Origin: Uruburuella testudinis
Lineage (GTDB): Bacteria > Pseudomonadota > Gammaproteobacteria > Burkholderiales > Neisseriaceae
Assembly (NCBI RefSeq): GCF_022870865.1
Contig: NZ_CP091508.1
Coordinates: 2,480,001-2,544,000 of the forward strand
Length of the DNA stretch: 64,000 bases
Direction of reading: 5' to 3'
In this document: one piece after another, positions 1-64,000 of the stretch
Layout of the letters: every line of letters begins with the position of its first letter
How positions within the stretch are numbered: the stretch's first letter is position 1
Notes under the pieces: model-generated
Told to the model about the DNA's origin: nothing
What the model saw: only the letters and a program-made list of their open reading frames with translations
Databases searched by the model: none
Made by a program: the position numbers and the translations under genes

Positions 1-321
1 GAGATAAGCCGCGTATTGCGAGGCATAAAACTGTGCTTCCAGATTTTTCAGCTGGTTTTGCACCTCGGGGTCTTTATCCAAACCGGCTTTTAAAGCGGCA
101 TTTTTCAGCACTTCAAAGCTTTGCAGTTGGGTGGTAACCTCTTTGCGGATGGCGGCACCGTCCGGCCTGTGCGCGGCATGCGGATCAGCATCAGCCTGTT
201 GCAGCACTTGCGCTACCATGCTGTCGATGCGGCCGCGCTCGATTTCGGGCGCCTGTGCAGCCACCGCAAAACCGGCCGCAGCCAAAGCGCAGGCGGCGAT
301 CAGGGTTTTGTATTTCATCAT
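1..321 (-). CDS. Secreted parvulin-like peptidyl-prolyl isomerase, N-terminal part (runs off window)
   Basis: The start codon is at 319-321 and the frame stays open to the left edge for 107 codons, so the 3' end lies outside the window. Residues 1-24 are a signal peptide (MMKYKTLIAACALAAAGFA). The following helical region (IERGRIDSMVAQVLQQ) resembles the chaperone-like N-terminal segment of SurA/PpiC/PEB4-type periplasmic foldases. The catalytic parvulin domain would be beyond the window. AGGA lies 5 bases upstream of the first ATG; the second ATG (318) is equally possible. It lies 18 bp downstream of another parvulin on the same strand, so the two are probably cotranscribed paralogues acting on outer-membrane protein folding. 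Confidence 0.75.
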   Translation of the reverse strand, partial: MMKYKTLIAACALAAAGFAVAAQAPEIERGRIDSMVAQVLQQADADPHAAHRPDGAAIRKEVTTQLQSFEVLKNAALKAGLDKDPEVQNQLKNLEAQFYASQYAAYL

Positions 322-339
322 CAGTATCCTTTGGGCAGC

Positions 340-1221
340 TTATTTGGCCGGCTTGATGTCTGCTTTTTGGTAGAGGGCTTGAACGGCAGCATCCACTCGG
401 GCGGCCTGCAAGTCTTGCAGCAATGCGGGCTTGGCTTCTTCAAAAGAAGGCACTTTTACCGCACGCTTGTCGTTGATGTAAAGCACGGCAAAAAGGCCGT
501 TGTTGTCTTGCAGCGGCGCAGGCGTGTAAGCGCCTTTTTTCAAGTCTTTTACCGCCGCATAAATGGCCGGCGCGCCCTGTTCCAAATCTTTCAAACGCAC
601 ATAGTTGGCCGGAATGCCGCCGTTTTGTTTGGCTTGCGGGTCGATGGTGTATTGGGCAGCCACGGTTTTGAAGCTTTTTCTGGCTTTCAAATCGGCAATG
701 GCTTTATCGGCATCGGCTTTGCTGCGGGTAACGATTTCACCCATCTGCACTTCCTGGCTGCCTTTATAAAAATTGCTGAATTCATTGTAAGCGCTGCGGG
801 CATCGCTGTCGCTTACCGGGTTTTTGCGCAACACATCGGCCATATAGGCCTGATTGAGCAGTTCGCGCTCATAAGCCGCCCATTCTTGTTTAAACATCGG
901 CTGCTTGTCGGCGCCTTGTTGTTTGGCCGCATCGCGGGCTTGCGCCAGCGCCTGTTTGTATTCGTTGCTCTGATCCAGTTTCAGACGCTTGGCTTCCTGG
1001 CCGACCAGTGTCAGGCCGACTTGGCGTTGGAGCAGGTTTTGGCGCAAAGCCGGGCTGTTTTGCAGCTGGCCGTTGCTTTGGCTTTGCAGCATTTTAACTT
1101 GGTCGTCAATGGTTTTGCTGTCGATTTTGGTGCCGTTTACGGTAACCAGCGTTTGCGCCAGCAGGCTGCCGGAAAGGGTCAGCAGCATCAGGGCGGAGGC
1201 GAGGCGGGTTTTTTGCATCAT
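340..1221 (-). CDS. Periplasmic PpiC-type peptidyl-prolyl cis-trans isomerase
   Basis: 293 aa. Residues 1-23 form a signal peptide (MMQKTRLASALMLLTLSGS). Residues about 40-150 are charged and helical (SurA N-like chaperone region). Residues about 158-255 form a parvulin rotamase domain with the family pattern QMGEIVTRSKADADKAI, then YTIDPQAKQNGGIPA. The family catalyses proline isomerisation and assists folding of periplasmic and outer-membrane proteins. It corresponds in context to the meningococcal PEB4/cell-binding-factor homologue lying beside bolA, yciI and yciB, with the same order here. A second parvulin follows 18 bp downstream. A tandem pair suggests duplication and specialisation. 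Confidence 0.88.
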   Translation of the reverse strand: MMQKTRLASALMLLTLSGSLLAQTLVTVNGTKIDSKTIDDQVKMLQSQSNGQLQNSPALRQNLLQRQVGLTLVGQEAKRLKLDQSNEYKQALAQARDAAKQQGADKQPMFKQEWAAYERELLNQAYMADVLRKNPVSDSDARSAYNEFSNFYKGSQEVQMGEIVTRSKADADKAIADLKARKSFKTVAAQYTIDPQAKQNGGIPANYVRLKDLEQGAPAIYAAVKDLKKGAYTPAPLQDNNGLFAVLYINDKRAVKVPSFEEAKPALLQDLQAARVDAAVQALYQKADIKPAK

Positions 1222-1247
1222 ATTTTGTCTCTTCTATCGGTTTAAGG

Positions 1248-1517
1248 TCAGTTGAAATATTCGTCGGGGGTGGCGGCTTTGATGCTCAAGGCATGAATCA
1301 GGCCGTCTGAAAACAAATCGTGCAGCGGTTCTTTAACCATGCGCTGGCGGTTGATGCGGCTGACACCGTCAAACAAGGCGCTGACCACCAACACGGCATA
1401 GTGGCCGCCGCCACGGTTGCCGGCATGACCGGCATGCAGGTGGCTTTCATCATGAAATTCAAAAATTTGCGGATTAAGCGCCTGCAAGCGGCTTTCGATT
1501 TCCTGCTGCATGTTCAT
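1248..1517 (-). CDS. BolA/IbaG family protein
   Basis: 89 aa, the usual BolA length. It carries the class-II fold signature with invariant-type residues HLHAGHAG and HALSIKAATPDEYF at the C terminus. BolA-family proteins pair with monothiol glutaredoxins and take part in iron-sulfur trafficking. The stretch FSDGL is encoded by a DNA uptake sequence inside the gene, so a DUS is tolerated within coding sequence. The start ATG overlaps the stop of yciI by one base (TAATG), indicating translational coupling in the operon yciB-yciI-bolA-PPIase. The second ATG, two codons in, is an alternative start. Confidence 0.88.
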   Translation of the reverse strand: MNMQQEIESRLQALNPQIFEFHDESHLHAGHAGNRGGGHYAVLVVSALFDGVSRINRQRMVKEPLHDLFSDGLIHALSIKAATPDEYFN

Positions 1518-1807
1518 TATTTGAATACGGCTTTAAAGGGTTTGATTAAAATTTCATCGTATACGCCCGCATCAACATAAGGGTCTTGCTCGGCCCACGC
1601 TTGAGCATCATCCAGCGAGGCGAATTGCGCGATAATCAGGCTGCCCGACACACGCTCGGGGTTTTCGGGCAGCGGATTGGGGCCGGCGGTCAGCAGGCGG
1701 CCCTCGGCTTGGAGGGCTTCGAGCCGCGCCAAATGCGCCGGGCGGGCGGCCATACGGGCTTCGTGCACTTCATCGGCATCTGTGGCCAGCAGCATATAAT
1801 ATTCCAT
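1517..1807 (-). CDS. yciI: YciI family protein
   Basis: 96 aa, full length for the small YciI-like ferredoxin-fold family. The N terminus MEYYMLLATDADEVHEAR and the later LEALQAEGRLLTAGPNP are typical. Conserved His and Asp residues in this family form a putative active site of unknown substrate. The gene starts 4 bp after the yciB stop and overlaps bolA by one base, so all belong to one transcript. Function is unknown beyond the family assignment. Confidence 0.88.
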   Translation of the reverse strand: MEYYMLLATDADEVHEARMAARPAHLARLEALQAEGRLLTAGPNPLPENPERVSGSLIIAQFASLDDAQAWAEQDPYVDAGVYDEILIKPFKAVFK

Positions 1808-1811
1808 GAGT

Positions 1812-2345
1812 TCAGTTCTCCTGCGGTAAATGGCGGCTCAGATACATGCCTTGGCCGAGAAAGAAAATAATCATCAAGGCGGTTGAGCCGAAAAGTTTGT
1901 AGTTTACCCATTGGGCTTCGGTTAATGTATAGGCAACGGCCAGGTTCACAAGCCCCATCACCAGCAAAAACACCACCCAGGCGGCGGTCAGCTTGCGCCA
2001 AATGCCGTCATCGAGCGCAAGCTCTTTGCCCATCATGGCTTTGAGACCGTTTTTATTCATCAGATGGCTCACCGCCAGTGCCAGCGCGCCAAACCAAAAC
2101 AGCAGCGTGGGCTTCCACATGATAAAGCGGGCATCGCGCAACACAATGGTCGCGCCGCCGAATACCACAATCAGAATCAGGCCCACCCACTGCATGGTGT
2201 CGAGTTTTTTATATTTAAACCAGCTGAAAGCCGCCTGCAATACGCCGATAACCACCGCCACAGCGGTGGCCCAGACGATATTTTTGGTCAGCGAATAGGT
2301 AACGAAAAACAAGATGACGGCGATTAAGTCGCTTAAGATTTTCAT
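1812..2345 (-). CDS. yciB: Inner membrane-spanning protein YciB (intracellular septation protein A)
   Basis: 177 aa when started at ATG 2343-2345 (MKILSDLIAVILFFVTYSLT). This matches the 175-180 aa family length better than an upstream in-frame start. About five membrane segments are visible (residues 5-20, 22-40, 50-68, 75-95, 120-165), with the family motif WKPTLLFWFGAL in the centre. YciB is an inner membrane protein linked to septation and cell-envelope integrity in enterobacteria; it is the ispZ homologue of Neisseria. It is the first gene of the minus-strand operon yciB-yciI-bolA-PPIase-PPIase and is divergent from tspA. The Shine-Dalgarno is weak (GAAG). Confidence 0.9.
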   Translation of the reverse strand: MKILSDLIAVILFFVTYSLTKNIVWATAVAVVIGVLQAAFSWFKYKKLDTMQWVGLILIVVFGGATIVLRDARFIMWKPTLLFWFGALALAVSHLMNKNGLKAMMGKELALDDGIWRKLTAAWVVFLLVMGLVNLAVAYTLTEAQWVNYKLFGSTALMIIFFLGQGMYLSRHLPQEN

Positions 2346-2641
2346 ATAACTTCGAATGATATATTCAAGAATCAAAACAAATGATAATCATACAGCCACC
2401 TATGCTTTTTTGCACCCTTTATCTCTTCTGAAGGCCGTCTGAAAAATAAGCTTAACCCGATTTTTCAAAATGAATATCCTTTCAAGGCCGATGCAACGTG
2501 GCTATAAAGTTGCAGCACCGGGCGTGTTTTTACATAAATTAGCAAGATGGCTTGGCAGAGTAAGCCATTCGAATATATGATGTAGGCTGCACCAAACAGC
2601 ACGGCAGCCCGACTGCATATCCATCACAGGGGACTCAAGTT

Positions 2642-4693
2642 TTGAAAAATAACCGTCGAATCAAATTGATTGCCGCATCCGCAGCCTTAATCACCTCTTT
2701 TTCGGCCATGGCCGGCTTGGGCGGGCTGACCGTTCAATCTAATCTGGGCGAGCCTTTTTCGGGCACCGTTACCGTTACCGGAGAAGAAGCCAGAATTCTG
2801 TTGAGCGGCGGGCAGGTAACGCTTTCCGACAACAACTTGCGCAGCAGTGTGAGAAAATCCGGCGACAATGCAGTCGTTACCATCCGCTCCGGCCGGGCTG
2901 TTCAAGACCCTGTGTTGATTTTCCAATTGGGCGTGGGCGCGCAGGCGCGGCAATACACCGCCATTATTGATCCGCCGGGCTATGCCGCCAACACCGGCAG
3001 CCGTGCCGCCACGCCGTCTGCCCAAACTACCGAACGCCAAGCTGCGCGTGAACGGGTGGCTGCCGCCGTGGCCCGAAACAGCTCATCCGCCCAACCTGCC
3101 CGCCAGGCCGCCCAAACACCCGAACGCCGTGCCACGCCCGCCGCCCGCACCGCTTCGCGCCCCGCAGCAGCCGGCAGCGGCCGGCACACCGTGCGGCAGG
3201 GTGAAACACTCACCGCCATCGCCGCCCGCGTGCGCCCGAGCGGATTGAGCACTTACCAAACCGTGCAGGCATTGGTGGCAGCCAACCCCGAGCTGTTTCG
3301 CGAGCACGATGCCGATAAAATCTGGCCGGGCAATGTCTTGCATATTCCCTCTGCCGCCGAACTGCGCCGGCTGGCTCAAGCAGGCTCTGCTGTTGAAACC
3401 GTTGAAACACCCGCCGCACCGCCTTCAGACGGCATCACATCCGCACCGGCTTCAACACCGGCCGCTCCGGTAGAAACACCGGTTGCCGAACCGGCCTCTG
3501 CCATCATGGCGCCCGCTTCCGCACCGATAACCACTGAAGCGCCTGAAACCGCCTCAGAGCCGGCCATACTGCCCTCACCGCAAGCAACCGAAGCAGAAAC
3601 CACCGAATCCTCCACAACCACCGAACCGAGCAGCGGCTTGTGGCGCTGGCTGTTGCTGGGCGGGTTGGGTTTGATTGCCTTGTGGATTTTATCCAAACTG
3701 CTGGGCAAAAAGCAGAAAACCATTGTGTTGAACGATGACGAAGATCAAGCGGAACAAGCCGATGCGGCATTTGACGATATTTATAAAAACAATACGGCCA
3801 TCCGCACCGAACAGCCGGTGGCACGCCCAAACACCACGCCGCTGACCCGCGCCGAAACCACTGCCGCGGCAACAGCAGCCAAAACAGCGCCGTCTGAAGA
3901 CGAACTGGAAATCGAAGATGATTTCGATGATGATATTTTCTTCACCGAAGTCAGCGAAGCACCGGTTAAAAGCGATGAAAATTTCAGCCTCGACTTAAAT
4001 GAGATTGAGCGCCAGCAAAGCGGCATCCTCACCGGAGCAGTTACCCGCGATGCGCAAACCGAGCAGCGCAAAGATGCCGATTGGGACAAAATCGAATCTA
4101 CCGACAGCGTTTACGAACCTGAACCGCAAAACCCTTACCGCCATGCGGCAGCCGAAATTGAAGCCGACACAGATACAGCAGTGCCGACTGCGGCGCCGGC
4201 GATAACCGAAACACTCGAAGAAAACCTTGCCGCCGAGCAGGATTTTGTGCCCGCCGAATTTGCCCCGCTTGATTTTGAAGCACCGGCTGCCGGCGAACAC
4301 ATTGATGCCAAGCCCGTAACGGTTGCAACCGAGCCCGCACCTGATGAACCCAAACCCGAGCCGCAATGGCTGGATACGGTGGCACGCGAAGGCGGCATTG
4401 AGTTTCAAGACCATGAAGACCTGTCTGCCGATCAAGCACCGGCCAACAGCACGGAAATCATCGAATGGGCAGAGCTTGATGTGCCCGATTCAACCACACG
4501 TGACAGCTCCGGCTTTATTTCCGAATCGGTCGGCATGACCGCGCCGCTGGAAGCCAAATACGAATTGGCAAAAATGTATGTGGAAATCGGCGATCCGGAA
4601 GCAGCCAAAGAAACCTTGTTGGAATTGCTGGAAGAATCAGACGGCGCCATTTTGGCCAAAGCAGAAGCCATGTTGCGCGAGCTGGAAAATTAA
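2642..4693 (+). CDS. tspA: TspA/FimV-like LysM-domain pilus assembly protein
   Basis: 683 aa from a TTG start. AGGGGA at 2628-2633 is 8 bases upstream and no ATG fits. The order is: signal peptide 1-24; FimV N-terminal domain with GLGGLTVQSNLGEPFSG directly after cleavage; Ala/Pro/Arg-rich linker; LysM peptidoglycan-binding domain about 181-236 (HTVRQGETLTAIAARV); Pro/Ala/Thr linker; one membrane helix about 333-354 (LWRWLLLGGLGLIALWIL); acidic cytoplasmic region; C-terminal FimV TPR-like helix about 635-683 (KYELAKMYVEIGDPEAAKE). FimV proteins support type IV pili and polar organisation. The Neisseria homologue is T-cell-stimulating protein A. A weak promoter candidate TTGCAG-17-CATAAA lies at 2510-2538. 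truA is downstream, as next to fimV in Pseudomonas. Confidence 0.93.
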   Translation: MKNNRRIKLIAASAALITSFSAMAGLGGLTVQSNLGEPFSGTVTVTGEEARILLSGGQVTLSDNNLRSSVRKSGDNAVVTIRSGRAVQDPVLIFQLGVGAQARQYTAIIDPPGYAANTGSRAATPSAQTTERQAARERVAAAVARNSSSAQPARQAAQTPERRATPAARTASRPAAAGSGRHTVRQGETLTAIAARVRPSGLSTYQTVQALVAANPELFREHDADKIWPGNVLHIPSAAELRRLAQAGSAVETVETPAAPPSDGITSAPASTPAAPVETPVAEPASAIMAPASAPITTEAPETASEPAILPSPQATEAETTESSTTTEPSSGLWRWLLLGGLGLIALWILSKLLGKKQKTIVLNDDEDQAEQADAAFDDIYKNNTAIRTEQPVARPNTTPLTRAETTAAATAAKTAPSEDELEIEDDFDDDIFFTEVSEAPVKSDENFSLDLNEIERQQSGILTGAVTRDAQTEQRKDADWDKIESTDSVYEPEPQNPYRHAAAEIEADTDTAVPTAAPAITETLEENLAAEQDFVPAEFAPLDFEAPAAGEHIDAKPVTVATEPAPDEPKPEPQWLDTVAREGGIEFQDHEDLSADQAPANSTEIIEWAELDVPDSTTRDSSGFISESVGMTAPLEAKYELAKMYVEIGDPEAAKETLLELLEESDGAILAKAEAMLRELEN

Positions 4694-4776
4694 GCGCCGG
4701 CCGCCATTTGCCACACAGCAAGATTTCGGCAACCCGGCTTGCTTATCGTGTGAAACAGCGCTTCCATGAAGCCGCA

Positions 4777-4811
4777 ATGCCCGCAAGATAGCCAATCTTG
4801 CGGGCATTTTT
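4777..4811 (+). terminator. Intrinsic terminator of tspA
   Basis: A 13-bp perfect stem ATGCCCGCAAGAT / ATCTTGCGGGCAT with a 5-base loop is followed by a T run, 84 bp after the tspA stop. Confidence 0.9.
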
Positions 4812-5034
4812 AATGCAGTAGCCGAGATGCCGTATCAGTTTGCCGACGGTGCCGATTATCTTATTTTCATAAAATCAGCCTGTTTTCATCAATCCGCCTT
4901 GCCAGCTTACTTTCGTATATTGGCAGCAAAGCAGCGGGCGAAAGACAGCGCTGGCGATATGACAAGGCAAGACAACCAAGCAGAATGATTAAGTTGAACG
5001 GCTACAGGTATTATTTCGCGATATAATGCTGCTA
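4812..5034. other. Intergenic region before truA, repeat debris
   Basis: No credible ORF. Around 4890-4915 the string CGCCTTGCCAGCTTACTTTCG matches one arm of the second dispersed repeat family (see 21390-21492), here decayed. The rest to the element at 5035 shows nothing recognisable. Confidence 0.4.
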
Positions 5035-5194
5035 GGGTGTCCTGAAGTGTCGTTTATGGAGGGATTTTTGTTCCTGAAAATGCAGATGCCAGGCAAAAAA
5101 CGCAGCAAGATTGGACATCTTGCGAGGCTTTTTAACGCAGCAGATGCATTTCCAGGGGCAAAATACACCTATAAATCGAATGGTCAGGACACCC
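5035..5194 (+). mobile_element. 160-bp TA-flanked MITE, copy 1 (arm type A)
   Basis: Begins GGGTGTCCTGA and ends TCAGGACACCC, flanked by TA (5033-5034 and 5195-5196). The core reads GCAAAAAACGCAGCAAGATT then ATCTTGCGAGGC, a short hairpin with T-tracts on both strands. The length is the same as copies 4, 5, 8 and 9. It carries no transposase. A frame through it (MQMPGKKRSKIGHLARLFN) is open only by chance and recurs in every type-A copy. Confidence 0.85.
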
Positions 5195-5288
5195 TAAACC
5201 ATCACATTTACAGCAAGCGGCAGCAATGCTGTTTCCAGCGATTGACCCGCAATACGGAATAAAACAATGACTGATTGGCATACACATC

Positions 5289-6131
5289 ATGATCAGGCCG
5301 TCTGAAACGATAGAACACCGGCATGATGCACAACGCTGGGCATTAACGCTGGCTTATGACGGCAGCCTTTTCTACGGCTGGCAAAAGCAGGCCGACGGCA
5401 CGGCTACCGTTCAGACGGCCTTAGAACAAGCGCTCAGCCAGATTGCCGGAACACAAATCCATACCATTGCCGCCGGACGCACCGACACCGGCGTACATGC
5501 CACCGCGCAAGTGGTGCATTTCGACACCACCGCAATACGCCCGCAACAAGCCTGGGTGCGCGGCGTGAACGCACTTTTACCCGCGGGCGTGGCCGTGTGC
5601 AACGCGCAACCCGTCGACAGCCGTTTCCATGCCCGCTTTGATGCTTTCGGCCGCCGCTACCGCTATGTATTACAAGTCTCAGCGGTGCGCTCGCCTCTGT
5701 TGTACGGCAGAGCGGGCTGGATTCACACACCGCTAGACATAAACGCCATGCAGCAGGCCGCGGCTTTGCTGGAAGGCGAACACGATTTTTCCAGCTTCAG
5801 AGCCGCCGCCTGCCAGGCCAAATCACCGCAAAAAACCTTATACCGCGCACAACTCGGCGGCCGGCCCGAGTTAATCACGCTGGATCTGCACGGCAATGCT
5901 TTTTTACATCACATGGTGCGCAACATCATGGGGGCTTTGGTTTATGTGGGCAACGGCCGCTTGAGCGTGGCCGGTTTTGCCGATTTGATGGAAGCCCGAA
6001 GCCGTCTGAAAGCACCGCCCACATTCATGCCCGACGGCCTTTATCTCACCGGCGTGGATTACCCGCCGCATTGGGGTGTTGCCACGCCGCCGCCGCCCGA
6101 ATGGCTGTGGTCGGGCGGCAGCGCCCTATAG
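5289..6131 (+). CDS. truA: tRNA pseudouridine(38-40) synthase TruA
   Basis: 280 aa. It isomerises uridines 38-40 in the anticodon arm of many tRNAs. The catalytic aspartate is Asp66 in GRTDTGVHA. Other family blocks are [12 protein letters not shown] (21-32), [14 protein letters not shown] and [12 protein letters not shown]. The chosen ATG makes the N terminus IRPSE, encoded by a DNA uptake sequence; the family homology starts around residue 16, so the first residues are extra. Other ATGs nearby are out of frame. The fimV-truA neighbourhood is common in gamma- and betaproteobacteria. Confidence 0.95.
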
Positions 6132-6152
6132 CAGAATCAATAAAACAGATAA

Positions 6153-6536
6153 TCAGCAAGCCAACCCAAACAAAGCCATGATACAAATCAACCCCATGCC
6201 CCACAATGCGGAACGGATAGCCGGCATATCTTTGATATAGCAATAACTGTAGGCAAGGCGGCTGAAAACAAAACACAAAGCCCAAAAATTGACGCCCGCC
6301 TGCCCGGCATTGCCGGTAGCGTGGGCAATGATGACGGCCGCGGCAAACGGCGGAAAAATTTCATAGCCGTTTTTCTGCGCAGCATCCGCCCGCTCCGCCC
6401 TACCTTGCGCATGTGCCAAAAAACCACGCGGATGATGATTGTCGTGCCATTGGAAACCGCCGGCTTTTTTGGCATAAGCAGCGCAAATCCAAGGAATAAA
6501 CATCGCGGCAAACACACACCAATAAGCAATAGTCAT
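6153..6536 (-). CDS. MAPEG family membrane protein
   Basis: 127 aa when started at ATG 6534-6536 (MTIAYWCVFAAMFIPWICA). AGGGA lies about 8 bases upstream, and the length fits the 125-135 aa family; a longer in-frame start exists but lacks support. Four membrane helices are visible, with the MAPEG-type blocks NGYEIFPPFAAAVIIAH and FVFSRLAYSYCYI. Eukaryotic relatives are membrane glutathione/eicosanoid enzymes; bacterial members are mostly uncharacterised. It stands alone, convergent with truA at 22 bp. Confidence 0.85.
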   Translation of the reverse strand: MTIAYWCVFAAMFIPWICAAYAKKAGGFQWHDNHHPRGFLAHAQGRAERADAAQKNGYEIFPPFAAAVIIAHATGNAGQAGVNFWALCFVFSRLAYSYCYIKDMPAIRSALWGMGLICIMALFGLAC

Positions 6537-6922
6537 ACCCAAATCCCTTTCCATAAAATCGGCAAGCAAGCCGATATCAAACGAAACCAGCCGATATCCG
6601 GCCGGCCAATCAGCCCTTGCCGGCTCAAAACCACTCATTTCCACATGCGCCAGCATATCAGAATCAGATTGAATGCCCACAACAAAAATAATCCAACACC
6701 GTTGGCTCGCCTTATCCGGAGAGAGTCGGTTTCGTTAAGGCGCTAAAGTGCCAAACCAACCCCATATTCACTATACCGCCTTCATCCGCCTTGTCTGCTT
6801 ACTTTGGTAAATCGTTATAATTTTTTGTTTTTATACAAAATACCGCCCTAAAGCCTTGCCTTCACACACCGACAACTGCTAGACTGCCTACATTACCAAC
6901 CTGTTTAAGCAAAGGCAACGCT
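6537..6922. other. Intergenic region with decayed repeat
   Basis: No gene. At 6710-6800 the sequence GAGAGTCGGTTTCGTTAAGG ... TCCGCCTTGTCTGCTTACTT is a decayed member of the second repeat family; its closest relative in the window is 57250-57367. A TATAAT at 6816-6821 may serve the downstream rhodanese gene, but no good -35 is spaced correctly. Confidence 0.45.
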
Positions 6923-7303
6923 ATGCGCACATTACTCCGCACCGCCCTGATCACCACCATCCTGGCTCTGCCTGTCGGCGTTCAGGCCGCAGATGCCGCT
7001 CCCGCCATGCAAACGGCCAGCGCCGCCGGCACGCAAAGTCAGCGGACGAAAGGCGTTTGGATAGACGTGCGCTCGCCCGAAGAATTTAAAGAAGGCCATC
7101 TGAATGGCGCCGTCAACATCCCCGGCGACCAAATTCCCGCCCGCATCCGTGCCGTCAGCCCCGACAAAAGCGCTCCGGTAAACCTCTATTGCCGCAGCGG
7201 CCGCCGCGCCGAAGCTGTGTTGCAGACACTCAAGCAAATGGGCTACACCAACGTCACCAACCACGGCGGTTATCAGGATTTAGTCAATAAAGGCATCCGC
7301 TGA
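6923..7303 (+). CDS. Periplasmic rhodanese-like sulfurtransferase
   Basis: 126 aa. Signal peptide 1-22 (MRTLLRTALITTILALPVGV, cut after AQA-type site). One rhodanese domain runs from about 43 to 124: DVRSPEEFKEGHLNGAVNIP, then the active loop YCRSGRRA with Cys90 as the persulfide-forming residue, then MGYTNVTNHGGY. It resembles PspE/GlpE single-domain thiosulfate sulfurtransferases exported to the periplasm. The physiological sulfur acceptor is not evident. It is monocistronic, closed by a DUS-pair terminator. Confidence 0.88.
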   Translation: MRTLLRTALITTILALPVGVQAADAAPAMQTASAAGTQSQRTKGVWIDVRSPEEFKEGHLNGAVNIPGDQIPARIRAVSPDKSAPVNLYCRSGRRAEAVLQTLKQMGYTNVTNHGGYQDLVNKGIR

Positions 7304-7309
7304 TTTTTC

Positions 7310-7351
7310 AGGCCGTCTGAAGCACCACATTGATGCTTTCAGACGGCTTTT
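7310..7351 (+). terminator. DUS-pair terminator after rhodanese gene
   Basis: AGGCCGTCTGAAGCA pairs with TGCTTTCAGACGGC and is followed by TTTT. Confidence 0.8.
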
Positions 7352-7375
7352 GATTTTACCCAAGGAGAAAATAAA

Positions 7376-7861
7376 ATGATGTCACGCTACCTGCTTCCGC
7401 TTGCACTCACCGCCGCCCTCGGCCTATCAGCCTGCGGCCACATCCATCATGACCGACCCCACCCGAAAGCGCACGCGCCCATGCAAACCCACACCGTTAT
7501 CAGCAAATACAGCTTCAACGACACCGTATCCCGCCTTGAAAACGCCGTTCAATCGCGCGGCATGACCGTATTTGCCGTAATCGACCACCAAGCCGCCGCG
7601 CAAAAAGACGGCCTGAATATGCAGCCCGCCAAAGTGATTATTTTCGGCACACCCAAAGCCGGCACTTCGCTGATGGTGAAAGACCCCGCCTTCGCGCTGC
7701 AACTGCCGCTGAAAGTATTGGTAACCGAAACCAACGGCCAAACGCAAGTAGTCTTTAACGACACCCGTGCACTGATTCGCGGCAGTAAAATCGAATACAG
7801 CGAAGTAGAAAACACACTGGCCAATGCAGGAAAACTGATTCGCAAAGTGGTTACAGAATAA
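7376..7861 (+). CDS. DUF302 family lipoprotein
   Basis: 161 aa. Lipobox LSAC with Cys20, then a His-rich linker (HIHHDRPHPKAH). The DUF302 domain covers about 45-150 with YSFNDTVSRLENAVQSRG, FAVIDHQ and the central IIFGTPKAGT and DPAFALQLPLKVLV motifs. The domain function is unknown. The histidine-rich N-terminal stretch may bind metal (inference). The start is MMSRY, with AAGGAG 9 bases upstream of the first ATG. Confidence 0.85.
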   Translation: MMSRYLLPLALTAALGLSACGHIHHDRPHPKAHAPMQTHTVISKYSFNDTVSRLENAVQSRGMTVFAVIDHQAAAQKDGLNMQPAKVIIFGTPKAGTSLMVKDPAFALQLPLKVLVTETNGQTQVVFNDTRALIRGSKIEYSEVENTLANAGKLIRKVVTE

Positions 7862-7878
7862 ATACTTCAAATATAATC

Positions 7879-7932
7879 AAGGCCGTCTGAAAGACTTTCG
7901 GCGAGCTTGTCTAACCATTCAGACGGCCTTTT
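7879..7932 (+). terminator. DUS-pair terminator after DUF302 gene
   Basis: AAGGCCGTCTGAA at 7879 pairs with TTCAGACGGCCTT, followed by a T run. The loop is about 27 bases, longer than usual. Confidence 0.7.
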
Positions 7933-7962
7933 GCATATTGTTGTTTTTTTATTGCTTCGGTT

Positions 7963-8250
7963 ATACCCGTCTACCAAAGCAAGCTAACTAGGCGAACCCG
8001 CGCCGTTGGGTGATTTTGCGAATGAATATGACACCGATATTCTGCATCATGCGGCCCAAGCCGAAGCAACACAACAAACCGGCAAACCACTTCTGCATCC
8101 GTTCCATCCGATTCCTGACACCATAAAAACACAGGCCGTCTGAAAACAATCTTTCAGACGGCCTTTTAACCATCGATACCCATTCACAAAAATTACCCAA
8201 TAGCGCGGGTTCGCCTGACAAGCTGGCTTTTTTGAACGGCTATTCTATAA
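7963..8250. repeat. Inverted pair of second-family repeats around a DUS-pair terminator
   Basis: The segment 7963-8031 (ACCAAAGCAAGCTAACTAGG ... GCGAATGAATATGA) and the segment 8172-8250 read in reverse (GCCAGCTTGTCAGGCGAACC ... TGAATGGGTATCGA) are diverged copies of the same 70-bp unit in opposite orientation. Both share GGCGAACCCGCGC. A DUS inverted pair (8133-8166) sits between them. No gene is present. Confidence 0.65.
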
Positions 8251-8252
8251 GC

Positions 8253-9926
8253 TTAACGCGTAACCGGCTTGTAGCGAATCCGTTTCGGCTGTGCGCCCTC
8301 TTCGCCCAAACGGCGTTTTTTATCGGCTTCGTATTCCTGATAGTTGCCGTCGAAAAATACCCATTTCGAGTCGCCTTCCGCCGCCAGAATGTGGGTAGCG
8401 ATGCGGTCGAGAAACCAGCGGTCGTGCGAAATCACCATCACGCTGCCGGCGAATTCGAGCAAGGCATCTTCGAGTGCACGCAGCGTTTCCACGTCCAAAT
8501 CGTTAGACGGTTCGTCCAACAGCAACACATTGCCGCCGGCGAGCAGGGTTTTGGCCAAATGCAAGCGGCCGCGTTCGCCGCCGGAAAGGTTGCCGGCGAT
8601 TTTGCTCTGGTCGCTGCCCTTGAAATTGAAGCGGCCGAGATAAGCGCGCGCCGGGATTTCAAACTGCCCTACCTGCAAAATGTCGCGGCCTTCGGCAATA
8701 TTGTCAAACACGGTTTTGTCGTTTTTCAAACCGTCGCGGCTTTGATCAATCAGCGACATTTTCACGGTTTGGCCGATGGCCACTTCACCGCTGTCGGGCT
8801 GCTCTTTACCGGCAATCATTTTAAACAGCGTCGATTTACCGGCGCCGTTGGGGCCGATGATGCCGACAATCGCACCGGGCGGCACTTTGAAGCTCAAGTC
8901 GTCAATCAGCAGCTTGTCGCCAAACGATTTGCTCACATTGGCAAACTCAATCACTTCATTGCCCAAACGCTCGGCCACGGGGATAAAGATTTCCTGCGTT
9001 TCGTTGCGCTTTTGGTATTCGTAGTTGCTCATTTCTTCAAAGCGCGCCAAACGGGCTTTCGATTTGGCCTGACGGCCTTTGGCGTTTTGGCGCACCCATT
9101 CCAGCTCCTGCTTCATGGCCTTGATGCGGGCGGCTTCAGATTTTGATTCCTGCGCCAAACGTTGCTCTTTCTGCTCCAGCCAGGAAGAATAATTGCCTTT
9201 CCACGGAATGCCGTGGCCGCGGTCGAGCTCCAAAATCCATTCGGCAGCGTTATCCAAAAAATAACGGTCATGCGTTACCGCCACCACGGTGCCGGGAAAG
9301 CGCACCAGAAATTGCTCCAGCCACTCCACCGATTCGGCGTCTAAGTGGTTGGTCGGCTCGTCGAGCAGCAGCATATCAGGCTTGCTCAACAGCAGTTTGC
9401 ACAAGGCCACGCGGCGTTTTTCGCCGCCGGAAAGATGACCGATTTTGGCATCCCAATCGGGCAGGCGCAGCGCATCGGCGGCGATTTCCAGCTCGTGTTC
9501 CGCACCGCCGCCGGTGCTCGAACCGGCCGCAATAATGGCTTCCAATTTGCCTTGTTCTTCGGCCAGCGCATCAAAATCGGCATCGGCTTCGGCATAAAGG
9601 GCATACACTTCTTCCAGCCGTTTTTGCGCGGCGGCCACTTCGCCCAAACCGCTTTCCACTTCTTCGCGCACGGTTTTTTCAGGATCAAGTTGCGGCTCTT
9701 GCGGCAGATAGCCGATATTGATGCCGCTCATCGGCACGGCTTCGCCTTCAAATTCTTTGTCCACACCCGCCATAATGCGCAACACGGTGGATTTGCCGGC
9801 GCCGTTCAAGCCCAAAAGGCCGATTTTGGCACCGGGAAAAAAGGAGAGGGAAATGTCTTTAATAATGGTTTTTTGCGGCGGCACCACTTTGCTCACGCGC
9901 AGCATGGAATAAACGTATTGGCTCAT
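8253..9926 (-). CDS. ettA: Energy-dependent translational throttle protein EttA (ABC-F)
   Basis: 557 aa, the usual EttA length. Two ABC domains without membrane segments: Walker A GLNGAGKST (about 38) and GPNGAGKST (about 358); signatures LSGGEKRRV and LSGGERGRL; Walker B LLLDEPTNHLD and LLLDEPSNDLD. Between them lie the arm and the basic linker (VRQNAKGRQAKSKARLARFEEM) that contacts the ribosomal E site and P-site tRNA. EttA senses the ATP/ADP ratio and gates entry into the elongation cycle. It is monocistronic; the start MSQYVYSMLRVSKVVPP matches the family. Confidence 0.97.
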   Translation of the reverse strand: MSQYVYSMLRVSKVVPPQKTIIKDISLSFFPGAKIGLLGLNGAGKSTVLRIMAGVDKEFEGEAVPMSGINIGYLPQEPQLDPEKTVREEVESGLGEVAAAQKRLEEVYALYAEADADFDALAEEQGKLEAIIAAGSSTGGGAEHELEIAADALRLPDWDAKIGHLSGGEKRRVALCKLLLSKPDMLLLDEPTNHLDAESVEWLEQFLVRFPGTVVAVTHDRYFLDNAAEWILELDRGHGIPWKGNYSSWLEQKEQRLAQESKSEAARIKAMKQELEWVRQNAKGRQAKSKARLARFEEMSNYEYQKRNETQEIFIPVAERLGNEVIEFANVSKSFGDKLLIDDLSFKVPPGAIVGIIGPNGAGKSTLFKMIAGKEQPDSGEVAIGQTVKMSLIDQSRDGLKNDKTVFDNIAEGRDILQVGQFEIPARAYLGRFNFKGSDQSKIAGNLSGGERGRLHLAKTLLAGGNVLLLDEPSNDLDVETLRALEDALLEFAGSVMVISHDRWFLDRIATHILAAEGDSKWVFFDGNYQEYEADKKRRLGEEGAQPKRIRYKPVTR

Positions 9927-9955
9927 AATTTTCTCGTTGGGGGTTGCGATAGCGT

Positions 9956-10090
9956 TTCAGACGGCCTCAGGAAACAAACGTGTTTGCAGGCCGTCTGAAA
10001 ATCAAAAACAATCGCCTTATTCTAACCGAAGGCACTTGAATCACCAAACGAATCAGGCCGTCTGAAAAAACTATATTTTCAGACGGCCTG
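9956..10090 (-). terminator. Two DUS-pair hairpins upstream of ettA
   Basis: 9956-10001 (TTCAGACGGCCT ... AGGCCGTCTGAAAA) and 10054-10090 (AGGCCGTCTGAAAA ... TTTTCAGACGGCCT) are two inverted uptake-sequence pairs 52 bp apart. They lie downstream of the minus-strand gene at 10291 and can end its transcript before ettA. The orientation is symmetric, so they may work both ways. Confidence 0.6.
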
Positions 10091-10102
10091 ATAATCAACC
10101 GA

Positions 10103-10200
10103 TTAGATTCGGCAGTTTTAATCCTAAAAATTCATTTCTTTTTTAAAATAATTCGATTGATTTAAACAATGCAGTTATTTAATTGCCGTCTCTATACATT
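10103..10200 (+). repeat. AT-rich dispersed repeat (third family), copy 1
   Basis: AGATTCGGCAGTTTTAATCC, then ATTCATTTCTTTTTTAAA, CGATTGATTTAAA and GCAGTTATTTAATTGCCG occur in the same order at 53440-53540 on the other strand with about 20% differences and small indels. There is no coding potential. Confidence 0.6.
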
Positions 10201-10290
10201 ACGCCATGCCGCCGTGGGCGGAACCTATGCTGCTGTTTTCGGTTTGCAGAGGCGGTTTGTTTTCAGACGGCAATTCTTGGTTTGCCGATA

Positions 10291-10617
10291 TTATTGGGAT
10301 GCCGCGGCCTGCTGCGCTTGTTTTTCCTGCTCGCGTTTTTGCTGTTCGCGCTTTTGCTGTTCGCGCACCAGCCGTTTGCTCTCGCGGGTGCGGCGGCTTT
10401 TTTCCAAATGATCGGCAATTTTCTTGTTGATGCTGCGGGCGCCGGCCAATTGCAATGGCGCCTCTCCGGCAGGCTGCAACGTCATGGATGAAGTGTGGCG
10501 TTCAAACGTTTGAGCCCAATCAGTCGGCGCCGGCCTCTCGGGTGCCATCGCTGCTGCCGGCCAAGCCGTTAATGCTGCCGATAATGCGAAAGAAATCAAA
10601 AAAATCCGACGGTTCAT
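10291..10617 (-). CDS. Small secreted protein with basic Gln/Lys/Arg/Glu tail, unknown function
   Basis: 108 aa from ATG 10615-10617, with AGGAGG 5 bases upstream; a longer frame start (10644) lacks a ribosome site. Signal peptide 1-24 (MNRRIFLISFALSAALTAWP, AAA cut). The C-terminal third is an uninterrupted charged helix with the near repeat QKREQQKREQEKQ. I do not recognise the family. The periplasmic location and charged coil suggest a structural or binding role, but nothing more can be said. Confidence 0.7.
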   Translation of the reverse strand: MNRRIFLISFALSAALTAWPAAAMAPERPAPTDWAQTFERHTSSMTLQPAGEAPLQLAGARSINKKIADHLEKSRRTRESKRLVREQQKREQQKREQEKQAQQAAASQ

Positions 10618-10781
10618 GACGGCCTCCTTATGCGTTGAATACATTCATGTGTGTATACACAGTTTGCCTTTCTGCCTGCCGTTTGTACAGATACCGGCTT
10701 GGAAATTTTGCCGCAATCTGATTTTTCTCAAATTTGTTTGTGGCGTAAATGCCATATTATAAAGATGGCACACGTTATCTA
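10618..10781. other. Upstream region of the 10291 gene
   Basis: Contains ATGTGTGTATACACAG, a short palindrome at about 10650 close to the start, which could be an operator, and otherwise AT-rich sequence without a gene. Confidence 0.3.
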
Positions 10782-10937
10782 GGGTGTCCTGACAATTCAT
10801 ATATCATCATCTTTTTTGTGCTAAAAGCACATCTGCTGCGTTAAAAAGCCTCGCAAGATGGCCAATCTTACTGCGTTTTTTGCCTGACCTCTGCACGTTC
10901 AGAAACAAAAATCCCCAAACGACGTATCAAGACACCC
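10782..10937 (-). mobile_element. MITE copy 2, chimeric arms, decayed right end
   Basis: Left TA at 10780-10781 then GGGTGTCCTGACAATTCATA (type B arm). The core is inverted relative to copy 1. The right half (GTTCAGAAACAAAAATCCCC) is a type A arm. It ends GACACCC followed by AG instead of TA, so the right duplication is lost where a DUS begins. 156 bp. Confidence 0.75.
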
Positions 10938-10967
10938 AGGCCGTCTGAAAACCATTTCAGACGGCCT
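10938..10967. terminator. DUS inverted pair
   Basis: AGGCCGTCTGAAAACCATTT then CAGACGGCCT, a 12-bp stem directly abutting the MITE end. Confidence 0.55.
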
Positions 10968-11063
10968 GAATCAGGATATTTTACAGCCGTTATCCGTGCG
11001 TCAATGCAGGCGGATTTTGGGTAAACATTCAGCCTGGCCGATTAGGTGGTTTTTATATCCATT

Positions 11064-11093
11064 CAAAAAAACCTGCCCGAAGGCAGGTTTTTC
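11064..11093 (-). terminator. Intrinsic terminator of the 11115 gene
   Basis: On the minus strand AACCTGCC-TTCG-GGCAGGTT is followed by seven T residues. The stable UUCG tetraloop makes this a strong terminator. Confidence 0.9.
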
Positions 11094-11114
11094 AGAGCAG
11101 TTAATTTATCAGCC

Positions 11115-11342
11115 TTATCGGGCGCTGCCGGCAGGGGCTTGCCCGGCGGGCACTTGCACGCCTGAAGCATCAGCAGGGGCGGAAGCATCGGCTGTCGGTG
11201 CGCTGGCAGCGGTGGTGGTTACGGGTTGGGTGCTGATTACTTGTTCTTCAATTTGGTCGACCGGCGCTTGGGAAGCGGGGGCTGCCATGGCGGCGGCAGA
11301 CAACAGAGCGGCAGATACCAATACGGCAAATTTTTTCATCAT
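11115..11342 (-). CDS. Small Ala/Pro/Ser-rich secreted protein, unknown function
   Basis: 75 aa. Signal peptide 1-20 (MMKKFAVLVSAALLSAAAMA, cut AMA-A). The mature 55 residues are low complexity, rich in Ala, Pro, Ser and Thr (PTADASAPADASG), and nearly uncharged. It has a good ribosome site (GAAGAGG) and its own terminator, so it is probably expressed. The family is not recognised; similar short Ala/Pro-rich exported peptides are common in commensal Neisseria (general impression, not checked). Confidence 0.7.
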   Translation of the reverse strand: MMKKFAVLVSAALLSAAAMAAPASQAPVDQIEEQVISTQPVTTTAASAPTADASAPADASGVQVPAGQAPAGSAR

Positions 11343-11604
11343 TCAATCCTCTTCTTCAGGTTTAACAAAACATCGTTGTTTGCATGGTGCGTATTACAAA
11401 TCAAAATCACAACAGCACAGCCAACATGTTACTTTGAGAAACCAGATGCCATAAAAAGTTCAAATTTATTTTTTCTGCCCCCATCCTCTGCTTTTCAGAC
11501 GGCCTGTCGAAACCGCAACCGCAGGACGTCTGAACAACCCTTCACAAAATCAGTCTACCGATCCTCCGATCCTCACTTTTGTAAATGGGCATGAAAACCC
11601 GGCA

Positions 11605-12417
11605 TCAGCCCAACGACACCATTTCAATCTGCTCCATACTGCGGCCGAGAAAGCGCTCGCCGATGGTGCGGAAACGCAACGGGATATCGCTGACATAAAA
11701 ACGGTAATCGGGCGCAGGGTTAGCGGCATTGAGCAAATCGGCCGCCGCCAGCGCTTGTGCGGCGGCTTCTGCGGTGGTAATGGCAGAATCGACCAAGGCC
11801 AGCCCCGGCGCTTCTTGGCGCAGCAGCGGCTTGAGCAGCGGATAGTGGGTGCAGCCCAATACCAGTGTGTCGATATCATCGGCCAGCAGCGGTTTCAAAT
11901 ATTCGCGGGCGGTCAGGCGGGTCACTTCGTGGTCAAGCCAGCCTTCTTCCACCAGCGGCACCAGCAGCGGGCAGGCCTGCGACTGCACACGGGCATCAGG
12001 GCGGCGGCTGTGTATGGCGCGCGCATAAGCATTGCTGTTGACCGTGGTGCTGGTGGCGATGATGCCGATGTGGCCGTTGCGCGTGGTTTGCAATGCCGCT
12101 TCGGCGCCGGCGGTAATCACATCCAATACCGGCATATTGCCCGCCATCGCGCGCACTTTCTGCCCCGCAACGGCGGCAATGGTGTTGCAGGCAATCACCA
12201 GCGCTTTCACTTCGTTTTGCAGTAAAAAATCCACGATCTGGGCGGTAAAGGTTTCGATGGTGGCGCGTGATTTCACGCCGTAGGGCACGCGGGCGGTGTC
12301 GCCGAAATAAATAATGTTTTCCATCGGCAGCCGCTCCATCAGCGCGCGCACATTGGTCAGCCCGCCTACCCCCGAATCGAATACGCCGATAGGGCGCTGT
12401 TTGATATTGCTCATCAT
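11605..12417 (-). CDS. murI: Glutamate racemase
   Basis: 270 aa from ATG 12415-12417 (MMSNIKQRPIGVFDSGVGG). It converts L- to D-glutamate for peptidoglycan. Catalytic residues are visible: Asp14 in FDSGVGGL, Cys77 in IACNTIAA and Cys189 in LGCTHYPLL, plus the YFGDTARVPYG block. An upstream in-frame ATG (12450) would add 11 residues not seen in the family. It is divergent from tsaE, so two envelope-related transcripts start here. Confidence 0.95.
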   Translation of the reverse strand: MMSNIKQRPIGVFDSGVGGLTNVRALMERLPMENIIYFGDTARVPYGVKSRATIETFTAQIVDFLLQNEVKALVIACNTIAAVAGQKVRAMAGNMPVLDVITAGAEAALQTTRNGHIGIIATSTTVNSNAYARAIHSRRPDARVQSQACPLLVPLVEEGWLDHEVTRLTAREYLKPLLADDIDTLVLGCTHYPLLKPLLRQEAPGLALVDSAITTAEAAAQALAAADLLNAANPAPDYRFYVSDIPLRFRTIGERFLGRSMEQIEMVSLG

Positions 12418-12678
12418 GGTTTGATTTTTTATCCGTATGATGTTGAACACAAGCCCCGAACAACGGGCGCAATGGTGTGATTGTACACCCTTTCAGACGG
12501 CCTGAAGCAGGATTGCAAAGCCGCTTCAGCTGGCCGCAACATAAGGGCTGCAAACGGTTTCATCGCAAATTTCAACCGCTTTACACGTTATTTTAATGTA
12601 ATTTATCAATTCGTAAGGTTTGCAAAGCGTTTGAATTACCGCATAATTAAAGTTTGCAATTTTCCATCAAGGTCACAC

Positions 12679-13146
12679 ATGAGCCGCAGCGCGCCGATTT
12701 CCCGTTTTCTGCCCGACGAAGCCGCCACCTTGGCGCTGGGCGGCAGCTGGGCGGCCTCGCTGGCTGCACCGCTGGTGGTGTATCTGCACGGAGATTTGGG
12801 CGCCGGCAAAACCACGTTTACACGCGGCCTGCTGCGCGGGCTCGGGCATAACGGTGCGGTTAAAAGCCCCACGTATGCGCTGGTGGAATCTTATCCGCTG
12901 GCCGCTTTTACCTTGCATCATTTCGATCTCTACCGTTTCAGCAGCCCCGAAGAATGGCAAGATGCCGGTTTGGATGATTTATTCGGCCGCAGCGTCTGCC
13001 TGATCGAATGGCCGCAGCTGGGCGGAGAATTTGTGCCCGCCGCCGACATCACCGTGCAACTGGAAAACGCCGAAGCCGGCAGAATGTGCACCTTAACCGC
13101 CCACACTCCACAAGGCCAGAAAAGTTTAGAAGCATGGTTAAATTAA
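12679..13146 (+). CDS. tsaE: tRNA threonylcarbamoyladenosine biosynthesis ATPase TsaE
   Basis: 155 aa from ATG 12679, preceded by AAGG; the frame is open further upstream but non-homologous. P-loop GDLGAGKTT at 38-46, then SPTYALVESY and LHHFDLYRF, with LIEWPQLGG near the end, all TsaE hallmarks. It works with TsaB and TsaD to make t6A37 in ANN-decoding tRNAs. The last 13 bases overlap the start of amiC, a pairing found in many proteobacteria (yjeE-ami). Confidence 0.95.
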   Translation: MSRSAPISRFLPDEAATLALGGSWAASLAAPLVVYLHGDLGAGKTTFTRGLLRGLGHNGAVKSPTYALVESYPLAAFTLHHFDLYRFSSPEEWQDAGLDDLFGRSVCLIEWPQLGGEFVPAADITVQLENAEAGRMCTLTAHTPQGQKSLEAWLN

Positions 13147-14423
13147 CCCGTCGCCAAATCGTCCGTCATGCCGCCGTCGGCCTGTTGTTCACCATTACCC
13201 CTGTGGCCGCCCTCGCCAAAGCCGCGCAGCAATTCGTGGCCGTGCGCATCTGGCCGGCCAACGCCTATACCCGCATCACGCTCGAAGCCGCGCAGGCCAT
13301 GAAATACAAGCATTTCACACTCGACAACCCGGCGCGGCTGGTGGTCGACATCGAAGGCGCCACACTCAACAATGTGCTGCAAACCATCGCCGCCAAGGTG
13401 CAGCGCAACGACCCCTATATCGCCAATATCCGTGTCGGCCAAAACACCGCCACCACCGTGCGTGTGGTCATCGATTTGAAACAGGCGATTAACCCGCAAG
13501 TGTTTACACTGGCGCCGGTGGCCAATTTCCGCAACCGCCTGGTTATCGACCTCTACCCTTCGGCCGCCACCGCGCTCGCTGCCGAAGCCGACGACCCGCT
13601 GATGGCGCTGCTCAACGACTATTCCAAAGGCAAAATCCGCAGCGACGGCACCAGCAACAACGGCGCCGTGCCGCCGGTCAAAGAGCGTGCGCCGGCGATT
13701 GTCGACACCCCCTCGCCCTCACGCCCGCTGCACCGCAAACCGATTATCGTGCTCGACCCCGGCCACGGCGGTGAAGACCCGGGCGCCATCGGCCCCAGCG
13801 GCCTGCGCGAAAAAAATGTGGTGCTGGCCATCGCCCGCGAAACCAAAAAGCGCCTCGATGCCATGGGCTACAAAACCTATATGACCCGCAACGAAGATGT
13901 GTTTATTCCGTTGGGCGTGCGCGTGGCCAAAGCCCGCTCGCTCAAGGCCGACCTGTTTATTTCGATTCATGCCGACTCATTCACCAGCCCCAGCGCGCGC
14001 GGCACCGGCGTTTATGCCCTCAGCACCCGCGGCGCCACCAGCGCGGCCGCCCGCTTTTTGGAGCAAACCCAAAACAATGCCGACTTAATCGGCGGCGTGC
14101 AGAAAGTCGGCAATAAAAATGTAGACAGCACCTTATTTGACATGACCCAAACCGCCACCATCAAAGACAGCCTGGTGCTCGGCCGCAATGTATTGAATGA
14201 ATTGGGCAAACTCAACAAACTGCACAAAGGCCATGTCGACCAGGCCAACTTTGCCGTGTTGCGTGCGCCCGATATTCCGTCTATTTTGGTGGAAACGGCC
14301 TTTTTATCCAACCCCACCGAAGAAAAACTGCTGGCCAGCAGCTCGTTCCGGCAACGCAGCGCCGCCGCCATTGCCAACGGTGTGAAAGCCTATCTGAGCA
14401 AAGCCGTGTTGGCGCGCCGATAA
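13134..14423 (+). CDS. amiC: N-acetylmuramoyl-L-alanine amidase AmiC
   Basis: 429 aa from ATG 13134, overlapping tsaE by 13 bp. The N terminus has a twin-arginine-type signal (TRRQIVRHAAVGLLFTITPV), consistent with Tat export of AmiC. AMIN domain about 33-145 (septal targeting). Amidase_3 domain about 202-425 with zinc ligands His211 (DPGHGGEDPG), Glu226 (GLREKNV) and His279 (ISIHADSF), and catalytic Glu in ILVETAFLSNP. It cleaves the amide bond between MurNAc and the stem peptide to split the septum; in gonococci it releases peptidoglycan fragments and separates cells. Confidence 0.96.
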   Translation: MVKLTRRQIVRHAAVGLLFTITPVAALAKAAQQFVAVRIWPANAYTRITLEAAQAMKYKHFTLDNPARLVVDIEGATLNNVLQTIAAKVQRNDPYIANIRVGQNTATTVRVVIDLKQAINPQVFTLAPVANFRNRLVIDLYPSAATALAAEADDPLMALLNDYSKGKIRSDGTSNNGAVPPVKERAPAIVDTPSPSRPLHRKPIIVLDPGHGGEDPGAIGPSGLREKNVVLAIARETKKRLDAMGYKTYMTRNEDVFIPLGVRVAKARSLKADLFISIHADSFTSPSARGTGVYALSTRGATSAAARFLEQTQNNADLIGGVQKVGNKNVDSTLFDMTQTATIKDSLVLGRNVLNELGKLNKLHKGHVDQANFAVLRAPDIPSILVETAFLSNPTEEKLLASSSFRQRSAAAIANGVKAYLSKAVLARR

Positions 14424-14431
14424 CTCCATCA

Positions 14432-14534
14432 TACCCATTTATAAAAGTCAGCTAACAAGGCGGCTCGCCTTGCCGTACTACCTTGCACAGTCTTCGGCGC
14501 GCCGCCTTGTTAGCTGACTTTTATAAATGGGTAT
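14432..14534. repeat. Second-family repeat, near-perfect palindrome
   Basis: ATACCCATTTATAAAAGTCA leads a left arm that reads on to GCTAACAAGGCGGC. The right arm is its exact inverse (34 bp each, 14432-14465 and 14501-14534), separated by about 35 bp. It lies 8 bp after the amiC stop, so a transcript would form a very stable hairpin. This is the best-preserved copy of the family. Confidence 0.8.
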
Positions 14535-14554
14535 CATAGCCTTTCATATTCATC

Positions 14555-14585
14555 GAGGCCGTCTGAAAAGCATTCAGACGGCCTC
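14555..14585. terminator. DUS-pair terminator between amiC and rhlE
   Basis: GAGGCCGTCTGAA ... TTCAGACGGCCTC with a short loop, between convergent genes; usable in both directions. Confidence 0.7.
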
Positions 14586-14632
14586 GGTTTTGATGATGAC
14601 AGCAACGGCTGCTTTATTTTAAATACACAGCA

Positions 14633-16057
14633 TCAGGCGCCGAAATTCGGTTGCAGCAATGCGCATTTCTGGCGCTCTCTGCGGCTGCGGCGCGAACGGC
14701 CGGCGATTTTGCCGCATGCGGCCGAAGCATCGTTGCGCTCAGCCTGCCGTTCGCTGCGGGGCTCCCGGTTTTCACGGTTATCGCGGTTTTCATGTTCGGG
14801 GCGGCTTTCGCGGCGGCTGCGTTCACGGGATGCGGGGGCGGCGGATGCAGGCATGGGGGCGGCTTCGGTTGCCGCAACTTCCGGCACAACGCCGCCTTCT
14901 TGCAGCCACCAGCGCGGCTCGAAACCTTCGATGCGCTCTACTTCGATATCGCTGTCAATCAAGGTTTTGATCGATTCAAACATTTTCTGTTCGTATTCGT
15001 CCATCAGCGAAATGGCCACGCCGTCGGCTCCTGCGCGGCCGGTGCGGCCGATGCGGTGCACATAATCTTCGGGCTGGGTGGGCAGCTCATAGTTGATAAC
15101 GAACGGCAGCTCGGCAATATCCAAACCGCGGGCGGCCACATCGGTGGCCACCAGCACCCGCAGCTTGCCTTCTTTGAAAGCGCTCAAGGTTTCCAAGCGG
15201 GTTTGTTGCGATTTGTCGCCGTGGATGGCCTGTGCGGAAATATTGCGGCGCTGCAAATCGCGGTTGACCTGGTCAACGCTTTGCTTGGTTTTGCAAAACA
15301 CAATTACCTGATTCATGTTCAAATCCACAATCAGGCGCTCGAGCAAATTGCGTTTGCGGGCGGTGTCTACCGCAATCACATGCTGTTCGACATTGGCGTT
15401 GGCGGCATTTTGGGCAGCCACTTCCACTTGCTCGGGGTTTTTCATAAAATCTTGCGCCAGCTTGCGGATGGGCGGTGCAAACGTGGCTGAAAACAGCAGC
15501 GTTTGGCGCTGTTTGGGCAGCATTTGCATGATGCTGCGGATGTCGTCGATAAAGCCCATATCCAGCATGCGGTCGGCTTCATCGAGCACCACGATTTCCA
15601 CTTTGCTGAAATTGATGTTTTTCTGCTTAACATGGTCGAGCAGGCGGCCGACCGTGGCGACTACGATTTCGCTGCCGGCGCGCAGGGCTTTGGTTTGCGT
15701 GTCCATATTGACGCCGCCGAACAATACGGTGTGGCGCAGTGGCAGGTTTTTGATGTATGCCTGCACGTTGTGGTCGATTTGATCGGCCAGCTCGCGCGTG
15801 GGCGTGAGCACCAGCATGCGCACGGGGTGCATGGCGGGCGAGGTGCTGGGGGTGGCATAGCGCTTCAGGCGCTCCAGGCTGGGCAGCATAAAGGCGGCGG
15901 TTTTGCCGGTGCCGGTTTGGGCGGCGGCAAGCAAGTCGTGGCCGGCCAGCGCTTTAGGGATGGCGGCAGCCTGAATCGGGGTGGGCGTTTCATAGCCTTG
16001 TTCGGTCAGCGCATCAACAATTTCACTGCCGAGGCCGAGGGATGCAAACGGGTTCAT
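14633..16057 (-). CDS. rhlE: DEAD-box ATP-dependent RNA helicase, RhlE type
   Basis: 474 aa. Q-motif region FASLGLGSEIVDALTEQGYE with PTPIQ, Walker A AQTGTGKT (46-53), VLDEADRMLDMG, SAT motif LLFSATFAPP, VLVATDVAARGLDIA and HRIGRTGRAG. The C-terminal 90 residues are a low-complexity Arg/Glu/Asn tail (RENRDNRENREPRSERQ) typical of RNA-binding extensions. It remodels rRNA or mRNA structure. The first codons match RhlE. Confidence 0.92.
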   Translation of the reverse strand: MNPFASLGLGSEIVDALTEQGYETPTPIQAAAIPKALAGHDLLAAAQTGTGKTAAFMLPSLERLKRYATPSTSPAMHPVRMLVLTPTRELADQIDHNVQAYIKNLPLRHTVLFGGVNMDTQTKALRAGSEIVVATVGRLLDHVKQKNINFSKVEIVVLDEADRMLDMGFIDDIRSIMQMLPKQRQTLLFSATFAPPIRKLAQDFMKNPEQVEVAAQNAANANVEQHVIAVDTARKRNLLERLIVDLNMNQVIVFCKTKQSVDQVNRDLQRRNISAQAIHGDKSQQTRLETLSAFKEGKLRVLVATDVAARGLDIAELPFVINYELPTQPEDYVHRIGRTGRAGADGVAISLMDEYEQKMFESIKTLIDSDIEVERIEGFEPRWWLQEGGVVPEVAATEAAPMPASAAPASRERSRRESRPEHENRDNRENREPRSERQAERNDASAACGKIAGRSRRSRRERQKCALLQPNFGA

Positions 16058-16339
16058 AAGTTGTGTTCTTTCTTTTCAGACGGCCTGTGCTGATGATTAG
16101 AGGCCGCCTGAAACAGGGCAAGGTTCGGGCAGCACGGATTATCGGCGGCTGCCTGCTGATAATAGAAAAGGATGGTTATTATGCCATAAATCGGCGGGCT
16201 TTTCAGAAGCGGTTTGCGATTTGGACAGCGGTTTTGCCGCCGTGAAGAGGCCGTCTGAAACCCATTCGCAAAAGCCAGCCGCCGAGGCGGCGAACCGACA
16301 ATAATACAACCGGCACAGCAAGGCAGGGCGGCGCTCTAG
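16058..16339. other. Intergenic region with repeat fragment
   Basis: No gene. 16254-16300 (GAAACCCATTCGCAAAAGCC then CGAGGCGGCGAACC) is a fragment of the second repeat family next to a lone DUS. Confidence 0.4.
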
Positions 16340-16498
16340 GGTGTCCTGACAATTCAGAATTATTCAGATTTTTTGCGATAAAAGTGCAGATGCCAAGCAA
16401 AAAACGCAGCAAGATTGGGCATCTTGCGAGGCTTTTTAACGCAGCAGATGTGCTTTTAGCACAAAAAAGATGATGATATATGACACATCAGGGCACCC
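16340..16498 (+). mobile_element. MITE copy 3 (arm type B)
   Basis: TA at 16338-16339, then GGGTGTCCTGACAATTC; right end CATCAGGGCACCC. 159 bp. The right duplication has mutated to CA. Confidence 0.8.
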
Positions 16499-16500
16499 CA

Positions 16501-16530
16501 GGGTGTCCTGATGTGTTGATTTATGCATAC
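16501..16530 (+). mobile_element. MITE left-end fragment, tandem to copy 3
   Basis: GGGTGTCCTGATGTGTTGAT begins 2 bp after copy 3 ends; only about 30 bp remain before the 3' end of the GntR gene. It forms an inverted repeat with the end of copy 3 (ACACATCAGGGCACCC / GGGTGTCCTGATGTGT). Confidence 0.6.
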
Positions 16531-16548
16531 AAATACCAACCAAATGCG

Positions 16549-17334
16549 CTACCAATCGCCGGTGCGCTGCAAATCGTGTTGCGCCAATGTATCGGCGTGT
16601 TCGCTGCGGCTTTGGTATTCGCGGTCTTGGCGCAGGCTTTCGGCCACATAGCTCAAATGCCCTTCGGCAATTTGCGCGGCCTCGCGCGGCTGTTTGCGCT
16701 CAATCGCTTCAAATAAGGCGCGGTGGTGTTTAATCAGCGTGGGGCGCGGATCTTCGATTTGTTCGGTGTGCATGATGTAGCTGCGTGTTTGCCGGTAAAG
16801 CAGATTCAACAGGCCGCCTGAAAGCTGGGCAAACAAGATATTGTGGGCGGCCTCGGCAATGGCCTGATGAAAGCTCACATCGGCTTCAGCCTGCTGCTCG
16901 CGACTGCCGCTCTGATAAGCCTGTTCGAATTTTTGCAGCCAGAACCCAATCCGTTTCAAATCGGCATCGGTGCGCCGCTCTGCCGCCAATGCCGCCATAC
17001 AGCCCTCCATGCTGCGGCTGAAATCAAACACATCGGTTTCCCAAGCCGGATGGTTGCCGAGCAGACTTTGCCAGCCCAACAGAAAATCCTGCTGCGGCTT
17101 GGCCGAAACATAATAGCCGTCGCCTTGGCGCGCTTCAAGCATGTCGCGCGCCACCAGCATTTTCAGCGCCGATCGCACCGATGGGCGCGACACGCCGAAT
17201 GCTTCTGCCAGTTTGCGCTCCGGCGGCAACTTGCTGCCGACGGGATATTCTCCCGACACAATGCGTTCTTCCAATACCGCCAAAATCTGCTCACTGAGCT
17301 TTTGGGGTTTGATTAAAGGCTGTTGGTTCGCCAT
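16549..17334 (-). CDS. GntR/FadR-family regulator, probable repressor of lctP
   Basis: 261 aa from ATG 17332-17334 (MANQQPLIKPQKLSEQILA), with GGAA upstream; a longer frame (17397) is unlikely. N-terminal winged helix about 15-80 (GSKLPPERKLAEAFGVSRPS), C-terminal FCD ligand domain (SFHQAIAEAAHN, HHRALFEAIERK). The FadR/LldR/PdhR subfamily senses small organic acids. It is divergent from lactate permease lctP, and both sides of the intergenic region carry ATTGG-type palindromes. By context it is a lactate/pyruvate-responsive repressor, like gonococcal GdhR or E. coli LldR. Which orthologue it is I cannot settle. Confidence 0.85.
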   Translation of the reverse strand: MANQQPLIKPQKLSEQILAVLEERIVSGEYPVGSKLPPERKLAEAFGVSRPSVRSALKMLVARDMLEARQGDGYYVSAKPQQDFLLGWQSLLGNHPAWETDVFDFSRSMEGCMAALAAERRTDADLKRIGFWLQKFEQAYQSGSREQQAEADVSFHQAIAEAAHNILFAQLSGGLLNLLYRQTRSYIMHTEQIEDPRPTLIKHHRALFEAIERKQPREAAQIAEGHLSYVAESLRQDREYQSRSEHADTLAQHDLQRTGDW

Positions 17335-17425
17335 GATTCCGTTCTCTGTTGCAGGCTGCCGCTTGTTGCTTTGGCGCCAATTTTCATGCGCCTCCATGCC
17401 GGCAGCCGTTTAAAAATACTTTTTA

Positions 17426-17440
17426 ATTGGCTTTATCAAT
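17426..17440. promoter_or_regulatory. Operator-like palindrome near the GntR gene
   Basis: ATTGGCTTTATCAAT, an imperfect version of the 17707 site, about 90 bp upstream of the regulator start. It fits autoregulation. Another half site ACCAATTTT follows. Confidence 0.55.
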
Positions 17441-17706
17441 TTACCAATTTTTCAATCAGTTTTTTCCTCATCACATCGGAAACACTACATGCCACTACTT
17501 TTTATCAGCATTTCAAGTGTAAAAAACACATTTCCATCAAGATAAAAATTATTTTGAAAAATAGTTTTATTACTTTAATAATCAACATAATGAAGCAACC
17601 ATCCGCCCGACGCCGCAGCGCCCGCAGCCTATTGCTGCCGTTTTACCTGCCGGCGGCCTATTGACCTTCAATGTAACCTTTTGTAAAGTATATCACAATT
17701 GTTTTA

Positions 17707-17721
17707 ATTGGTTATACCAAT
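17707..17721. promoter_or_regulatory. Operator palindrome upstream of lctP
   Basis: ATTGGTTATACCAAT is a perfect 6-3-6 inverted repeat matching the known FadR/PdhR/LldR-type box (ATTGGTNNNACCAAT). It lies 65 bp before the lctP start, within the expected promoter region. Confidence 0.75.
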
Positions 17722-17785
17722 TTACCAAAAAGCCGGCAATTTTGCCGGCACCGTTTTTCACACAACAACATTAATCGGAGAGACT

Positions 17786-19549
17786 ATGAGTATTCTCAAC
17801 ACCTTACTGGCCCTGGCACCGATTATCACCGTGTTTTTTCTGCTGGTGATTTTAAAGCTCTCGGCCAAAGTTTCAATGGCGGCCGCCTATGTGGTCACCG
17901 CCCTGCTGGCGCTGCTGTTCTGGCAGGCCTCGCCTGCCGTTGTGGCGGCGGCTACCGTTAACGGCATTATCGTGTCGCTGACCATTCTTTATATTGTGTT
18001 CGGCGCCATTCTGATGTTAAACACGCTGAAAGAAAGCGGTGCGATTCACTCTATCCGCCAAGGCTTTATGGATATTTCGCCCGACCGCCGCGTGCAGATG
18101 ATTATTGTGGCCTGGCTGTTCGGCTCGCTGGTGGAAGGCTCTTCCGGCTTCGGCACCCCGTCTGCGGTGGGTGCGCCGCTGCTGCTGGCTTTGGGCTTTC
18201 CTGCCATGGCTTCGGTGATGTCGGTGTTGATTATCCAATCTACCCCGGTATCGTTCGGCGCCGTCGGCACACCGCTGTTGGTGGGCGTGTGGTCGGGCAT
18301 CAGCAATAAAGAAGACGTTACCGCCGCCATCGCGCCGCAAACCGTCGAACAATATCTGTTGCAAATCACCGGCAATGTCGGCTTGCTGCATGCTTTGGTC
18401 GGCTTTCTGATTCCGCTTATTTTGTGCGGCATGCTCACCCGCTTTTACGGCGAGAAACGCTCGTTTGCCGAAGGCCTGAAAGCTTGGAAATTTGCTATTT
18501 TTGCCGGTATTGCCTTTACCGTGCCTTATTACCTGGTTGCCCGTTTTATGGGGCCGGAGTTCCCTTCGCTGGTGGGCGGCTTTATCGGCCTGCTGCTGGT
18601 GGTGCCGGCCGCCAAACGCGGCTGGTTTGTGCCGAAAGAAACCTTCGACTTTCCCCCGCGCGAGCGTTGGGAAAGCCGCTGGGCAGGCATTTTCGACGGC
18701 AAACACATGGATGACGACGACACCCCTTCTTTTTCTGTGTTTCGCGCATTCTCGCCCTATATCATCGTGATCGGGCTGCTGATTCTGACCCGCGTTATCC
18801 AGCCCTTGAAGGCCTTCTTAACCGGCGACATGACCACCATCACGCTGGCCAACCTCTTCGGCACACCGATTACCAGCAAAGTGCAATTCGGCTATTCGCC
18901 CGGCACCATTCTGATTTTGGTGGCCATTGCCTGTATTTTCATCTTCAAGATGGACATCAACCGCTTCAAGCGCGGCTGGGGTGATGCCGGCAAAACCCTG
19001 ATTTCGGCCGCGCCCGCCCTCTTTTTGGCGGTGCCGATGGTGCAGGTGTTCATCAACTCGCAATCGGGCGATATGAGCGCCGCCGGCGCCCTGCCTGCCA
19101 TGCCGATGGTATTGGCGCAAAGTGCGGCACATTGGTTTAGCGGTGTTTGGCCGAACATCTCACCCGCCATCGGCGCGCTGGGCGCATTTATCGCCGGCTC
19201 CAACACCATCAGCAATATGATGTTTTCCTACTTCCAATTTTCCACGGCACAGCAAATCGGCCTCAACACCGATCTGTCTTCCTTTGTCGTGGCGCTGCAA
19301 GCCATCGGCGGTGCCGCAGGCAATATGATTTCGGTGCACAACGTTGTGGCTGCCGCCGCCGTGGTGGGGCTGCTCAACCGTGAAGGCGAAATCATCCGCC
19401 AAACGCTGATTCCGATGAGCTACTATATTTTGCAGGCAGGCTTTATCGGCCAGGCGCTGATTACCGGCAACATCATCTGGTGGGGCGTGGCCATTGCCTT
19501 CCCGCTGATCTTCTTCGGCATCATGTCGCTAACCGGCAAAAAAGCCTGA
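17786..19549 (+). CDS. lctP: L-lactate permease
   Basis: 587 aa from ATG 17786 with GGAGAG 5 bases upstream; upstream in-frame codons lie across the operator and are not coding. About 13 membrane segments, with the LctP family block GSSGFGTPSAVGAPLLLALG and the C-terminal IGALGAFIAGSNTISNMMFS. It imports lactate, a key carbon source for Neisseria colonising mucosa. The hydrophilic loop about 300-335 (KHMDDDDTPSFS) is cytoplasmic. It is controlled by the divergent GntR protein, by inference from the operators. Confidence 0.95.
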   Translation: MSILNTLLALAPIITVFFLLVILKLSAKVSMAAAYVVTALLALLFWQASPAVVAAATVNGIIVSLTILYIVFGAILMLNTLKESGAIHSIRQGFMDISPDRRVQMIIVAWLFGSLVEGSSGFGTPSAVGAPLLLALGFPAMASVMSVLIIQSTPVSFGAVGTPLLVGVWSGISNKEDVTAAIAPQTVEQYLLQITGNVGLLHALVGFLIPLILCGMLTRFYGEKRSFAEGLKAWKFAIFAGIAFTVPYYLVARFMGPEFPSLVGGFIGLLLVVPAAKRGWFVPKETFDFPPRERWESRWAGIFDGKHMDDDDTPSFSVFRAFSPYIIVIGLLILTRVIQPLKAFLTGDMTTITLANLFGTPITSKVQFGYSPGTILILVAIACIFIFKMDINRFKRGWGDAGKTLISAAPALFLAVPMVQVFINSQSGDMSAAGALPAMPMVLAQSAAHWFSGVWPNISPAIGALGAFIAGSNTISNMMFSYFQFSTAQQIGLNTDLSSFVVALQAIGGAAGNMISVHNVVAAAAVVGLLNREGEIIRQTLIPMSYYILQAGFIGQALITGNIIWWGVAIAFPLIFFGIMSLTGKKA

Positions 19550-19564
19550 GCACCACACCCCGCA

Positions 19565-19590
19565 AAGCCCGCCCTCGAGCGGGCTTTTTT
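19565..19590 (+). terminator. Intrinsic terminator of lctP
   Basis: AAGCCCGC ... GCGGGCTT followed by six T residues, 15 bp after the stop. Confidence 0.92.
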
Positions 19591-19812
19591 GATATTTCGG
19601 CCTGCCCGGGCAATAAAAATGAAACTTAATCCGCAGCGGCCACTCTATCACCCATGCGCAGCACCATGCCGTGCATGATATCTATTCCTGTTGCAACCTG
19701 CCCAAGCCTGATTTGGGGCGGCAGCTTGCAACTGAAATCGCTATCCGCCGCCATGCGGCAGCTTTTCAGGCTGTCTGAAGAGCCTTCAACCCAATGAAGA
19801 AAGGTTTTAAAC

Positions 19813-20061
19813 ATGAAAAAATTACTGGCTACCGCCGCATTCGCTCTGATTCTGTCTGCCTGCGCCAACAGCAGCAAACACGAACACAAACATCCGCAGC
19901 CGCAACAAGGCGCCAATCCGGCCGTAGAGCAAGCGCTGCAAGAATGCCAACAAGCCGTAGGCGCCAGCCAAGACCGCGCCGCCTTCGATGCCTGCATGAA
20001 AGAAAAAGGTTTCGAGCGCCCGGCTCAAGCCGCACCGGCCGCACCGGCTCCCGCCCAATAA
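19813..20061 (+). CDS. Small lipoprotein, unknown function
   Basis: 82 aa. Lipobox LSAC with Cys17, then a His/Lys-rich stretch (HEHKHPQPQQ), a helical centre with two cysteines (ECQQAVGASQDRAAFDACMK) and an Ala/Pro tail. The spacing of the two Cys residues (C-x16-C) resembles small helical-hairpin disulfide domains. The family is not recognised. Monocistronic, with its own terminator. Confidence 0.75.
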   Translation: MKKLLATAAFALILSACANSSKHEHKHPQPQQGANPAVEQALQECQQAVGASQDRAAFDACMKEKGFERPAQAAPAAPAPAQ

Positions 20062-20079
20062 GCTGCCCGGCACACAAAC

Positions 20080-20106
20080 AAAACCGCCCGACAAGGGCGG
20101 TTTTGT
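20080..20106 (+). terminator. Intrinsic terminator of the small lipoprotein gene
   Basis: AAAACCGCCC-GACAA-GGGCGGTTTT followed by GTT, about 18 bp after the stop. Confidence 0.85.
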
Positions 20107-20179
20107 TGTGATATCCACTTGGGTGTGCCAAGAAAACCGTGCATACAGATACAGCAGAATCACTTGGTTGCCGACACCC

Positions 20180-21364
20180 TCAATCCGGCAAATCCGAATG
20201 GCGGCCCTGTAAATAACGTTCTTCATATTCGGGGCTGATGCCGCGCCGAAGCTGCCAACGGTTTACATAAGCCACTAAAAACGGGCTGACAAAGGCGGTC
20301 ACCACCACCGCTGTGGCAATCTGTGCAGTGGCCGCATCCTGAATGCTTAAAAAACGGGGGTCAACCATGGCAATGGCGGCGGGGGTGGCAATCGCATTGC
20401 CCGCCACCGCCGATTCGCAGGCACCGGCCAAGATATTGCGGGCAGGGCGCGGACGTTTGCGCAAGGTATACCATGCATACAAAAACAGCATTGCCGCGCC
20501 GCCGGACAATAATACCGTCATCAAGCCCAACACAATCCCTACTGCGCCCGATGTGAACAATACCGAAAGATTAATGCCGGCGCCGATGGCAAAAGCCGCA
20601 AATGGAATAATCAACTTTTCGCCCGGTGCTAAAAACACACGCACCAAACGGCTGCTGTTGCCTAAAATAAAGCCCAAAATAATCGGGAAAACCGCTGCCA
20701 GCAATGCGATTAAAGGCAAATCGGCCAGCCCCGCCGTGCCCAATGCCACCATGGTCAGAAACGGGCCGTCGTTTAACGACAATATCGAAATTGCGCCGCG
20801 ATCGGTTTTATTGCCAAACTGGCCGGCCAATGCCACATACAGCGAACCGTTTGAATTAGACATGGCCGCAATAACCGCCAGCGGCAACAAACCCCACAAT
20901 GTGCCTTGCGGCATCAAAAATGCTATGCCCAAGCCTATTGCCACCGCTACCAGATATTTTGCCAATAACAACACTAGGGTGTCCTGACCATTCAGAATTA
21001 TTCAGATTTTTTGTGATAAAAGCACAGATGCAAGGCAAAAAACGCAGCAAGATTGGGTATCTTGCGAGGCTTTTTAACGCAGCAGATGTGCTTTTAGCGC
21101 AAAAAAGATGATGATATATGAATTGTCAGGACACCCTAAACCCTTTTCTACCGCAGGCAGCGCCGCCCTGAGCCGGATTTGCGATCCGATGCACATAAAA
21201 AACAAGCCGATCAACACCGGCACGCCGTTTTTAAACAGCGCCGTGGTAAAACTGCCGATATTGAGTATCTGCGGGGCAAAAGTATTGATCAGCGCCCCGG
21301 CAAACAACGGCAAAATCATCAAAGCCCCGGGAATTTTACCCAGTTTGTACAAAAAATGATCCAC
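20180..21364 (-). pseudogene. kdgT: 2-keto-3-deoxygluconate permease, interrupted by MITE
   Basis: The 5' part starts at GTG 21362-21364 (GAGGAGG 5 bases upstream) and reads VDHFLYKLGKIPGALMILPL ... NIGSFTTALFKNGVPVL ... ALPAVEKG. The 3' part (from 20974) reads VLLLAKYLVAVAIGLGIAFL to EERYLQGRHSDLPD. A 160-bp element plus a TA duplication lies between them. Removing 162 bp gives EKG-L-VLLLAK in one frame and a 340-aa KdgT, the family length being about 330. With the element in place translation enters it and stops after 21 further codons, so the transporter is inactive unless the element excises. About ten membrane segments. Confidence 0.9.
20977..21136 (+). mobile_element. MITE copy 4 inside kdgT (arm type B)
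   Basis: TA 20975-20976, GGGTGTCCTGACCATTC ... AATTGTCAGGACACCC, TA 21137-21138. 160 bp. The host frame proves that the duplicated target is exactly TA. Confidence 0.92.
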
Positions 21365-21389
21365 CCTACCCTCCTCATGATTGTTGTGA

Positions 21390-21492
21390 TACCCATTCAC
21401 AAAAGTAAGCTAACAAGGCGGCGAGCCGAAGACAGTACAGCTAGTACGGCAAGGCGAGCCAACGCCGTTAGGTTATTTTGTGAATGGGTATG
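21390..21492. repeat. Second-family repeat
   Basis: ATACCCATTCACAAAAGTAA ... GCTAACAAGGCGGCGAGCC at the left; GGCGAGCCAACGCCGTTAGG ... TTTTGTGAATGGGTAT at the right. The ends are inverted repeats of about 16 bp; the middle contains GAAGACAGTACAG. It lies upstream of kdgT and is non-coding. Confidence 0.75.
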
Positions 21493-21597
21493 ATGCAAGT
21501 GTGACAAGCGTAGGCGGATACTTGGCTATCTGTCTAATATGGAATAAATATACATTGATACCCATCAGGTATAGATTTTTCAGGATAATCAATAAGA

Positions 21598-21628
21598 AAG
21601 GCCGTCTGAAAATCTTTCAGACGGCCTG
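21598..21628 (-). terminator. DUS-pair terminator of ubiD
   Basis: AAGGCCGTCTGAAA ... TTTCAGACGGCCT, 15 bp beyond the ubiD stop. Confidence 0.75.
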
Positions 21629-21642
21629 AGGCAAACGGCAAC

Positions 21643-23124
21643 CTACAATCCCAATTGCTGCCACAAGGTATCTACTTTAGCCGCGGTGGCTGCGTCGCGC
21701 TCAATCACCCTGCCCCATTCGCGGTCGGTTTCGCCCGGCCATTTATTGGTGGCATCTAAGCCCATTTTTCCACCCAAGCCGCTGACCGGGCTGGCAAAAT
21801 CGAGATAATCAATCGGTGTGTTTTCCACCAGCACGGTATCGCGCACCGGATCCATGCGGGTGGTAATCGCCCAAATCACTTCTTTCCAATCGCGGCAATC
21901 CACATCATCATCCACCACCACGATAAACTTGGTATACATAAACTGGCGCAAAAAGCTCCAGCAGCCCATCATCACCCGCTTGGCATGGCCGGCATACTGT
22001 TTTTTGATGCTGACCACCGCCATACGGTATGAACAACCTTCCGGCGGCAAATAAAAATCAATGATTTCGGGAAACTGCTTTTGCAGCAGCGGCACAAACA
22101 CCTCATTCAGCGCCACGCCGAGCACGGCCGGTTCATCTGGCGGTTTGCCGGTGTAGGTGCTGTGGTAAATCGGGTTTTCGCGCATGGTGATGCGTTCAAC
22201 CGTAAACACCGGAAAATAATCCTGCTCGTTATAGTAGCCGGTGTGGTCGCCATAAGGGCCTTCCAGCGCGGTTTCATCGGGATGAATCACCCCTTCGAGC
22301 ACAATTTCCGCCCGTGCCGGCACGTGCAGATCGTTGCCGATACATTTCACCAACTCGGTGCGCGAGCCGCGCAGCAAACCGGCAAACTGGTATTCGCTCA
22401 AGGTGTCCGGCACCGGTGTTACCGCGCCCAAAATCGTGGCCGGGTCGCAGCCCAGCACCACTGCCACCGGATAAGGCACGCCGGGATGGGCTTTTTTATG
22501 CGCCTGAAAATCCAACGCACCGCCGCGATGAGCCAGCCAACGCATAATCAGCTTGTTTTTGCCGATAAGCTGCTGCCGGTAAATGCCCAGATTCTGGCGT
22601 TTTTTGTGCGGCCCGCGCGTAACCGTCAAGCCCCAGGTAACCAAGGGCGCAACGTCTTCCGGCCAGCAATGCTGAATCGGCAGTTTTTCCAAATCCACCT
22701 CATCGCCTTCCCATACAATTTGCTGGCACGGTGCTTTTTTAACCACATGCGGCGCCATGCTCCAAATATCTTTCAGCAGCGGCAGCTTGGCAAATGCATC
22801 TTTCAGGCCTTTCGGCGGCTCCGGCTCTTTCAGATAAGCCAGCGTTTTGCCGATTTCGCGCAATTGGGCAATGCTGTCTGCCCCCATGCCCATCGCCACC
22901 CGCTCGGGCGTGCCGAACAGATTGGCCAGCACCGGATAATCATAGCGGCTGCCGTCGGCGCGTACCGGATGTTCAAACAGCAACGCCGGCCCTTCGGCGC
23001 GCAATACGCGGTCGGCAATTTCCGTCATTTCCAAATACGGCGACACCGGCAAAGTAATGCGCTTGAGCTTGCCTTCCTGCTCCAGCTTTTGAACAAAATC
23101 ACGCAAATCGTTATATTTCATCAA
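21643..23124 (-). CDS. ubiD: 4-hydroxy-3-polyprenylbenzoate decarboxylase UbiD
   Basis: 493 aa (492 if the second ATG is used). It decarboxylates the ubiquinone precursor with prenylated FMN made by UbiX. Family blocks: [42 protein letters not shown] with the catalytic Glu, [18 protein letters not shown] and [17 protein letters not shown]. Single gene. A DUS-pair terminator for the upstream lipoprotein gene sits 10 bp before the start, so ubiD needs its own promoter or read-through. Confidence 0.96.
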
Positions 23125-23133
23125 TATTCTTTC

Positions 23134-23163
23134 AAGGCCGTCTGAACGTTTTTCAGACGGCCT
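23134..23163 (-). terminator. DUS-pair terminator between thioredoxin-like gene and ubiD
   Basis: AAGGCCGTCTGAACG ... TTCAGACGGCCT, 12-bp stem. Confidence 0.65.
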
Positions 23164-23285
23164 GAGTTAATCGGCAAAAGATTATTATATAGAGAAACAA
23201 CTTCATTTTCATCATACCGTGCCAACCGGGCAATTGAAATGATGAAATCATCATGTATGCCGCCGGCTGATTTCGCAAACAGGCA

Positions 23286-23810
23286 TCACAGGCGGTTTTG
23301 CGCCAGCCATTTTTCCAAATCTTCGGCGCTGATGCCGCCGTTGTCTTCAAAATCAAGTTTGTTGATTTGGCGGCCGCGGCTGTATTTGGCCAGCACAGGG
23401 GTGCCGCTGAGGCGGTATTGCTGTTTGAAGGCTGCCCATGCGGCTTTGTCTTGATGCAGACGATGCACGTTGACAAAATAAATTTTGTCTTGCAGTTTGC
23501 GGCTTTGGATATAGCGCTTAAACATCGGCTCAAAAGCGTTGCAGTCGCCGCAGCTCGGGCGGCCGATATAGGCATAAAAGCTATCGCCCGCAGCCACTTT
23601 GGCTTTGAAGTTGTCTACCGTGAGGCTGTTGAGCTCGAAATAAATATCGGAATAGGTGTTTTCTAGGCGCTTGGTGTTTTCGGCGGAAAGCCGCACGGCG
23701 GTCTCGGCTTCGGCAAGGCGGTCGCGCAGGGTAGTGGTGTTATCGCGAGCGCTGTTGCAGGCGCTCAGGGCAAACAGGCAGATGAGGGTTGCGACGGTGC
23801 GGATGTTCAT
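23286..23810 (-). CDS. Thioredoxin-fold lipoprotein
   Basis: 174 aa. Lipobox LSAC with Cys18 and a signal peptide before it. Residues 25-55 form a helix (RDRLAEAETAVRLSAENTKR), then a thioredoxin-like domain about 60-172 with the redox motif SCGDC and the cis-proline region SGTPVLAKYSRG. The layout resembles periplasmic thiol-disulfide proteins or the bacteriocin-transport accessory group. Asp between the cysteines is uncommon in classical thioredoxins (WCGPC) and suggests a different redox potential (inference). The partner is unknown. Confidence 0.8.
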   Translation of the reverse strand: MNIRTVATLICLFALSACNSARDNTTTLRDRLAEAETAVRLSAENTKRLENTYSDIYFELNSLTVDNFKAKVAAGDSFYAYIGRPSCGDCNAFEPMFKRYIQSRKLQDKIYFVNVHRLHQDKAAWAAFKQQYRLSGTPVLAKYSRGRQINKLDFEDNGGISAEDLEKWLAQNRL

Positions 23811-23836
23811 GTTGTGGTTTCCTGTTGAAATGACAA

Positions 23837-23872
23837 AAGGCCGTCTGAAAATATAACACTTTCAGACGGCCT
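23837..23872 (-). terminator. DUS-pair terminator of argF
   Basis: AAGGCCGTCTGAAA ... TTTCAGACGGCCT, 30 bp after the argF stop. Confidence 0.75.
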
Positions 23873-23901
23873 CAATATCGGCAACTGCCCGATGTTTTGA
23901 T

Positions 23902-24894
23902 TTAAGCCAACAAAGCCACCAACACGGCTTTGATGGTGTGCATGCGGTTTTCGGCCTGGTCGAACACAATCGAGGCTTCGCTTTCAAACACGTCTTCAGT
24001 CACTTCTACGCCATCGAGGCCGAAGGTTTGGTAAATCCACTCGCCCACCGTGGTTTCGCGGTTGTGAAAGGCGGGCAGGCAGTGCATGAATTTGACTTGC
24101 GGGTTGCCGGATGCGGCCATCAGCGCCGGGGTAACGCGGAAGGGGCGGAGCAGGTCGATGCGCTCCTGCCAGGCGGCTTCGGGCTCGCCCATGCTGACCC
24201 AAACATCGGTATGGATATAATCGGCACCGGCAACGGCTTGCTGCGGATTGTCGGTCAGCAACACGCGTGCGCCGCTGGTTTGGGCCAATTCGCGGGCTTT
24301 GGCAACCAGGTTTTCAGACGGCCACAAATGCTTGGGGGCGCCGATGCGCACATCCATGCCCAGCAGCGCGCCGATCAGCAGCAGCGAGTTGCCCATATTG
24401 GAGCGGGCGTCGCCCACATAGGCATAGGCGATTTCATGCAGGGGTTTGTCGCTGTGCTCGCGCATGGTGAGCACATCGGCCAGCATTTGGGTGGGGTGGA
24501 ATTCGTTGGTGAGGCCGTTAAATACGGGCACGCCGGCGTATTCGGCCAGCTCTTCGACGATTTGCTGGCCGAAGCCGCGGTATTCGATGCCGTCATACAT
24601 GCGGCCGAGCACGCGGGCGGTGTCTTTGATGCTTTCTTTATGGCCGATCTGGCTGCCGGTCGGCTCGAGGTAGGTAACGCCTGCGCCCTGATCCATGGCG
24701 GCCACTTCAAATGCGCAGCGGGTGCGGGTGGAGGTTTTCTCAAAAATCAGCGCAATATTTTTGCCTTTGAGCTGCTGCACTTCGCGGCCGGTTTTTTTGG
24801 CGGCTTTCAATTCTGCCGACAAATCGAGCAGATAGTGGATTTCGGCAGGGGTGAAATCCAGGAGCTTTAAAAAATGGCGGTTTTTCAGGTTCAT
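23902..24894 (-). CDS. argF: Ornithine carbamoyltransferase
   Basis: 330 aa. It makes citrulline from ornithine and carbamoyl phosphate in arginine synthesis. Carbamoyl-phosphate loop STRTR at 55-59; [12 protein letters not shown]; ornithine site [19 protein letters not shown] with the catalytic Cys. Monocistronic. A single DUS lies upstream. The length and start ([14 protein letters not shown]) match the family. Confidence 0.97.
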
Positions 24895-25002
24895 GATGTT
24901 TCTGCTTTCTTGCTTGATTGAATCTGTTTTCAGACGGCCTGCGGCTTTTTCAAAATATTTCTCTCGCTTGAAAATATTGGTTTCGTTATTTCGGCGCCGG
25001 CC

Positions 25003-26203
<1,201 letters not shown>

Positions 26204-26258
26204 TTGTTTGGCATTTCATGCTTATTTATAGCCTTAATTACTGCTTTTGCCAAGCATT

Positions 26259-27317
26259 TTAGTCAAAATATGTAAATTTAGCGCGTTTGACGTTACACAA
26301 CAGCTCATAAGCAATCGTGCCGGCGGCGGCGGCCACTTCGTTGGTATTCACCGTGTCGCCCCACAGCTCGACTTCATCGCCGATGCCTTGTTGCGAAGCA
26401 TCCAGCTCGATGGTAATCATGTCCATCGACACACGGCCGATGATGCGGCTGCGGCTGCCGCCGATAGCCACCGGCGTATCGGTGGCGGCGCGGCGCGGGT
26501 AGCCGTCGGCATAGCCGCAGGCAATCAGGCCGACGCGGGTAGATTTTTTGGTGTAAAACGCGGCACCGTAGCCGATGGGCGAATGCGGCTGCAATACGCG
26601 TTCGCCGAATACTCGGGTGCTCAGACGCATCACCGGGCGCAAACGCTCGTCGATACCGCCAAACGGGCTGATGCCATATAGCGCAATACCCGCCCTGCCC
26701 CAATCACGGCGGGCGGCCGGGCAAGCCAGCATGGCGGCAGAATTGGCCAAGCTCTCTTCGCCGGGCAGCCCCTCGCAGCCGAGGTCGAACGCTTCCAACT
26801 GCATTTCGGTCATGCCGCTGTCGGCTTCATCGGCGCTGGAAAAATGGCTGAATTTTACGATATTGCCCACGTTGCGGCTTTGCTTGAGCGCGGTATAGGC
26901 GGCGGCATAGTTGTGCGGAAAAAAGCCGCTGCGGTGCATGCCCGAATCCATTTTCAGCCATACATCCACCGGCTGCTGCCACCGATGGGCAATCAGGGCT
27001 TCGAGCTGCCACTGGCTGCCCACCGCCGGCCACAGCCGGTAACGCTCCACCAACGCATATTCGGCCGCATCAAACACCCCGGCCAGCAGCACAATCGGCT
27101 GGCTGATGCCGTGTTCGCGCAACTCAACCGCCTCTTCAATACAGGCCACGGCAAAGCCGTCGGCCATATCGGCCAGCGCATGCGCACACCGCACCGCGCC
27201 ATGACCGTAGGCATTGGCTTTCACCACCGCCAACAGCTTGCCGCCATGGATTTGCTTGAGGGTTTGGTAATTGTGGCGCAGATGGTCGAGGCGGATTTGG
27301 GCATTGAGCGGTCGCAT
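26259..27317 (-). CDS. alr: Alanine racemase
   Basis: 352 aa from ATG 27315-27317 (MRPLNAQIRLDHLRHNYQTL); the upstream in-frame ATG adds six residues. PLP lysine Lys33 in AVVKANAYGHG; second catalytic Tyr in PIGYGAAFYT; RVSMDMITIEL near the C terminus. It supplies D-alanine for the cell wall and, with the neighbouring D-amino acid dehydrogenase, forms an alanine-catabolism module. Confidence 0.96.
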   Translation of the reverse strand: MRPLNAQIRLDHLRHNYQTLKQIHGGKLLAVVKANAYGHGAVRCAHALADMADGFAVACIEEAVELREHGISQPIVLLAGVFDAAEYALVERYRLWPAVGSQWQLEALIAHRWQQPVDVWLKMDSGMHRSGFFPHNYAAAYTALKQSRNVGNIVKFSHFSSADEADSGMTEMQLEAFDLGCEGLPGEESLANSAAMLACPAARRDWGRAGIALYGISPFGGIDERLRPVMRLSTRVFGERVLQPHSPIGYGAAFYTKKSTRVGLIACGYADGYPRRAATDTPVAIGGSRSRIIGRVSMDMITIELDASQQGIGDEVELWGDTVNTNEVAAAAGTIAYELLCNVKRAKFTYFD

Positions 27318-27711
27318 GGCTTTCCTTTGCAGCAAAAATTTGTGTATGTATGGCGGATTATAGGCCGATTGGCGGGCTTTTCAAATCATAGCCGTTTATA
27401 AAAAAACAACCTTTAGCCGTTCAACTTCATTTTGTAAACGTACACAGGCTTTCAGACGGCCTTAAGCGGTTCTTGAGGCCGTCTGAAAGCCTGAGCCGGC
27501 AAGTGGGTGGATTTTTACATGATGACAATACTGCCAAACCTGCACTCAAGCCTGATACCGATTTATAAAAGTAAGCCAACAAGGCGGCGGGCCGGAGGCC
27601 GTACACATACGGCAGCCGTTAGGTTATTTTTGCGAACAGATTATGACACAGCAATACAAGGCTGCCCTGATAGGTGAGGCCGTCTGAAAACAGGCTTTCA
27701 GACGGCCTTTT
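27318..27711. other. Intergenic region alr-dadA: DUS hairpins and second-family repeat
   Basis: A DUS pair at 27449-27488, a second-family repeat at 27559-27640 (ACCGATTTATAAAAGTAAGC ... CAACAAGGCGGCGGGCC, right end decayed), and a DUS-pair terminator for dadA at 27676-27709. No gene. Confidence 0.6.
27676..27709 (-). terminator. DUS-pair terminator of dadA
   Basis: AGGCCGTCTGAAAACA ... TTTCAGACGGCCT, ending 3 bp before the dadA stop codon on the minus strand. Confidence 0.7.
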
Positions 27712-28968
27712 TCAGCGTATATAACGCGACAAAGCCAAATCATCATAACGAATTTCAGGCACGGCGCCGGCCGCTAAATCAGCTGCCAGCCTGCCCGAAC
27801 CGAGCGACATGGTCCAGCCGAGCGTGCCGTGGCCGGTATTCATAAACAGATTTTCAAAGCGGGTGGCGCCGATAATCGGCGTGCTGTCGGGCGTCATCGG
27901 CCGCAGGCCGCTCCAGAATTCGGCTCTGCCCAAATCGCCGCCTTGCGGATACAAATCGTTGACCACCAATTCCAAAGTTTCGCGCCGCTTGGGGCTTAAA
28001 TGGATATGATAGCCCGACAATTCAGCCATACCGCCTACACGGATGCGGTTGTCGAAGCGGGTCAGCGCCACTTTGTAGGTTTCATCGATAACGGTCGACA
28101 CCGGCGCGGCGGCGCTATGAGTAATCGGAATGGTGAGCGAATAACCTTTCACCGGATATACCGGCAAATCCAGCCCCAATTCCGCCATTGCCGGGCGGCT
28201 GAAACTGCCCAAAGCGCAGACGTAGCGGTCGGCCTCAAATCGTTGGCCGCCCGCCCACACTGCGCTGATTTTGCCGCCGCTGTGTTCAAAACACTCGATG
28301 CTGCGGTTAAACTCAAACACCACGCCTTTTTCCACACATAAGGCGGCCAGATTGCGGGTAAACAAATGGCAGTCGCCGGTGCCGTCGTTGGGCAGATACA
28401 GCGCACCGGCCAGCTTGTGCGCAACGTCCGCCAACGCCGGCTCATATTGCGAAACGTCGGCCGGCTCCAGCAAGCGGTAAGGCACGCCGTATTCATCCAG
28501 CACCTGCATATCTTTTTGTGCCGCCGCCACTTCGTGATGGGTACGGAAAATCTGCAACGTGCCTTGATGGCGGCCTTCAAACGCCAACCCGGTTTGCGCT
28601 TCGAGGCGGCGGAACATTTCCCGGCTGTATTCCGATACCCGCACCATCCGTTCTTTGTTTAAGTGGTAGCTGGCAGGGTTGCAATTGGCCAGCATCTGCC
28701 GCAGCCAACGCAATTGAAACAAGCTGCCGTCGGGCTTGAAAATCAGCGGCGAATGCGGCCTCATCAGCCATTTGGCCGCTTTTTGGGGAATGCCCGGCGC
28801 CGCCCAAGGCGTGGTATAGCCGTAGGAAAGCTGGCCGGCATTGGCAAAGCTGGTTTCTACCGCCACCGAAGCGGCACGGTCAATCACGGTAACCCGGTGC
28901 CCTGCTTCGGCCAGATACCAGGCAGTTGAAACCCCCGCCACCCCGGCGCCCAATACAATAATCTCCAT
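27712..28968 (-). CDS. dadA: D-amino acid dehydrogenase small subunit
   Basis: 418 aa. FAD-dependent membrane-associated enzyme oxidising D-alanine to pyruvate and feeding electrons to quinone. Rossmann motif [20 protein letters not shown] at the N terminus, substrate and FAD blocks [28 protein letters not shown] and [15 protein letters not shown] at the end. It is divergent from an Lrp-family regulator 133 bp away, as is typical for dadA, and alr lies downstream. Confidence 0.96.
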
Positions 28969-29101
28969 ATTCTTCCTCTTGTTTTATTATTGATAGTGAA
29001 AGAACACAGTTTAATAAAATCCATATGGTTTTTTTCACTTTATTTTTATAAAAAATAATATTATTATCTTGAAAAATATCAGAATGAAAGTGATTAATCG
29101 G

Positions 29102-29566
29102 ATGAAAAATCTCGACAAAACCGACCGTAAAATCTTAAAACTGCTGCAACAAAAAGCACGTATGCCGATGACCGAGCTGGCTGAAAAAGTGGGGCTTTCC
29201 ACCACGCCGGTCACCGAACGGGTACGCCGTTTGGAGCGTGAAGGCATCATCAGCGGCTATCATGCCCGCCTCAACCCCCACGCGTTGGGGCAAAGCCTGC
29301 TGGTCTTCGTAGAAATCAAATTGCGCTCGAAATCCGGCAATATTTTTGAAGACTTCCGCCGCGAAGTGGCAATGATTCCGCAGATTATGGAATGCCATCT
29401 GGTATCGGGCGAATACGACTACTTGATTAAAGTGCGCCTGCCCGATATGTCGGCCTACCGCGACATGCTCGGCAATATTCTGCTGCAACTGCCCGCCGCC
29501 GCAGAAAGCCGCAGCTATGTGGTGATGGAAGAAGTGAAAGAAGAAATGCTGCTGGATTTGGGCTAG
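29102..29566 (+). CDS. lrp: Lrp/AsnC-family regulator, probable activator of dadA
   Basis: 154 aa from ATG 29102 (MKNLDKTDRKILKLLQ); ATG 29084 would add six residues. N-terminal HTH about 18-50 (MTELAEKVGLSTTPVTERVR) and C-terminal RAM domain with MECHLVSGEYDYLIKVRLPD. It responds to amino acids in this family, commonly alanine when next to dadA. The stop codon TAG is formed by the TA target and the first G of the MITE that follows (29566), so the element abuts the gene without a single spare base. Confidence 0.92.
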   Translation: MKNLDKTDRKILKLLQQKARMPMTELAEKVGLSTTPVTERVRRLEREGIISGYHARLNPHALGQSLLVFVEIKLRSKSGNIFEDFRREVAMIPQIMECHLVSGEYDYLIKVRLPDMSAYRDMLGNILLQLPAAAESRSYVVMEEVKEEMLLDLG

Positions 29567-29725
29567 GGTGTCCTGACCATTCGTTTATGAGGGGATTTTT
29601 GTTCCTGAAAATGCAGATGCCAGGCAAAAAACGCAGCAAGATTGGACATCTTGCGAGGCTTTTTAACGCAGCAGATGCATTTTCAGGGGCAAAAAGCACC
29701 CGTAAATCGAATGGTCAGGATACCC
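29566..29725 (+). mobile_element. MITE copy 5 (arm type A), abutting lrp
   Basis: TA 29564-29565, GGGTGTCCTGACCATTCG ... GAATGGTCAGGATACCC, TA 29726-29727. 160 bp. Left arm CCTGAAAATGCA pairs with right arm TGCATTTTCAGG. Confidence 0.92.
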
Positions 29726-29727
29726 TA

Positions 29728-29886
29728 GGGTGTCCTGACCATTCGTTTATGGAGGGATTTTTGTTCCTGAAAATGCAGATGCCAGGCAAAAAACGCAGTA
29801 AGATTGGATATCTTGCTGCGTTTCTCATCCTGCATCAGCACTTTTCTTACAAAAAGCTGAATCATTCTGGATACTCAGAAATACCT
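29728..29886 (+). mobile_element. MITE copy 6, fused arms, decayed right end
   Basis: It shares the TA of copy 5, then GGGTGTCCTGACCATTCG. The left half is type A. After the core (AAGATTGGATATCTTGCTGC) it continues as the inverse of a type B left arm (CAGCACTTTTCTTACAAAAA). It ends near ATACC with several changes. About 159 bp. A core-hairpin recombination product (inference). Confidence 0.7.
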
Positions 29887-29993
29887 CGGCATAGATACGA
29901 GAGGCCATCTGAAAACGTTCAGACGGCCTGATATCAATTCGTCAAAATCATCTGCTTGTGTTGCCCGTGCCTTTAGAGGGCTTGTTCCCGCCA

Positions 29994-30133
29994 ATACCCA
30001 TTGACAAAAACAAGCTAACCAATCGGCGGGCCGAAGACAATACAACCAATAAGAAACCGGCAGACCCGACGCCTCAACACCTGAGTGAAACAGCGCCTCT
30101 TCGAGCCCGTCAGCTGGCTTTTGTGAATGGGAA
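29994..30133. repeat. Second-family repeat, enlarged copy
   Basis: ATACCCATTGACAAAAACAA at the left and GTCAGCTGGCTTTTGTGAAT at the right, with a longer unrelated middle. Non-coding. Confidence 0.6.
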
Positions 30134-30187
30134 TAAGCTGATTTCGATGAATGCAGCGCTTGAAACAATACAACACTTTATTCAAGC

Positions 30188-30280
30188 AAAAAAAATGCAC
30201 ACATTCGTTGGAATGTGTGCCAAGTCTACAAAGGAGAAATAGAGGAGAAACTATTAACTGGTTACTCAAAACCAACTAAT
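30188..30280 (-). ncRNA. Candidate trans-acting small RNA with anti-Shine-Dalgarno motifs
   Basis: About 93 nt. Predicted start A at 30280, 7 bases after the -10 box. 5' hairpin TGGTT-TTGAGT-AACCA, then an unpaired pyrimidine-rich stretch with two CTCCT motifs (TTTCTCCTCT and TTTCTCCTTTG), then the terminator stem GCACACATTC-CAAC-GAATGTGTGC followed by ATTTTTTTT (30188-30220). The architecture matches Hfq-dependent sRNAs, and CTCCT can pair with ribosome-binding sites. No ORF fits. Neisseria sRNAs such as the RcoF/NmsR pair and AniS also use C/U-rich anti-SD regions, but identity to any of them is not established. Confidence 0.72.
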
Positions 30281-30286
30281 GAACGA

Positions 30287-30315
30287 ATTATGCCAAAACC
30301 CAACATTTGCGTCAA
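30287..30315 (-). promoter_or_regulatory. Sigma-70 promoter of the candidate sRNA
   Basis: Minus strand TTGACG (30310-30315), 17-bp spacer, CATAAT (30287-30292). Each box differs from consensus by one base. Confidence 0.75.
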
Positions 30316-30456
30316 TATGTTTTTTCATTTTATTTCTTCTCAGTGTTGTTTTTGCAACTTTATTTGTAGTTTAGTTTCAAAACGAACATTTTTTGATGAT
30401 TTTTTAATCTGCCGATAATCTTATGCCAACCATACCGGCCCGAATGCCCCCAGCAG
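30316..30456. other. AT-rich non-coding stretch
   Basis: No ORF with homology and no terminator between the DUF3482 gene stop (30457) and the sRNA promoter. Read-through from the GTPase gene would end at the sRNA terminator. Confidence 0.4.
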
Positions 30457-31785
30457 TTATCCCAACCGTTTTATCAGCCCGGCCGCCGCTTCTGCGCGCT
30501 CACGGCGGCTTTGTTCGGGCTGATGGGTGTTGAGTGACGACCATTTATACTGGCTGCGGGCTTTGTTTAATTCAGCGGGCAGTTTGGCCGGCTGCCAAGG
30601 GGTTTGGCCGCTTTGCATTTGAATATCGGCCTGTGCGGCATGCCCGCGTTTTTGCAGGGCGCCGAGCAGGTCGAGGGCGCGGGCGGCTAAAAGGGTGAGG
30701 GTTTCGGGATCGATATGTAAGGTCTGCCTGCCGGAAAGTTTGTCGGAGATGGTCTGCATATTCGGCAACACACCGCCGAGTACGCCGCCGATGGCCGTGC
30801 CCAAACCGAGCGAGCCGCCGAGCGTCACCATGTCCACACCCAAGCCGATTAATGCCCCGGTGGCCGCGCCGGTGGTGGTGCGGATGCCGTATTCTTTTAA
30901 TAATTCGCTGTCGAACGGGTCTTGGCGGAAGTCTTTCAACACCCATTCGCCACTGTCGATTTCGCTGTGGTAAAAGCGGTAGTGCTGAAACAACTGCTGT
31001 TGCAGCTGCCGCTCCAATTGGCGCACAGAAGCCTGCATGGTTTGCAGCACCGGCTCGGGGTTGTCGTCTTCATCGATTTCTTGCCGGTAGGCGGCCACAT
31101 CCAAAAGAAAATGGGCAATATCGCGGCGGGCGCTGCTGTCTAAATTCTGCCATTCGCGCCGGCGCATGCCAATCAGGCGGTCGAGCATTTCACGTTCGGG
31201 CAGCATGGTGGCGAGATTTTCCCACAGGCGAATTTCTCCTTCAAAATCAAAGGCTACGGTATCGAATCCGCTGTAAACATGCAAGGTGCGCCGCGCCAGC
31301 ATGGTGGTCCATTCGGTCAGGTCTTGACCGCCGATAAAGTTAAACACCGGCATCACCGGCTTGGCGCACCACGACAATACGGTCAATTCGTCTTTGTATT
31401 TGTTGAGCACCGGCTCGCGGGCATCTATCACATACAGCGCCATATCGCTTTGCAGCAGTTGGCGCAACACTTTGGCTTCCTGATTAAAATCGCCTTCGGC
31501 TTCAGGGCTGGCAAGAAATTGCTGCAAGCGCTCGATGCCGTCTGAACGGCCGGAAGTGTTGGCTTCCAACCAGTCGAGCACGCCGCCGGCATCTTCCAAA
31601 CCGGGGGTATCATAAAGATACACCAGCGTTTGGCTGCCGTCGCCGATGGCCGCTTCTTCTACATGACGGGTGGTGGCGGCAGCGTTTTTCACTTCGCCGA
31701 ATTGGCTGTCGCGCAACAAGGTGCGCAAGAGCGAAGTTTTACCGGTATTGGTATGGCCGACCACGGCCAGAGAAAGGGGTTTCAT
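30457..31785 (-). CDS. GTPase with DUF3482 domain
   Basis: 442 aa. N-terminal Era-like GTPase: P-loop GHTNTGKTS (10-18), switch Thr in AAATTRHVEEA, G3 DTPGLED, VIDAREPVLNKY. A C-terminal DUF3482 region about 170-440 has a charged coiled stretch (MQASVRQLERQLQQQLF) and a glycine-rich hydrophobic segment (TTGAATGALIGLGVDMVTLG, GGSLGLGTAIGGVLGGVLP) able to insert in or touch a membrane, as in YfjP/dynamin-like GTPases. It is found in many proteobacteria next to a DUF2868 membrane protein, as here. The role is unknown; membrane remodelling is one possibility (inference). Confidence 0.82.
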   Translation of the reverse strand: MKPLSLAVVGHTNTGKTSLLRTLLRDSQFGEVKNAAATTRHVEEAAIGDGSQTLVYLYDTPGLEDAGGVLDWLEANTSGRSDGIERLQQFLASPEAEGDFNQEAKVLRQLLQSDMALYVIDAREPVLNKYKDELTVLSWCAKPVMPVFNFIGGQDLTEWTTMLARRTLHVYSGFDTVAFDFEGEIRLWENLATMLPEREMLDRLIGMRRREWQNLDSSARRDIAHFLLDVAAYRQEIDEDDNPEPVLQTMQASVRQLERQLQQQLFQHYRFYHSEIDSGEWVLKDFRQDPFDSELLKEYGIRTTTGAATGALIGLGVDMVTLGGSLGLGTAIGGVLGGVLPNMQTISDKLSGRQTLHIDPETLTLLAARALDLLGALQKRGHAAQADIQMQSGQTPWQPAKLPAELNKARSQYKWSSLNTHQPEQSRRERAEAAAGLIKRLG

Positions 31786-32209
31786 AAGTGTCCTTGTTGC
31801 TTTCAGACAATAATCAGGCCGTCTGAACGATTAGGCTGATTGTAATCGGGTTCTTCTTTCGCTAAGAACCATTTTCACGAATCAGATACAGCCTGCTTAT
31901 TAAAGCCGGCTAAAATAACGGCTCGCCCAGTAGGCGTATCGGGATAAATTGGCAATACCATCATCAATTTCCACCGGCGCGGCAATCAATGTTGTTCAAA
32001 AAATACCTGTTAATTTAGGCGGTTGCTGATTGTCTAAAATCAATTGATTCCAAGAGGCAACGTTAAATTTGACGCATGCCGCCGGCGCTTCAACAAATCA
32101 TCGAAATTGATGACGGCGGCCTGCTGTTGCCAATCTTCAATCGCGCGCAATCGGCGCTGAATGCCGCAGATTTTTTGCTTCGTTTGTGCATCACTATCTT
32201 TCCTGTTAG
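31786..32209. other. 424-bp gap between DUF2868 and DUF3482 genes, possible gene remnants
   Basis: A lone DUS at 31817-31828. On the minus strand 32043-32180 reads QTKQKICGIQRRLRAIEDWQ then VINFDDLLKRRRHASN, and about 31910-31980 reads IDDGIANLSRYAYWASRYFS. Both have protein-like composition but no start signals or complete frame. They may be debris of a lost gene. The family is not recognised. Confidence 0.3.
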
Positions 32210-33556
32210 TCAGCCGTGCAGCATGCGTTGCGCTTGGCTGACACGCGGCGGGTCGAGCCAGGCCAATTGACGTTCGGTCAACGCGGCGTGCCATTGCGGC
32301 AAATAGTCTTGCAGGCCGTCTGAAATTTCTTTTTCGGCCAACAATTGCACCACCGCCCCACCCTGCGCCGCGCCGGCCAAAGCGGTAATCTGCCGCAATA
32401 CGCCGCGGTCGGGCACTTGCTGTGCACGCACGCCGATTAAGAGTTGCGCGGGCTGCTGCGCCAAATCCTGTTTCAATGCCGCCACTGCATCGCGGCTGTC
32501 GGCCGTGCCTTTATCGAGCCATTGCTGGCCGAGTATGTGTTGGTGCCACAATTTATCCGGCCACGCGCCTTCGAGCATCAGCGCCCATTTGGGCAGGTGG
32601 TCGTCGAGGCGGATTTTCGGGGGCGCAACGGCTACGCTTTCACGGTAAATGTCGGCATCCACCACGCGGGTTTGCCATTGCTGGATAATTTGTTGGTAAT
32701 AAGGTTTGTCGAGCGGCAACGGGCTTTGGCCGCGCCGCGACAAAATTTTACAGGCCAGCCAGGCACCGAAACGCGGCAGCAGGCCGTAGCAGATAATGCT
32801 GCCGATTAGCAATCCGCCCCATTGGCGGGCGCTTGTCGGGTCGTTGTTCAGACGGCTGCCCAACACGGCGCCGGCATCGGGCACGGGAAAACCGAGCTTG
32901 GCCGGCAGCCACGAAAGCGCTTGCACCAGGCTGACAAACGTGGCATCACTCAGCAAGGTGCTTTCCCAATTGAAGGTGTATTGGCGCACCATCAGCAGCA
33001 ACACCACTGCGGCCAGCATGCCGGCCAGTGTGGCCAGCCACAGGCGGTGGCTGATCAGGCTGATTTGCCAGCGCATGGCGGGCTTCTGCCATTCATCGCT
33101 GTAGAGCCGCAAAATGGCCTGGTTGACCGGGTCTTTACCGCGTATCCACAAGCCGGGGTTGGCCCAAAAACCACTGCTTTTCGCGCGCGGCAGGCAAACA
33201 AACACCAGCCAGCCCAGCAGCATCACGGTATGCAGACCGAGCACGCTGGCGAGCACAAAAAAGAAATTCAAACCCGATTGCTGCATCAGTGTGACCGTGC
33301 CGGCAAAACCGCCGACCAGCCAAAACAGCGTAGCCGCCAGCAACAGCCAGCCGAATGTATGGCGCACACATGCCAATGCGTCTTGCAGCTTATGATCGCT
33401 GTCGATCATTTCGGCACGGCGGTTTAATTTGGTTTCGGCGCTGCCTTCGGCATGACGCAAGGCTTCGGTCAGCGGCTGCGGATCGGCGGTAAAAATATAG
33501 CCGCGCTCCTGCAACAGGCGCACCAGTTCGGTAAGTTGGCGGGGCGGATTAAGCAT
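32210..33556 (-). CDS. DUF2868 membrane protein
   Basis: 448 aa from ATG 33554-33556 (MLNPPRQLTELVRLLQERGY). The open frame continues upstream through a DUS (VSDGL) but is not coding. Membrane helices: about 85-110 (FGWLLLAATLFWLVGGFAG), 120-150 (FFFVLASVLGLHTVMLLGWL), 195-215 and 285-310. Basic cytoplasmic segments and a C-terminal soluble domain that looks like a degenerate P-loop-fold partner. Repeatedly paired with a DUF3482 GTPase in proteobacteria, so the two probably work together. Start-site evidence is weak (no clear SD). Confidence 0.8.
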   Translation of the reverse strand: MLNPPRQLTELVRLLQERGYIFTADPQPLTEALRHAEGSAETKLNRRAEMIDSDHKLQDALACVRHTFGWLLLAATLFWLVGGFAGTVTLMQQSGLNFFFVLASVLGLHTVMLLGWLVFVCLPRAKSSGFWANPGLWIRGKDPVNQAILRLYSDEWQKPAMRWQISLISHRLWLATLAGMLAAVVLLLMVRQYTFNWESTLLSDATFVSLVQALSWLPAKLGFPVPDAGAVLGSRLNNDPTSARQWGGLLIGSIICYGLLPRFGAWLACKILSRRGQSPLPLDKPYYQQIIQQWQTRVVDADIYRESVAVAPPKIRLDDHLPKWALMLEGAWPDKLWHQHILGQQWLDKGTADSRDAVAALKQDLAQQPAQLLIGVRAQQVPDRGVLRQITALAGAAQGGAVVQLLAEKEISDGLQDYLPQWHAALTERQLAWLDPPRVSQAQRMLHG

Positions 33557-33739
33557 CTTGGAAAGATTAGGCCGTCTGAAAAACCTGATTTTAACACAAG
33601 CGGATTTTTGTTCGTCAAATGCGGCTGTCGGGCGGTTGAGGCCGTCTGAAACTCGGCAGTGCTTTTTTGAACGGTTATTTTGATGAATCAATATCACTAT
33701 AGTGGAGCGGGCATTCGTTATTTTAGAATACGGCGGCAC

Positions 33740-33779
33740 AAAACAAAGCCGTCTGAACAGTTTCAGACGGCTTTGTTTT
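33740..33779 (-). terminator. DUS-pair terminator of accD
   Basis: AAAACAAAGCCGTCTGAA pairs with TTCAGACGGCTTTGTTTT, an 18-bp perfect stem just beyond the accD stop. Confidence 0.85.
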
Positions 33780-33791
33780 AACGGCACAACA

Positions 33792-34664
33792 TCAAGCGAT
33801 ATCGCTCACGGCATCCTGGCGGCGCAACAAGGTAATCAGGTTGCCGATGCGCTGTTTCATTTCGCGACGATCGACAATCTGGTCGATGGCGCCTTTTTCC
33901 AGCAAAAATTCGGCGCGCTGAAAACCTTCGGGCAGGGTTTCGCGCACAGTCTGCTCAATCACGCGCGGGCCGGCAAAGCCGATAAGGGCATTCGGTTCGG
34001 CCAACACCACATCGCCCAAAAAGGCAAAACTGGCCGACACACCGCCCATGGTCGGGTCGGTCAGCACAGAAATAAACGGCAGCCCTTTTTCGCTCAGCAG
34101 GTGCAGCGAGGCGCTGGTTTTGGTCATCTGCATCAATGAATTCAGGCCTTCCTGCATGCGTGCACCGCCGGATGCGGCCACGCAGATAAACGAGCAGCCC
34201 TCAGCAGCAGCACGGCGCACACCCTGCACAAAGCGCTCGCCCACCACCGAGCCCATCGAACCGCCGATAAAGCGGAATTCGAAAGCGGCCACCACCACCG
34301 GCAGGCCGTTGAGCGTGCCTTTCATCACCACCAGCGCATCATCTTCGCCGGTGAGCTTGCGGGCGGCGGAAAGGCGGTCGGGATATTTTTTGCTGTCTTT
34401 GAATTTGAGGATATCGATCGGCATCACCGCCGCACCGATTTCTTCACGCCCGTTTTCATCCAGCAGCAAGTTCAAACGTTCGCGGGCATTCAATGCGTTG
34501 TGGTGGTTGCATTTCGGGCAGACCTGGCTGTTTTGTTGCAGCTCGGTGGCATACAGCGTGGCGGAACAGGCGGGGCATTTGCTCCACAAGCCTTCGGGAA
34601 TGGCCGACGAGCCTTTTTCTTCGCGCTTGATTTTCGGGGGTAAAATTTTATCTAACCAGCTCAT
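33792..34664 (-). CDS. accD: Acetyl-CoA carboxylase carboxyltransferase subunit beta
   Basis: 290 aa. C4 zinc ribbon Cys30, Cys33, Cys49, Cys52 (CPAC ... CPKC), then the crotonase-fold carboxyltransferase domain with [31 protein letters not shown] and [12 protein letters not shown]. It transfers the carboxyl group from biotin-BCCP to acetyl-CoA in complex with AccA, the committed step of fatty acid synthesis. It follows trpA by 89 bp on the same strand, a conserved trpA-accD arrangement (often followed by folC elsewhere, which is absent here). Confidence 0.96.
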
Positions 34665-34753
34665 GGGGTTGGCTCCTTCGATGTATGTTCAGACGGCCTG
34701 AAACACGTTCAAGCGGCCGCCGCTATCGGCAACGCTTGGTTTGCCGCAGGGCT

Positions 34754-35539
34754 TCAACGGATGGCGTCTTTCAATTCTTTGGCCAGCCGGCCGACAACCT
34801 CGGCTTCACGGCCGGCATGCTCTTCAATGGCTTGGACAATGCGGCTGCCGACAATCACGGCATCGGCCACAGCGGCAATTTTGCGCGCGCTCTCGGCATT
34901 GTGGATACCGAAGCCCACGCCGATGGGCACATTGATGTGTTTGCGTAAAAGCTCGATTTTACGCGAAACCGCTTCGGTGTCCAACTGCGCCGAACCGGTC
35001 ACGCCTTTGAGCGACACATAATACACAAAACCGCTGGCCAAACCGGCAATGGTTTGAATGCGGTTTTCGGTGGTGGTGGGCGCGATCAGAAAAATGCAGT
35101 CGAGGCCGTTTTGCTTGAGCGCATCATGCAGCGGTGTGATGGTTTCGACAGGAGAATCAACAGTCAGCACACCATCTACCCCCGCTTCGGCGGCCGCTTC
35201 GGCAAACGCCTGATAACCCATTTTATGCACGGGGTTGAGATAGCCCATCAGTACCACCGGCGTGGTTTGATTGCTTTGGCGGAAGGCGCGCACCACATCT
35301 AAAACGTCTTTGAGCGACACATTGTTGGCCAGCGCCCGCTCGGCGGCACGCTGGATGGTAGGGCCGTCGGCCATCGGGTCGGAAAACGGCACGCCCAATT
35401 CGAGGATGTCGGCGCCGTTGTCTACCAGGCTGTGCATCAGGCTCAATGTGGTGGCGGTATCGGGGTCGCCCACCGTAATATAGGGAATCAAAGCTTTTGC
35501 GCCGTCAAGCGCTTGAAATGCGGATTGGATTCTGCTCAT
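34754..35539 (-). CDS. trpA: Tryptophan synthase alpha subunit
   Basis: 261 aa from ATG 35537-35539 (MSRIQSAFQAL). It cleaves indole-3-glycerol phosphate and channels indole to TrpB. Catalytic Glu47 in LELGVPFSDP and Asp59 in DPMADGP; phosphate loop VGFGIHNAE and VGSRIV. trpB is not adjacent in this window. An upstream in-frame ATG reads across a DUS and is discounted. Confidence 0.96.
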   Translation of the reverse strand: MSRIQSAFQALDGAKALIPYITVGDPDTATTLSLMHSLVDNGADILELGVPFSDPMADGPTIQRAAERALANNVSLKDVLDVVRAFRQSNQTTPVVLMGYLNPVHKMGYQAFAEAAAEAGVDGVLTVDSPVETITPLHDALKQNGLDCIFLIAPTTTENRIQTIAGLASGFVYYVSLKGVTGSAQLDTEAVSRKIELLRKHINVPIGVGFGIHNAESARKIAAVADAVIVGSRIVQAIEEHAGREAEVVGRLAKELKDAIR

Positions 35540-35885
35540 TGATATGCTCTTTATTATTTCAGACGGCCTCAAACACATGCTTGAGGCTGTCGGGCAGCCG
35601 TAGATTTATCAAAACAGGCAGTATAACATTGCTTACCGATGGCCTGAACGATAATTTACGCCCGCCCCAAAATACCCGGCTGCATTGCCGTGCCTGCTCA
35701 TGCGCGCATACTGTTTACAGCCCGCTGCTTTACCGGCTTGCTGTTTTGAAAGGATATTGCCGAAACATGCGGCAACCCGCCCGGCAAAGGCCGTCTGAAA
35801 CGATCGGAATATTTGCCGGCTGCGGCCGCCAAGCTGCCCTATCATACCGTTTGCCACCGTTACCCTGCAACCACTGCTTCCCCGC
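35540..35885. other. Divergent intergenic region trpA-cls
   Basis: Holds a truncated DUS half near 35640 and one intact DUS at 35788-35799. No gene, no hairpin of note. Confidence 0.35.
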
Positions 35886-35891
35886 TATAAT
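35886..35891 (+). promoter_or_regulatory. -10 box immediately before cls
   Basis: A perfect TATAAT ends 6 bases before the cls ATG, so transcription from it would begin at or next to the start codon, giving a leaderless mRNA. No Shine-Dalgarno is seen. No -35 at the ideal distance (CTGCAA with 15-bp spacing is the best). Confidence 0.45.
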
Positions 35892-35897
35892 CATGCC

Positions 35898-37355
35898 ATG
35901 AACACATCCACATCCACATCCACATCCACATCCACCACCCGCACCCGCAATGCACTGATCGAACAAATGATGCAGCGTGCATCCGGCGCGCCCGCCCGCA
36001 GCGGCAACCGCATTGATTTACTGCTCGACTGCACCGATAATTTTCCCGCTTGGGAAGCGGCTTTATTGTCGGCCCGCGAATTGATCTGCATCGAAATGTA
36101 TATTTTTGCACCCGACGCATTCGGCACCCGTTTGCGCCAAATCCTGCTCGACAAACTGGCCGAAGGTGTGAAAGTGGCATTGGTTTACGATTGGATCGGC
36201 AGCCTCAACGCCCACCTCCGCGGCTTTTTCAAGCCTTTAACCGAAGCCGGCGCCGAAGTGCGCAGCTACAACCCTTTGGGCTGGGTGAGCGGCATCGGTA
36301 TCTTGTCGCGCAACCACCGCAAATCATTTGTGATTGACGGTCACACCGCATTTGTGAGCGGTTTGTGCATTTCCGCCGCCTGGAAAGGCAAGCCCGAAAA
36401 AGGCATCGAAGCTTGGCGCGACACCGGCCTGAAGCTCGAAGGCCCGATTGTGCACGACATTTTGGCAGCCTTTGAAGACACGCTGGTTTCGCAAGGCGGC
36501 CAAATGCCGTTGTCCATGCCGTCTGAAAATCATATCCCGCCCGCAGGTAATGCCCGCGCCCGCCTGCTGGCCACCACACCGGCCAACATCAACACCATGC
36601 GGCTCGATTTAAACGTAATCGGCCTGGCCACACAAAATCTGTGGATTACCGATGCTTATTTCATGCCCACACGCATGTATGTGCAGGCGCTGATTAATGC
36701 TGCCAAAGCGGGCGTGGACGTGCGCATTCTGGTGCCGCGCACTTCCGACATCAAGTGGATCGGCACGGTTTCGCGCACGCAATACCGGCAGCTGCTCGAA
36801 GCCGGCGTGCGCGTGTTTGAATGGAACGGCACCATGATTCATGCCAAAAGCGCCATCATCGACGGCCAATGGGCGCGCGTGGGCAGCACCAATCTGAATC
36901 TTTCCAGCTGGTATGGCAACCGTGAGCTCGATGTATCGATTGAAGATGCCGATACTGTGCACCGGCTCGAGCATGTGTTTCTCGATGATTTAAACCACGC
37001 CACCGAAGTGATTCTCAACGAAAAAGCCCACGCCGAATTGAAAGAGCACCGCCAACGCATGTTCGGCGGCATCAAGCGCCTGCACAAAGGCCAGGCCAAA
37101 AGCGTGATGCGCCAGGCGCTGCAATTGAGCCATGCGCTCGACACCACCATGTCGGGCACGCGGCTGGTAGACGAATCAGAAGCTTGGTCTTACCTCACCA
37201 TCGGCATCGCCATTCTGCTGCTGGCGGTGCTGATTTGGTTTGTGCCGCAAGTGATTACCTGGCCGCTGATGCTGGTATTGCTGATCGGCGGCGGCGGCAC
37301 CTTTGTCCACGCCGTCAAGCAGCTTGCTGAGTTTAAACGCGGGCGGCACAAATAA
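35898..37355 (+). CDS. cls: Cardiolipin synthase-like phospholipase D protein
   Basis: 485 aa. Two PLD domains: HKD1 His140-x-Lys142-x4-Asp147 in NHRKSFVID and HKD2 His315-x-Lys317-x4-Asp322 in IHAKSAIIDG, followed by GSTNLNLSSWYGN. Unlike classical Cls there is no N-terminal membrane anchor; instead two helices lie at the C terminus about 428-475 (YLTIGIAILLLAVLIWF, ITWPLMLVLLIGGG), as in ClsB/ClsC-like relatives. It joins phosphatidylglycerol units (or PG and another lipid) to cardiolipin. The N terminus carries a (Thr-Ser)5 stretch from a hexamer repeat. The start codon is unusually close to a -10 box. Confidence 0.88.
   Translation: MNTSTSTSTSTSTTRTRNALIEQMMQRASGAPARSGNRIDLLLDCTDNFPAWEAALLSARELICIEMYIFAPDAFGTRLRQILLDKLAEGVKVALVYDWIGSLNAHLRGFFKPLTEAGAEVRSYNPLGWVSGIGILSRNHRKSFVIDGHTAFVSGLCISAAWKGKPEKGIEAWRDTGLKLEGPIVHDILAAFEDTLVSQGGQMPLSMPSENHIPPAGNARARLLATTPANINTMRLDLNVIGLATQNLWITDAYFMPTRMYVQALINAAKAGVDVRILVPRTSDIKWIGTVSRTQYRQLLEAGVRVFEWNGTMIHAKSAIIDGQWARVGSTNLNLSSWYGNRELDVSIEDADTVHRLEHVFLDDLNHATEVILNEKAHAELKEHRQRMFGGIKRLHKGQAKSVMRQALQLSHALDTTMSGTRLVDESEAWSYLTIGIAILLLAVLIWFVPQVITWPLMLVLLIGGGGTFVHAVKQLAEFKRGRHK
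35904..35933 (+). repeat. Hexanucleotide repeat ACATCC x5 in cls
   Basis: Five perfect ACATCC units directly after the first two codons encode Thr-Ser repeats. Changes in unit number keep the frame and only change the N-terminal length. Confidence 0.95.
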
Positions 37356-37444
37356 TACCCATGCAGAATCAAAATCCGATATAGGTGCAGAAAATGGCTC
37401 TATCTATAGCCGTTGATGGATGAGCAATTTTGAATATCCGCTCA

Positions 37445-37480
37445 AAAGGCCGTCTGAAAATATTTTTCAGACGGCCTTTG
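37445..37480. terminator. DUS-pair terminator of cls
   Basis: AAAAGGCCGTCTGAAAA ... TTTTCAGACGGCCTTT, 16-bp stem between convergent cls and dcd. Confidence 0.8.
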
Positions 37481-37514
37481 CTGTTTATCGATTCATGTAA
37501 ACCACAAGAGGCTA

Positions 37515-37540
37515 GGGTATCCTAACCATTCAGGATGCCC
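37515..37540. mobile_element. 26-bp MITE scar (ends only)
   Basis: TA, GGGTATCCTAACCATTC joined directly to AGGATGCCC, TA. It keeps both tips and the TA flanks but has lost all 134 bp of interior. It lies 9 bp from the dcd stop. Confidence 0.75.
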
Positions 37541-37549
37541 TAGAAAACA

Positions 37550-38116
37550 TCAGGTTTTCGGCAGCGTGACACCGGTTTGCCCCATGTATTTTCCGGCGCG
37601 GTCTTTATACGAAGTTTCGCATATTTCGTCGCTCTCAAAAAACAACACCTGCGCCACCCCTTCGCCGGCATAGATTTTGGCCGGCAGCGGCGTGGTGTTG
37701 GAAAACTCCAGCGTGACATACCCCTCCCATTCCGGCTCAAACGGAGTCACGTTTACAATAATGCCGCAGCGCGCGTAAGTGGATTTGCCCAAACACACGG
37801 TCAGCACGTTGCGCGGAATGCGGAAATATTCTACCGTGCGCGCCAATGCAAACGAATTGGGGGGGATGATGCAGCAGTCGTCTTCGACAGTAACGAAATT
37901 TTTCGGATCAAAATTTTTCGGGTCGACGATGGTGCTGTTGATGTTGGTGAAAATCTTGAATTCGTTGGCACAGCGGATGTCGTAACCATAGCTGGAGGTG
38001 CCGTAAGAGATGATTTTTTTGCCGTCGGCCTCTTTGACCTGATTCGGCTCAAACGGCTCGATCATGCCGTGCTCTTCGCTCATGCGGCGTATCCATTTGT
38101 CGGATTTGATGCTCAT
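37550..38116 (-). CDS. dcd: dCTP deaminase
   Basis: 188 aa, exact family length. It makes dUTP from dCTP for thymidylate synthesis. Family blocks: [58 protein letters not shown] with the catalytic Glu in [16 protein letters not shown], and [10 protein letters not shown] at the C terminus. Monocistronic. Confidence 0.97.
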
Positions 38117-38337
38117 ATCGGTTTCCCTGCACTCCTCCCGCGCGGCGGGAAAATAATCAATGTAAACAATATACCCGGGTGAAAAAACAATCCGGCTGCA
38201 CCATGGCGCCTTGCCCTATGCCGGTGCGGCCTGCGGCCTGCCGTCTTTATTTTCTTGCTTTTTCGAAGGGGTATTATTCTATGTAACAGTAAAATCGGCA
38301 AGGGGCGCAATGCACGGCCCCTTGCTTTCAGACGGCC

Positions 38338-39237
38338 TTATTTCTGCCAGCCGCCCAGATACGACACCAGCTCGTCCAACATGCTGCTCAGGGCTTCGGT
38401 CATCAAAATCTGTGAGGCAAAGGTGAGGCTGGCGGCATCATCGCCGTGGCCTTCGGCTTCTTCCTGCAACACGTCCAGATATTGAATGCGTTTCAAAGTG
38501 AAATCCTGCGTGAGGATAAAGCTGATTTGGTCGCGCCAGGTCAGGCCGAGTTGGGTCACGGTTTTGCCGTTTTTCACATGCTGCACCACTTCATCGGCGG
38601 TCAGATCCTGCTTCGACACTTTCACAGTCGGCACCACATCGCCCACGCCTTTAAGCTCGCAATCACTGTCTAACTCGAAGCCGCCTTCTGCCGCGCCGCG
38701 CAACAGCCAGTCGGTCATCAGGCTGCCGGGCGACTGCTTGGTATCGGGCAGGCTCGCTTCCAAGCCGCCGAGCGCTTCGCGCAGCTTGGTGAGCAGGTTT
38801 TCCGCTTTGGCAGCCGCAGCGTTGTTAATCAGCAGGTAGCCGTGTTTGGTGTCAAAAATGGCTTGGCTGCGGCTGCTGCGGGTAAACGCACGCGGCAGCA
38901 AATCATCGGTAATTTGCTCTTTTAATTCTTGTTTTTCTTTACGGCCGACATTGCGCGCTTCGGCATTTTGAATTTCGGCCACGCGCTCTTCCAAAATATC
39001 GCGAATCACCCCCGCGGGCAGCACCTTCTCTTCTTTTTTCAAAGCAACGCGCCAAGTGTAGTCGGCGGGGAACACCGATTCGGGCGAAAATGACACCGGC
39101 GCGGCAAAGCCTTCGCTAAACCAGTCCAACCCCGTGCAGGGCGCGAATTCGGCTTCGGCAAGCTTGGCGGCCAGAGTATCGAGTTCGGGGAGTTTGCTGA
39201 TATTGAGCGGATAAAAACTGATTTGCTTAAACCACAT
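38338..39237 (-). CDS. rdgC: Recombination-associated protein RdgC
   Basis: 299 aa. Ring-shaped DNA-binding protein that limits RecA; in gonococci rdgC affects pilin antigenic variation. MWFKQISFYPL start, FSPESVFPADYTWRVALKKEEKV (in part), LLPRAFTRSSRSQAIFD and LGLTWRDQISFILT are family features. Its product pairs functionally with the uptake-rich genome (context). Monocistronic. Downstream, a lone DUS sits at the stop. Confidence 0.96.
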   Translation of the reverse strand: MWFKQISFYPLNISKLPELDTLAAKLAEAEFAPCTGLDWFSEGFAAPVSFSPESVFPADYTWRVALKKEEKVLPAGVIRDILEERVAEIQNAEARNVGRKEKQELKEQITDDLLPRAFTRSSRSQAIFDTKHGYLLINNAAAAKAENLLTKLREALGGLEASLPDTKQSPGSLMTDWLLRGAAEGGFELDSDCELKGVGDVVPTVKVSKQDLTADEVVQHVKNGKTVTQLGLTWRDQISFILTQDFTLKRIQYLDVLQEEAEGHGDDAASLTFASQILMTEALSSMLDELVSYLGGWQK

Positions 39238-39302
39238 GGTGCATCCTTTTATCGTTTTATGTGTTCAAACCACCGCATTATACAGCAAACCGATTGCCGC
39301 TT

Positions 39303-39346
39303 AGCAAAGGCCGTCTGAACATTTCTGTTTCAGACGGCCTTTGCTA
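39303..39346 (-). terminator. DUS-pair terminator upstream of rdgC
   Basis: AGCAAAGGCCGTCTGAA pairs with TTCAGACGGCCTTTGCT, a 17-bp perfect stem. The last two bases overlap the TA flank of the next MITE. Confidence 0.75.
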
Positions 39347-39506
39347 GGGTGTCCTGACAATTCATATATCATCATCTTTTTTGTGATAAAAGCACATCTG
39401 CTGCGTTAAAAAGCCTCGCAAGATGCCCAATCTTGCTACGTTTTTTGCCTTGCATCTGCACTTTTATCACAAAAAATCTGAGTAATTCTGAATTGTCAGG
39501 ACACCC
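39347..39506 (-). mobile_element. MITE copy 8 (arm type B), first of a tandem pair
   Basis: TA 39345-39346, GGGTGTCCTGACAATTC ... GAATTGTCAGGACACCC, TA 39507-39508; 160 bp. Arms GTGATAAAAG / CTTTTATCAC pair perfectly. Confidence 0.93.
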
Positions 39507-39508
39507 TA

Positions 39509-39668
39509 GGGTGTCCTGACCATTCGATTTACGGGTGCTTTTTGCCCCTGGAAACGCATCTGCTGCGTTAAAAAGCCTCGCAAGATGTCCAATCTTGCTG
39601 CGTTTTTTGCCTTGAATCTGCATTTCCAGAGACAAAAATCCCCTCATAAACGAATGGTCAGGACACCC
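39509..39668 (-). mobile_element. MITE copy 9 (arm type A), second of a tandem pair
   Basis: It shares the TA of copy 8 (junction CACCCTAGGGTG), GGGTGTCCTGACCATTCG ... CGAATGGTCAGGACACCC, TA 39669-39670; 160 bp. Arm pair CTGGAAACGCA / TGCATTTCCAG shows a paired change relative to copy 5. Confidence 0.93.
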
Positions 39669-39684
39669 TAAGCAGGAAATATGT

Positions 39685-41151
39685 TTACTGCCTAAACTGC
39701 TCCAATACCGCCGGAATGCCGGGGAACATACCCACCGCCGCCATAACCGCACACAACACCACAAAGCCGATCAGCGGGATAATCCAGCGCCCCATGCTGC
39801 CCAGCCCGGCGCTGCGCTCTTTACAGCCGATTAAGCCCAGATTGTCGAGCATCACCGTGAGCGACCAGCCGAACACCGGGTTCACCAGCGCTGAAGAAAA
39901 CACCACAATCGCCGCCGACTGCGTGGTTTTGCCCGAGCGCGTCATTTCCATACCCGCTTCCAACAGCGGCACATACACCCCCACAATCAGCGCCACGCTC
40001 AACACCGGCTGCCAAATCGCCAAATCCATCGGGTAGCCCCACACACCGGCAATAATGCAAAACAGCGCCGTCAGCACCGCACCGGCCGGAATCGGCCGTT
40101 TGGCAATCGCAGCGGGCACGATATAAGTGCCCCACGAAGAAGTGAAGTTGGCCCCGCCCAACACCGAGCCGGCCACCTGGCGCGCCGAACAGCCGATCAT
40201 GGTGTCGTCGATATTCATCTGCACTTTTTCGGTTTTCGGCGGATAGCTCAGCTTTTGAAACACTTGGTGTCCCAGAAAATCAGGCGACCACATCGCCACC
40301 GCCAGCACCGCAAACGGAAACACCGCTACAAACTCATTCAAGCCCGGCCAGCCCAACATCCAGCCGCTGTTTTCACCCCACCAATAAGCCGGGCTCATCG
40401 GCGGCAGGCCGGGAGCCGTTGAAAACGAAAACGGCGCCCCCAGCAGATAAGCCGTTCCCCCGGCCAACACACAGCCCAGCGGCACCGCCAGCCAGCGCTT
40501 CTGCCAATGCTCTAACAAGGCATACAGCAAAATCGTGCCGATAATCACCACAAACGCGATATAAGCCATATCAAAACCACCCGCCCAGGCAAACAGCCGC
40601 TGCACCTGCCCGGTGATACCGATAAAGCCCAAATAGAGCAGCAAGCCGCCGCACACGCCGTTACTGGTCAGCCTCGCCAGCAGGCTGCCGCCCTTGAGAA
40701 TGCCGAGCAAAAAGCCGAATACGCCGATCAGCAAACCTAAAGCCAGTGGATGACCGCCCGCAGCCACAATAATCGGAATCAGCGGAATCAGCGGCCCGTG
40801 CGTGCCGGGCAGGTTGGCAGTGGGCAAAAAGAAGCCCGACAGCAACAGAATAAACAGCGATACAATCAGCAATTCATAGCGCACGTTTTCCAACACAAAA
40901 CTTTCCGGCAAACCCAACGGCCCGGCAAAGGCGGCCGCCACCGCCCCCACCATCACCACCTTGCCGATGGTGGCGGCAAACGCCGGAATCATGTCTTCCC
41001 ATTCAAAGCGGTAATCCCGAAACGGCAGATTGGCTTTCCAACGCTTGGGCTGCATGATTTGCAGCTCATGTTCCAAATAATCGCTGCGGCTCTCAAAGGC
41101 CGAACTGGGGCGGTGTAATTCAGCGTAACTTTTTTCTTGCATCTCGCTCAA
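39685..41151 (-). CDS. Putative permease, DUF3360 family
   Basis: 488 aa, about 12 membrane segments after a 55-residue cytoplasmic N terminus. Blocks such as LPGTHGPLIPLIPIIVAAGG, GTYIVPAAIAKRPIPAGAVL and VVFSSALVNPVFGWSLTVML resemble the NCS2/SulP-like fold (alternating short helices with a conserved acidic/polar centre), and the sequence matches what I know as DUF3360. The substrate is unknown. The stop is only 15 bp from a tandem MITE pair. Likely own promoter; no partner gene. Confidence 0.65.
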   Translation of the reverse strand: MSEMQEKSYAELHRPSSAFESRSDYLEHELQIMQPKRWKANLPFRDYRFEWEDMIPAFAATIGKVVMVGAVAAAFAGPLGLPESFVLENVRYELLIVSLFILLLSGFFLPTANLPGTHGPLIPLIPIIVAAGGHPLALGLLIGVFGFLLGILKGGSLLARLTSNGVCGGLLLYLGFIGITGQVQRLFAWAGGFDMAYIAFVVIIGTILLYALLEHWQKRWLAVPLGCVLAGGTAYLLGAPFSFSTAPGLPPMSPAYWWGENSGWMLGWPGLNEFVAVFPFAVLAVAMWSPDFLGHQVFQKLSYPPKTEKVQMNIDDTMIGCSARQVAGSVLGGANFTSSWGTYIVPAAIAKRPIPAGAVLTALFCIIAGVWGYPMDLAIWQPVLSVALIVGVYVPLLEAGMEMTRSGKTTQSAAIVVFSSALVNPVFGWSLTVMLDNLGLIGCKERSAGLGSMGRWIIPLIGFVVLCAVMAAVGMFPGIPAVLEQFRQ

Positions 41152-41491
41152 TTATGGTCTCCTTGCATAAAATCGATTGTTGTTATGATATTCTAAAGCG
41201 CCCCGCCCGATGATTGCCCGGCAACACAGCAGCCATCAGCAGCATTTTCAGCTGCCCGGCAGGTTTATTAAGTTATAAACTACAAAGCACTACACCAATT
41301 ATAACCATGCTCCCCGCATTTACGCCCATCATAAAAAATGATGGATATCATCCAAACCACAAATCAAACAGGCAAATATTCTTAACAAATCAAAACATTC
41401 CGCAACACCGTCAGCGCCGGAATCTGTTTTCCATATTTTGAAAACCCCGCGCTAAGCCTGAAAGCTTTACCATCATGAAACCGCCGCCACA
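41152..41491. other. Intergenic region before tRNA-Glu
   Basis: AT-rich toward 41280-41460. No ORF, hairpin or repeat of note. Confidence 0.35.
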
Positions 41492-41521
41492 TTGACAATC
41501 CCGCCCTGCCTACGGTATAGT
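41492..41521 (+). promoter_or_regulatory. Promoter of tRNA-Glu
   Basis: TTGACA (41492-41497), 18-bp spacer, TATAGT (41516-41521), with a G/C-containing discriminator typical of stable-RNA promoters. Confidence 0.75.
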
Positions 41522-41536
41522 TCGCCGTTCGGTTAC

Positions 41537-41612
41537 GCGCCCATCGTCTAGAGGCCTAGGACACTGCCCTTTCACGGCGGCAACCGGGGTTCGAATCCCC
41601 GTGGGCGTGCCA
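41537..41612 (+). tRNA. tRNA-Glu (TTC)
   Basis: 76 nt with encoded CCA. Acceptor GCGCCCA pairs with TGGGCGT (first pair G-U); anticodon loop CTTTCAC gives TTC; T-loop GTTCGAATC. The D-arm TCGTCTAGAGGCCTAGGACA is characteristic of tRNA-Glu. Confidence 0.97.
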
Positions 41613-41619
41613 GATATAT

Positions 41620-41654
41620 AAAAAACGCTTTTCGTGCTTGCGAAAAGCGTTTTT
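41620..41654 (+). terminator. Intrinsic terminator after tRNA-Glu
   Basis: AAAAACGCTTTTCG ... CGAAAAGCGTTTTTT, 14-bp stem with a T tail. Confidence 0.9.
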
Positions 41655-41693
41655 TATTTATTTTGGCCTATTGAACATTTGGGATGAAAAACA

Positions 41694-42098
41694 TTATCTC
41701 GCCTGGTTCAGCACTTGTTGTGCCGCTTTAGCCAAAAAGCCGGAACGGGTTTCGTGATGTGCAGCGGCATATTCGTCCACCCGCGCCAACAAATATTCCG
41801 GCCAACTCACGTTAAAACGGGTTTGTTTATTGCTCAAACGGCTTAAATCAACATCAACCAAAGCCCACAAAGCATCAGAATATTCATCAGATGCCTGTAA
41901 ATCTTCGATATTGCTCGGAATCAGCGATTCGAATTCGCCATCTTCCAACAAGCCTTCAACGTGGAAAATCACTGCCTCTTGAGCGTTTTTCAATGCTTCC
42001 TCAACAGTTTCGCCTGAGGAGAAGCAGCCGGGTACATCGGGTATGGTTACGCCGAATACCGAGCCTTCATCCTTATGGATGGCAACCGGGATAAACAT
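41694..42098 (-). CDS. hicB: HicB antitoxin
   Basis: 134 aa. N-terminal partial RNase-H fold (IPDVPGCFSSGETVEEALKN) that covers the toxin, and C-terminal ribbon-helix-helix DNA-binding domain (RFNVSWPEYLLARVDEYAA ... SGFLAKAAQQVL). It neutralises HicA and represses the locus. It is second in the hicA-hicB order, but 169 bp downstream of hicA instead of the usual few bases, with a terminator and its own promoter-like region between. Confidence 0.93.
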   Translation of the reverse strand: MFIPVAIHKDEGSVFGVTIPDVPGCFSSGETVEEALKNAQEAVIFHVEGLLEDGEFESLIPSNIEDLQASDEYSDALWALVDVDLSRLSNKQTRFNVSWPEYLLARVDEYAAAHHETRSGFLAKAAQQVLNQAR

Positions 42099-42100
42099 GA

Positions 42101-42150
42101 TATTTACCTTATTTAATTTAATATACCTTAATTCAAAAATTTATAGCATA
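42101..42150 (-). promoter_or_regulatory. Promoter/operator candidate of hicB
   Basis: On the minus strand TGCTATAAA (extended -10, 42140-42148) is followed by two direct repeats AAGGTATATT and AAGGTAAATA, 19 bp apart, ending just before the hicB ATG. The repeats are candidate HicB binding sites. Confidence 0.5.
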
Positions 42151-42242
42151 AATTTGCGGGCATTCTACATTTAACTTTGATTATTAAAACAAGCTACCGG
42201 ATCCGTGAGATTATCCGGCTGTGCAATCGGCTCTGCGTGATG

Positions 42243-42274
42243 ACAAAAAATGTAGCGGATTATCCCGCTACATT
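42243..42274 (-). terminator. Intrinsic terminator at the hicA stop
   Basis: AATGTAGCGG-GATAAT-CCGCTACATT then TTTTT on the minus strand. The hicA stop codon TAG lies inside the left arm. 10-bp perfect stem. Confidence 0.85.
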
Positions 42275-42459
42275 CTCAATCTCAAACCCGCCTTCCTCAA
42301 GATACTGCTGATTGTACCTTTCGGCAAATCCTTTTTAGGATGTGGCACTGTGACCCTGCCGCGCTTTTCGGGGTGCTTATACTGCCTGTGGCTCCCTTTG
42401 GTTGCAACCAGATACCAGCCATCGGATTCGAGTATGTCAATGACTTCATTACTGGTCAT
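42268..42459 (-). CDS. hicA: HicA mRNA interferase toxin
   Basis: 63 aa from ATG 42457-42459, with GAGGTGG 4-5 bases upstream; the longer open frame has no ribosome site. dsRBD-like fold with catalytic His in GSHRQYKHP, preceded by LESDGWYLVATK and followed by KDLPKGTISSILRKAGL. HicA cleaves mRNA and stops growth until bound by HicB. Its 3' end is embedded in an intrinsic terminator, so hicB is largely transcribed separately (inference). Confidence 0.93.
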   Translation of the reverse strand: MTSNEVIDILESDGWYLVATKGSHRQYKHPEKRGRVTVPHPKKDLPKGTISSILRKAGLRLRM

Positions 42460-42512
42460 TTGCCACCTCTTGCGCCGATTCATTAAGCTAAAGAACACAG
42501 CATTGCTATTAA

Positions 42513-42547
42513 GTGTGTACTATTACGCACCAAAATAAACATGTCAA
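42513..42547 (-). promoter_or_regulatory. Promoter and operator of hicA
   Basis: Minus strand TTGACA (42542-42547), 16-bp spacer, TAATAG (42520-42525). An inverted repeat GTGCGTA-ATAG-TACACAC (42513-42530) covers the -10, a plausible HicB operator. Confidence 0.6.
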
Positions 42548-42617
42548 ACATTTTGTGTATTTATATGTATAAAAACCGCCCTCTAAGGTGCGGCAAATCC
42601 AACCACTGGAGAACCAC

Positions 42618-42707
42618 TTAAATCAGAATCACGGGCTGACCGGCAATCGTGATCGGCACTTCCGCCTCTTTGAGGGTAATGTCGTCTTCGGTTATTGTTT
42701 GATATTC
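42618..42707 (-). pseudogene. Short coding remnant, unknown family
   Basis: An open stretch of 29 codons with no start codon, ending TAA at 42618, reads ITEDDITLKEAEVPITIAGQ. The codon use and composition look protein-coding. The upstream part is missing (stop at 42708). Possibly the tail of a deleted gene replaced when hicAB arrived (inference). Confidence 0.3.
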
Positions 42708-42727
42708 TTATGATTTCAAATGATTTC

Positions 42728-42757
42728 AGCCGTCTGAAAAAAATGTTTCAGACGGCC
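42728..42757 (-). terminator. DUS-pair terminator after DUF1289 gene
   Basis: AGCCGTCTGAAA ... TTTCAGACGGCCT, about 12-bp stem. Confidence 0.65.
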
Positions 42758-42783
42758 TCAAACTGCACATACCTGCATCTCAT

Positions 42784-43032
42784 TCAAAATTCAAAATCCA
42801 TCTGATCGGGCAGCGGCAGCTGCGGCTGGTTGCGCTCCCACGCCAGCCGCTGGATTTTCACTCGCCGCAAACCAATCAGGCGCATCACCTGCTGTTTTTG
42901 CGCATCGGTCATACCCAGCCAATACAAACGCTCCTCGCGGCTGCGCAGGCAGCCTTTGCAATAGCCTTTGGCATTGGCTTCACACACGCCGATGCAGGGG
43001 CTGGGGATGTCGAAGAACTCAAGCTGTTCCAT
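42784..43032 (-). CDS. DUF1289 family small cysteine-rich protein
   Basis: 82 aa from ATG 43030-43032 (MEQLEFFDIPSPCIGVC). The DUF1289 core is CIGVCEANAKGYCKGCLRS with four cysteines in a C-x3-C-x7-C-x2-C pattern that suggests zinc or Fe-S binding, followed by EERLYWLGMTDAQKQQVM. Function unknown. It lies at the 3' end of the bet cluster but is separated by a strong DUS hairpin. Confidence 0.85.
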   Translation of the reverse strand: MEQLEFFDIPSPCIGVCEANAKGYCKGCLRSREERLYWLGMTDAQKQQVMRLIGLRRVKIQRLAWERNQPQLPLPDQMDFEF

Positions 43033-43102
43033 GTGATAAAGCGCTAAAGTTTTGGCAATGGGTTTATTGTGCGGTAAAACCGGCCAATATTTCAACCCGA
43101 TA

Positions 43103-43144
43103 TTCAAAAGGCCGTCTGAAAAATTTTTCAGACGACCTTTTGAA
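43103..43144 (-). terminator. DUS-pair terminator of betT
   Basis: TTCAAAAGGCCGTCTGAAAA pairs with TTTTCAGACGACCTTTTGAA, about a 19-bp stem with one mismatch. Confidence 0.8.
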
Positions 43145-43157
43145 TATTCACCGGCTA

Positions 43158-45170
43158 TCAGCGTTCCAAATGCAGAAACTGCATATGCCGTTCATATTGG
43201 TTCAGAATGTCGATAATAATCTGCTCTTTGGTATAGCCGACAATATCGTAATCCTGACTGCCTTCGCTGAGAAACACTTCGGCGCGGTAGTATTTTTCCT
43301 GCTCCAGCGGCGAGGCCAGATTGCCGGCCTGGCTGAGTGCGAACACCGGTTTCACCGCCTCGACCAGCCGCACTTCATACAAGAAGTCGACCTCGTCGCC
43401 ATGCAACACTTCCAGCTTCAAGCGGTGGTTTTCTTTGTCTTGCGTAAGGTGGGTGTCGATGCCTTTGTCTTGCAGCTCGTGCGCCACTTCCAGCATGGCC
43501 GGTTGCAGCGTTTTCACCATAAAGCGCAATGCGGTTTTGGCGCTGGGGAAATTCACTAAGCGGTTGAGGCGGTTGCGCCAGTTGCGGCCGTCTGCCAATA
43601 CCATGGCTTTATCGATTTGGTTGGCCTTGCGCCTGTTGCCCTCTTGGCGCAGGCTTTTCCACATGGAAATCATGTAGATCACCAACACCAGCGAAAAAGG
43701 CAGCCCGGCCACCACACTCACCGACTGTAAGGAGCCGAAGCCGCCGGCAAACAGCAGGCCCAGCGTAATCAGGCCGGTGGCGGCGGCCCAGAAAAGCCGC
43801 ATCCAAATCGGCGCATCGGCGCCGGAAGCCAGATTCTTACTGCTCAGATTGGCCAACACCAGCGCGCCCGAGTCGGCGGAGGTCACGAAGAAAATCAGGC
43901 CGATAACCACCGCCATCAGCGACCACAGCGAAGCATAGGGATAATGCTCAAACAAAGCAAACATGCCCATGGCCGGGTCGGCCAATGCGGTTTCGCCCAA
44001 AGCGGCCGCACCGTGGCTCACCAAATCAATGGCGCTGTTGCCGAAAATCGAAAACCAGGCAAAGATAAAGCCCAGCGGAATAAACATCACCCCGAGCACA
44101 AATTCGCGCAAGGTGCGCCCGCGTGAGATGCGGGCGATAAACAAGCCCACAAACGGCGCCCATGCCACCCACCAGGCCCAGAAGAAAATCGTCCAACCCG
44201 CTTTCCATTCGGCGCCGCTGTTGCCCTGATAGGCATACACATCAAAGGTTTTGCTGATGATGGTTTGGAAATAATCGCCGATATTTTGGGTAAACGCATT
44301 GAGCAGAAACACGGTCGGCCCCATCACCAGCAGCGCCAGCAGCAGAAAGGTCGCCCCCAGCATATTGATTTCCGACAACCGCCGCACGCCGCGCTCCACG
44401 CCCGACATGGCCGACAAAGCCGCTGCCGCCACCACCGCCACAATAATCACCGTTTGCACCAACTTGCTGGTTTCAATACCAAACACATGGCTCAAACCCG
44501 CATTGGCCTGCAACACGCCGATGCCGAGACTGGTGGCGATACCCAACAGCGTGCACACTACGCCGAAAATATCAACGCTGTGACCGAGCCAGCCGTCGGT
44601 ACGCTTTTTGCCGAACACCGGCACCAGCGCCGAACGCAGAGCCAGCGGCAGGTTTTGACGGTAGGCAAAATAAGCCAGCGCCATGCCGATAAGGGCATAA
44701 ATGCCCCAGCCGTGCAGCCCCCAGTGTAAAAACGCCTGCGCAATGGCCGCCCGCGCCGCTTCCGGTGTGGCACCGCTGCCGTCGGGCGGGCTCAAATAAT
44801 GCGCCAGCGGCTCCGAGGCACCGAAAAACAGCAAATCGATACCGATACCTGCCGAAAACAACATCGCTGCCCAAGCCAGAAACGGGAAATCGGGCTTGTC
44901 GTGATCCTGCCCCAGCTTGATATCGCCGTAACGCGACAGCCCCACATACAGCGCGAAAATGCTGTAGGCGGCCACCACCAGCATGTAATACCAGCCAAAA
45001 TGGTCGGACACCCAGCGCAAAGCGTTGCCGAGCACCGCCTCACTGGCTTGCGGAAAAAGAATGGTAAATAAAATCAATAAAATCGAAATCACCGATGAGG
45101 CGAGGAAAACGGTTTTGTTAACCGCAAGCTTTTGCTCTGCATTGCCTGTGTTGTCGGGTGCGCTGTGCAT
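43158..45170 (-). CDS. betT: BCCT-family high-affinity choline transporter
   Basis: 670 aa from ATG 45168-45170 (MHSAPDNTGNAEQKLAV). Twelve membrane helices about 25-520, with the BCCT signature WTIFFWAWWVAWAPFVGLFI and GIDLLFFGASEPLAHY. A C-terminal cytoplasmic domain of about 150 residues (from NWRNRLNRLV) is typical of osmotically regulated BetT. It imports choline for oxidation by BetA and BetB encoded just upstream. A DUS hairpin stands between betA and betT. Confidence 0.95.
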   Translation of the reverse strand: MHSAPDNTGNAEQKLAVNKTVFLASSVISILLILFTILFPQASEAVLGNALRWVSDHFGWYYMLVVAAYSIFALYVGLSRYGDIKLGQDHDKPDFPFLAWAAMLFSAGIGIDLLFFGASEPLAHYLSPPDGSGATPEAARAAIAQAFLHWGLHGWGIYALIGMALAYFAYRQNLPLALRSALVPVFGKKRTDGWLGHSVDIFGVVCTLLGIATSLGIGVLQANAGLSHVFGIETSKLVQTVIIVAVVAAAALSAMSGVERGVRRLSEINMLGATFLLLALLVMGPTVFLLNAFTQNIGDYFQTIISKTFDVYAYQGNSGAEWKAGWTIFFWAWWVAWAPFVGLFIARISRGRTLREFVLGVMFIPLGFIFAWFSIFGNSAIDLVSHGAAALGETALADPAMGMFALFEHYPYASLWSLMAVVIGLIFFVTSADSGALVLANLSSKNLASGADAPIWMRLFWAAATGLITLGLLFAGGFGSLQSVSVVAGLPFSLVLVIYMISMWKSLRQEGNRRKANQIDKAMVLADGRNWRNRLNRLVNFPSAKTALRFMVKTLQPAMLEVAHELQDKGIDTHLTQDKENHRLKLEVLHGDEVDFLYEVRLVEAVKPVFALSQAGNLASPLEQEKYYRAEVFLSEGSQDYDIVGYTKEQIIIDILNQYERHMQFLHLER

Positions 45171-45208
45171 CAATACGCTCTCTTTCTTGTGGGTTTTTCT
45201 CAACAGGG

Positions 45209-45246
45209 TTTCAGACGGCCTGATATTGCTTAAAGGCCGTCTGAAA
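45209..45246 (-). terminator. DUS inverted pair between betA and betT
   Basis: TTTCAGACGGCCT ... AGGCCGTCTGAAAG, 13-bp stem with a loop of about 12 bases. It would attenuate read-through from betA into betT. Confidence 0.55.
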
Positions 45247-45248
45247 GC

Positions 45249-46934
45249 TCAAGCCCGCTTCGGCTCGCGGCGCACGGGCGTGCTGCCTGCCACATAATAA
45301 TCGGCATCCGAAGGCGGCAGCGGTGTGCGGCAGCGGATTTGGTCGGCGATTTTTTCGGCCAGCATGATGGTGGTGGCGTTGAGGTTGCCGGTGATGATGT
45401 CGGGCATAATCGAGGCATCTACCACACGCAGGGCGCTGATGCCGTGCACGCGGCCTTGTGCGTCGACTACCGCATCATTCCCCTCGCCCATCGCGCAAGT
45501 GCAGGAAGGATGGTAGGCAGTTTCGGCGTGGTTGCGTACATATTCGTCCAGCTCGGCATCGCTTTGCAGGCTTTCAGACGGCGTAATCACTTTGCCGCGA
45601 TAAGGATCAAGCGCGGGTTGGTTCATGATTTCGCGGGTAATGCGGATGGCGGCACGAAACTCTTCCCAATCCTGTTCGTGGCTCATGTAGTTGAACAAAA
45701 TGCTCGGATGCTCGGCAGGGTTGCGCGATTTGAGCTTGATGCGGCCGCGGCTGAGCGAACGCATAGAGCCGACATGCGCCTGAAAGCTGTGCGATTTGCT
45801 GGCGTTGCGCCCGTCGTAGCGCACGGCAATCGGCAGAAAGTGATACTGGATATTCGGCCAGGCAAATTTTTCATCGCTGCGGATAAAACCGCCGCCTTCA
45901 AAATGATTGGTGGCGCCCAAGCCTGTGCCTTTAAACAACCATTCGGCGCCGATAGCGGGCTTGTTCCACCAATTTGTGGCCGGGGCGATGGATACGGGCT
46001 GCGTGCACTCATACTGCATATACAGCTCGAGATGGTCTTGCAGATTGTTGCCCACACCCGGCAAATCGAGGATTTCGCTCACGCCGGCTTCGGCCAGCCA
46101 GGCACCGGGGCCGATGCCGCTGCGTTGCAGAATCTGCGGCGAGGCAATCGCGCCGCCGCAGAGAATCACTTCTTGGCGCGCTTCGATGCTGTGCATTTGC
46201 TTTTGATGCTCAAAACGCACACCGCGCGCACGTTTGCCGTCAAATAAAATCACATCGGTGAGCGCACCGGTGGCAATGGTGAGCGTGTCGCGCTGTTTGG
46301 CGGTGTCGAGATAACCGCGGGCGGTGGAAGCGCGGCGGCCGTTGGGGGTAACGAAGCGGTCCATCGGGCCGAAGCCTTCCTGCTGATGGCCGTTGAGATC
46401 GTCGGTACGCGGATAACCGGCATCCACGCCGGCCTGTATCATCGCTTCAAACAGCGGGTTGGTGCCGGCTTTGGCGGTGGTCACGTCAATCGGGCCGCCG
46501 CTGCCGTGATAGGCGTTTTCACCGATATCGCGGTTTTCGGCTTTTTTGAAATACGGCAAACAATCGAGATAACGCCAGTTGGCCAAACCGGGTTTTTGCG
46601 CCCAATGGTCGAAATCGAGTGCGTTGCCGCGGATGTAGCACATGCCGTTAATCAGCGAAGAGCCGCCCAAACCCTTGCCGCGGCCGCAATCCATGATGCG
46701 GTTGTTCATATGCGGCTCGGGGTCGGTTTTGTAGCCCCAGTTATAAGTAGTGCCTTGCAGCGGCATCGCCAGCGCGGCGGGCATTTGGGTGCGGAAGTCG
46801 AGGCGGTAGTCGGGCAGGCCGGCTTCCAGCAGTAATACGGAAACGTCGGCATCTTCGGTCAGCCGTGCGGCCAACACATTGCCTGCGCTGCCGGCGCCGA
46901 TGATGATGTAGTCGTAGGCGGGTTTGAATAGCAT
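45249..46934 (-). CDS. betA: Choline dehydrogenase
   Basis: 561 aa, GMC oxidoreductase. FAD motif [16 protein letters not shown] (11-26), GMC signature [19 protein letters not shown], second signature [16 protein letters not shown], and catalytic His in [13 protein letters not shown] and [13 protein letters not shown]. Membrane-associated; it oxidises choline to betaine aldehyde and can go on to betaine. It lies between the GNAT gene and betT, 15 bp downstream of the former, so the two are cotranscribed. Confidence 0.97.
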
Positions 46935-46949
46935 GGGTTATCCTTTTTT

Positions 46950-47441
46950 TTATTCGAGCGGGAGCATTAATATTTCTCCCGGCAAACCATCGAAATCTTT
47001 AAATTCACGATGAATAAAGCCTTGTTTGGTCAATATTTTACGAGAAGGAAGATTATCCGGGTCGATGACGGCATAAAGTTGCGGCAAACCGCTGCGGCGC
47101 GCTGTGCGGATTAGTTCGGCGGCAACAGCGCTGCCGATGCCTTTGCCCCAATATTGCGGCATGAGCATATAACCGATTTCAGCTTGCCCGACATCATCCG
47201 CCTGCACCACCAGCTTGGCCAGGCCGATAAAATCCTGCGTGTCGGCATCGGTAATTTTGAAATGGCCGTAAACGGGGTGCCGCCGGTTATCGGCCATTAT
47301 TGCGGCAAAGTCGCGCTGCGCTTCTTCACCCACTATCGCCCGCTCAGTAATCATGGCCATCACTTGCTCATTACCCACCAAACGGCAGTAATCGTCAAAA
47401 TCGTTTTCGGTAAATTTTTGCAGCTTGATAGCAACAGCCAC
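46950..47441 (-). CDS. GNAT family N-acetyltransferase
   Basis: 163 aa from a GTG start at 47439-47441, chosen because GGAGG lies 7 bases upstream; an ATG 12 codons earlier has no ribosome site. GNAT core about 55-150: FIGLAKLVVQADDVGQAEIG, the acetyl-CoA loop QYWGKGIGSAVAAELI (Q/RxxGxG/A type) and YAVIDPDNLPSRKILTKQGF. Closest in style to RimJ/RimL-like enzymes. It is embedded in the choline operon between betB and betA. The substrate is unknown. Confidence 0.85.
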   Translation of the reverse strand: MAVAIKLQKFTENDFDDYCRLVGNEQVMAMITERAIVGEEAQRDFAAIMADNRRHPVYGHFKITDADTQDFIGLAKLVVQADDVGQAEIGYMLMPQYWGKGIGSAVAAELIRTARRSGLPQLYAVIDPDNLPSRKILTKQGFIHREFKDFDGLPGEILMLPLE

Positions 47442-47571
47442 AGGCTTTCCTCCGTTTGATGCAGACAGTAGCTGCACGATGGTTTCGAGTTAAATGCATG
47501 ATGGTGGTCAGGGCATACCCGTTGGCATGGCGGTATTGCAGGCACAGCCTATGGCTGATTTTCAGACGGCC

Positions 47572-49035
47572 TTAAAACACCGACACAAAATCGCCCAATT
47601 CCACCTGCACCGATTTGGTTTGGGTGTAGTGCAGCAGCGTTTGCACGCCGTTTTCGCGGCCGATGCCGGATTGTTTGTAGCCGCCGACAGGCATTTGTGC
47701 GGGCGATTCGCCCCAGCTGTTAATCCAGCAGATACCGGCTTCGATTTGGCCGATGATGCGGTGGGCGCGTTTCAAATCGGGCGTCACCACACCGGCGGCA
47801 AGGCCGTATTCGGTGGCGTTGGCGCGCACGATGGCTTCTTCTTCGGTGGTGTAAGTGAGGATGCTCATCACCGGGCCGAAAATTTCTTCGCACACGATGG
47901 CCATATTGTCGAGGCAGTCGGTAAACACGGTAGGGGCAACATAAGCGCCTTCGTCAAACGGTTGCTGATGCAAACGGCTGCCGCCGGCCAGTAGGCGCGC
48001 GCCTTCGGCTTTGCCTTTTTCGATGTAAGCAAGCACTTTCTCCATATGCGGAAAGCTGGCCAGCGGACCGAAGTTGGTGTGGGTGTCGAGCGGGTCGCCG
48101 ATTTGGATGCGCGCCACCCGCTCCAGCACCGCTGTTTCAAAGGCTTCTTTCATCTTGGCCGGCACAAACACGCGTGTGCCGTTAGTGCACACTTGCCCCG
48201 AGCTGTAAAAATTGGCCATCATGGCAATGTCGGCGGCCAGGTTTACATCGGCATCGGTGCAGATAATCAGCGGTGATTTGCCGCCCAATTCCATGGTGGT
48301 TTCTTTCAAGCTTGAGGCGGCGGCCTGTGCCATCACTTTTTTGCCGGTCGCCACGCCGCCGGTAAAGGATACTTTGGCGATGTCGGGGTGCTCGCTGAGT
48401 GCGCTGCCGACACGGTAATCGCCTTGCACCACATTAAACACGCCGTCGGGCAGCCCGGCTTCGGTGAAAATTTCCGCCAGCTTGAGTGCGCTCAAGGGCG
48501 TGATTTCGCTGGGCTTGAATACCATGGCATTGCCGGCCGCCAGCGCCGGAGCGGCTTTCCACATGGCGATTTGAATCGGATAATTCCACGCGCCGATGCC
48601 GGCCACCACGCCCAGCGGCTCTTGGCGGGTGTAAACAAAACTGGTATCGCGCAGCGGAATCTGGCGGCCTTCGAGTGCAGCGGACAAACCGGCGTAATAT
48701 TCGATAACATCGGCACCGGTTACAATGTCTACGTATAAAGTTTCCGACAGCGGTTTGCCGGTGTCGAGCGTTTCCAGCCGTGCCAATTCATCATTGCGCT
48801 CGCGTAAAAGCGCCACGGCTTTGAGCAGGATGCGGCTGCGCTCTACCGCAGTCATCGCCGCCCACACTTTCTGAGCGGCACGGGCAGCCGCCACGGCGGT
48901 GTCGATTTCCTGAAGTGTGCTTTGCTGGATAGTGGCGAGGGTTTCACCGTTGGCAGGGTTGATGCTGACGAAAGTGTCGGCAGCAGAGTTGGCGGCAACA
49001 TAGGCGCCGTTAATGTATGCAGTCTGCAAAGTCAT
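47572..49035 (-). CDS. betB: Betaine aldehyde dehydrogenase
   Basis: 487 aa. NAD-dependent aldehyde dehydrogenase with the BetB-type [35 protein letters not shown], catalytic Glu in [10 protein letters not shown] and catalytic Cys in [14 protein letters not shown]. It converts betaine aldehyde to the osmoprotectant glycine betaine. First gene of betB-GNAT-betA-betT on the minus strand. No betI repressor is present, so control is by another regulator. Confidence 0.96.
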
Positions 49036-49340
49036 GAGATTCCTTCTGATGATTTGTTACACGCTCGAGGGAAACATCACGCATCTTTTCAGACGGCCTG
49101 TACGGTTAAACAGCGCTCACAGGCCGTCTGAAAAAGATTTGTGATAAGAATGAATGAGTTAATTTACCTTAACACATTTAGACAACGGTGTCACATTCCA
49201 AAATCATAAACAGTCTTCTTCAAGATTCACAGCCATAGGCTTGCGCCAGCTACAGGGCATCACGCTTTATGAAATTTTATCGATGATAAACAAAAACTTA
49301 TTCTCAGCTTACAAGAACCAGCCACGCGGCTTAAACAAAC
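49036..49340. other. betB upstream region
   Basis: A DUS inverted pair at 49093-49132, otherwise AT-rich DNA that should hold the betB promoter. No betI gene or clear BetI-type operator could be recognised. Confidence 0.35.
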
Positions 49341-49379
49341 AATCGAGGCCGTCTGAAAATATTTCAGACGGCCTCGATT
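49341..49379. terminator. DUS-pair terminator downstream of lptG
   Basis: AATCGAGGCCGTCTGAAA ... TTTCAGACGGCCTCGATT, an 18-bp stem. Confidence 0.8.
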
Positions 49380-49383
49380 AGGT

Positions 49384-49424
49384 AGGGGCAAAACGCACCT
49401 GTAAATCGGATGGTCAGGACACCC
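49384..49424 (+). mobile_element. MITE right-end fragment abutting lptG
   Basis: AGGGGCAAAACGCACCTGTA ... GGTCAGGACACCC then TA. Only the last 41 bp of a type A copy remain. The TAG stop of lptG (49424-49426, minus) consists of the TA flank and the terminal G of the element. Confidence 0.85.
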
Positions 49425-50524
49425 TAGCGTTTTTCCTGCCTACGGATTAGATACACTCCCAACAGCCCGAACAACAAGGTCGGCAGCAGTGCGGCCACCA
49501 CCGGCGGTACGCCGTAAAGCTGGCTGGTAAAGCCGAACAGGCGGCCGGCAAAATGGAAAGCCAACCCCAAGCAGATACCGAAAAACAATTTCAAGCCCAT
49601 ATTGCCGTGGCGAGTGGATTGCGGTGTAAACGCCAGCGCCACCAGCGCCATAATCATTGCGGCAACCGGATACATCAGCTTGCGCCACCAGGCGATTTCA
49701 TATTGGCGGGTTTGCTGATTGTTGTCTTGCAGATGGCGGATATAGGTGGTGAGCGCCGACACCGACATTTGCTCGGGGTCAACCAGCAGCACATCCAACA
49801 AATTGCGTTGCAAGCCGATATCCCATTGCTTTTCTTTGTCAAATTCTGTCTGCACCAAATCAACATCCATCTGGCCGTCGCGCTGTTGCAGCCCGCTCAA
49901 ACGGCTGCTGTGCACGTTTTGCAAGTGCCAGTTGCTGTCGGCATCAATCGTGGCCGATTCGGCAGCCACCGCCTCCACCAATTGCAGCGCTTCGTTATGC
50001 CGCCACGCCTTGATGCCCAGCAGTGTATGGTCGGGCAACATTTCGCGCACATTGATGATGGCATTGCCTTCTTTCAGCCACAAACCCTGGCTGCCGGTGC
50101 TGATTTTGCCGCTGAGGGCGCCGGCCTTGAGGTTTTCTGCGCGCTGGCTCAAAGAAGGTGCCAGCCACTCGCCCAATAAGGCGGTGGCCACGGCAAAAAT
50201 CAGCCCGAATTGCAGCAGCACGGCAATCAGCTTTTGGGTGCTCATGCCGCTGGTTTTCATTACCGTCAATTCGCTGCCCGCAGCCAGTTGGCTCAAGGCA
50301 ATCAAACCGCCGATCAACACGGCCAGCGGCATCAGCTCATAAGCATGGGCGGGCATCTGCATCAACACATACTGCATCATTTTCCAGCCTGTGTAGCTGC
50401 CTTCGCCCACATCGCCGATTTCGCTGATGATGTCGAAAAAGCTGTATAAGGCCAGCAGCGCCAGCAAGGCATACACCGTCATCACGGCCAGCTGGCGGAT
50501 TAAATAGCGGTTTAGCAATTTCAT
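49424..50524 (-). CDS. lptG: LPS export ABC transporter permease LptG
   Basis: 366 aa. Six membrane helices, three at each end of a large periplasmic beta-jellyroll domain (about 100-270). N terminus LLNRYLIRQLAVMTVYALLA, LTVMKTSGMSTQKLIAVLLQ, C-terminal LGLAFHFAGRLFGFTSQLYG. With LptF and LptB it drives lipooligosaccharide from the inner membrane to the Lpt bridge. It overlaps lptF by 4 bp. The C terminus ends at RRQEKR and the stop codon is completed by a mobile-element end. Confidence 0.96.
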   Translation of the reverse strand: MKLLNRYLIRQLAVMTVYALLALLALYSFFDIISEIGDVGEGSYTGWKMMQYVLMQMPAHAYELMPLAVLIGGLIALSQLAAGSELTVMKTSGMSTQKLIAVLLQFGLIFAVATALLGEWLAPSLSQRAENLKAGALSGKISTGSQGLWLKEGNAIINVREMLPDHTLLGIKAWRHNEALQLVEAVAAESATIDADSNWHLQNVHSSRLSGLQQRDGQMDVDLVQTEFDKEKQWDIGLQRNLLDVLLVDPEQMSVSALTTYIRHLQDNNQQTRQYEIAWWRKLMYPVAAMIMALVALAFTPQSTRHGNMGLKLFFGICLGLAFHFAGRLFGFTSQLYGVPPVVAALLPTLLFGLLGVYLIRRQEKR

Positions 50525-51633
50525 TTGGCACCGCCTTTCATGCTATTTTTCAATGCCTGCCAAAACGGCTGTGCAGGCATACCGCGCACGCGCAGCAACA
50601 CCACCGCAATCAGCAGCATCAAGATATGCATCGGCAGCATACCGATCCAGAAATTGAGCTTGCCGTCTTCTACCGCATTCCGTAAGAAGGTAAGGCCGTT
50701 TTGGTAAACCAGGTAAAGGCCGATGGCAATCAAAATATTGTAGGTGTGGCCGGTGCGCGGGTTGAAATAAGAAAGCGGCACCGCCAAGATGCTCAACAGC
50801 AACACGCTGATCGGCAACGACAAACGCCACATCAATTCAGCCTGATGCTGCGGATCGGCGCTGCCGAACAACTGCATGGTGGGAATGGTGCGGCGGTGTG
50901 AAATCGGATCAATGATTTTCGGCGTGGTGCTGATAATCAGGCTCAGGTTTTGAAACGACACCTGGTTGTAATCGGCCTGCCCGGGCGTGCCGCTGTAGCG
51001 GTAGCCCTGCTTTAATTCAAGCGTGCGCTTGTTGTCGTTTAGCGCAAAAGTGCCCTCTTTGGCAAACACGATGCTGTCGTTGCCTTTATCATCCTGTTCG
51101 CGTAAAAACAGGTTTTTCATGATGCCCGATTCGGTATCGAATGTTTCCACAAAATACACGCGCCCGTTGCTTTTGCCCAAGGTGCGGAATTCGCCCGCCT
51201 CCACCAGCGAGAGCTCTTGTTTTTGCTTTAAAATTTCAGCGTATTCGCGGCTGCGCAATTCGGCCCACGGCATCACCCAAAGCTGCATCAGCGCCACCAG
51301 CAGGGCAAACGGCACGGCAAACTGCAACACCGGCCGCACCCATTGCTTGAGCGCCAACCCGCACGAGAGCCACACCGACATCTCGCTGTCGCGCCAATAA
51401 CGGGTGAGCACGGTCAGCGTGCTGATATAGGCGGTCAGCACCAGCAGCAACGGCGTCATGCCGATAATCCAGAAACCCACCAGCGCAGCCACGGCATCAA
51501 TAGCCACGCGCCCGTCGGCAGCGCGCCCCAACAGGTTGATGGCCTGCGTCGACACCAAAATCGCCAGCAACACCACGAAAATACCGATGGCGGTGAACGA
51601 GAGTTCTTTAATAAAATTACGTTGATAAATCAT
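50521..51633 (-). CDS. lptF: LPS export ABC transporter permease LptF
   Basis: 370 aa. Same fold as LptG: helices about 10-35, 55-75, 98-118 and three after 265; periplasmic domain between. MIYQRNFIKELSFTAIGIFV start, RYWRDSEMSVWLSCGLALKQ coupling region, LSYFNPRTGHTYNILIAIGL. The ATGA overlap with lptG shows coupling. It is divergent from pepA as in E. coli (lptFG/pepA-holC). Confidence 0.96.
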   Translation of the reverse strand: MIYQRNFIKELSFTAIGIFVVLLAILVSTQAINLLGRAADGRVAIDAVAALVGFWIIGMTPLLLVLTAYISTLTVLTRYWRDSEMSVWLSCGLALKQWVRPVLQFAVPFALLVALMQLWVMPWAELRSREYAEILKQKQELSLVEAGEFRTLGKSNGRVYFVETFDTESGIMKNLFLREQDDKGNDSIVFAKEGTFALNDNKRTLELKQGYRYSGTPGQADYNQVSFQNLSLIISTTPKIIDPISHRRTIPTMQLFGSADPQHQAELMWRLSLPISVLLLSILAVPLSYFNPRTGHTYNILIAIGLYLVYQNGLTFLRNAVEDGKLNFWIGMLPMHILMLLIAVVLLRVRGMPAQPFWQALKNSMKGGAK

Positions 51634-51780
51634 AAATCGCCGATTGGTCTGCGCCCGTATGTTTCAGACGGCCTGAATGGAGTACAATCAAGCCGCATGT
51701 AAAGTTTCAGACGGCATTGCAAGGCGCTTATCTCAGGCCGTCTGAAAGATTATTCCGTCTAACCGGTTATCATCAGGAGA

Positions 51781-53211
51781 ATGAACGTGGAATTTAGCAC
51801 AAAAGCCGAAAAATTGCAGCCGCATCAAACCGGCGCGCTGTTATATGTATGCGCATCCGAAGGCCCCGATACCGCCGACGGCGGCAACCCCACCGCCGCC
51901 CTGCTCTACGCGGCGCTGGAACAAGCACAAACGTTTGCCGCCGCCCAAAGCGCCGACAACGGCAGTTTGAAAGCCGTTGCCGTGGTGCGCCTGCAAGATG
52001 TGCAGCGCGAAACCATCGAACAGGCCGCCAAAGAAGCCGCCGCCTGGGCGCAGAAGCAAGAAAATGTAAATGTGTGCCTGGCGCCGTTTTGCGAAACAGA
52101 CTCGCCGCGCGTGGCTGAAATTTTCGCTGCGGCCTTCGGTGAAGCCGTTTACCGTTTTGACCGCTACAAAAAAGAAGCCAAGCCCGCCAAACTGCAAACA
52201 GCCGTATTTTATCATGCCGAACACAGCCAAGCGGTTCAAACCGCTCTGGATGTCGCCGCAGCGCAACTTTACGGCTGCAACATCGCCAAAGATCTCGGTA
52301 ATGCCGCCCCCAACGAATGCACGCCCGAATTTCTGGCCGAAACCGCCAAAGCCGAAGCGGAAAAACTCGGCGCACAAGCCAAAATTCTCGATAAAGACTA
52401 TATCAAAGACAACATGGGCGCGTTTTGGTCGGTGGCCAAAGGCAGCAAGCAAAAACCTTATCTGGTCGAACTGAGCCATTTCGGTGCAGCCGATAAAAAC
52501 GAAGCGCCCATCGTGCTGGTGGGCAAAGGCATTACTTTCGACACCGGCGGCATTTCGCTCAAGCCCGGCCTCAATATGGACGAAATGAAATTCGACATGT
52601 GCGGCGCCGCTGCCGTTATCGGCACGTTCTGCGCTGCCGTGAAGCTGAAACTGCCCATCAACCTCATCGCCATCGTGCCCACCTGTGAAAACATGCCCTC
52701 CGGTGCCGCCAACAAGCCCGGCGACGTGGTCACCAGCATGAAGGGGCTCACCATCGAAGTGCTCAATACCGATGCCGAAGGCCGCCTGATTTTGTGCGAC
52801 GCCCTCACCTATGCCGAACAGTTCAAACCGAAAGCCGTGATTGATGCCGCCACCCTCACCGGTGCCTGCATTATGGCGCTCGGCCACGATGTGAGCGGTC
52901 TGATGGGCAACGACCAAGCGCTTGTCGACAGCCTTTTGGCCGCTTCGCGCGAAACCAACGACAAAGCCTGGCAGCTGCCGCTGTTCGATACCTATAAAGA
53001 GCAGCTCAAATCGAATTTCGCCGATATTCCCAATATCGGCACCCCCGGCGCCGGCACCATTACCGCGGCCACATTCTTAGCCTATTTCACCGAAGATTAC
53101 CCGTGGGCGCACCTCGACATTGCCGGCACCGCCTGGAAATCCGGCAAAGAAAAAGGCGCTACCGGCCGGCCGGTGCCGTTGTTGCTAAACTACTTGCGCA
53201 ACGTCAGATAA
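51781..53211 (+). CDS. pepA: Leucyl aminopeptidase (M17)
   Basis: 476 aa. C-terminal M17 domain with metal ligands in VGKGITFDTGGISLKPG, MKFDMCGAAAVIG, and the signature NTDAEGRLILCDALTYAE; the N-terminal domain is less conserved. It forms hexamers that cleave N-terminal residues, and in E. coli it also binds DNA in Xer site-specific recombination. GGAG lies 6 bases upstream of ATG 51781. Followed by an intrinsic terminator, with holC 700 bp further. Confidence 0.96.
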   Translation: MNVEFSTKAEKLQPHQTGALLYVCASEGPDTADGGNPTAALLYAALEQAQTFAAAQSADNGSLKAVAVVRLQDVQRETIEQAAKEAAAWAQKQENVNVCLAPFCETDSPRVAEIFAAAFGEAVYRFDRYKKEAKPAKLQTAVFYHAEHSQAVQTALDVAAAQLYGCNIAKDLGNAAPNECTPEFLAETAKAEAEKLGAQAKILDKDYIKDNMGAFWSVAKGSKQKPYLVELSHFGAADKNEAPIVLVGKGITFDTGGISLKPGLNMDEMKFDMCGAAAVIGTFCAAVKLKLPINLIAIVPTCENMPSGAANKPGDVVTSMKGLTIEVLNTDAEGRLILCDALTYAEQFKPKAVIDAATLTGACIMALGHDVSGLMGNDQALVDSLLAASRETNDKAWQLPLFDTYKEQLKSNFADIPNIGTPGAGTITAATFLAYFTEDYPWAHLDIAGTAWKSGKEKGATGRPVPLLLNYLRNVR

Positions 53212-53216
53212 AACAC

Positions 53217-53244
53217 GAAAGCAGGCTCAAAGCCTGCTTTTTTT
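53217..53244 (+). terminator. Intrinsic terminator of pepA
   Basis: AAAGCAGGCT-CAA-AGCCTGCTTT then TTTTT. Confidence 0.92.
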
Positions 53245-53439
53245 GCGCCATCATATTATCGGGCTGCATCTTATCGGGTTGCATCGCAGTTTGAAAAAAC
53301 AAACCGACACGCTACCCGATTAAAGGCCGCCCACACATATATTGGCAACGCCATCAGATGGTTTGTCAAACGGGCATCCAAGCCGTCTGCATCGTTCATA
53401 CCCATTCACAAAAGTAAGGCGGCGAGGTAAATACAATAT

Positions 53440-53540
53440 AACGATAGAACCGGCAATTTCATAACTGCATTTTTTACATCAATCCGATTGTTTAAAAAAG
53501 AAATGAATAAAATATTTTTAGAATTAAAATGGTCGAATCT
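53440..53540 (-). repeat. AT-rich dispersed repeat (third family), copy 2
   Basis: The inverse of 10103-10200: AGATTCGACCATTTTAATTC, ATTCATTTCTTTTTTAAAC, CGGATTGATGTAAA, GCAGTTATGAAATTGCCG. It sits inside a second-family repeat, so it may have inserted there. Confidence 0.6.
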
Positions 53541-53900
53541 ATAGTATGGCAAGGCGAGCCAACGCAGTTGGCTTATTTTTGTCAATGGTATCAGACGGCC
53601 CCAACCAAAAAAGGCCGATAAAGCATCCCCCCTTTGATTGGGATTTTACTTTCACCCTTACCCAACCCGCGCCCGTTACCCTGAATACCGCATAACCGAT
53701 AATATCGAAGCACACGGCATCGCGGTGCGGCAACGCCAAGCTGCCGGCGTCGATAAAAATAAAAACCGCCAAGCCAAATACCAAGCCATTGGCAACAGCC
53801 TTTTTATTACCGCAGACGAAATATTTGATTACCGCAAACTGATGCGGGAAAACTGCCGCCGCCATGCCGCCGGCCGGCAGAAGTCTGAGGCGATTTACGC

Positions 53901-53906
53901 TATAAT
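53901..53906 (+). promoter_or_regulatory. -10 box of holC
   Basis: Perfect TATAAT 26 bases before the holC ATG; the -35 is not clear. Confidence 0.45.
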
Positions 53907-53932
53907 CGGGCTTTTCCGCCCCGGAAGCCAGT

Positions 53933-54373
53933 ATGCCTAAAGCCACTTTTTACACCCACGTCGGCAACCCCGCCGCCTTTACCTGCCGCCTGGCCGGCCG
54001 CGCCGTGCAAAGTGGCAGCCGGGTGTTGGTATGGTCGGATGCCGAGGAAACGCTGGCGCGGCTTGACGCCGATTTATGGCGCTTTGATCCCGAAAGCTTT
54101 CTGCCCCACGAAATCTGGTATCCCGGCAGCCCCTTCCCACCACACACACCGCTGCTGTTGGCAGCAGGCACCCATCTGCCCGACATCGGCGAAGGCTGGG
54201 CCGTGCTCAACCTTTCCCCCGACTTTTGGAGCCAAGCCCCCACTTTACCCGCCCGCGTGCTCGAAATCGTCAGCGATAATCTGGAAGACTTGGCCGAAGC
54301 ACGCGAACGCTTTAAGGCTTACCGGCAACACAGTTTCGAAATCGAACACCACAATATGCAGGGCAAAGCTTAG
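53933..54373 (+). CDS. holC: DNA polymerase III subunit chi
   Basis: 146 aa. KATFYTHVGN start, then FTCRLAGRAVQSGSRVLVWS, WRFDPESFLPHEIW (His in the conserved FxPH), VLNLSPDFW and a C-terminal RFKAYRQHSFEIEHHNM. The chi subunit links the clamp loader to SSB. It follows pepA as in many proteobacteria, but here a 700-bp repeat-filled gap and a terminator separate them, so holC uses its own promoter. Confidence 0.94.
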   Translation: MPKATFYTHVGNPAAFTCRLAGRAVQSGSRVLVWSDAEETLARLDADLWRFDPESFLPHEIWYPGSPFPPHTPLLLAAGTHLPDIGEGWAVLNLSPDFWSQAPTLPARVLEIVSDNLEDLAEARERFKAYRQHSFEIEHHNMQGKA

Positions 54374-54654
54374 GGGGTTCTCCAGGCCGTCTGAAAACTG
54401 TGAAAGCAACCATTTTACCAGCTGATACAAATCAATACCGTTTCATAAAAAAACCTGACCGCATTGATCAGGGATGCTGTGTGGCTGCTGAATAGTGTCT
54501 CTCATTTCCGTATCCGGCAGAGCCTGCTGAAACCCTGCATGATGCGCAAACGGCTTCAACAGACCCGGCCCACGGCTTCAGAATATTTTGAAGATGTGCC
54601 CATTCACAAAAGCAAGCCCGCCCGCGGCAGCAAATCTGCCGCATCCAACGGGTA
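54374..54654. other. Convergent intergenic region holC-trhP
   Basis: A DUS at 54383-54394. 54596-54650 (GCCCATTCACAAAAGCAAGC then CCGCGGCAGCAAATCTGCCG) is a second-family fragment close to the trhP stop. No gene. Confidence 0.45.
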
Positions 54655-56010
54655 TTACGGGTTCATCACCCGCGCCAGCAACGCTTTTTCCTTGCCCTGC
54701 ATTTGCGGGATTTTCACTTCGATGCCGTTGCCGGGCGCCACTTCCACCGCTTCGCCTTTGCGCGTCATCGCTTCCAGCACCACAGTTTGGTTGCCGCTCG
54801 GGTGGATGATTTCCAGCGTGTCGCCCACGCTGAATTTGTTTTTCACTTCCACCGTTGCCCACCCTTCGCTGTCGATGTCGGTTATCTGGCCGACAAACTG
54901 GCTTTGTTTGGCCAGCGAATGGCCGGAAAGATAGTTTTGATAATCTTTGGTTTGATGGCGCTCCAAAAAACCGGGCGTGTAGCCGCGGTTGGCGAGGCCT
55001 TCCAGTTCCGCCAACAAGCCGTAATCGAACGGCCGCCCGGCCACGGCATCATCAATGGCTTTGCGGTAAGCCTGCGCCACACGGGCAACGTAATACACCG
55101 ATTTGGTGCGCCCTTCCACTTTCAGGCTGTCGACGCCGATTTCGGCCAATTTGGCCACTTGCTCAATGGCGCGCAAGTCTTTGGAATTCATGATGTACGT
55201 GCCGTGCTCATCTTCCATAATCGGCATCAGCTCGCCGGGGCGGTTGGCTTCTTCAATCAGAAACACTTTATCGGCGGCAGGATGGCGGATTTGGCCGTTG
55301 ATGCCTTCGAAAGCGGCATTGGCTTCTTCTTGCGCTTTATTGAAATCAAAGCCTTGCAGCAGTTTGGCATCGCCCATTTCATCGATGGCGGTGTCGTGTA
55401 CTTTGTAATCCCAACGGCAGGCGTTGGTGCAGGTGCCTTGGTTGGGATCGCGGTGATTGAAATAGCCGGAAAGCAGGCAGCGGCCGGAATAAGCGATACA
55501 CAAGGCGCCGTGCACAAACACTTCCAATTCGATATCGGGGCATTGTTGGCGGATTTCGGCGATTTCGTCCATGCTCAATTCGCGCGACAGAATAATGCGC
55601 TCAACACCGATTTTCTGCCAGAATTTCACACCCCACCAGTTGGTGGTGTTGGCTTGCACCGATAAATGAACCGGCACTTGCGGCCAGCGCTCGCGCACAT
55701 TCATAATCAGGCCGGGGTCAGCCATAATCAGCGCATCGGGCTGCATGGCAATCAAAGGCTCCATATCGGCCATAAAGGTTTTCAGCTTGCTGTTGTGCGG
55801 CAGCGTATTAACGGTGAGAAAGAATTTTTTGCCGCGCGCGTGCGCTTCGCTGATGCCGGTTTCGAGTACTTCGAGTTTGGCAAATTCGTTATTGCGGGCG
55901 CGCAAAGAATAGCGGGGCGAACCGGCATATACGGCATCGGCGCCGTAATCAAAGGCGGCGCGCATGCGTTCGAGGCCGCCGGCGGGCAGAAGAAGCTCTG
56001 GGGATTTCAT
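54655..56010 (-). CDS. trhP: U32-family tRNA 5-hydroxyuridine synthesis protein TrhP (YegQ)
   Basis: 451 aa. Peptidase U32 domain: ELLLPAGGLERMRAAFDYGA, VHLSVQANTTNWWGVKFW, then the signature ELEVFVHGALCIAYSGRCLL, and cysteines in GYFNHRDPNQGTCTNACRW that bind an iron-sulfur cluster; SLKVEGRTKSVYYVA follows. YegQ/TrhP makes ho5U34 in tRNAs from prephenate. Full length, single gene. Confidence 0.94.
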   Translation of the reverse strand: MKSPELLLPAGGLERMRAAFDYGADAVYAGSPRYSLRARNNEFAKLEVLETGISEAHARGKKFFLTVNTLPHNSKLKTFMADMEPLIAMQPDALIMADPGLIMNVRERWPQVPVHLSVQANTTNWWGVKFWQKIGVERIILSRELSMDEIAEIRQQCPDIELEVFVHGALCIAYSGRCLLSGYFNHRDPNQGTCTNACRWDYKVHDTAIDEMGDAKLLQGFDFNKAQEEANAAFEGINGQIRHPAADKVFLIEEANRPGELMPIMEDEHGTYIMNSKDLRAIEQVAKLAEIGVDSLKVEGRTKSVYYVARVAQAYRKAIDDAVAGRPFDYGLLAELEGLANRGYTPGFLERHQTKDYQNYLSGHSLAKQSQFVGQITDIDSEGWATVEVKNKFSVGDTLEIIHPSGNQTVVLEAMTRKGEAVEVAPGNGIEVKIPQMQGKEKALLARVMNP

Positions 56011-56033
56011 GTGTGTGCAAACCTGATAAATGT

Positions 56034-56071
56034 TTTCAGACGGCCTTTACCTCATGGAAAGGCCGTCTGAA
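56034..56071. terminator. DUS inverted pair upstream of trhP
   Basis: TTTCAGACGGCCTTT ... AAAGGCCGTCTGAAA, 15-bp stem; ends the TraB-family transcript before trhP. Confidence 0.65.
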
Positions 56072-56211
56072 AGAAAAGATGTAGCTGTTCAATGAATAAT
56101 CATACCTTATGGCTTCGCCTTGCCATACTGCCCTCGGCTCCGCTGCTCCGTATGATGATGCCGTTGAACAACTCTAGAATGTTGAAATTATCCGCTTTTT
56201 TGATTGCGGGG

Positions 56212-57156
56212 TCAATTTTCCAACGATGTGCGAACAGATTCGGGCAACACCGGCGTAACCTGATAGCCGACCTGCCGCAAGCGCAAAATCAGTCCTTGTT
56301 CGCCAAACAGATGCGCCGCCCCCACCGCCACTAGTGTAGGTTTTTGCGGCAGAATCTCAATCAGCCGGGGCAGCCATTGCTGGTTGCGCTCAATCAGCAG
56401 TTTCTGATACATAAAATCATGCCAATACGCATGATCTTGTTTCGGCTGGTATTTTAACTGTGTTTGCGGATTGCTGATTTCCTGCCACAAAGCGCCGGCA
56501 CGGCCGGCCTGATAATCTTCGACCAATTTTTTCTGTTCCGACAATACCGCCCGATGATGACGGATGAGCATATCCAGGCTGCGTTTGACGGTGTTTTCGG
56601 GAATGGCGTTAAAATAATGCAAAGGCTCTGACCGCTCCAACGCAATCACCGGTTTTTGCTGCTTTTGTGCCGCCTCAATCAATAAATTATCTACGCCGTA
56701 TTGGTAAGAATAGCCTTTAGGCGAATACGCGGTCTGCAACATCGCCCACACCACCCACGGTTTATCATGGCGGCTGCCGCTGATGTCTATCGGATCATGC
56801 CCTTGCGCAGCCATACGGCTGAGCGCCCACACCCTGGCGCGACCGAGCGATTGGTTCAAAGTGCGCTTATCGCTCATCAATTGCATCATGCGCGCAGCTT
56901 CGGCGGCATGGCGCGGCTGGGCAAGCTCGTCGGCATTCGACTCCACCACCACTTGCGCCACCTTATCCAGCGCCTGTTGCGGCAAGGCGCCCAAACGGCT
57001 GCCCACTTTGCCCACATGCACAGTGCCGAGCAGATAAGCATCGGGGCGGCCGCTTTTGCTTACTTTCCATAAAAAAGTATCTGCTTCCGGTGCGCCGCGG
57101 GCAAAACTGACGGCCGTTGCCAACAATGTCAGCAAAAATAACAGGTATTTCGGCAT
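56212..57156 (-). CDS. TraB/GumN (TIKI-like) family protein, secreted
   Basis: 314 aa from ATG 57154-57156 (MPKYLLFLLTLLATAVSFA), giving a signal peptide cut about residue 21; the longer open frame crosses a DUS. Motifs of the TraB/GumN group: DAYLLGTVHVGKVGS (the first metal-type GTxH motif), YQYGVDNLLIEAAQKQQKPV and VAVGAAHLFGEQGLI (GxxH near the end). Eukaryotic TIKI relatives are metalloproteases; the role of bacterial forms is unsettled. Monocistronic. Confidence 0.87.
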   Translation of the reverse strand: MPKYLLFLLTLLATAVSFARGAPEADTFLWKVSKSGRPDAYLLGTVHVGKVGSRLGALPQQALDKVAQVVVESNADELAQPRHAAEAARMMQLMSDKRTLNQSLGRARVWALSRMAAQGHDPIDISGSRHDKPWVVWAMLQTAYSPKGYSYQYGVDNLLIEAAQKQQKPVIALERSEPLHYFNAIPENTVKRSLDMLIRHHRAVLSEQKKLVEDYQAGRAGALWQEISNPQTQLKYQPKQDHAYWHDFMYQKLLIERNQQWLPRLIEILPQKPTLVAVGAAHLFGEQGLILRLRQVGYQVTPVLPESVRTSLEN

Positions 57157-57173
57157 GGCTTTCCCAAACTCAC

Positions 57174-57212
57174 ATTCAGACGGCCTCACAAACACAGATG
57201 AGGCCGTCTGAA
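57174..57212. terminator. DUS inverted pair
   Basis: TTCAGACGGCCTCA ... TGAGGCCGTCTGAA, 14-bp stem upstream of the TraB-family gene. Confidence 0.6.
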
Positions 57213-57249
57213 ACCTATTCACAAAATTCATCTGATGGCGTTGACACGC

Positions 57250-57367
57250 CTGAACTCAAAGAGAGTCGGTTGCGCTAAGCTGTTGAAGCGCCAAACCAGC
57301 AGCCCCCGCACCACCTGTATTGCCTCCGGCTTGCCGCCTTATTCACTGACTTTTGTCAATAGGTATG
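57250..57367. repeat. Second-family repeat, long variant
   Basis: AAAGAGAGTCGGTTGCGCTA ... GAAGCGCCAAACC on the left and GGCTTGCCGCCTTATTCACT ... ACTTTTGTCAATAGGTATG on the right. The left end matches the decayed copy at 6710-6800. Confidence 0.6.
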
Positions 57368-57402
57368 AAACCATTTATCACACACTTTTTATCCCAACAC
57401 GG

Positions 57403-57792
57403 CTACCAGCGGTAAAAAGGCCGTCTGAACGGATAGTAAAAGTGATCCCAATAATCATCATAATAATAACGCATCTCGCGCAAGCGCTGTTGCGAAATAT
57501 AGTTTTGCCAAGCCATTTTGTAACAGGCTTGAAACATCGGGTCGGCCACTTTATCAACATATTGCAACCTGAATGCCTGCCGTTGTTGTTCGGTTTGCCC
57601 CGGCGGCGGATCAAACTGCATGCGCATCAAATCAGCCGTTTCCCGGTCACACTGGCCGGCCAGCGCCACTTGCAGGTTTTGCTCATATTGCTTTTGCGCC
57701 GCCGCTCGCGCTGCTTTTTGTTCGGGCGTAGTGGCGCAGGCCGCCAGCAGCAAGGCTGCAGATAAGGTTAAGGCCGTCTGAAAAGTTTTCAT
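57403..57792 (-). CDS. Putative lipoprotein, unknown function
   Basis: 129 aa. Lipobox LAAC with Cys19 (LSAALLLAACATTPEQ), a basic helical segment, AGQCDRETADLMRMQFDPPP, and a Tyr/Arg-rich C terminus (MRYYYDDYWDHFYYPFRRPF) unusual in aromatic content. GGAG lies 6 bases before the ATG. The mature part has two cysteines besides the lipid-bearing one. Family not recognised. Confidence 0.72.
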   Translation of the reverse strand: MKTFQTALTLSAALLLAACATTPEQKAARAAAQKQYEQNLQVALAGQCDRETADLMRMQFDPPPGQTEQQRQAFRLQYVDKVADPMFQACYKMAWQNYISQQRLREMRYYYDDYWDHFYYPFRRPFYRW

Positions 57793-57933
57793 TTCACGCT
57801 CCTTTGATAAGCCATGCAGCCAATTTACGCCACTTTGTATCCATGTTGCAAGCCCAAGACACTATGGCATGGCATCAAAATCAAACAACAGGCATACCGC
57901 CTTATAGCGGCATCCGCACTGCCCTGTCACCTC

Positions 57934-58092
57934 AGCACCCTAACCATTTTTTATGAGGTTTTTTTTGTTTCTGAAAATGCGGATGCCCGTCAAGAAACGC
58001 AACACAAGCAAACATCATCTCACGCGGTTTTTTAACACGACAGATGTGTTTTCAGAGGCGAAATACACCTGTCAATCCAATGATCAGAATTT
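57934..58092 (+). mobile_element. MITE copy 11, strongly decayed (type A)
   Basis: Left end CACCCTAACCATTTTTTATG, then TTTCTGAAAATGCGGATGCC, core AAGAAACGCAAC ... CGCGGTTTTTTAACACGACA, right arm GATGTGTTTTCAGAGGCGAA, end CCAATGATCAGAATT. About 159 bp, 25-30% changed by eye, with no TA-GGG ends left. Confidence 0.6.
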
Positions 58093-58307
58093 ACTTTTTG
58101 AATAAATATAGTGCCATTCCCCCGCAAAAAGCATCGCAGACAGACACATATATGCAACATTTTACGCCGTTTTCAACATCAATTTCAGACGAAAGGTGTA
58201 AATTTCAAACGAACGGCTTGACGATAACCTGCTTTATTTTCATACTATAAGCACAATTTCTGCACAGCAGAAATAAAGACGTGAATCGCTTCAATCTCTT
58301 ATCACCA
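58093..58307. other. Intergenic, nothing recognised
   Basis: AT-rich sequence without an ORF, hairpin terminator or repeat that I can identify. Confidence 0.3.
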
Positions 58308-58362
58308 GGGTGTCTTGATGTGTCGCTTCCGCGAGGATTTTTACCCCCTGCAAATGCAGATT
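58308..58362 (+). mobile_element. MITE left-end fragment
   Basis: GGGTGTCTTGATGTGTCGCT ... GAGGATTTTTACCCCCTGCA then AATGCAGAT; homology fades after that. Confidence 0.5.
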
Positions 58363-58512
58363 TATCTGATTTGGCACAGTACACCACAGCAGAGATGAAG
58401 CTGTTTCACCATACGGGATAAAAGCAGTATCGGGTTGTGATGCGCAAATGCAAATTTATCAGCCCGTCTGCAATAAAAAATAATGTGAAAACTTTCTGAT
58501 TCGGAACTTACC

Positions 58513-58659
58513 ATGATTGACCGCTTAATGCCCCTTTTCGCCATTATCGGCGTATTATCCAGCCTCGGCTACCTGAGCCTGATGGCGTGGGTGATGTATC
58601 GGAATCTGACCCGCAGCAAGAAAAAACCGCTTGCTGCACACAGAACCGAACACGCCTGA
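58513..58659 (+). CDS. 48-aa membrane protein, unknown function
   Basis: MIDRLMPLFAIIGVLSSLGY then LSLMAWVMYRNLTRSKKKPL, ending RTEHA. One long membrane helix (about 6-30) with a basic tail (RNLTRSKKK), so N-out/C-in topology is likely. GGAA lies 7-8 bases upstream, and a strong DUS-pair terminator starts 15 bp after the stop, which supports a real gene. It resembles small envelope peptides. Family not recognised. Confidence 0.6.
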   Translation: MIDRLMPLFAIIGVLSSLGYLSLMAWVMYRNLTRSKKKPLAAHRTEHA

Positions 58660-58674
58660 TTCCACCACAAAACT

Positions 58675-58719
58675 ACCAAGGCCGTCTGAAACACCGCGGG
58701 TGTTTCAGACGGCCTTGGT
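58675..58719 (+). terminator. DUS-pair terminator of the 48-aa gene
   Basis: ACCAAGGCCGTCTGAAACAC pairs with GTGTTTCAGACGGCCTTGGT, a 20-bp perfect stem with loop CGCGG. Confidence 0.85.
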
Positions 58720-59106
58720 TGCTTTAAATCTAACATACTATTCACGCACTCTAAAACCTTTGTCACATTTCTGCTATGTCCATCACAAAAACAGCCCAAT
58801 TGGCTCGCTTTGCCGTACCGGCACACTGTCTTCAACTCGCCGCCTTGTCAGCCTACTTTTTTGAGTGGGTGTGAAAGCAATACAAAACTTTTGATTAACG
58901 TTATTCCGACGCCGACAAAAATCCCCGTCTGATGTTCAAATATATGATCTGAAATGAATTTTACGCCCCAAACACAGATAACACAGCTTAAGCTCCAGCC
59001 AAATAAGCGCTACTTATCTCTACCTCTTCAGACTTACCTGCCCGCAATCAATGACATCCATTCGATAAAGAAGCTGATCCGGCAGGCAAGGCAGTATGGC
59101 AAGCTA
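58720..59106. other. Intergenic with second-family repeat end
   Basis: 58796-58875 (TTGGCTCGCTTTGCCGTACC ... CGCCGCCTTGTCAGCCTACT) is a right half of the second repeat family. The remainder shows nothing. Confidence 0.4.
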
Positions 59107-59267
59107 GGGTATCCTGACCATTCATATATCATCATCTTTTTTGCGCTAAAAGCACATCTGCTGCGTTAAAAAGCCTCGCAAGATGTCCAATCTTGCTACG
59201 TTTTTTTGCCTGGCATCTGTACTTTTATCGCAAAAAATCTGAATAATTCTGAATGGTCAGGACACCC
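59107..59267 (-). mobile_element. MITE copy 13 (arm type B)
   Basis: TA 59105-59106, GGGTATCCTGACCATTC ... GAATGGTCAGGACACCC, TA 59268-59269; 161 bp (one extra T in the core). Confidence 0.92.
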
Positions 59268-59524
59268 TAGTGGATGAGCTGCAATAACAGCATGCAGACA
59301 AATACAAGACAGATTGACTTCTGCACTACAGCACCAAAGCTAAGCCGCCCCCTTTATAATTCAGGCCAGCCGGCGCGATCGGGTTATTTTTATGAAAAGT
59401 CATTAATTGTCCGAGCAACCAATGCAGCACTTCAAGATCTTAACAAACCGCTTTTTAAACTTCAGATAAGGCAGCACAATTCATTTTTCTTTTGAATCTG
59501 CATATTCTCAAATTACATAATCAA
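59268..59524. other. Intergenic, nothing recognised
   Basis: No ORF with a ribosome site or homology and no repeat that I can identify. Confidence 0.3.
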
Positions 59525-59547
59525 AAACCCCGCCAAGGCGGGGTTTC
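59525..59547 (-). terminator. Intrinsic terminator of rplU-rpmA
   Basis: AAACCCCGCC-TT-GGCGGGGTTT then TTGA on the minus strand. Confidence 0.9.
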
Positions 59548-59568
59548 AGATAAAACCAGACGAACAGA

Positions 59569-59841
59569 TTATTCGTCGGCACCGGTATACGGACGTACAC
59601 TAACGGTTTTACGGTTCAAAGCACCTTTGACTTTAAACTCAACATAACCATCTACTTTGGCGAACAAAGTATGGTCTTTGCCCATGCCTACGTTGTCACC
59701 GGCGTGAAAGCGGGTGCCGCGTTGGCGTACGATGATTGAACCGGCAGGAATCAGCTCGCTGCCATAGGCTTTTACGCCCAGGCGTTTGGCTTCTGAATCG
59801 CGACCGTTTTTAGAGCTACCACCAGCTTTTTTGGTTGCCAT
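59569..59841 (-). CDS. rpmA: 50S ribosomal protein L27
   Basis: 90 aa. [20 protein letters not shown] start, [20 protein letters not shown] and [20 protein letters not shown] are standard L27. Its N-terminal tail reaches the peptidyl-transferase centre. Second gene of rplU-rpmA, 26 bp after rplU. Confidence 0.98.
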
Positions 59842-59867
59842 TTTACGTTACTCCTAAACTGTTTAAA

Positions 59868-60176
59868 TTAAGCGATTGCCACGATTTCGATTTGGGTGAA
59901 ATTTTGGCGGTGGCCTTGGCGTTTTTGATAGTGCTTGCGGCGACGCATTTTAAAAATGCGTACTTTCTCGCCACGGCCATGAGCAACCACTTTAGCAGTT
60001 ACTTTTGCGCCTTCGATAAAAGGGGCACCTACTTTTACAGATTCGCCGTCAGCAATCATCAAAACTTCGTTCAGTTCGATTTGGCTGTCGAGTTCGGCTG
60101 GTATCTGTTCTACTTTCAATTTTTCGCCAACGGTAACTTTGTATTGTTTACCGCCGGTTTTTACGACCGCGTACAT
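59868..60176 (-). CDS. rplU: 50S ribosomal protein L21
   Basis: 102 aa from ATG 60174-60176 ([20 protein letters not shown]), with GGAG 6 bases before; the ATG four codons upstream overlaps that ribosome site. C-terminal [20 protein letters not shown] is the conserved rRNA-binding part. Driven by a near-perfect promoter at 60233-60261 with a leader of about 50 nt. Confidence 0.97.
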
Positions 60177-60232
60177 ACTCAACTCCATGAGAATTTCAAT
60201 TAACTATCCGCACACCATGCACGGAATCGGGT

Positions 60233-60261
60233 ATTATATTTTCTTTTTCTAGCCCTGTCAA
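60233..60261 (-). promoter_or_regulatory. Consensus sigma-70 promoter of rplU-rpmA
   Basis: Minus strand TTGACA (60256-60261), exactly 17 bp, TATAAT (60233-60238). Both hexamers match consensus fully. Confidence 0.92.
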
Positions 60262-60378
60262 AGATTTATTCAATTAAATCAAATACCCTTCTGCAAAAAC
60301 ATTTAACCAAAGTCATCACTCACCCATACCGTACAAGCATATTTTTCACCGATAATCCATGCAATTACCTATCATTGC

Positions 60379-60387
60379 TGCTATAAT
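60379..60387 (+). promoter_or_regulatory. Extended -10 promoter of ispB
   Basis: TGCTATAAT, an extended -10 with no clear -35. It would give a leader of about 190 nt before ispB. Confidence 0.55.
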
Positions 60388-60582
60388 TAGCAGCTGTATC
60401 ACCTGCAAACAATGCTTTAGCGTCATCGGATATTGAACTTCCCAAACAGCTTTTCAAATCTAAACCGCTGCATGCAGGAAAAAATACGCGAAAATATTCA
60501 GCAGCCATTTCCACTGAAATCACTGCCCAATATTAAATACCGGCAACGCTCAAATACAAACCAACAACGAAGTCGAAAAGCC

Positions 60583-61557
60583 ATGCTTGAAAACCTGCCT
60601 TATTTCCAACGCCATTTACCTGACGATCTTGCTAAAGTAAACGTTGTCATCAATCAGGCTGTGCAATCTGAAGTGGCTCTGATTTCACAAATCGGCACCT
60701 ATATCATTAGTGCCGGCGGTAAACGCTTACGTCCTATTATTACGATATTGGCAGGAAAAGTGCTCGGTTATGATCAGCCGCAGCTTTATTCTCTGGCTGC
60801 GATGGTAGAATTTATCCACACCTCCACTTTATTGCATGATGACGTTGTCGATGAAAGTGATTTGCGCCGCGGACGCAAAACGGCCAATAATCTTTTTGGC
60901 AATGCTGCTGCGGTCTTAGTGGGAGACTTTCTGTATACCCGCGCCTTTCAGCTGATGGTTGGCTCCGGCAGTATGAAAATTCTTGAAGTGATGGCCGATG
61001 CTACCAATATTATTGCTGAAGGCGAAGTCATGCAGCTGATGAATATCGGCAATGTAGACATCTCCGAGCAAGAATATTTGCAAGTTATCCAATATAAGAC
61101 TGCCAAATTATTCGAAGCAGCCGCACAAGTCGGCGCTATTTTAGCCGGCGCCACGCCCGAGCAAGAGCAAGCCCTAAAAGATTATGGCATGTATGTCGGC
61201 ACAGCTTTTCAAATTATCGATGATGTTCTGGATTACTCGGGAGATACTGATGAAATCGGCAAGAATGTTGGTGATGACCTCGCCGAAGGCAAACCGACTC
61301 TGCCATTAATTTATCTGATGCAACAAGGCAGCCCAGAAGCCGCTAAAGATGTTCGTCATGCCCTGGAAAATGCAGATCGCAGTTATTTCACTAAAATCCA
61401 CCAGCATGTTACCTTATCTGATGCATTACCTTATTCGATTAATGAAGCACGTAAAGCCGTTGAACAAGCACTTACCTGTCTAAGCATTTTACCGGACAAT
61501 GAAATCACTCAAGCCATGCACCAACTGGCGCGAGAATCATTGGCCAGAGTTTCCTGA
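60583..61557 (+). CDS. ispB: Polyprenyl (octaprenyl) diphosphate synthase
   Basis: 324 aa from ATG 60583 (MLENLPYFQRHLPDDLAKVN); the frame is open upstream but not homologous. First Asp-rich motif LLHDDVVDESDLRRGRKT (Asp86, Asp87, Asp90) and second QIIDDVLDYSGD; substrate block SAGGKRLRP. It makes the C40 side chain of ubiquinone-8, complementing ubiD elsewhere in the window. Divergent from rplU-rpmA, a widely conserved neighbourhood. Confidence 0.96.
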   Translation: MLENLPYFQRHLPDDLAKVNVVINQAVQSEVALISQIGTYIISAGGKRLRPIITILAGKVLGYDQPQLYSLAAMVEFIHTSTLLHDDVVDESDLRRGRKTANNLFGNAAAVLVGDFLYTRAFQLMVGSGSMKILEVMADATNIIAEGEVMQLMNIGNVDISEQEYLQVIQYKTAKLFEAAAQVGAILAGATPEQEQALKDYGMYVGTAFQIIDDVLDYSGDTDEIGKNVGDDLAEGKPTLPLIYLMQQGSPEAAKDVRHALENADRSYFTKIHQHVTLSDALPYSINEARKAVEQALTCLSILPDNEITQAMHQLARESLARVS

Positions 61558-61610
61558 AACATCGAAATTTTTACAAACAACTAAATTCCCTACCTCCTTG
61601 CCCCACCAAT

Positions 61611-61685
61611 CCCGCCGTAGTTCAACGGATAGAACGTATGCCTCCTAAGCGTAAAATACAGGTTCGATTCCTGTCGGCGGGGCCA
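61611..61685 (+). tRNA. tRNA-Arg (CCT)
   Basis: 75 nt with encoded CCA. Acceptor CCCGCCG / CGGCGGG; anticodon arm TATGC-CTCCTAA-GCGTA gives CCT; T-arm ACAGGTTCGATTCCTGT. It starts 53 bp after ispB. Confidence 0.96.
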
Positions 61686-61689
61686 TTGC

Positions 61690-61926
61690 ATTGGGTCAAA
61701 ACTTATTTCGGCAGCCTATCTCTCATAAGGAAAAGGGCTGCAATGAAAACACCAACGGTCTTATCCGCCCATACTTTCCAAAGAAAACGGATTTCAGGTT
61801 GTTCAGTAAGCGCCAGATTAAGGCTGTTTAGGATGCATTGGATCATCGTTCGAGAAAAAAACTTAGCCATGAAACGCCCAGTGCTTTATTCTTGAGTGTT
61901 CAAACCTTTACTTCCAAGTGTTGCAC
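61690..61926 (+). pseudogene. IS30-family transposase remnant (C-terminal end)
   Basis: From 61738 one frame reads CNENTNGLIRPYFPKKTDFR then LFSKRQIKAV, a TAG stop, DALDHRSRKKLSHETPSALF. This is the C-terminal end of an IS30-type transposase (NENTNGLIRQYFPKGTDF is the usual form). An internal stop replaces a Gln codon, and the part before 61738 (GSLSLIRKR region) needs a frameshift. No inverted repeats were found. It lies directly after tRNA-Arg. Confidence 0.75.
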
Positions 61927-62316
61927 TTGAAATGCAAACCTAAGGCCGTCTGAAACATTCAAACAACCTTAGTAAAGCCCCTTAATAACAGCAAACCGCA
62001 GCCAAAGCTCCCCGCAATAAGCAGATTGCTATCGAAGCCACTTCCTGATATTCCTGTCTAACCGTGTCCATTCTCCCAACAACAAACCATCAGCAGCTAT
62101 CCGACATGCAGGCTGCAGCCCGATGCAGTAAAAGCCTTCAAGACACTTTCAGACGGCATCGTTCAAGCAACGGAGTCGGTTTAACCGCAGTTTGAATAAA
62201 TGGTATCAAACGTATCGCAATCATTGAAACGAAATAAGCCAAGGTGCCGCGGCAGCAACCCGGCGGGCACCGCCGCCAACACCCGGTATTGTGCAGCCGC
62301 CATTCCCCCCTAAAGC
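61927..62316. other. Intergenic, decayed DUS and repeat traces
   Basis: 61943-61970 is a DUS with a degenerate partner, 62149-62160 an inverted lone DUS, and 62165-62215 (GGAGTCGGTTTAACCGCAGT) resembles a second-family edge. No gene. Confidence 0.35.
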
Positions 62317-62343
62317 AAAGGCCGCCCGAACGGGCAGCCTTCA
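62317..62343 (-). terminator. Hairpin after comE
   Basis: Minus strand AAGGCTGCCCG-TTCG-GGCGGCCTTT: UUCG loop, one G-U pair, short T tail. Confidence 0.7.
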
Positions 62344-62360
62344 AACAGCTAAACGCAGCA

Positions 62361-62651
62361 TCACGGCTTCTTAAGCGCAGGCTTGGCCTTCTTCGCCGCC
62401 GCCCCCGATACCGAAGCCTCATCCTTCAGACGGTTGTAAATACCGTCTCCGATCCCCTTCACGTTCTTCAGCTCCTCCACACTTTTGAAGTTGCCATTGC
62501 GGCTGCGGTACTCTACAATCGCCGCCGCTTTCGAGGGGCCGATGCCCGGCAGGGCTTTGAGCTCTTCTTCCCCGGCGGTGTTGATGTTGACCGCCGCCAG
62601 CGAGAAGCCGGTGCTTATCAGCGCCAGTGCGCCCCAAATCAGTTTTTTCAT
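62361..62651 (-). CDS. comE: ComE/ComEA-like DNA-binding competence protein
   Basis: 96 aa. Signal peptide 1-20 (MKKLIWGALALISTGFSLAA), then a double helix-hairpin-helix domain: VNINTAGEEELKALPGIGPS and ELKNVKGIGDGIYNRLKDEA, and a Lys/Ala-rich tail (KKAKPALKKP). In Neisseria ComE is a periplasmic DNA-binding protein that ratchets incoming DNA during transformation, and its genes occur in several copies, each next to an rRNA operon. The same arrangement is seen here: 240 bp downstream of 5S rRNA, same strand. Confidence 0.95.
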   Translation of the reverse strand: MKKLIWGALALISTGFSLAAVNINTAGEEELKALPGIGPSKAAAIVEYRSRNGNFKSVEELKNVKGIGDGIYNRLKDEASVSGAAAKKAKPALKKP

Positions 62652-62856
62652 ATTGTTTTCCTTCGTAATGTTGTTCGGCCTTCACCGGCAGCCTCTGCTG
62701 CATGCCGGCATTTGTTTATGATAAGGGTATTTTTTGATGCGTTCAAATATTTTTACTGCATTAACGGTTATGTGCCCGAATATTGCGCCGGTTTGTCGCA
62801 ATCGGGCAACAGCAAGAGGCTGTTGGGGCCGTCCACCCGCCAACCACCCACAGAAT

Positions 62857-62887
62857 AAAGCCCCGATACGTTTCCGTATCGGGGCTC
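62857..62887 (-). terminator. rRNA operon terminator
   Basis: AGCCCCGATACG ... CGTATCGGGGCT stem with short loop just after the 5S gene (minus strand), followed by TTTAT. Confidence 0.85.
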
Positions 62888-62894
62888 TTGAATG

Positions 62895-63010
62895 GGTGTC
62901 TGGCAGTGACCTACTTTCACATGGGTATCCACACTATCATCGGCGCTGAGTCGTTTCACGGTCCTGTTCGGGATGGGAAGGCGTGGGACCAACTCGCTAT
63001 GGCCGCCAGA
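62895..63010 (-). rRNA. 5S ribosomal RNA
   Basis: Minus strand TCTGGCGGCCATAGCGAG ... CCCACGCCTTCCCATCCCG ... GTCACTGCCAGACACC, with the self-complementary ends of 5S. The ends are approximate to a few bases. Confidence 0.95.
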
Positions 63011-63199
63011 CTTAAACTGTACAAATTGCTAAAGCCGTCGCAACATGGTCTCCCATCTTGCTTTATCAACATGAACCGAGGCGCGCTCTGGGCGCTGCGC
63101 CCGCTTCCAACAAGGGTAATGTGTATCGCATGTCCGTACTGCTGTACGGCTCATGACTTCAGTAAGCTTTATCATCATTCGAAGTTCTTCAAATGATAG

Positions 63200-64000
<801 letters not shown>

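Follow-up and report, generated by a model that had tools for sequence, protein, structure and literature searches.

The window, by which we mean the whole 64-kb stretch of DNA analysed here, carries eight copies of a short repeat with both tips present (each tip with at most two mismatches), together with decayed pieces. The full-tip copies start at positions 5035, 10782, 16339, 20977, 29566, 39347, 39509 and 59107; six are exactly 160 bp long, and those at 10782 and 59107 measure 156 and 161 bp. With the strand given as that of the conserved core, and the score as that of the core covariance model, intact 160-bp copies with TA on both sides lie at 5035..5194 (+; core 5078-5152, 96.3 bits), 20977..21136 (+; 97.0 bits) and 39509..39668 (-; 94.4 bits), the last in tandem with an intact 160-bp copy at 39347..39506 (-; 94.2 bits), with one TA common to the two. 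The 160-bp copy at 29566..29725 (+; TA both sides; 98.4 bits) stands in tandem with a copy at 29728..29887 (+; right limit approximate; 49.8 bits) that has a good left tip, a diverged core and a decayed right tip. The 160-bp copy at 16339..16498 (+; 88.0 bits) has TA on the left and CA after the right tip, the 156-bp copy at 10782..10937 (-; 77.8 bits) has TA on the left only, and the 161-bp copy at 59107..59267 (-; 88.1 bits) has TA on both sides. A left-tip fragment at 16501..16520 (no strand assigned; right limit approximate) adjoins the copy at 16339. The other pieces are a 26-bp tip-to-tip deletion remnant with TA on both sides (37515..37540, no strand assigned), a right-end fragment followed by TA (49384..49424, +), a decayed copy (57934..58096, +, limits approximate; core 57975-58052, 30.3 bits) and the decayed left half of a copy (58308..58390, no strand assigned, limits approximate); the fragments at 16501, 37515, 49384 and 58308 were read from the sequence. 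The model matched ten listed copies on the better strand, nine of them with at least 49.8 bits. An extra weak match to the core model was also seen at 4756-4830 (23.1 bits). The sequence-only reading had proposed a dispersed family of about 160-bp TA-flanked elements, and this is confirmed, since eight of the nine copies that it called intact have both tips; the copy that it placed at 16340 really starts at 16339, and the one at 29728 has lost a good right tip. The TA flanks that it saw on both sides are present in six of the eight full-tip copies and are lacking on the right at 10782 and 16339, and the pieces at 37515, 49384, 57934 and 58308 are decayed or partial as it had said.

The 2.95-Mb genome contains the tip TAGGGTGTCCTGA at 211 places (111 forward, 100 reverse), and the same pattern read backwards occurs 0 and 0 times. 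A genome sample of 864 kb, composed of 40 stretches of 20 kb and the window, contained 78 paired-tip copies, about one per 11 kb, and the window with 8 per 64 kb is somewhat richer. Forty-five of these copies were exactly 160 bp and 64 of the 78 were 156-163 bp long; the median nearest-neighbour identity among the 45 was 0.95, and all 65 placed copies lay outside called genes. Among 66 copies of 140-175 bp, TA was found on the left in 59, on the right in 58 and on both sides in 53. Close tandem junctions had exactly one TA in 13 of 18 cases and TATA in none, so the TA is target DNA. It stood in a CTAG context in 11 of 26 copies, as compared with 94 of 9193 intergenic TAs. The doubt whether the TA might be just one part of a longer, invariant unit was not borne out, because the bases past the TA vary, the CTAG preference aside. 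The elements have the features of MITEs, namely terminal inverted repeats, a short length, many similar copies and no transposase gene, and target-site duplication is seen in the TA flanks (53/66) and the single-TA tandem junctions. A 20-kb comparison with 10 genomes gave long synteny with the sister genome G043 and shorter blocks elsewhere. The intergenic regions of G043 gave no base-by-base alignment to those of the own genome (G000); its synteny gave presence or absence only and no base-exact empty site, and none was found through TruA and RdgC synteny, where the loci read differ in the order of their genes.

TA target duplication is an established trait of the IS630/Tc1 superfamily, and nine DDE_3 matches are present in the genome, both of which suit the earlier proposal that a transposase of this type mobilises the elements in trans. 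We regard that proposal as most improbable. The nine loci around the DDE_3 matches were scanned and no MITE tip was found on an IS, the tip appearing solely in MITE pieces beside the IS of L012; the ends of the IS630-type elements, determined in L010 and L012, are ATAGATTCGGCAATTAAATAT and do not resemble the MITE end, GGGTGTCCTGAC. The tips are instead carried by IS5-family elements, which is where the search for an IS with the same ends led. The description as a non-autonomous TA-targeting transposon is supported, the IS630/Tc1 mobiliser is not. In G000 an IS5-family (DDE) relic of 870 bp (L002), decayed, ends with TA|GGTTGTCCTAGCAATTACTTGTCATA and TA|GCGTGTCCTGACAATTACTTGTCATA, a degraded form of the MITE tip. 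G043 contains an intact IS of 871 bp (L041:1389-2259) with TA|GGGCTTCCTGACAATTACTTGTCATA at both ends, whose transposase carries DUF4096 and DDE domains and is identical to that of the relic in 105 of 119 amino acids (88%). The intact IS and the MITEs of G043 have common tips, which are other than those of G000: at positions 4-8 of the MITE tip, G043 (22 distinct MITEs) has CTTCC in 29 of its 44 ends and never TGTCC, and G000 (66 copies) has TGTCC in 90 of 132 ends. The form expected to pair with the G043-type IS5-family transposase is GGGCTTCC, and the G000 form is GGGTGTCC. A near match was found in G037, where the IS has GGGTCTGTCGAC and the MITE has GGGGCTGTCGAC, the latter seen in 2 of the 9 stretches as well as next to the IS of L046. 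The abundant IS of G019 (GGGTCTGTCGAC) fitted the tips of 0 of 10 MITEs examined there, and neither the GGGAGTGTAGTC nor the GGGCGTGTCGTC tips could be assigned a partner IS; an autonomous IS5-family IS with the MITE tips was thus seen as a relic in G000 and intact in G043, and not in G019.

Our preferred reading, to which we give a probability of roughly 0.7, is that these repeats are MITEs with IS5-family tips and TA/CTAG insertion, which contain in addition a separate conserved module, the folded core. The tip match, the TA target and the CTAG preference are direct observations. Transposition of the MITEs by an IS5-family transposase is what the sequence comparisons suggest: the MITE tips of 12-17 bp would be recognised in trans by the transposase (DUF4096 and DDE), which would insert the element at a TA, preferably within CTAG, and duplicate the TA. 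Because the only matching IS found in G000 is a broken copy, the family is probably ageing in this genome.

The middle of the element is a module separate from the tips, and sequence comparison shows it combined with different tips in Neisseriaceae and in Pasteurella testudinis. A central stem of about 75 bp recurs there in MITEs of about 160 bp with about a dozen tip types, and of 28 hand-picked representatives 27 fall within 158-163 bp. Between the seven CTGAC-tip representatives and the 20 others, the core was 83% identical, the arms 47-51% and the tips 44-47% (the reverse-oriented representative G012_4 was left out of the conservation counts). By covariance model, the core extends to numerous further genera of the class: matches were obtained in 44 of the 369 class genomes, a count that includes the own genome, and in 37 of 272 genera. 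Run on 21 loci around transposase matches, the model found neighbouring MITEs only (5 rows, 3 loci); the possibility that the core is part of an IS was rejected, since the model matches no IS examined. A copy on a plasmid of Shewanella sp. ANA-3 matches the core model with 38 bits, being the one plasmid match of the L305 search. No match was obtained for a window copy, L290 or L306 in plasmids, for L282 in phages and plasmids, or for the Neisseriaceae core pattern and the class-wide pattern in viral contigs. The element had no match in Rfam 15 at the gathering score, the best over a core being M23 RNA in L321 (29 bits, 41.2 required).

The core is an asymmetric imperfect hairpin of about 75 bp, in which the conserved and mostly unpaired strands CAAGGC and AACGcnG face each other between covarying helices. 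The class matches were taken from 66 of 69 class loci (L304, L311 and L331, cut by contig ends, were left out), and an alignment of 46 cores (A6) was composed of 37 of 70 class matches and 9 of 27 Neisseriaceae cores. Paired cells in the 46 cores amounted to 94.2%, compared with 62.7% when shuffled (0/500) and at most 47.7% when slid. The core strand gave the more stable fold in 55 of 66 own copies and 25 of 27 representatives. Of the 37 class cores in A6, 34 were folded (all but L280, L291 and the second L283 match), and the core strand was again favoured in 33 of them, or in 31 once 40-base flanks were added. A model tolerating G-U on the core strand had selected the class-wide cores, and the covariation and strand figures obtained with them lean in that direction. 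The BLAST-picked Neisseriaceae set, with pairs found on both strands, showed a weak excess of G-U over A-C (16 vs 12), pairs taken from the antisense structure reversed the sign (58 vs 88 in the class, 16 vs 40 in Neisseriaceae), and a crude ungapped count gave no excess (230 vs 234). Palindromes may acquire compensatory changes via hairpin-templated repair. One may see the core as inherited filler from one ancestral MITE that spread widely, its decay slowed by hairpin-templated matching of the arms, and the self-correction of palindromes, the whole-length alignment of the Neisseriaceae elements and the hybrid copies (9/66), which indicate recombination between subfamilies, agree with this. 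We nevertheless hold it to be rather unlikely, since the most conserved bases are the largely mismatched strands CAAGGC and AACGcnG that self-correction should erase, the arms of the same palindromes have drifted far more than the core, and the complement folds worse than the core strand. We infer rather that the core is kept for working as a folded single strand, be it RNA or ssDNA, of one particular strand, and that lineages endure with this chassis unchanged as their tips follow the transposase on hand.

That the element is retained because it terminates the transcription of host genes or structures the ends of their mRNAs could be imagined from the Neisseriaceae elements, in which the apical stem on the core strand has an A-run before it and a T-run after it, and a review (PMC10969869) describes stable stem-loops in MITE transcripts. 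But conservation of the T-run does not extend to the class-wide set, gene orientation at the copies is as expected for random TAs (convergent in 15/65 vs 22%), and co-orientation with the upstream gene was absent (31 vs 34). A general terminator role was rejected on these grounds, and retention for such a host function is very unlikely. The core strand coincides with the C-rich strand for 71 of 102 copies (p 9e-5) and, in an overlapping set from the same single genome, for 65 of the 97 core hits (p 0.001). This would fit a part in replication or in ssDNA processing that depends on the strand, with one orientation preferred relative to the fork. One replichore, however, shows the bias clearly (51:18), and the other shows it weakly or not at all (14:14 for the 97 core hits, 22:13 for the 102 copies), the difference having a Fisher p of 0.03 in the 97-core-hit set and the turning point being judged from the GC skew of sampled stretches, and we consider this role unlikely.

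Bacterial MITEs are usually described family by family and regarded as debris of one IS. A more tentative extension of our preferred reading, which we place a little below even odds, is that one structured single-strand core serves as a functional chassis common to many otherwise unrelated MITEs of Betaproteobacteria and Gammaproteobacteria. Tips and parasitised transposase would be swapped, the length of about 160 bp and the core would be kept, and the core would be a selected parasite device, or else a parasite in its own right carried within MITEs, rather than IS debris. If one core, with its conserved mismatched strands and constant length, does link many-tip MITE families class-wide, MITEs own a device and can change their helper transposase, and one can then test how certain bacterial MITEs come to number in the hundreds although, as here, the one matching IS found is dead; the core model would then be a search model for a widespread element group. 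Literature searches found no report of MITEs with different tips having one common core. They also found no description of this family, in keeping with the suggestion that it may be undescribed, which stays unproven because ISfinder and most subscription literature lay outside them.

The closest relatives by their ends are the IS5-family DUF4096/DDE elements, a partner group that we take to be IS427/IS1301-like, which resemble the MITEs in tips with the inner part CTGACAATT, in a TA target in CTA context and in the partner found in G043, but the MITE has only the tips in common with them and the core is in no IS examined. REP/REPIN repeats and IS200/IS605 hairpins are also imperfect hairpins with strand asymmetry, whereas the elements here are 160 bp long with DDE-type IS tips and TA target duplications. 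Intergenic MITEs of Gammaproteobacteria, of which Shewanella SonMITE_1, known here by its name in the review PMC10969869, is an example, are likewise small mobile elements, and the ANA-3 plasmid copy fits the core model. The Correia element of Neisseria (CREE/nemis) is similarly small and palindromic, without transposase and with TA target duplication, and IS1106, of the IS5 family, has been suggested as its mobiliser in a review (PMC3898611). It differs in its length, which that review gives as 100-155 bp, as against 160 bp here, in the core that the present elements carry and in its tips, stated as TATAGTGG in the sequence-only reading; the view that our tips are distinct from these holds, as the copies start with TA|GGGTGTCC or close variants of it.

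The dispersed 160-bp repeats noticed in the window (G000:C1:2480001-2544000, in a single-contig genome of 2.95 Mb) are real, and eight window copies carry both tips with at most two mismatches from GGGTGTCCTGAC, six of them being exactly 160 bp. The whole-genome search found the 13-mer TAGGGTGTCCTGA 111 + 100 times and its reversed control 0 times. A genome sample of 40 evenly spaced 20-kb stretches plus the window yielded 78 copies with paired tips (45 were exactly 160 bp long), and the covariance model of the central hairpin core found 97 cores there, 67 of which fall within paired-tip copies. Copies within one genome are related to each other, and the 66 copies of 140-175 bp comprised 31 with aa arms, 19 with bb arms, nine hybrids and seven unclear cases; the two arm types and their hybrids therefore indicate that copies recombine. 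The NmsRb small RNA (Neisseria metabolic switch regulator b; window 30191-30282, minus strand, 98.9 bits) lies about 300 bases past the tandem MITE pair at 29566-29887.

TA flanked both ends in 53 of these 66 copies, and CTAG was the outer target in 11 of 26 non-tandem copies, as compared to 94 of 9193 intergenic TAs. Of 18 places where facing tips were no more than six bases apart, 13 had exactly one TA between the tips, and therefore the TA is target DNA and not the element end; CACCCTATAGGGTG between facing tips was absent throughout the sample. When genes were called from codon usage by a simple method, all 65 placed copies lay outside them (one further copy was at a stretch edge), unlike TA sites, about two thirds of which are inside called genes. 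The orientation of the flanking genes was that expected for random TAs. Base-exact empty sites were sought for the MITEs and none was found.

The sequence-only reading had proposed an IS630/Tc1-type transposase acting in trans. The nine DDE_3 matches in the U. testudinis genome gave no support to this mobiliser, because their loci carry no MITE tip save the MITE pieces adjoining one IS, and the IS630-type ends visible at two loci (L010 and L012) are unlike the MITE tips. At L012 (G000:C1:930848-934273), an IS630-type element sits at a TA and is flanked by MITE pieces, so that two TA-targeting element kinds are nested at one site. An IS with MITE-like ends does exist, but it belongs to the IS5 family and not to the IS630 type, and is a relic in U. 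testudinis and intact in the sister genome G043 (Neisseria sp. S5R_Sa_39). One of two DUF4096 matches in U. testudinis lies within this decayed IS (870 bp; ends GGTTGTCCTAGCAATTACTTGTCATA and GCGTGTCCTGACAATTACTTGTCATA, with CTA adjoining each). DUF4096 was matched in 19 of 83 family genomes (own included), and the IS ends were read at 30 of the loci from these 19 genomes. The G043 copy is 871 bp with an open 260-aa frame, perfect ends GGGCTTCCTGACAATTACTTGTCATA and the Pfam domains DUF4096 and DDE_Tnp_1; a public record of identical sequence is named IS5 family transposase, and the longest open piece of the relic shares 105 of 119 aa with the G043 frame.

The MITEs of the two genomes have arms and core in common, and their tips match each genome's own IS: in U. 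testudinis, 90 of 132 ends have TGTCC at tip positions 4-8, and in G043 29 of 44 ends have CTTCC there and none has TGTCC. This natural tip exchange is the main evidence, drawn from sequence comparison, which points to an IS5-family element as the probable MITE partner. Partial support came from G037, where IS tip and MITE tip are a near match, and from G002, where the first nine bases are common to the MITE and one IS end; against it, the IS ends of G019 matched the tips of none of ten MITEs examined. Genome G054 (perhaps Paralysiella testudinis) had 38 DUF4096 matches and no MITE match at E 0.001, i.e., many IS and no passenger seen. None of the IS elements examined contained the core, and therefore simple deletion of an IS does not account for the MITEs; the tips of an IS may have been joined to, or have evolved on, a pre-existing chassis.

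Of the 83 family genomes (own included), 24 matched in a BLAST search with one window copy (at most ten candidates scored per genome), often in the middle only, because lineages have their own tips while length and core stay. In the loci read, N. dentiae had the tip GGGAGTGTAGTC, an Eikenella assembly GGGCGTGTCGTC, and G043 and Pasteurella testudinis both GGGCTTCCTGAC; other tips were GGGCGTGTAGTC, GGGCGTGTCCCT, GGGTCTGTTGAC, GGGGCTGTCGAC, GGGACTGTTTGC, GGGGTTGCGGAG, GAACCTGCATTC and GGGCGAGCCGAC, some only a base or two apart. Of 28 hand-picked representatives, 27 were 158-163 bp long, and comparison of seven with CTGAC tips against 20 others gave identities of 83% in the core, 47-51% in the arms and 44-47% in the tips. 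An exact 23-base core pattern matched 39 stretches of named genomes, in N. dentiae (a betaproteobacterium), two Neisseria assemblies, one Eikenella assembly and P. testudinis (a gammaproteobacterium), and had no match in viral contigs. Of 18 N. dentiae core rows (loci among L096-L132), 10 had the same extra stretch with GCTTCGCAAGTCCGCT in the core T-run, possibly an insertion that later spread along with the element. Another palindromic repeat, TATAGTGAAAAAACTTAC...GTAAGTTTTTCCACTATA, with Correia-like ends, lies in the fimV-truA interval of G043 (L195/L255), upstream of truA, where the window has the MITE at 5035.

The core model (75 bp, built from 27 sequences) matched 44 of 369 class genomes (own included) and 37 of 272 genera, at a threshold where about 0.4 genomes would be expected if E-values were exact, their calibration being rough. 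Some matched genomes are complete and many have several copies; the matches include weak ones (30 bits), and a subset was read at locus level. Palindromic elements are present among the 69 class loci that were fetched or read; they are often about 160 bp long and have yet other tips (GGAACCTCTGATTAATT, GTGGGCCATGCG, ACCCGTGGCGTTTGAGATTT, TATACCTCTTGCGTTC, GGGCACCTCTATTAATT). The same core occurred under two tip types in G293, and G435 had two related tip types; several core loci of GC-rich genomes lacked clear terminal repeats, and four loci (L283, L284, L310 and L321) were double-core elements with two inverted cores about 30 bases apart.

In the MAFFT alignment of 46 cores, the 16-pair structure had standard pairs in 94.2% of cells, as compared to 62.7% when shuffled and at most 47.7% when slid. 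Two-sided changes were found at 15 of 16 pairs, which shuffles equalled in 10 of 500, and for the remaining covariation measures shuffles matched in 0 of 500. Conservation is highest in CAAGGC (each base in at least 90% of cores) and AACGcnG (its second C in at least 70%), two motifs that are opposite each other and mostly unpaired. The strand bearing them gave a more stable fold than the complementary strand did, which held for 55 of the 66 own copies, for 25 of the 27 representatives and for 33 of the 34 class cores. Related copies are non-independent in these counts, and the class-wide loci behind both the covariation and the strand figures were chosen by the same covariance model later analysed. 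At pairs seen on both strands, G-U outnumbered A-C by 50 to 10 in the class set and barely, by 16 to 12, in the BLAST-picked set, and with pairs from the antisense structure this was reversed (58 vs 88 and 16 vs 40). On our reading the core is probably selected as a single folded strand, either RNA or ssDNA, with a defined polarity; the energy comparison supports this more than the G-U count does. The fork-related orientation preference (71 of 102 copies; 65 of 97 core matches, uneven between replichores at 51:18 and 14:14) leans towards an ssDNA or replication role.

No published account of these elements was found in the open-licence literature searched. The target of IS1301 is probably AYTAG, although a look-up gave no confirmation, and the DUF4096/DDE insertion sequences are presumably IS427/IS1301-like.
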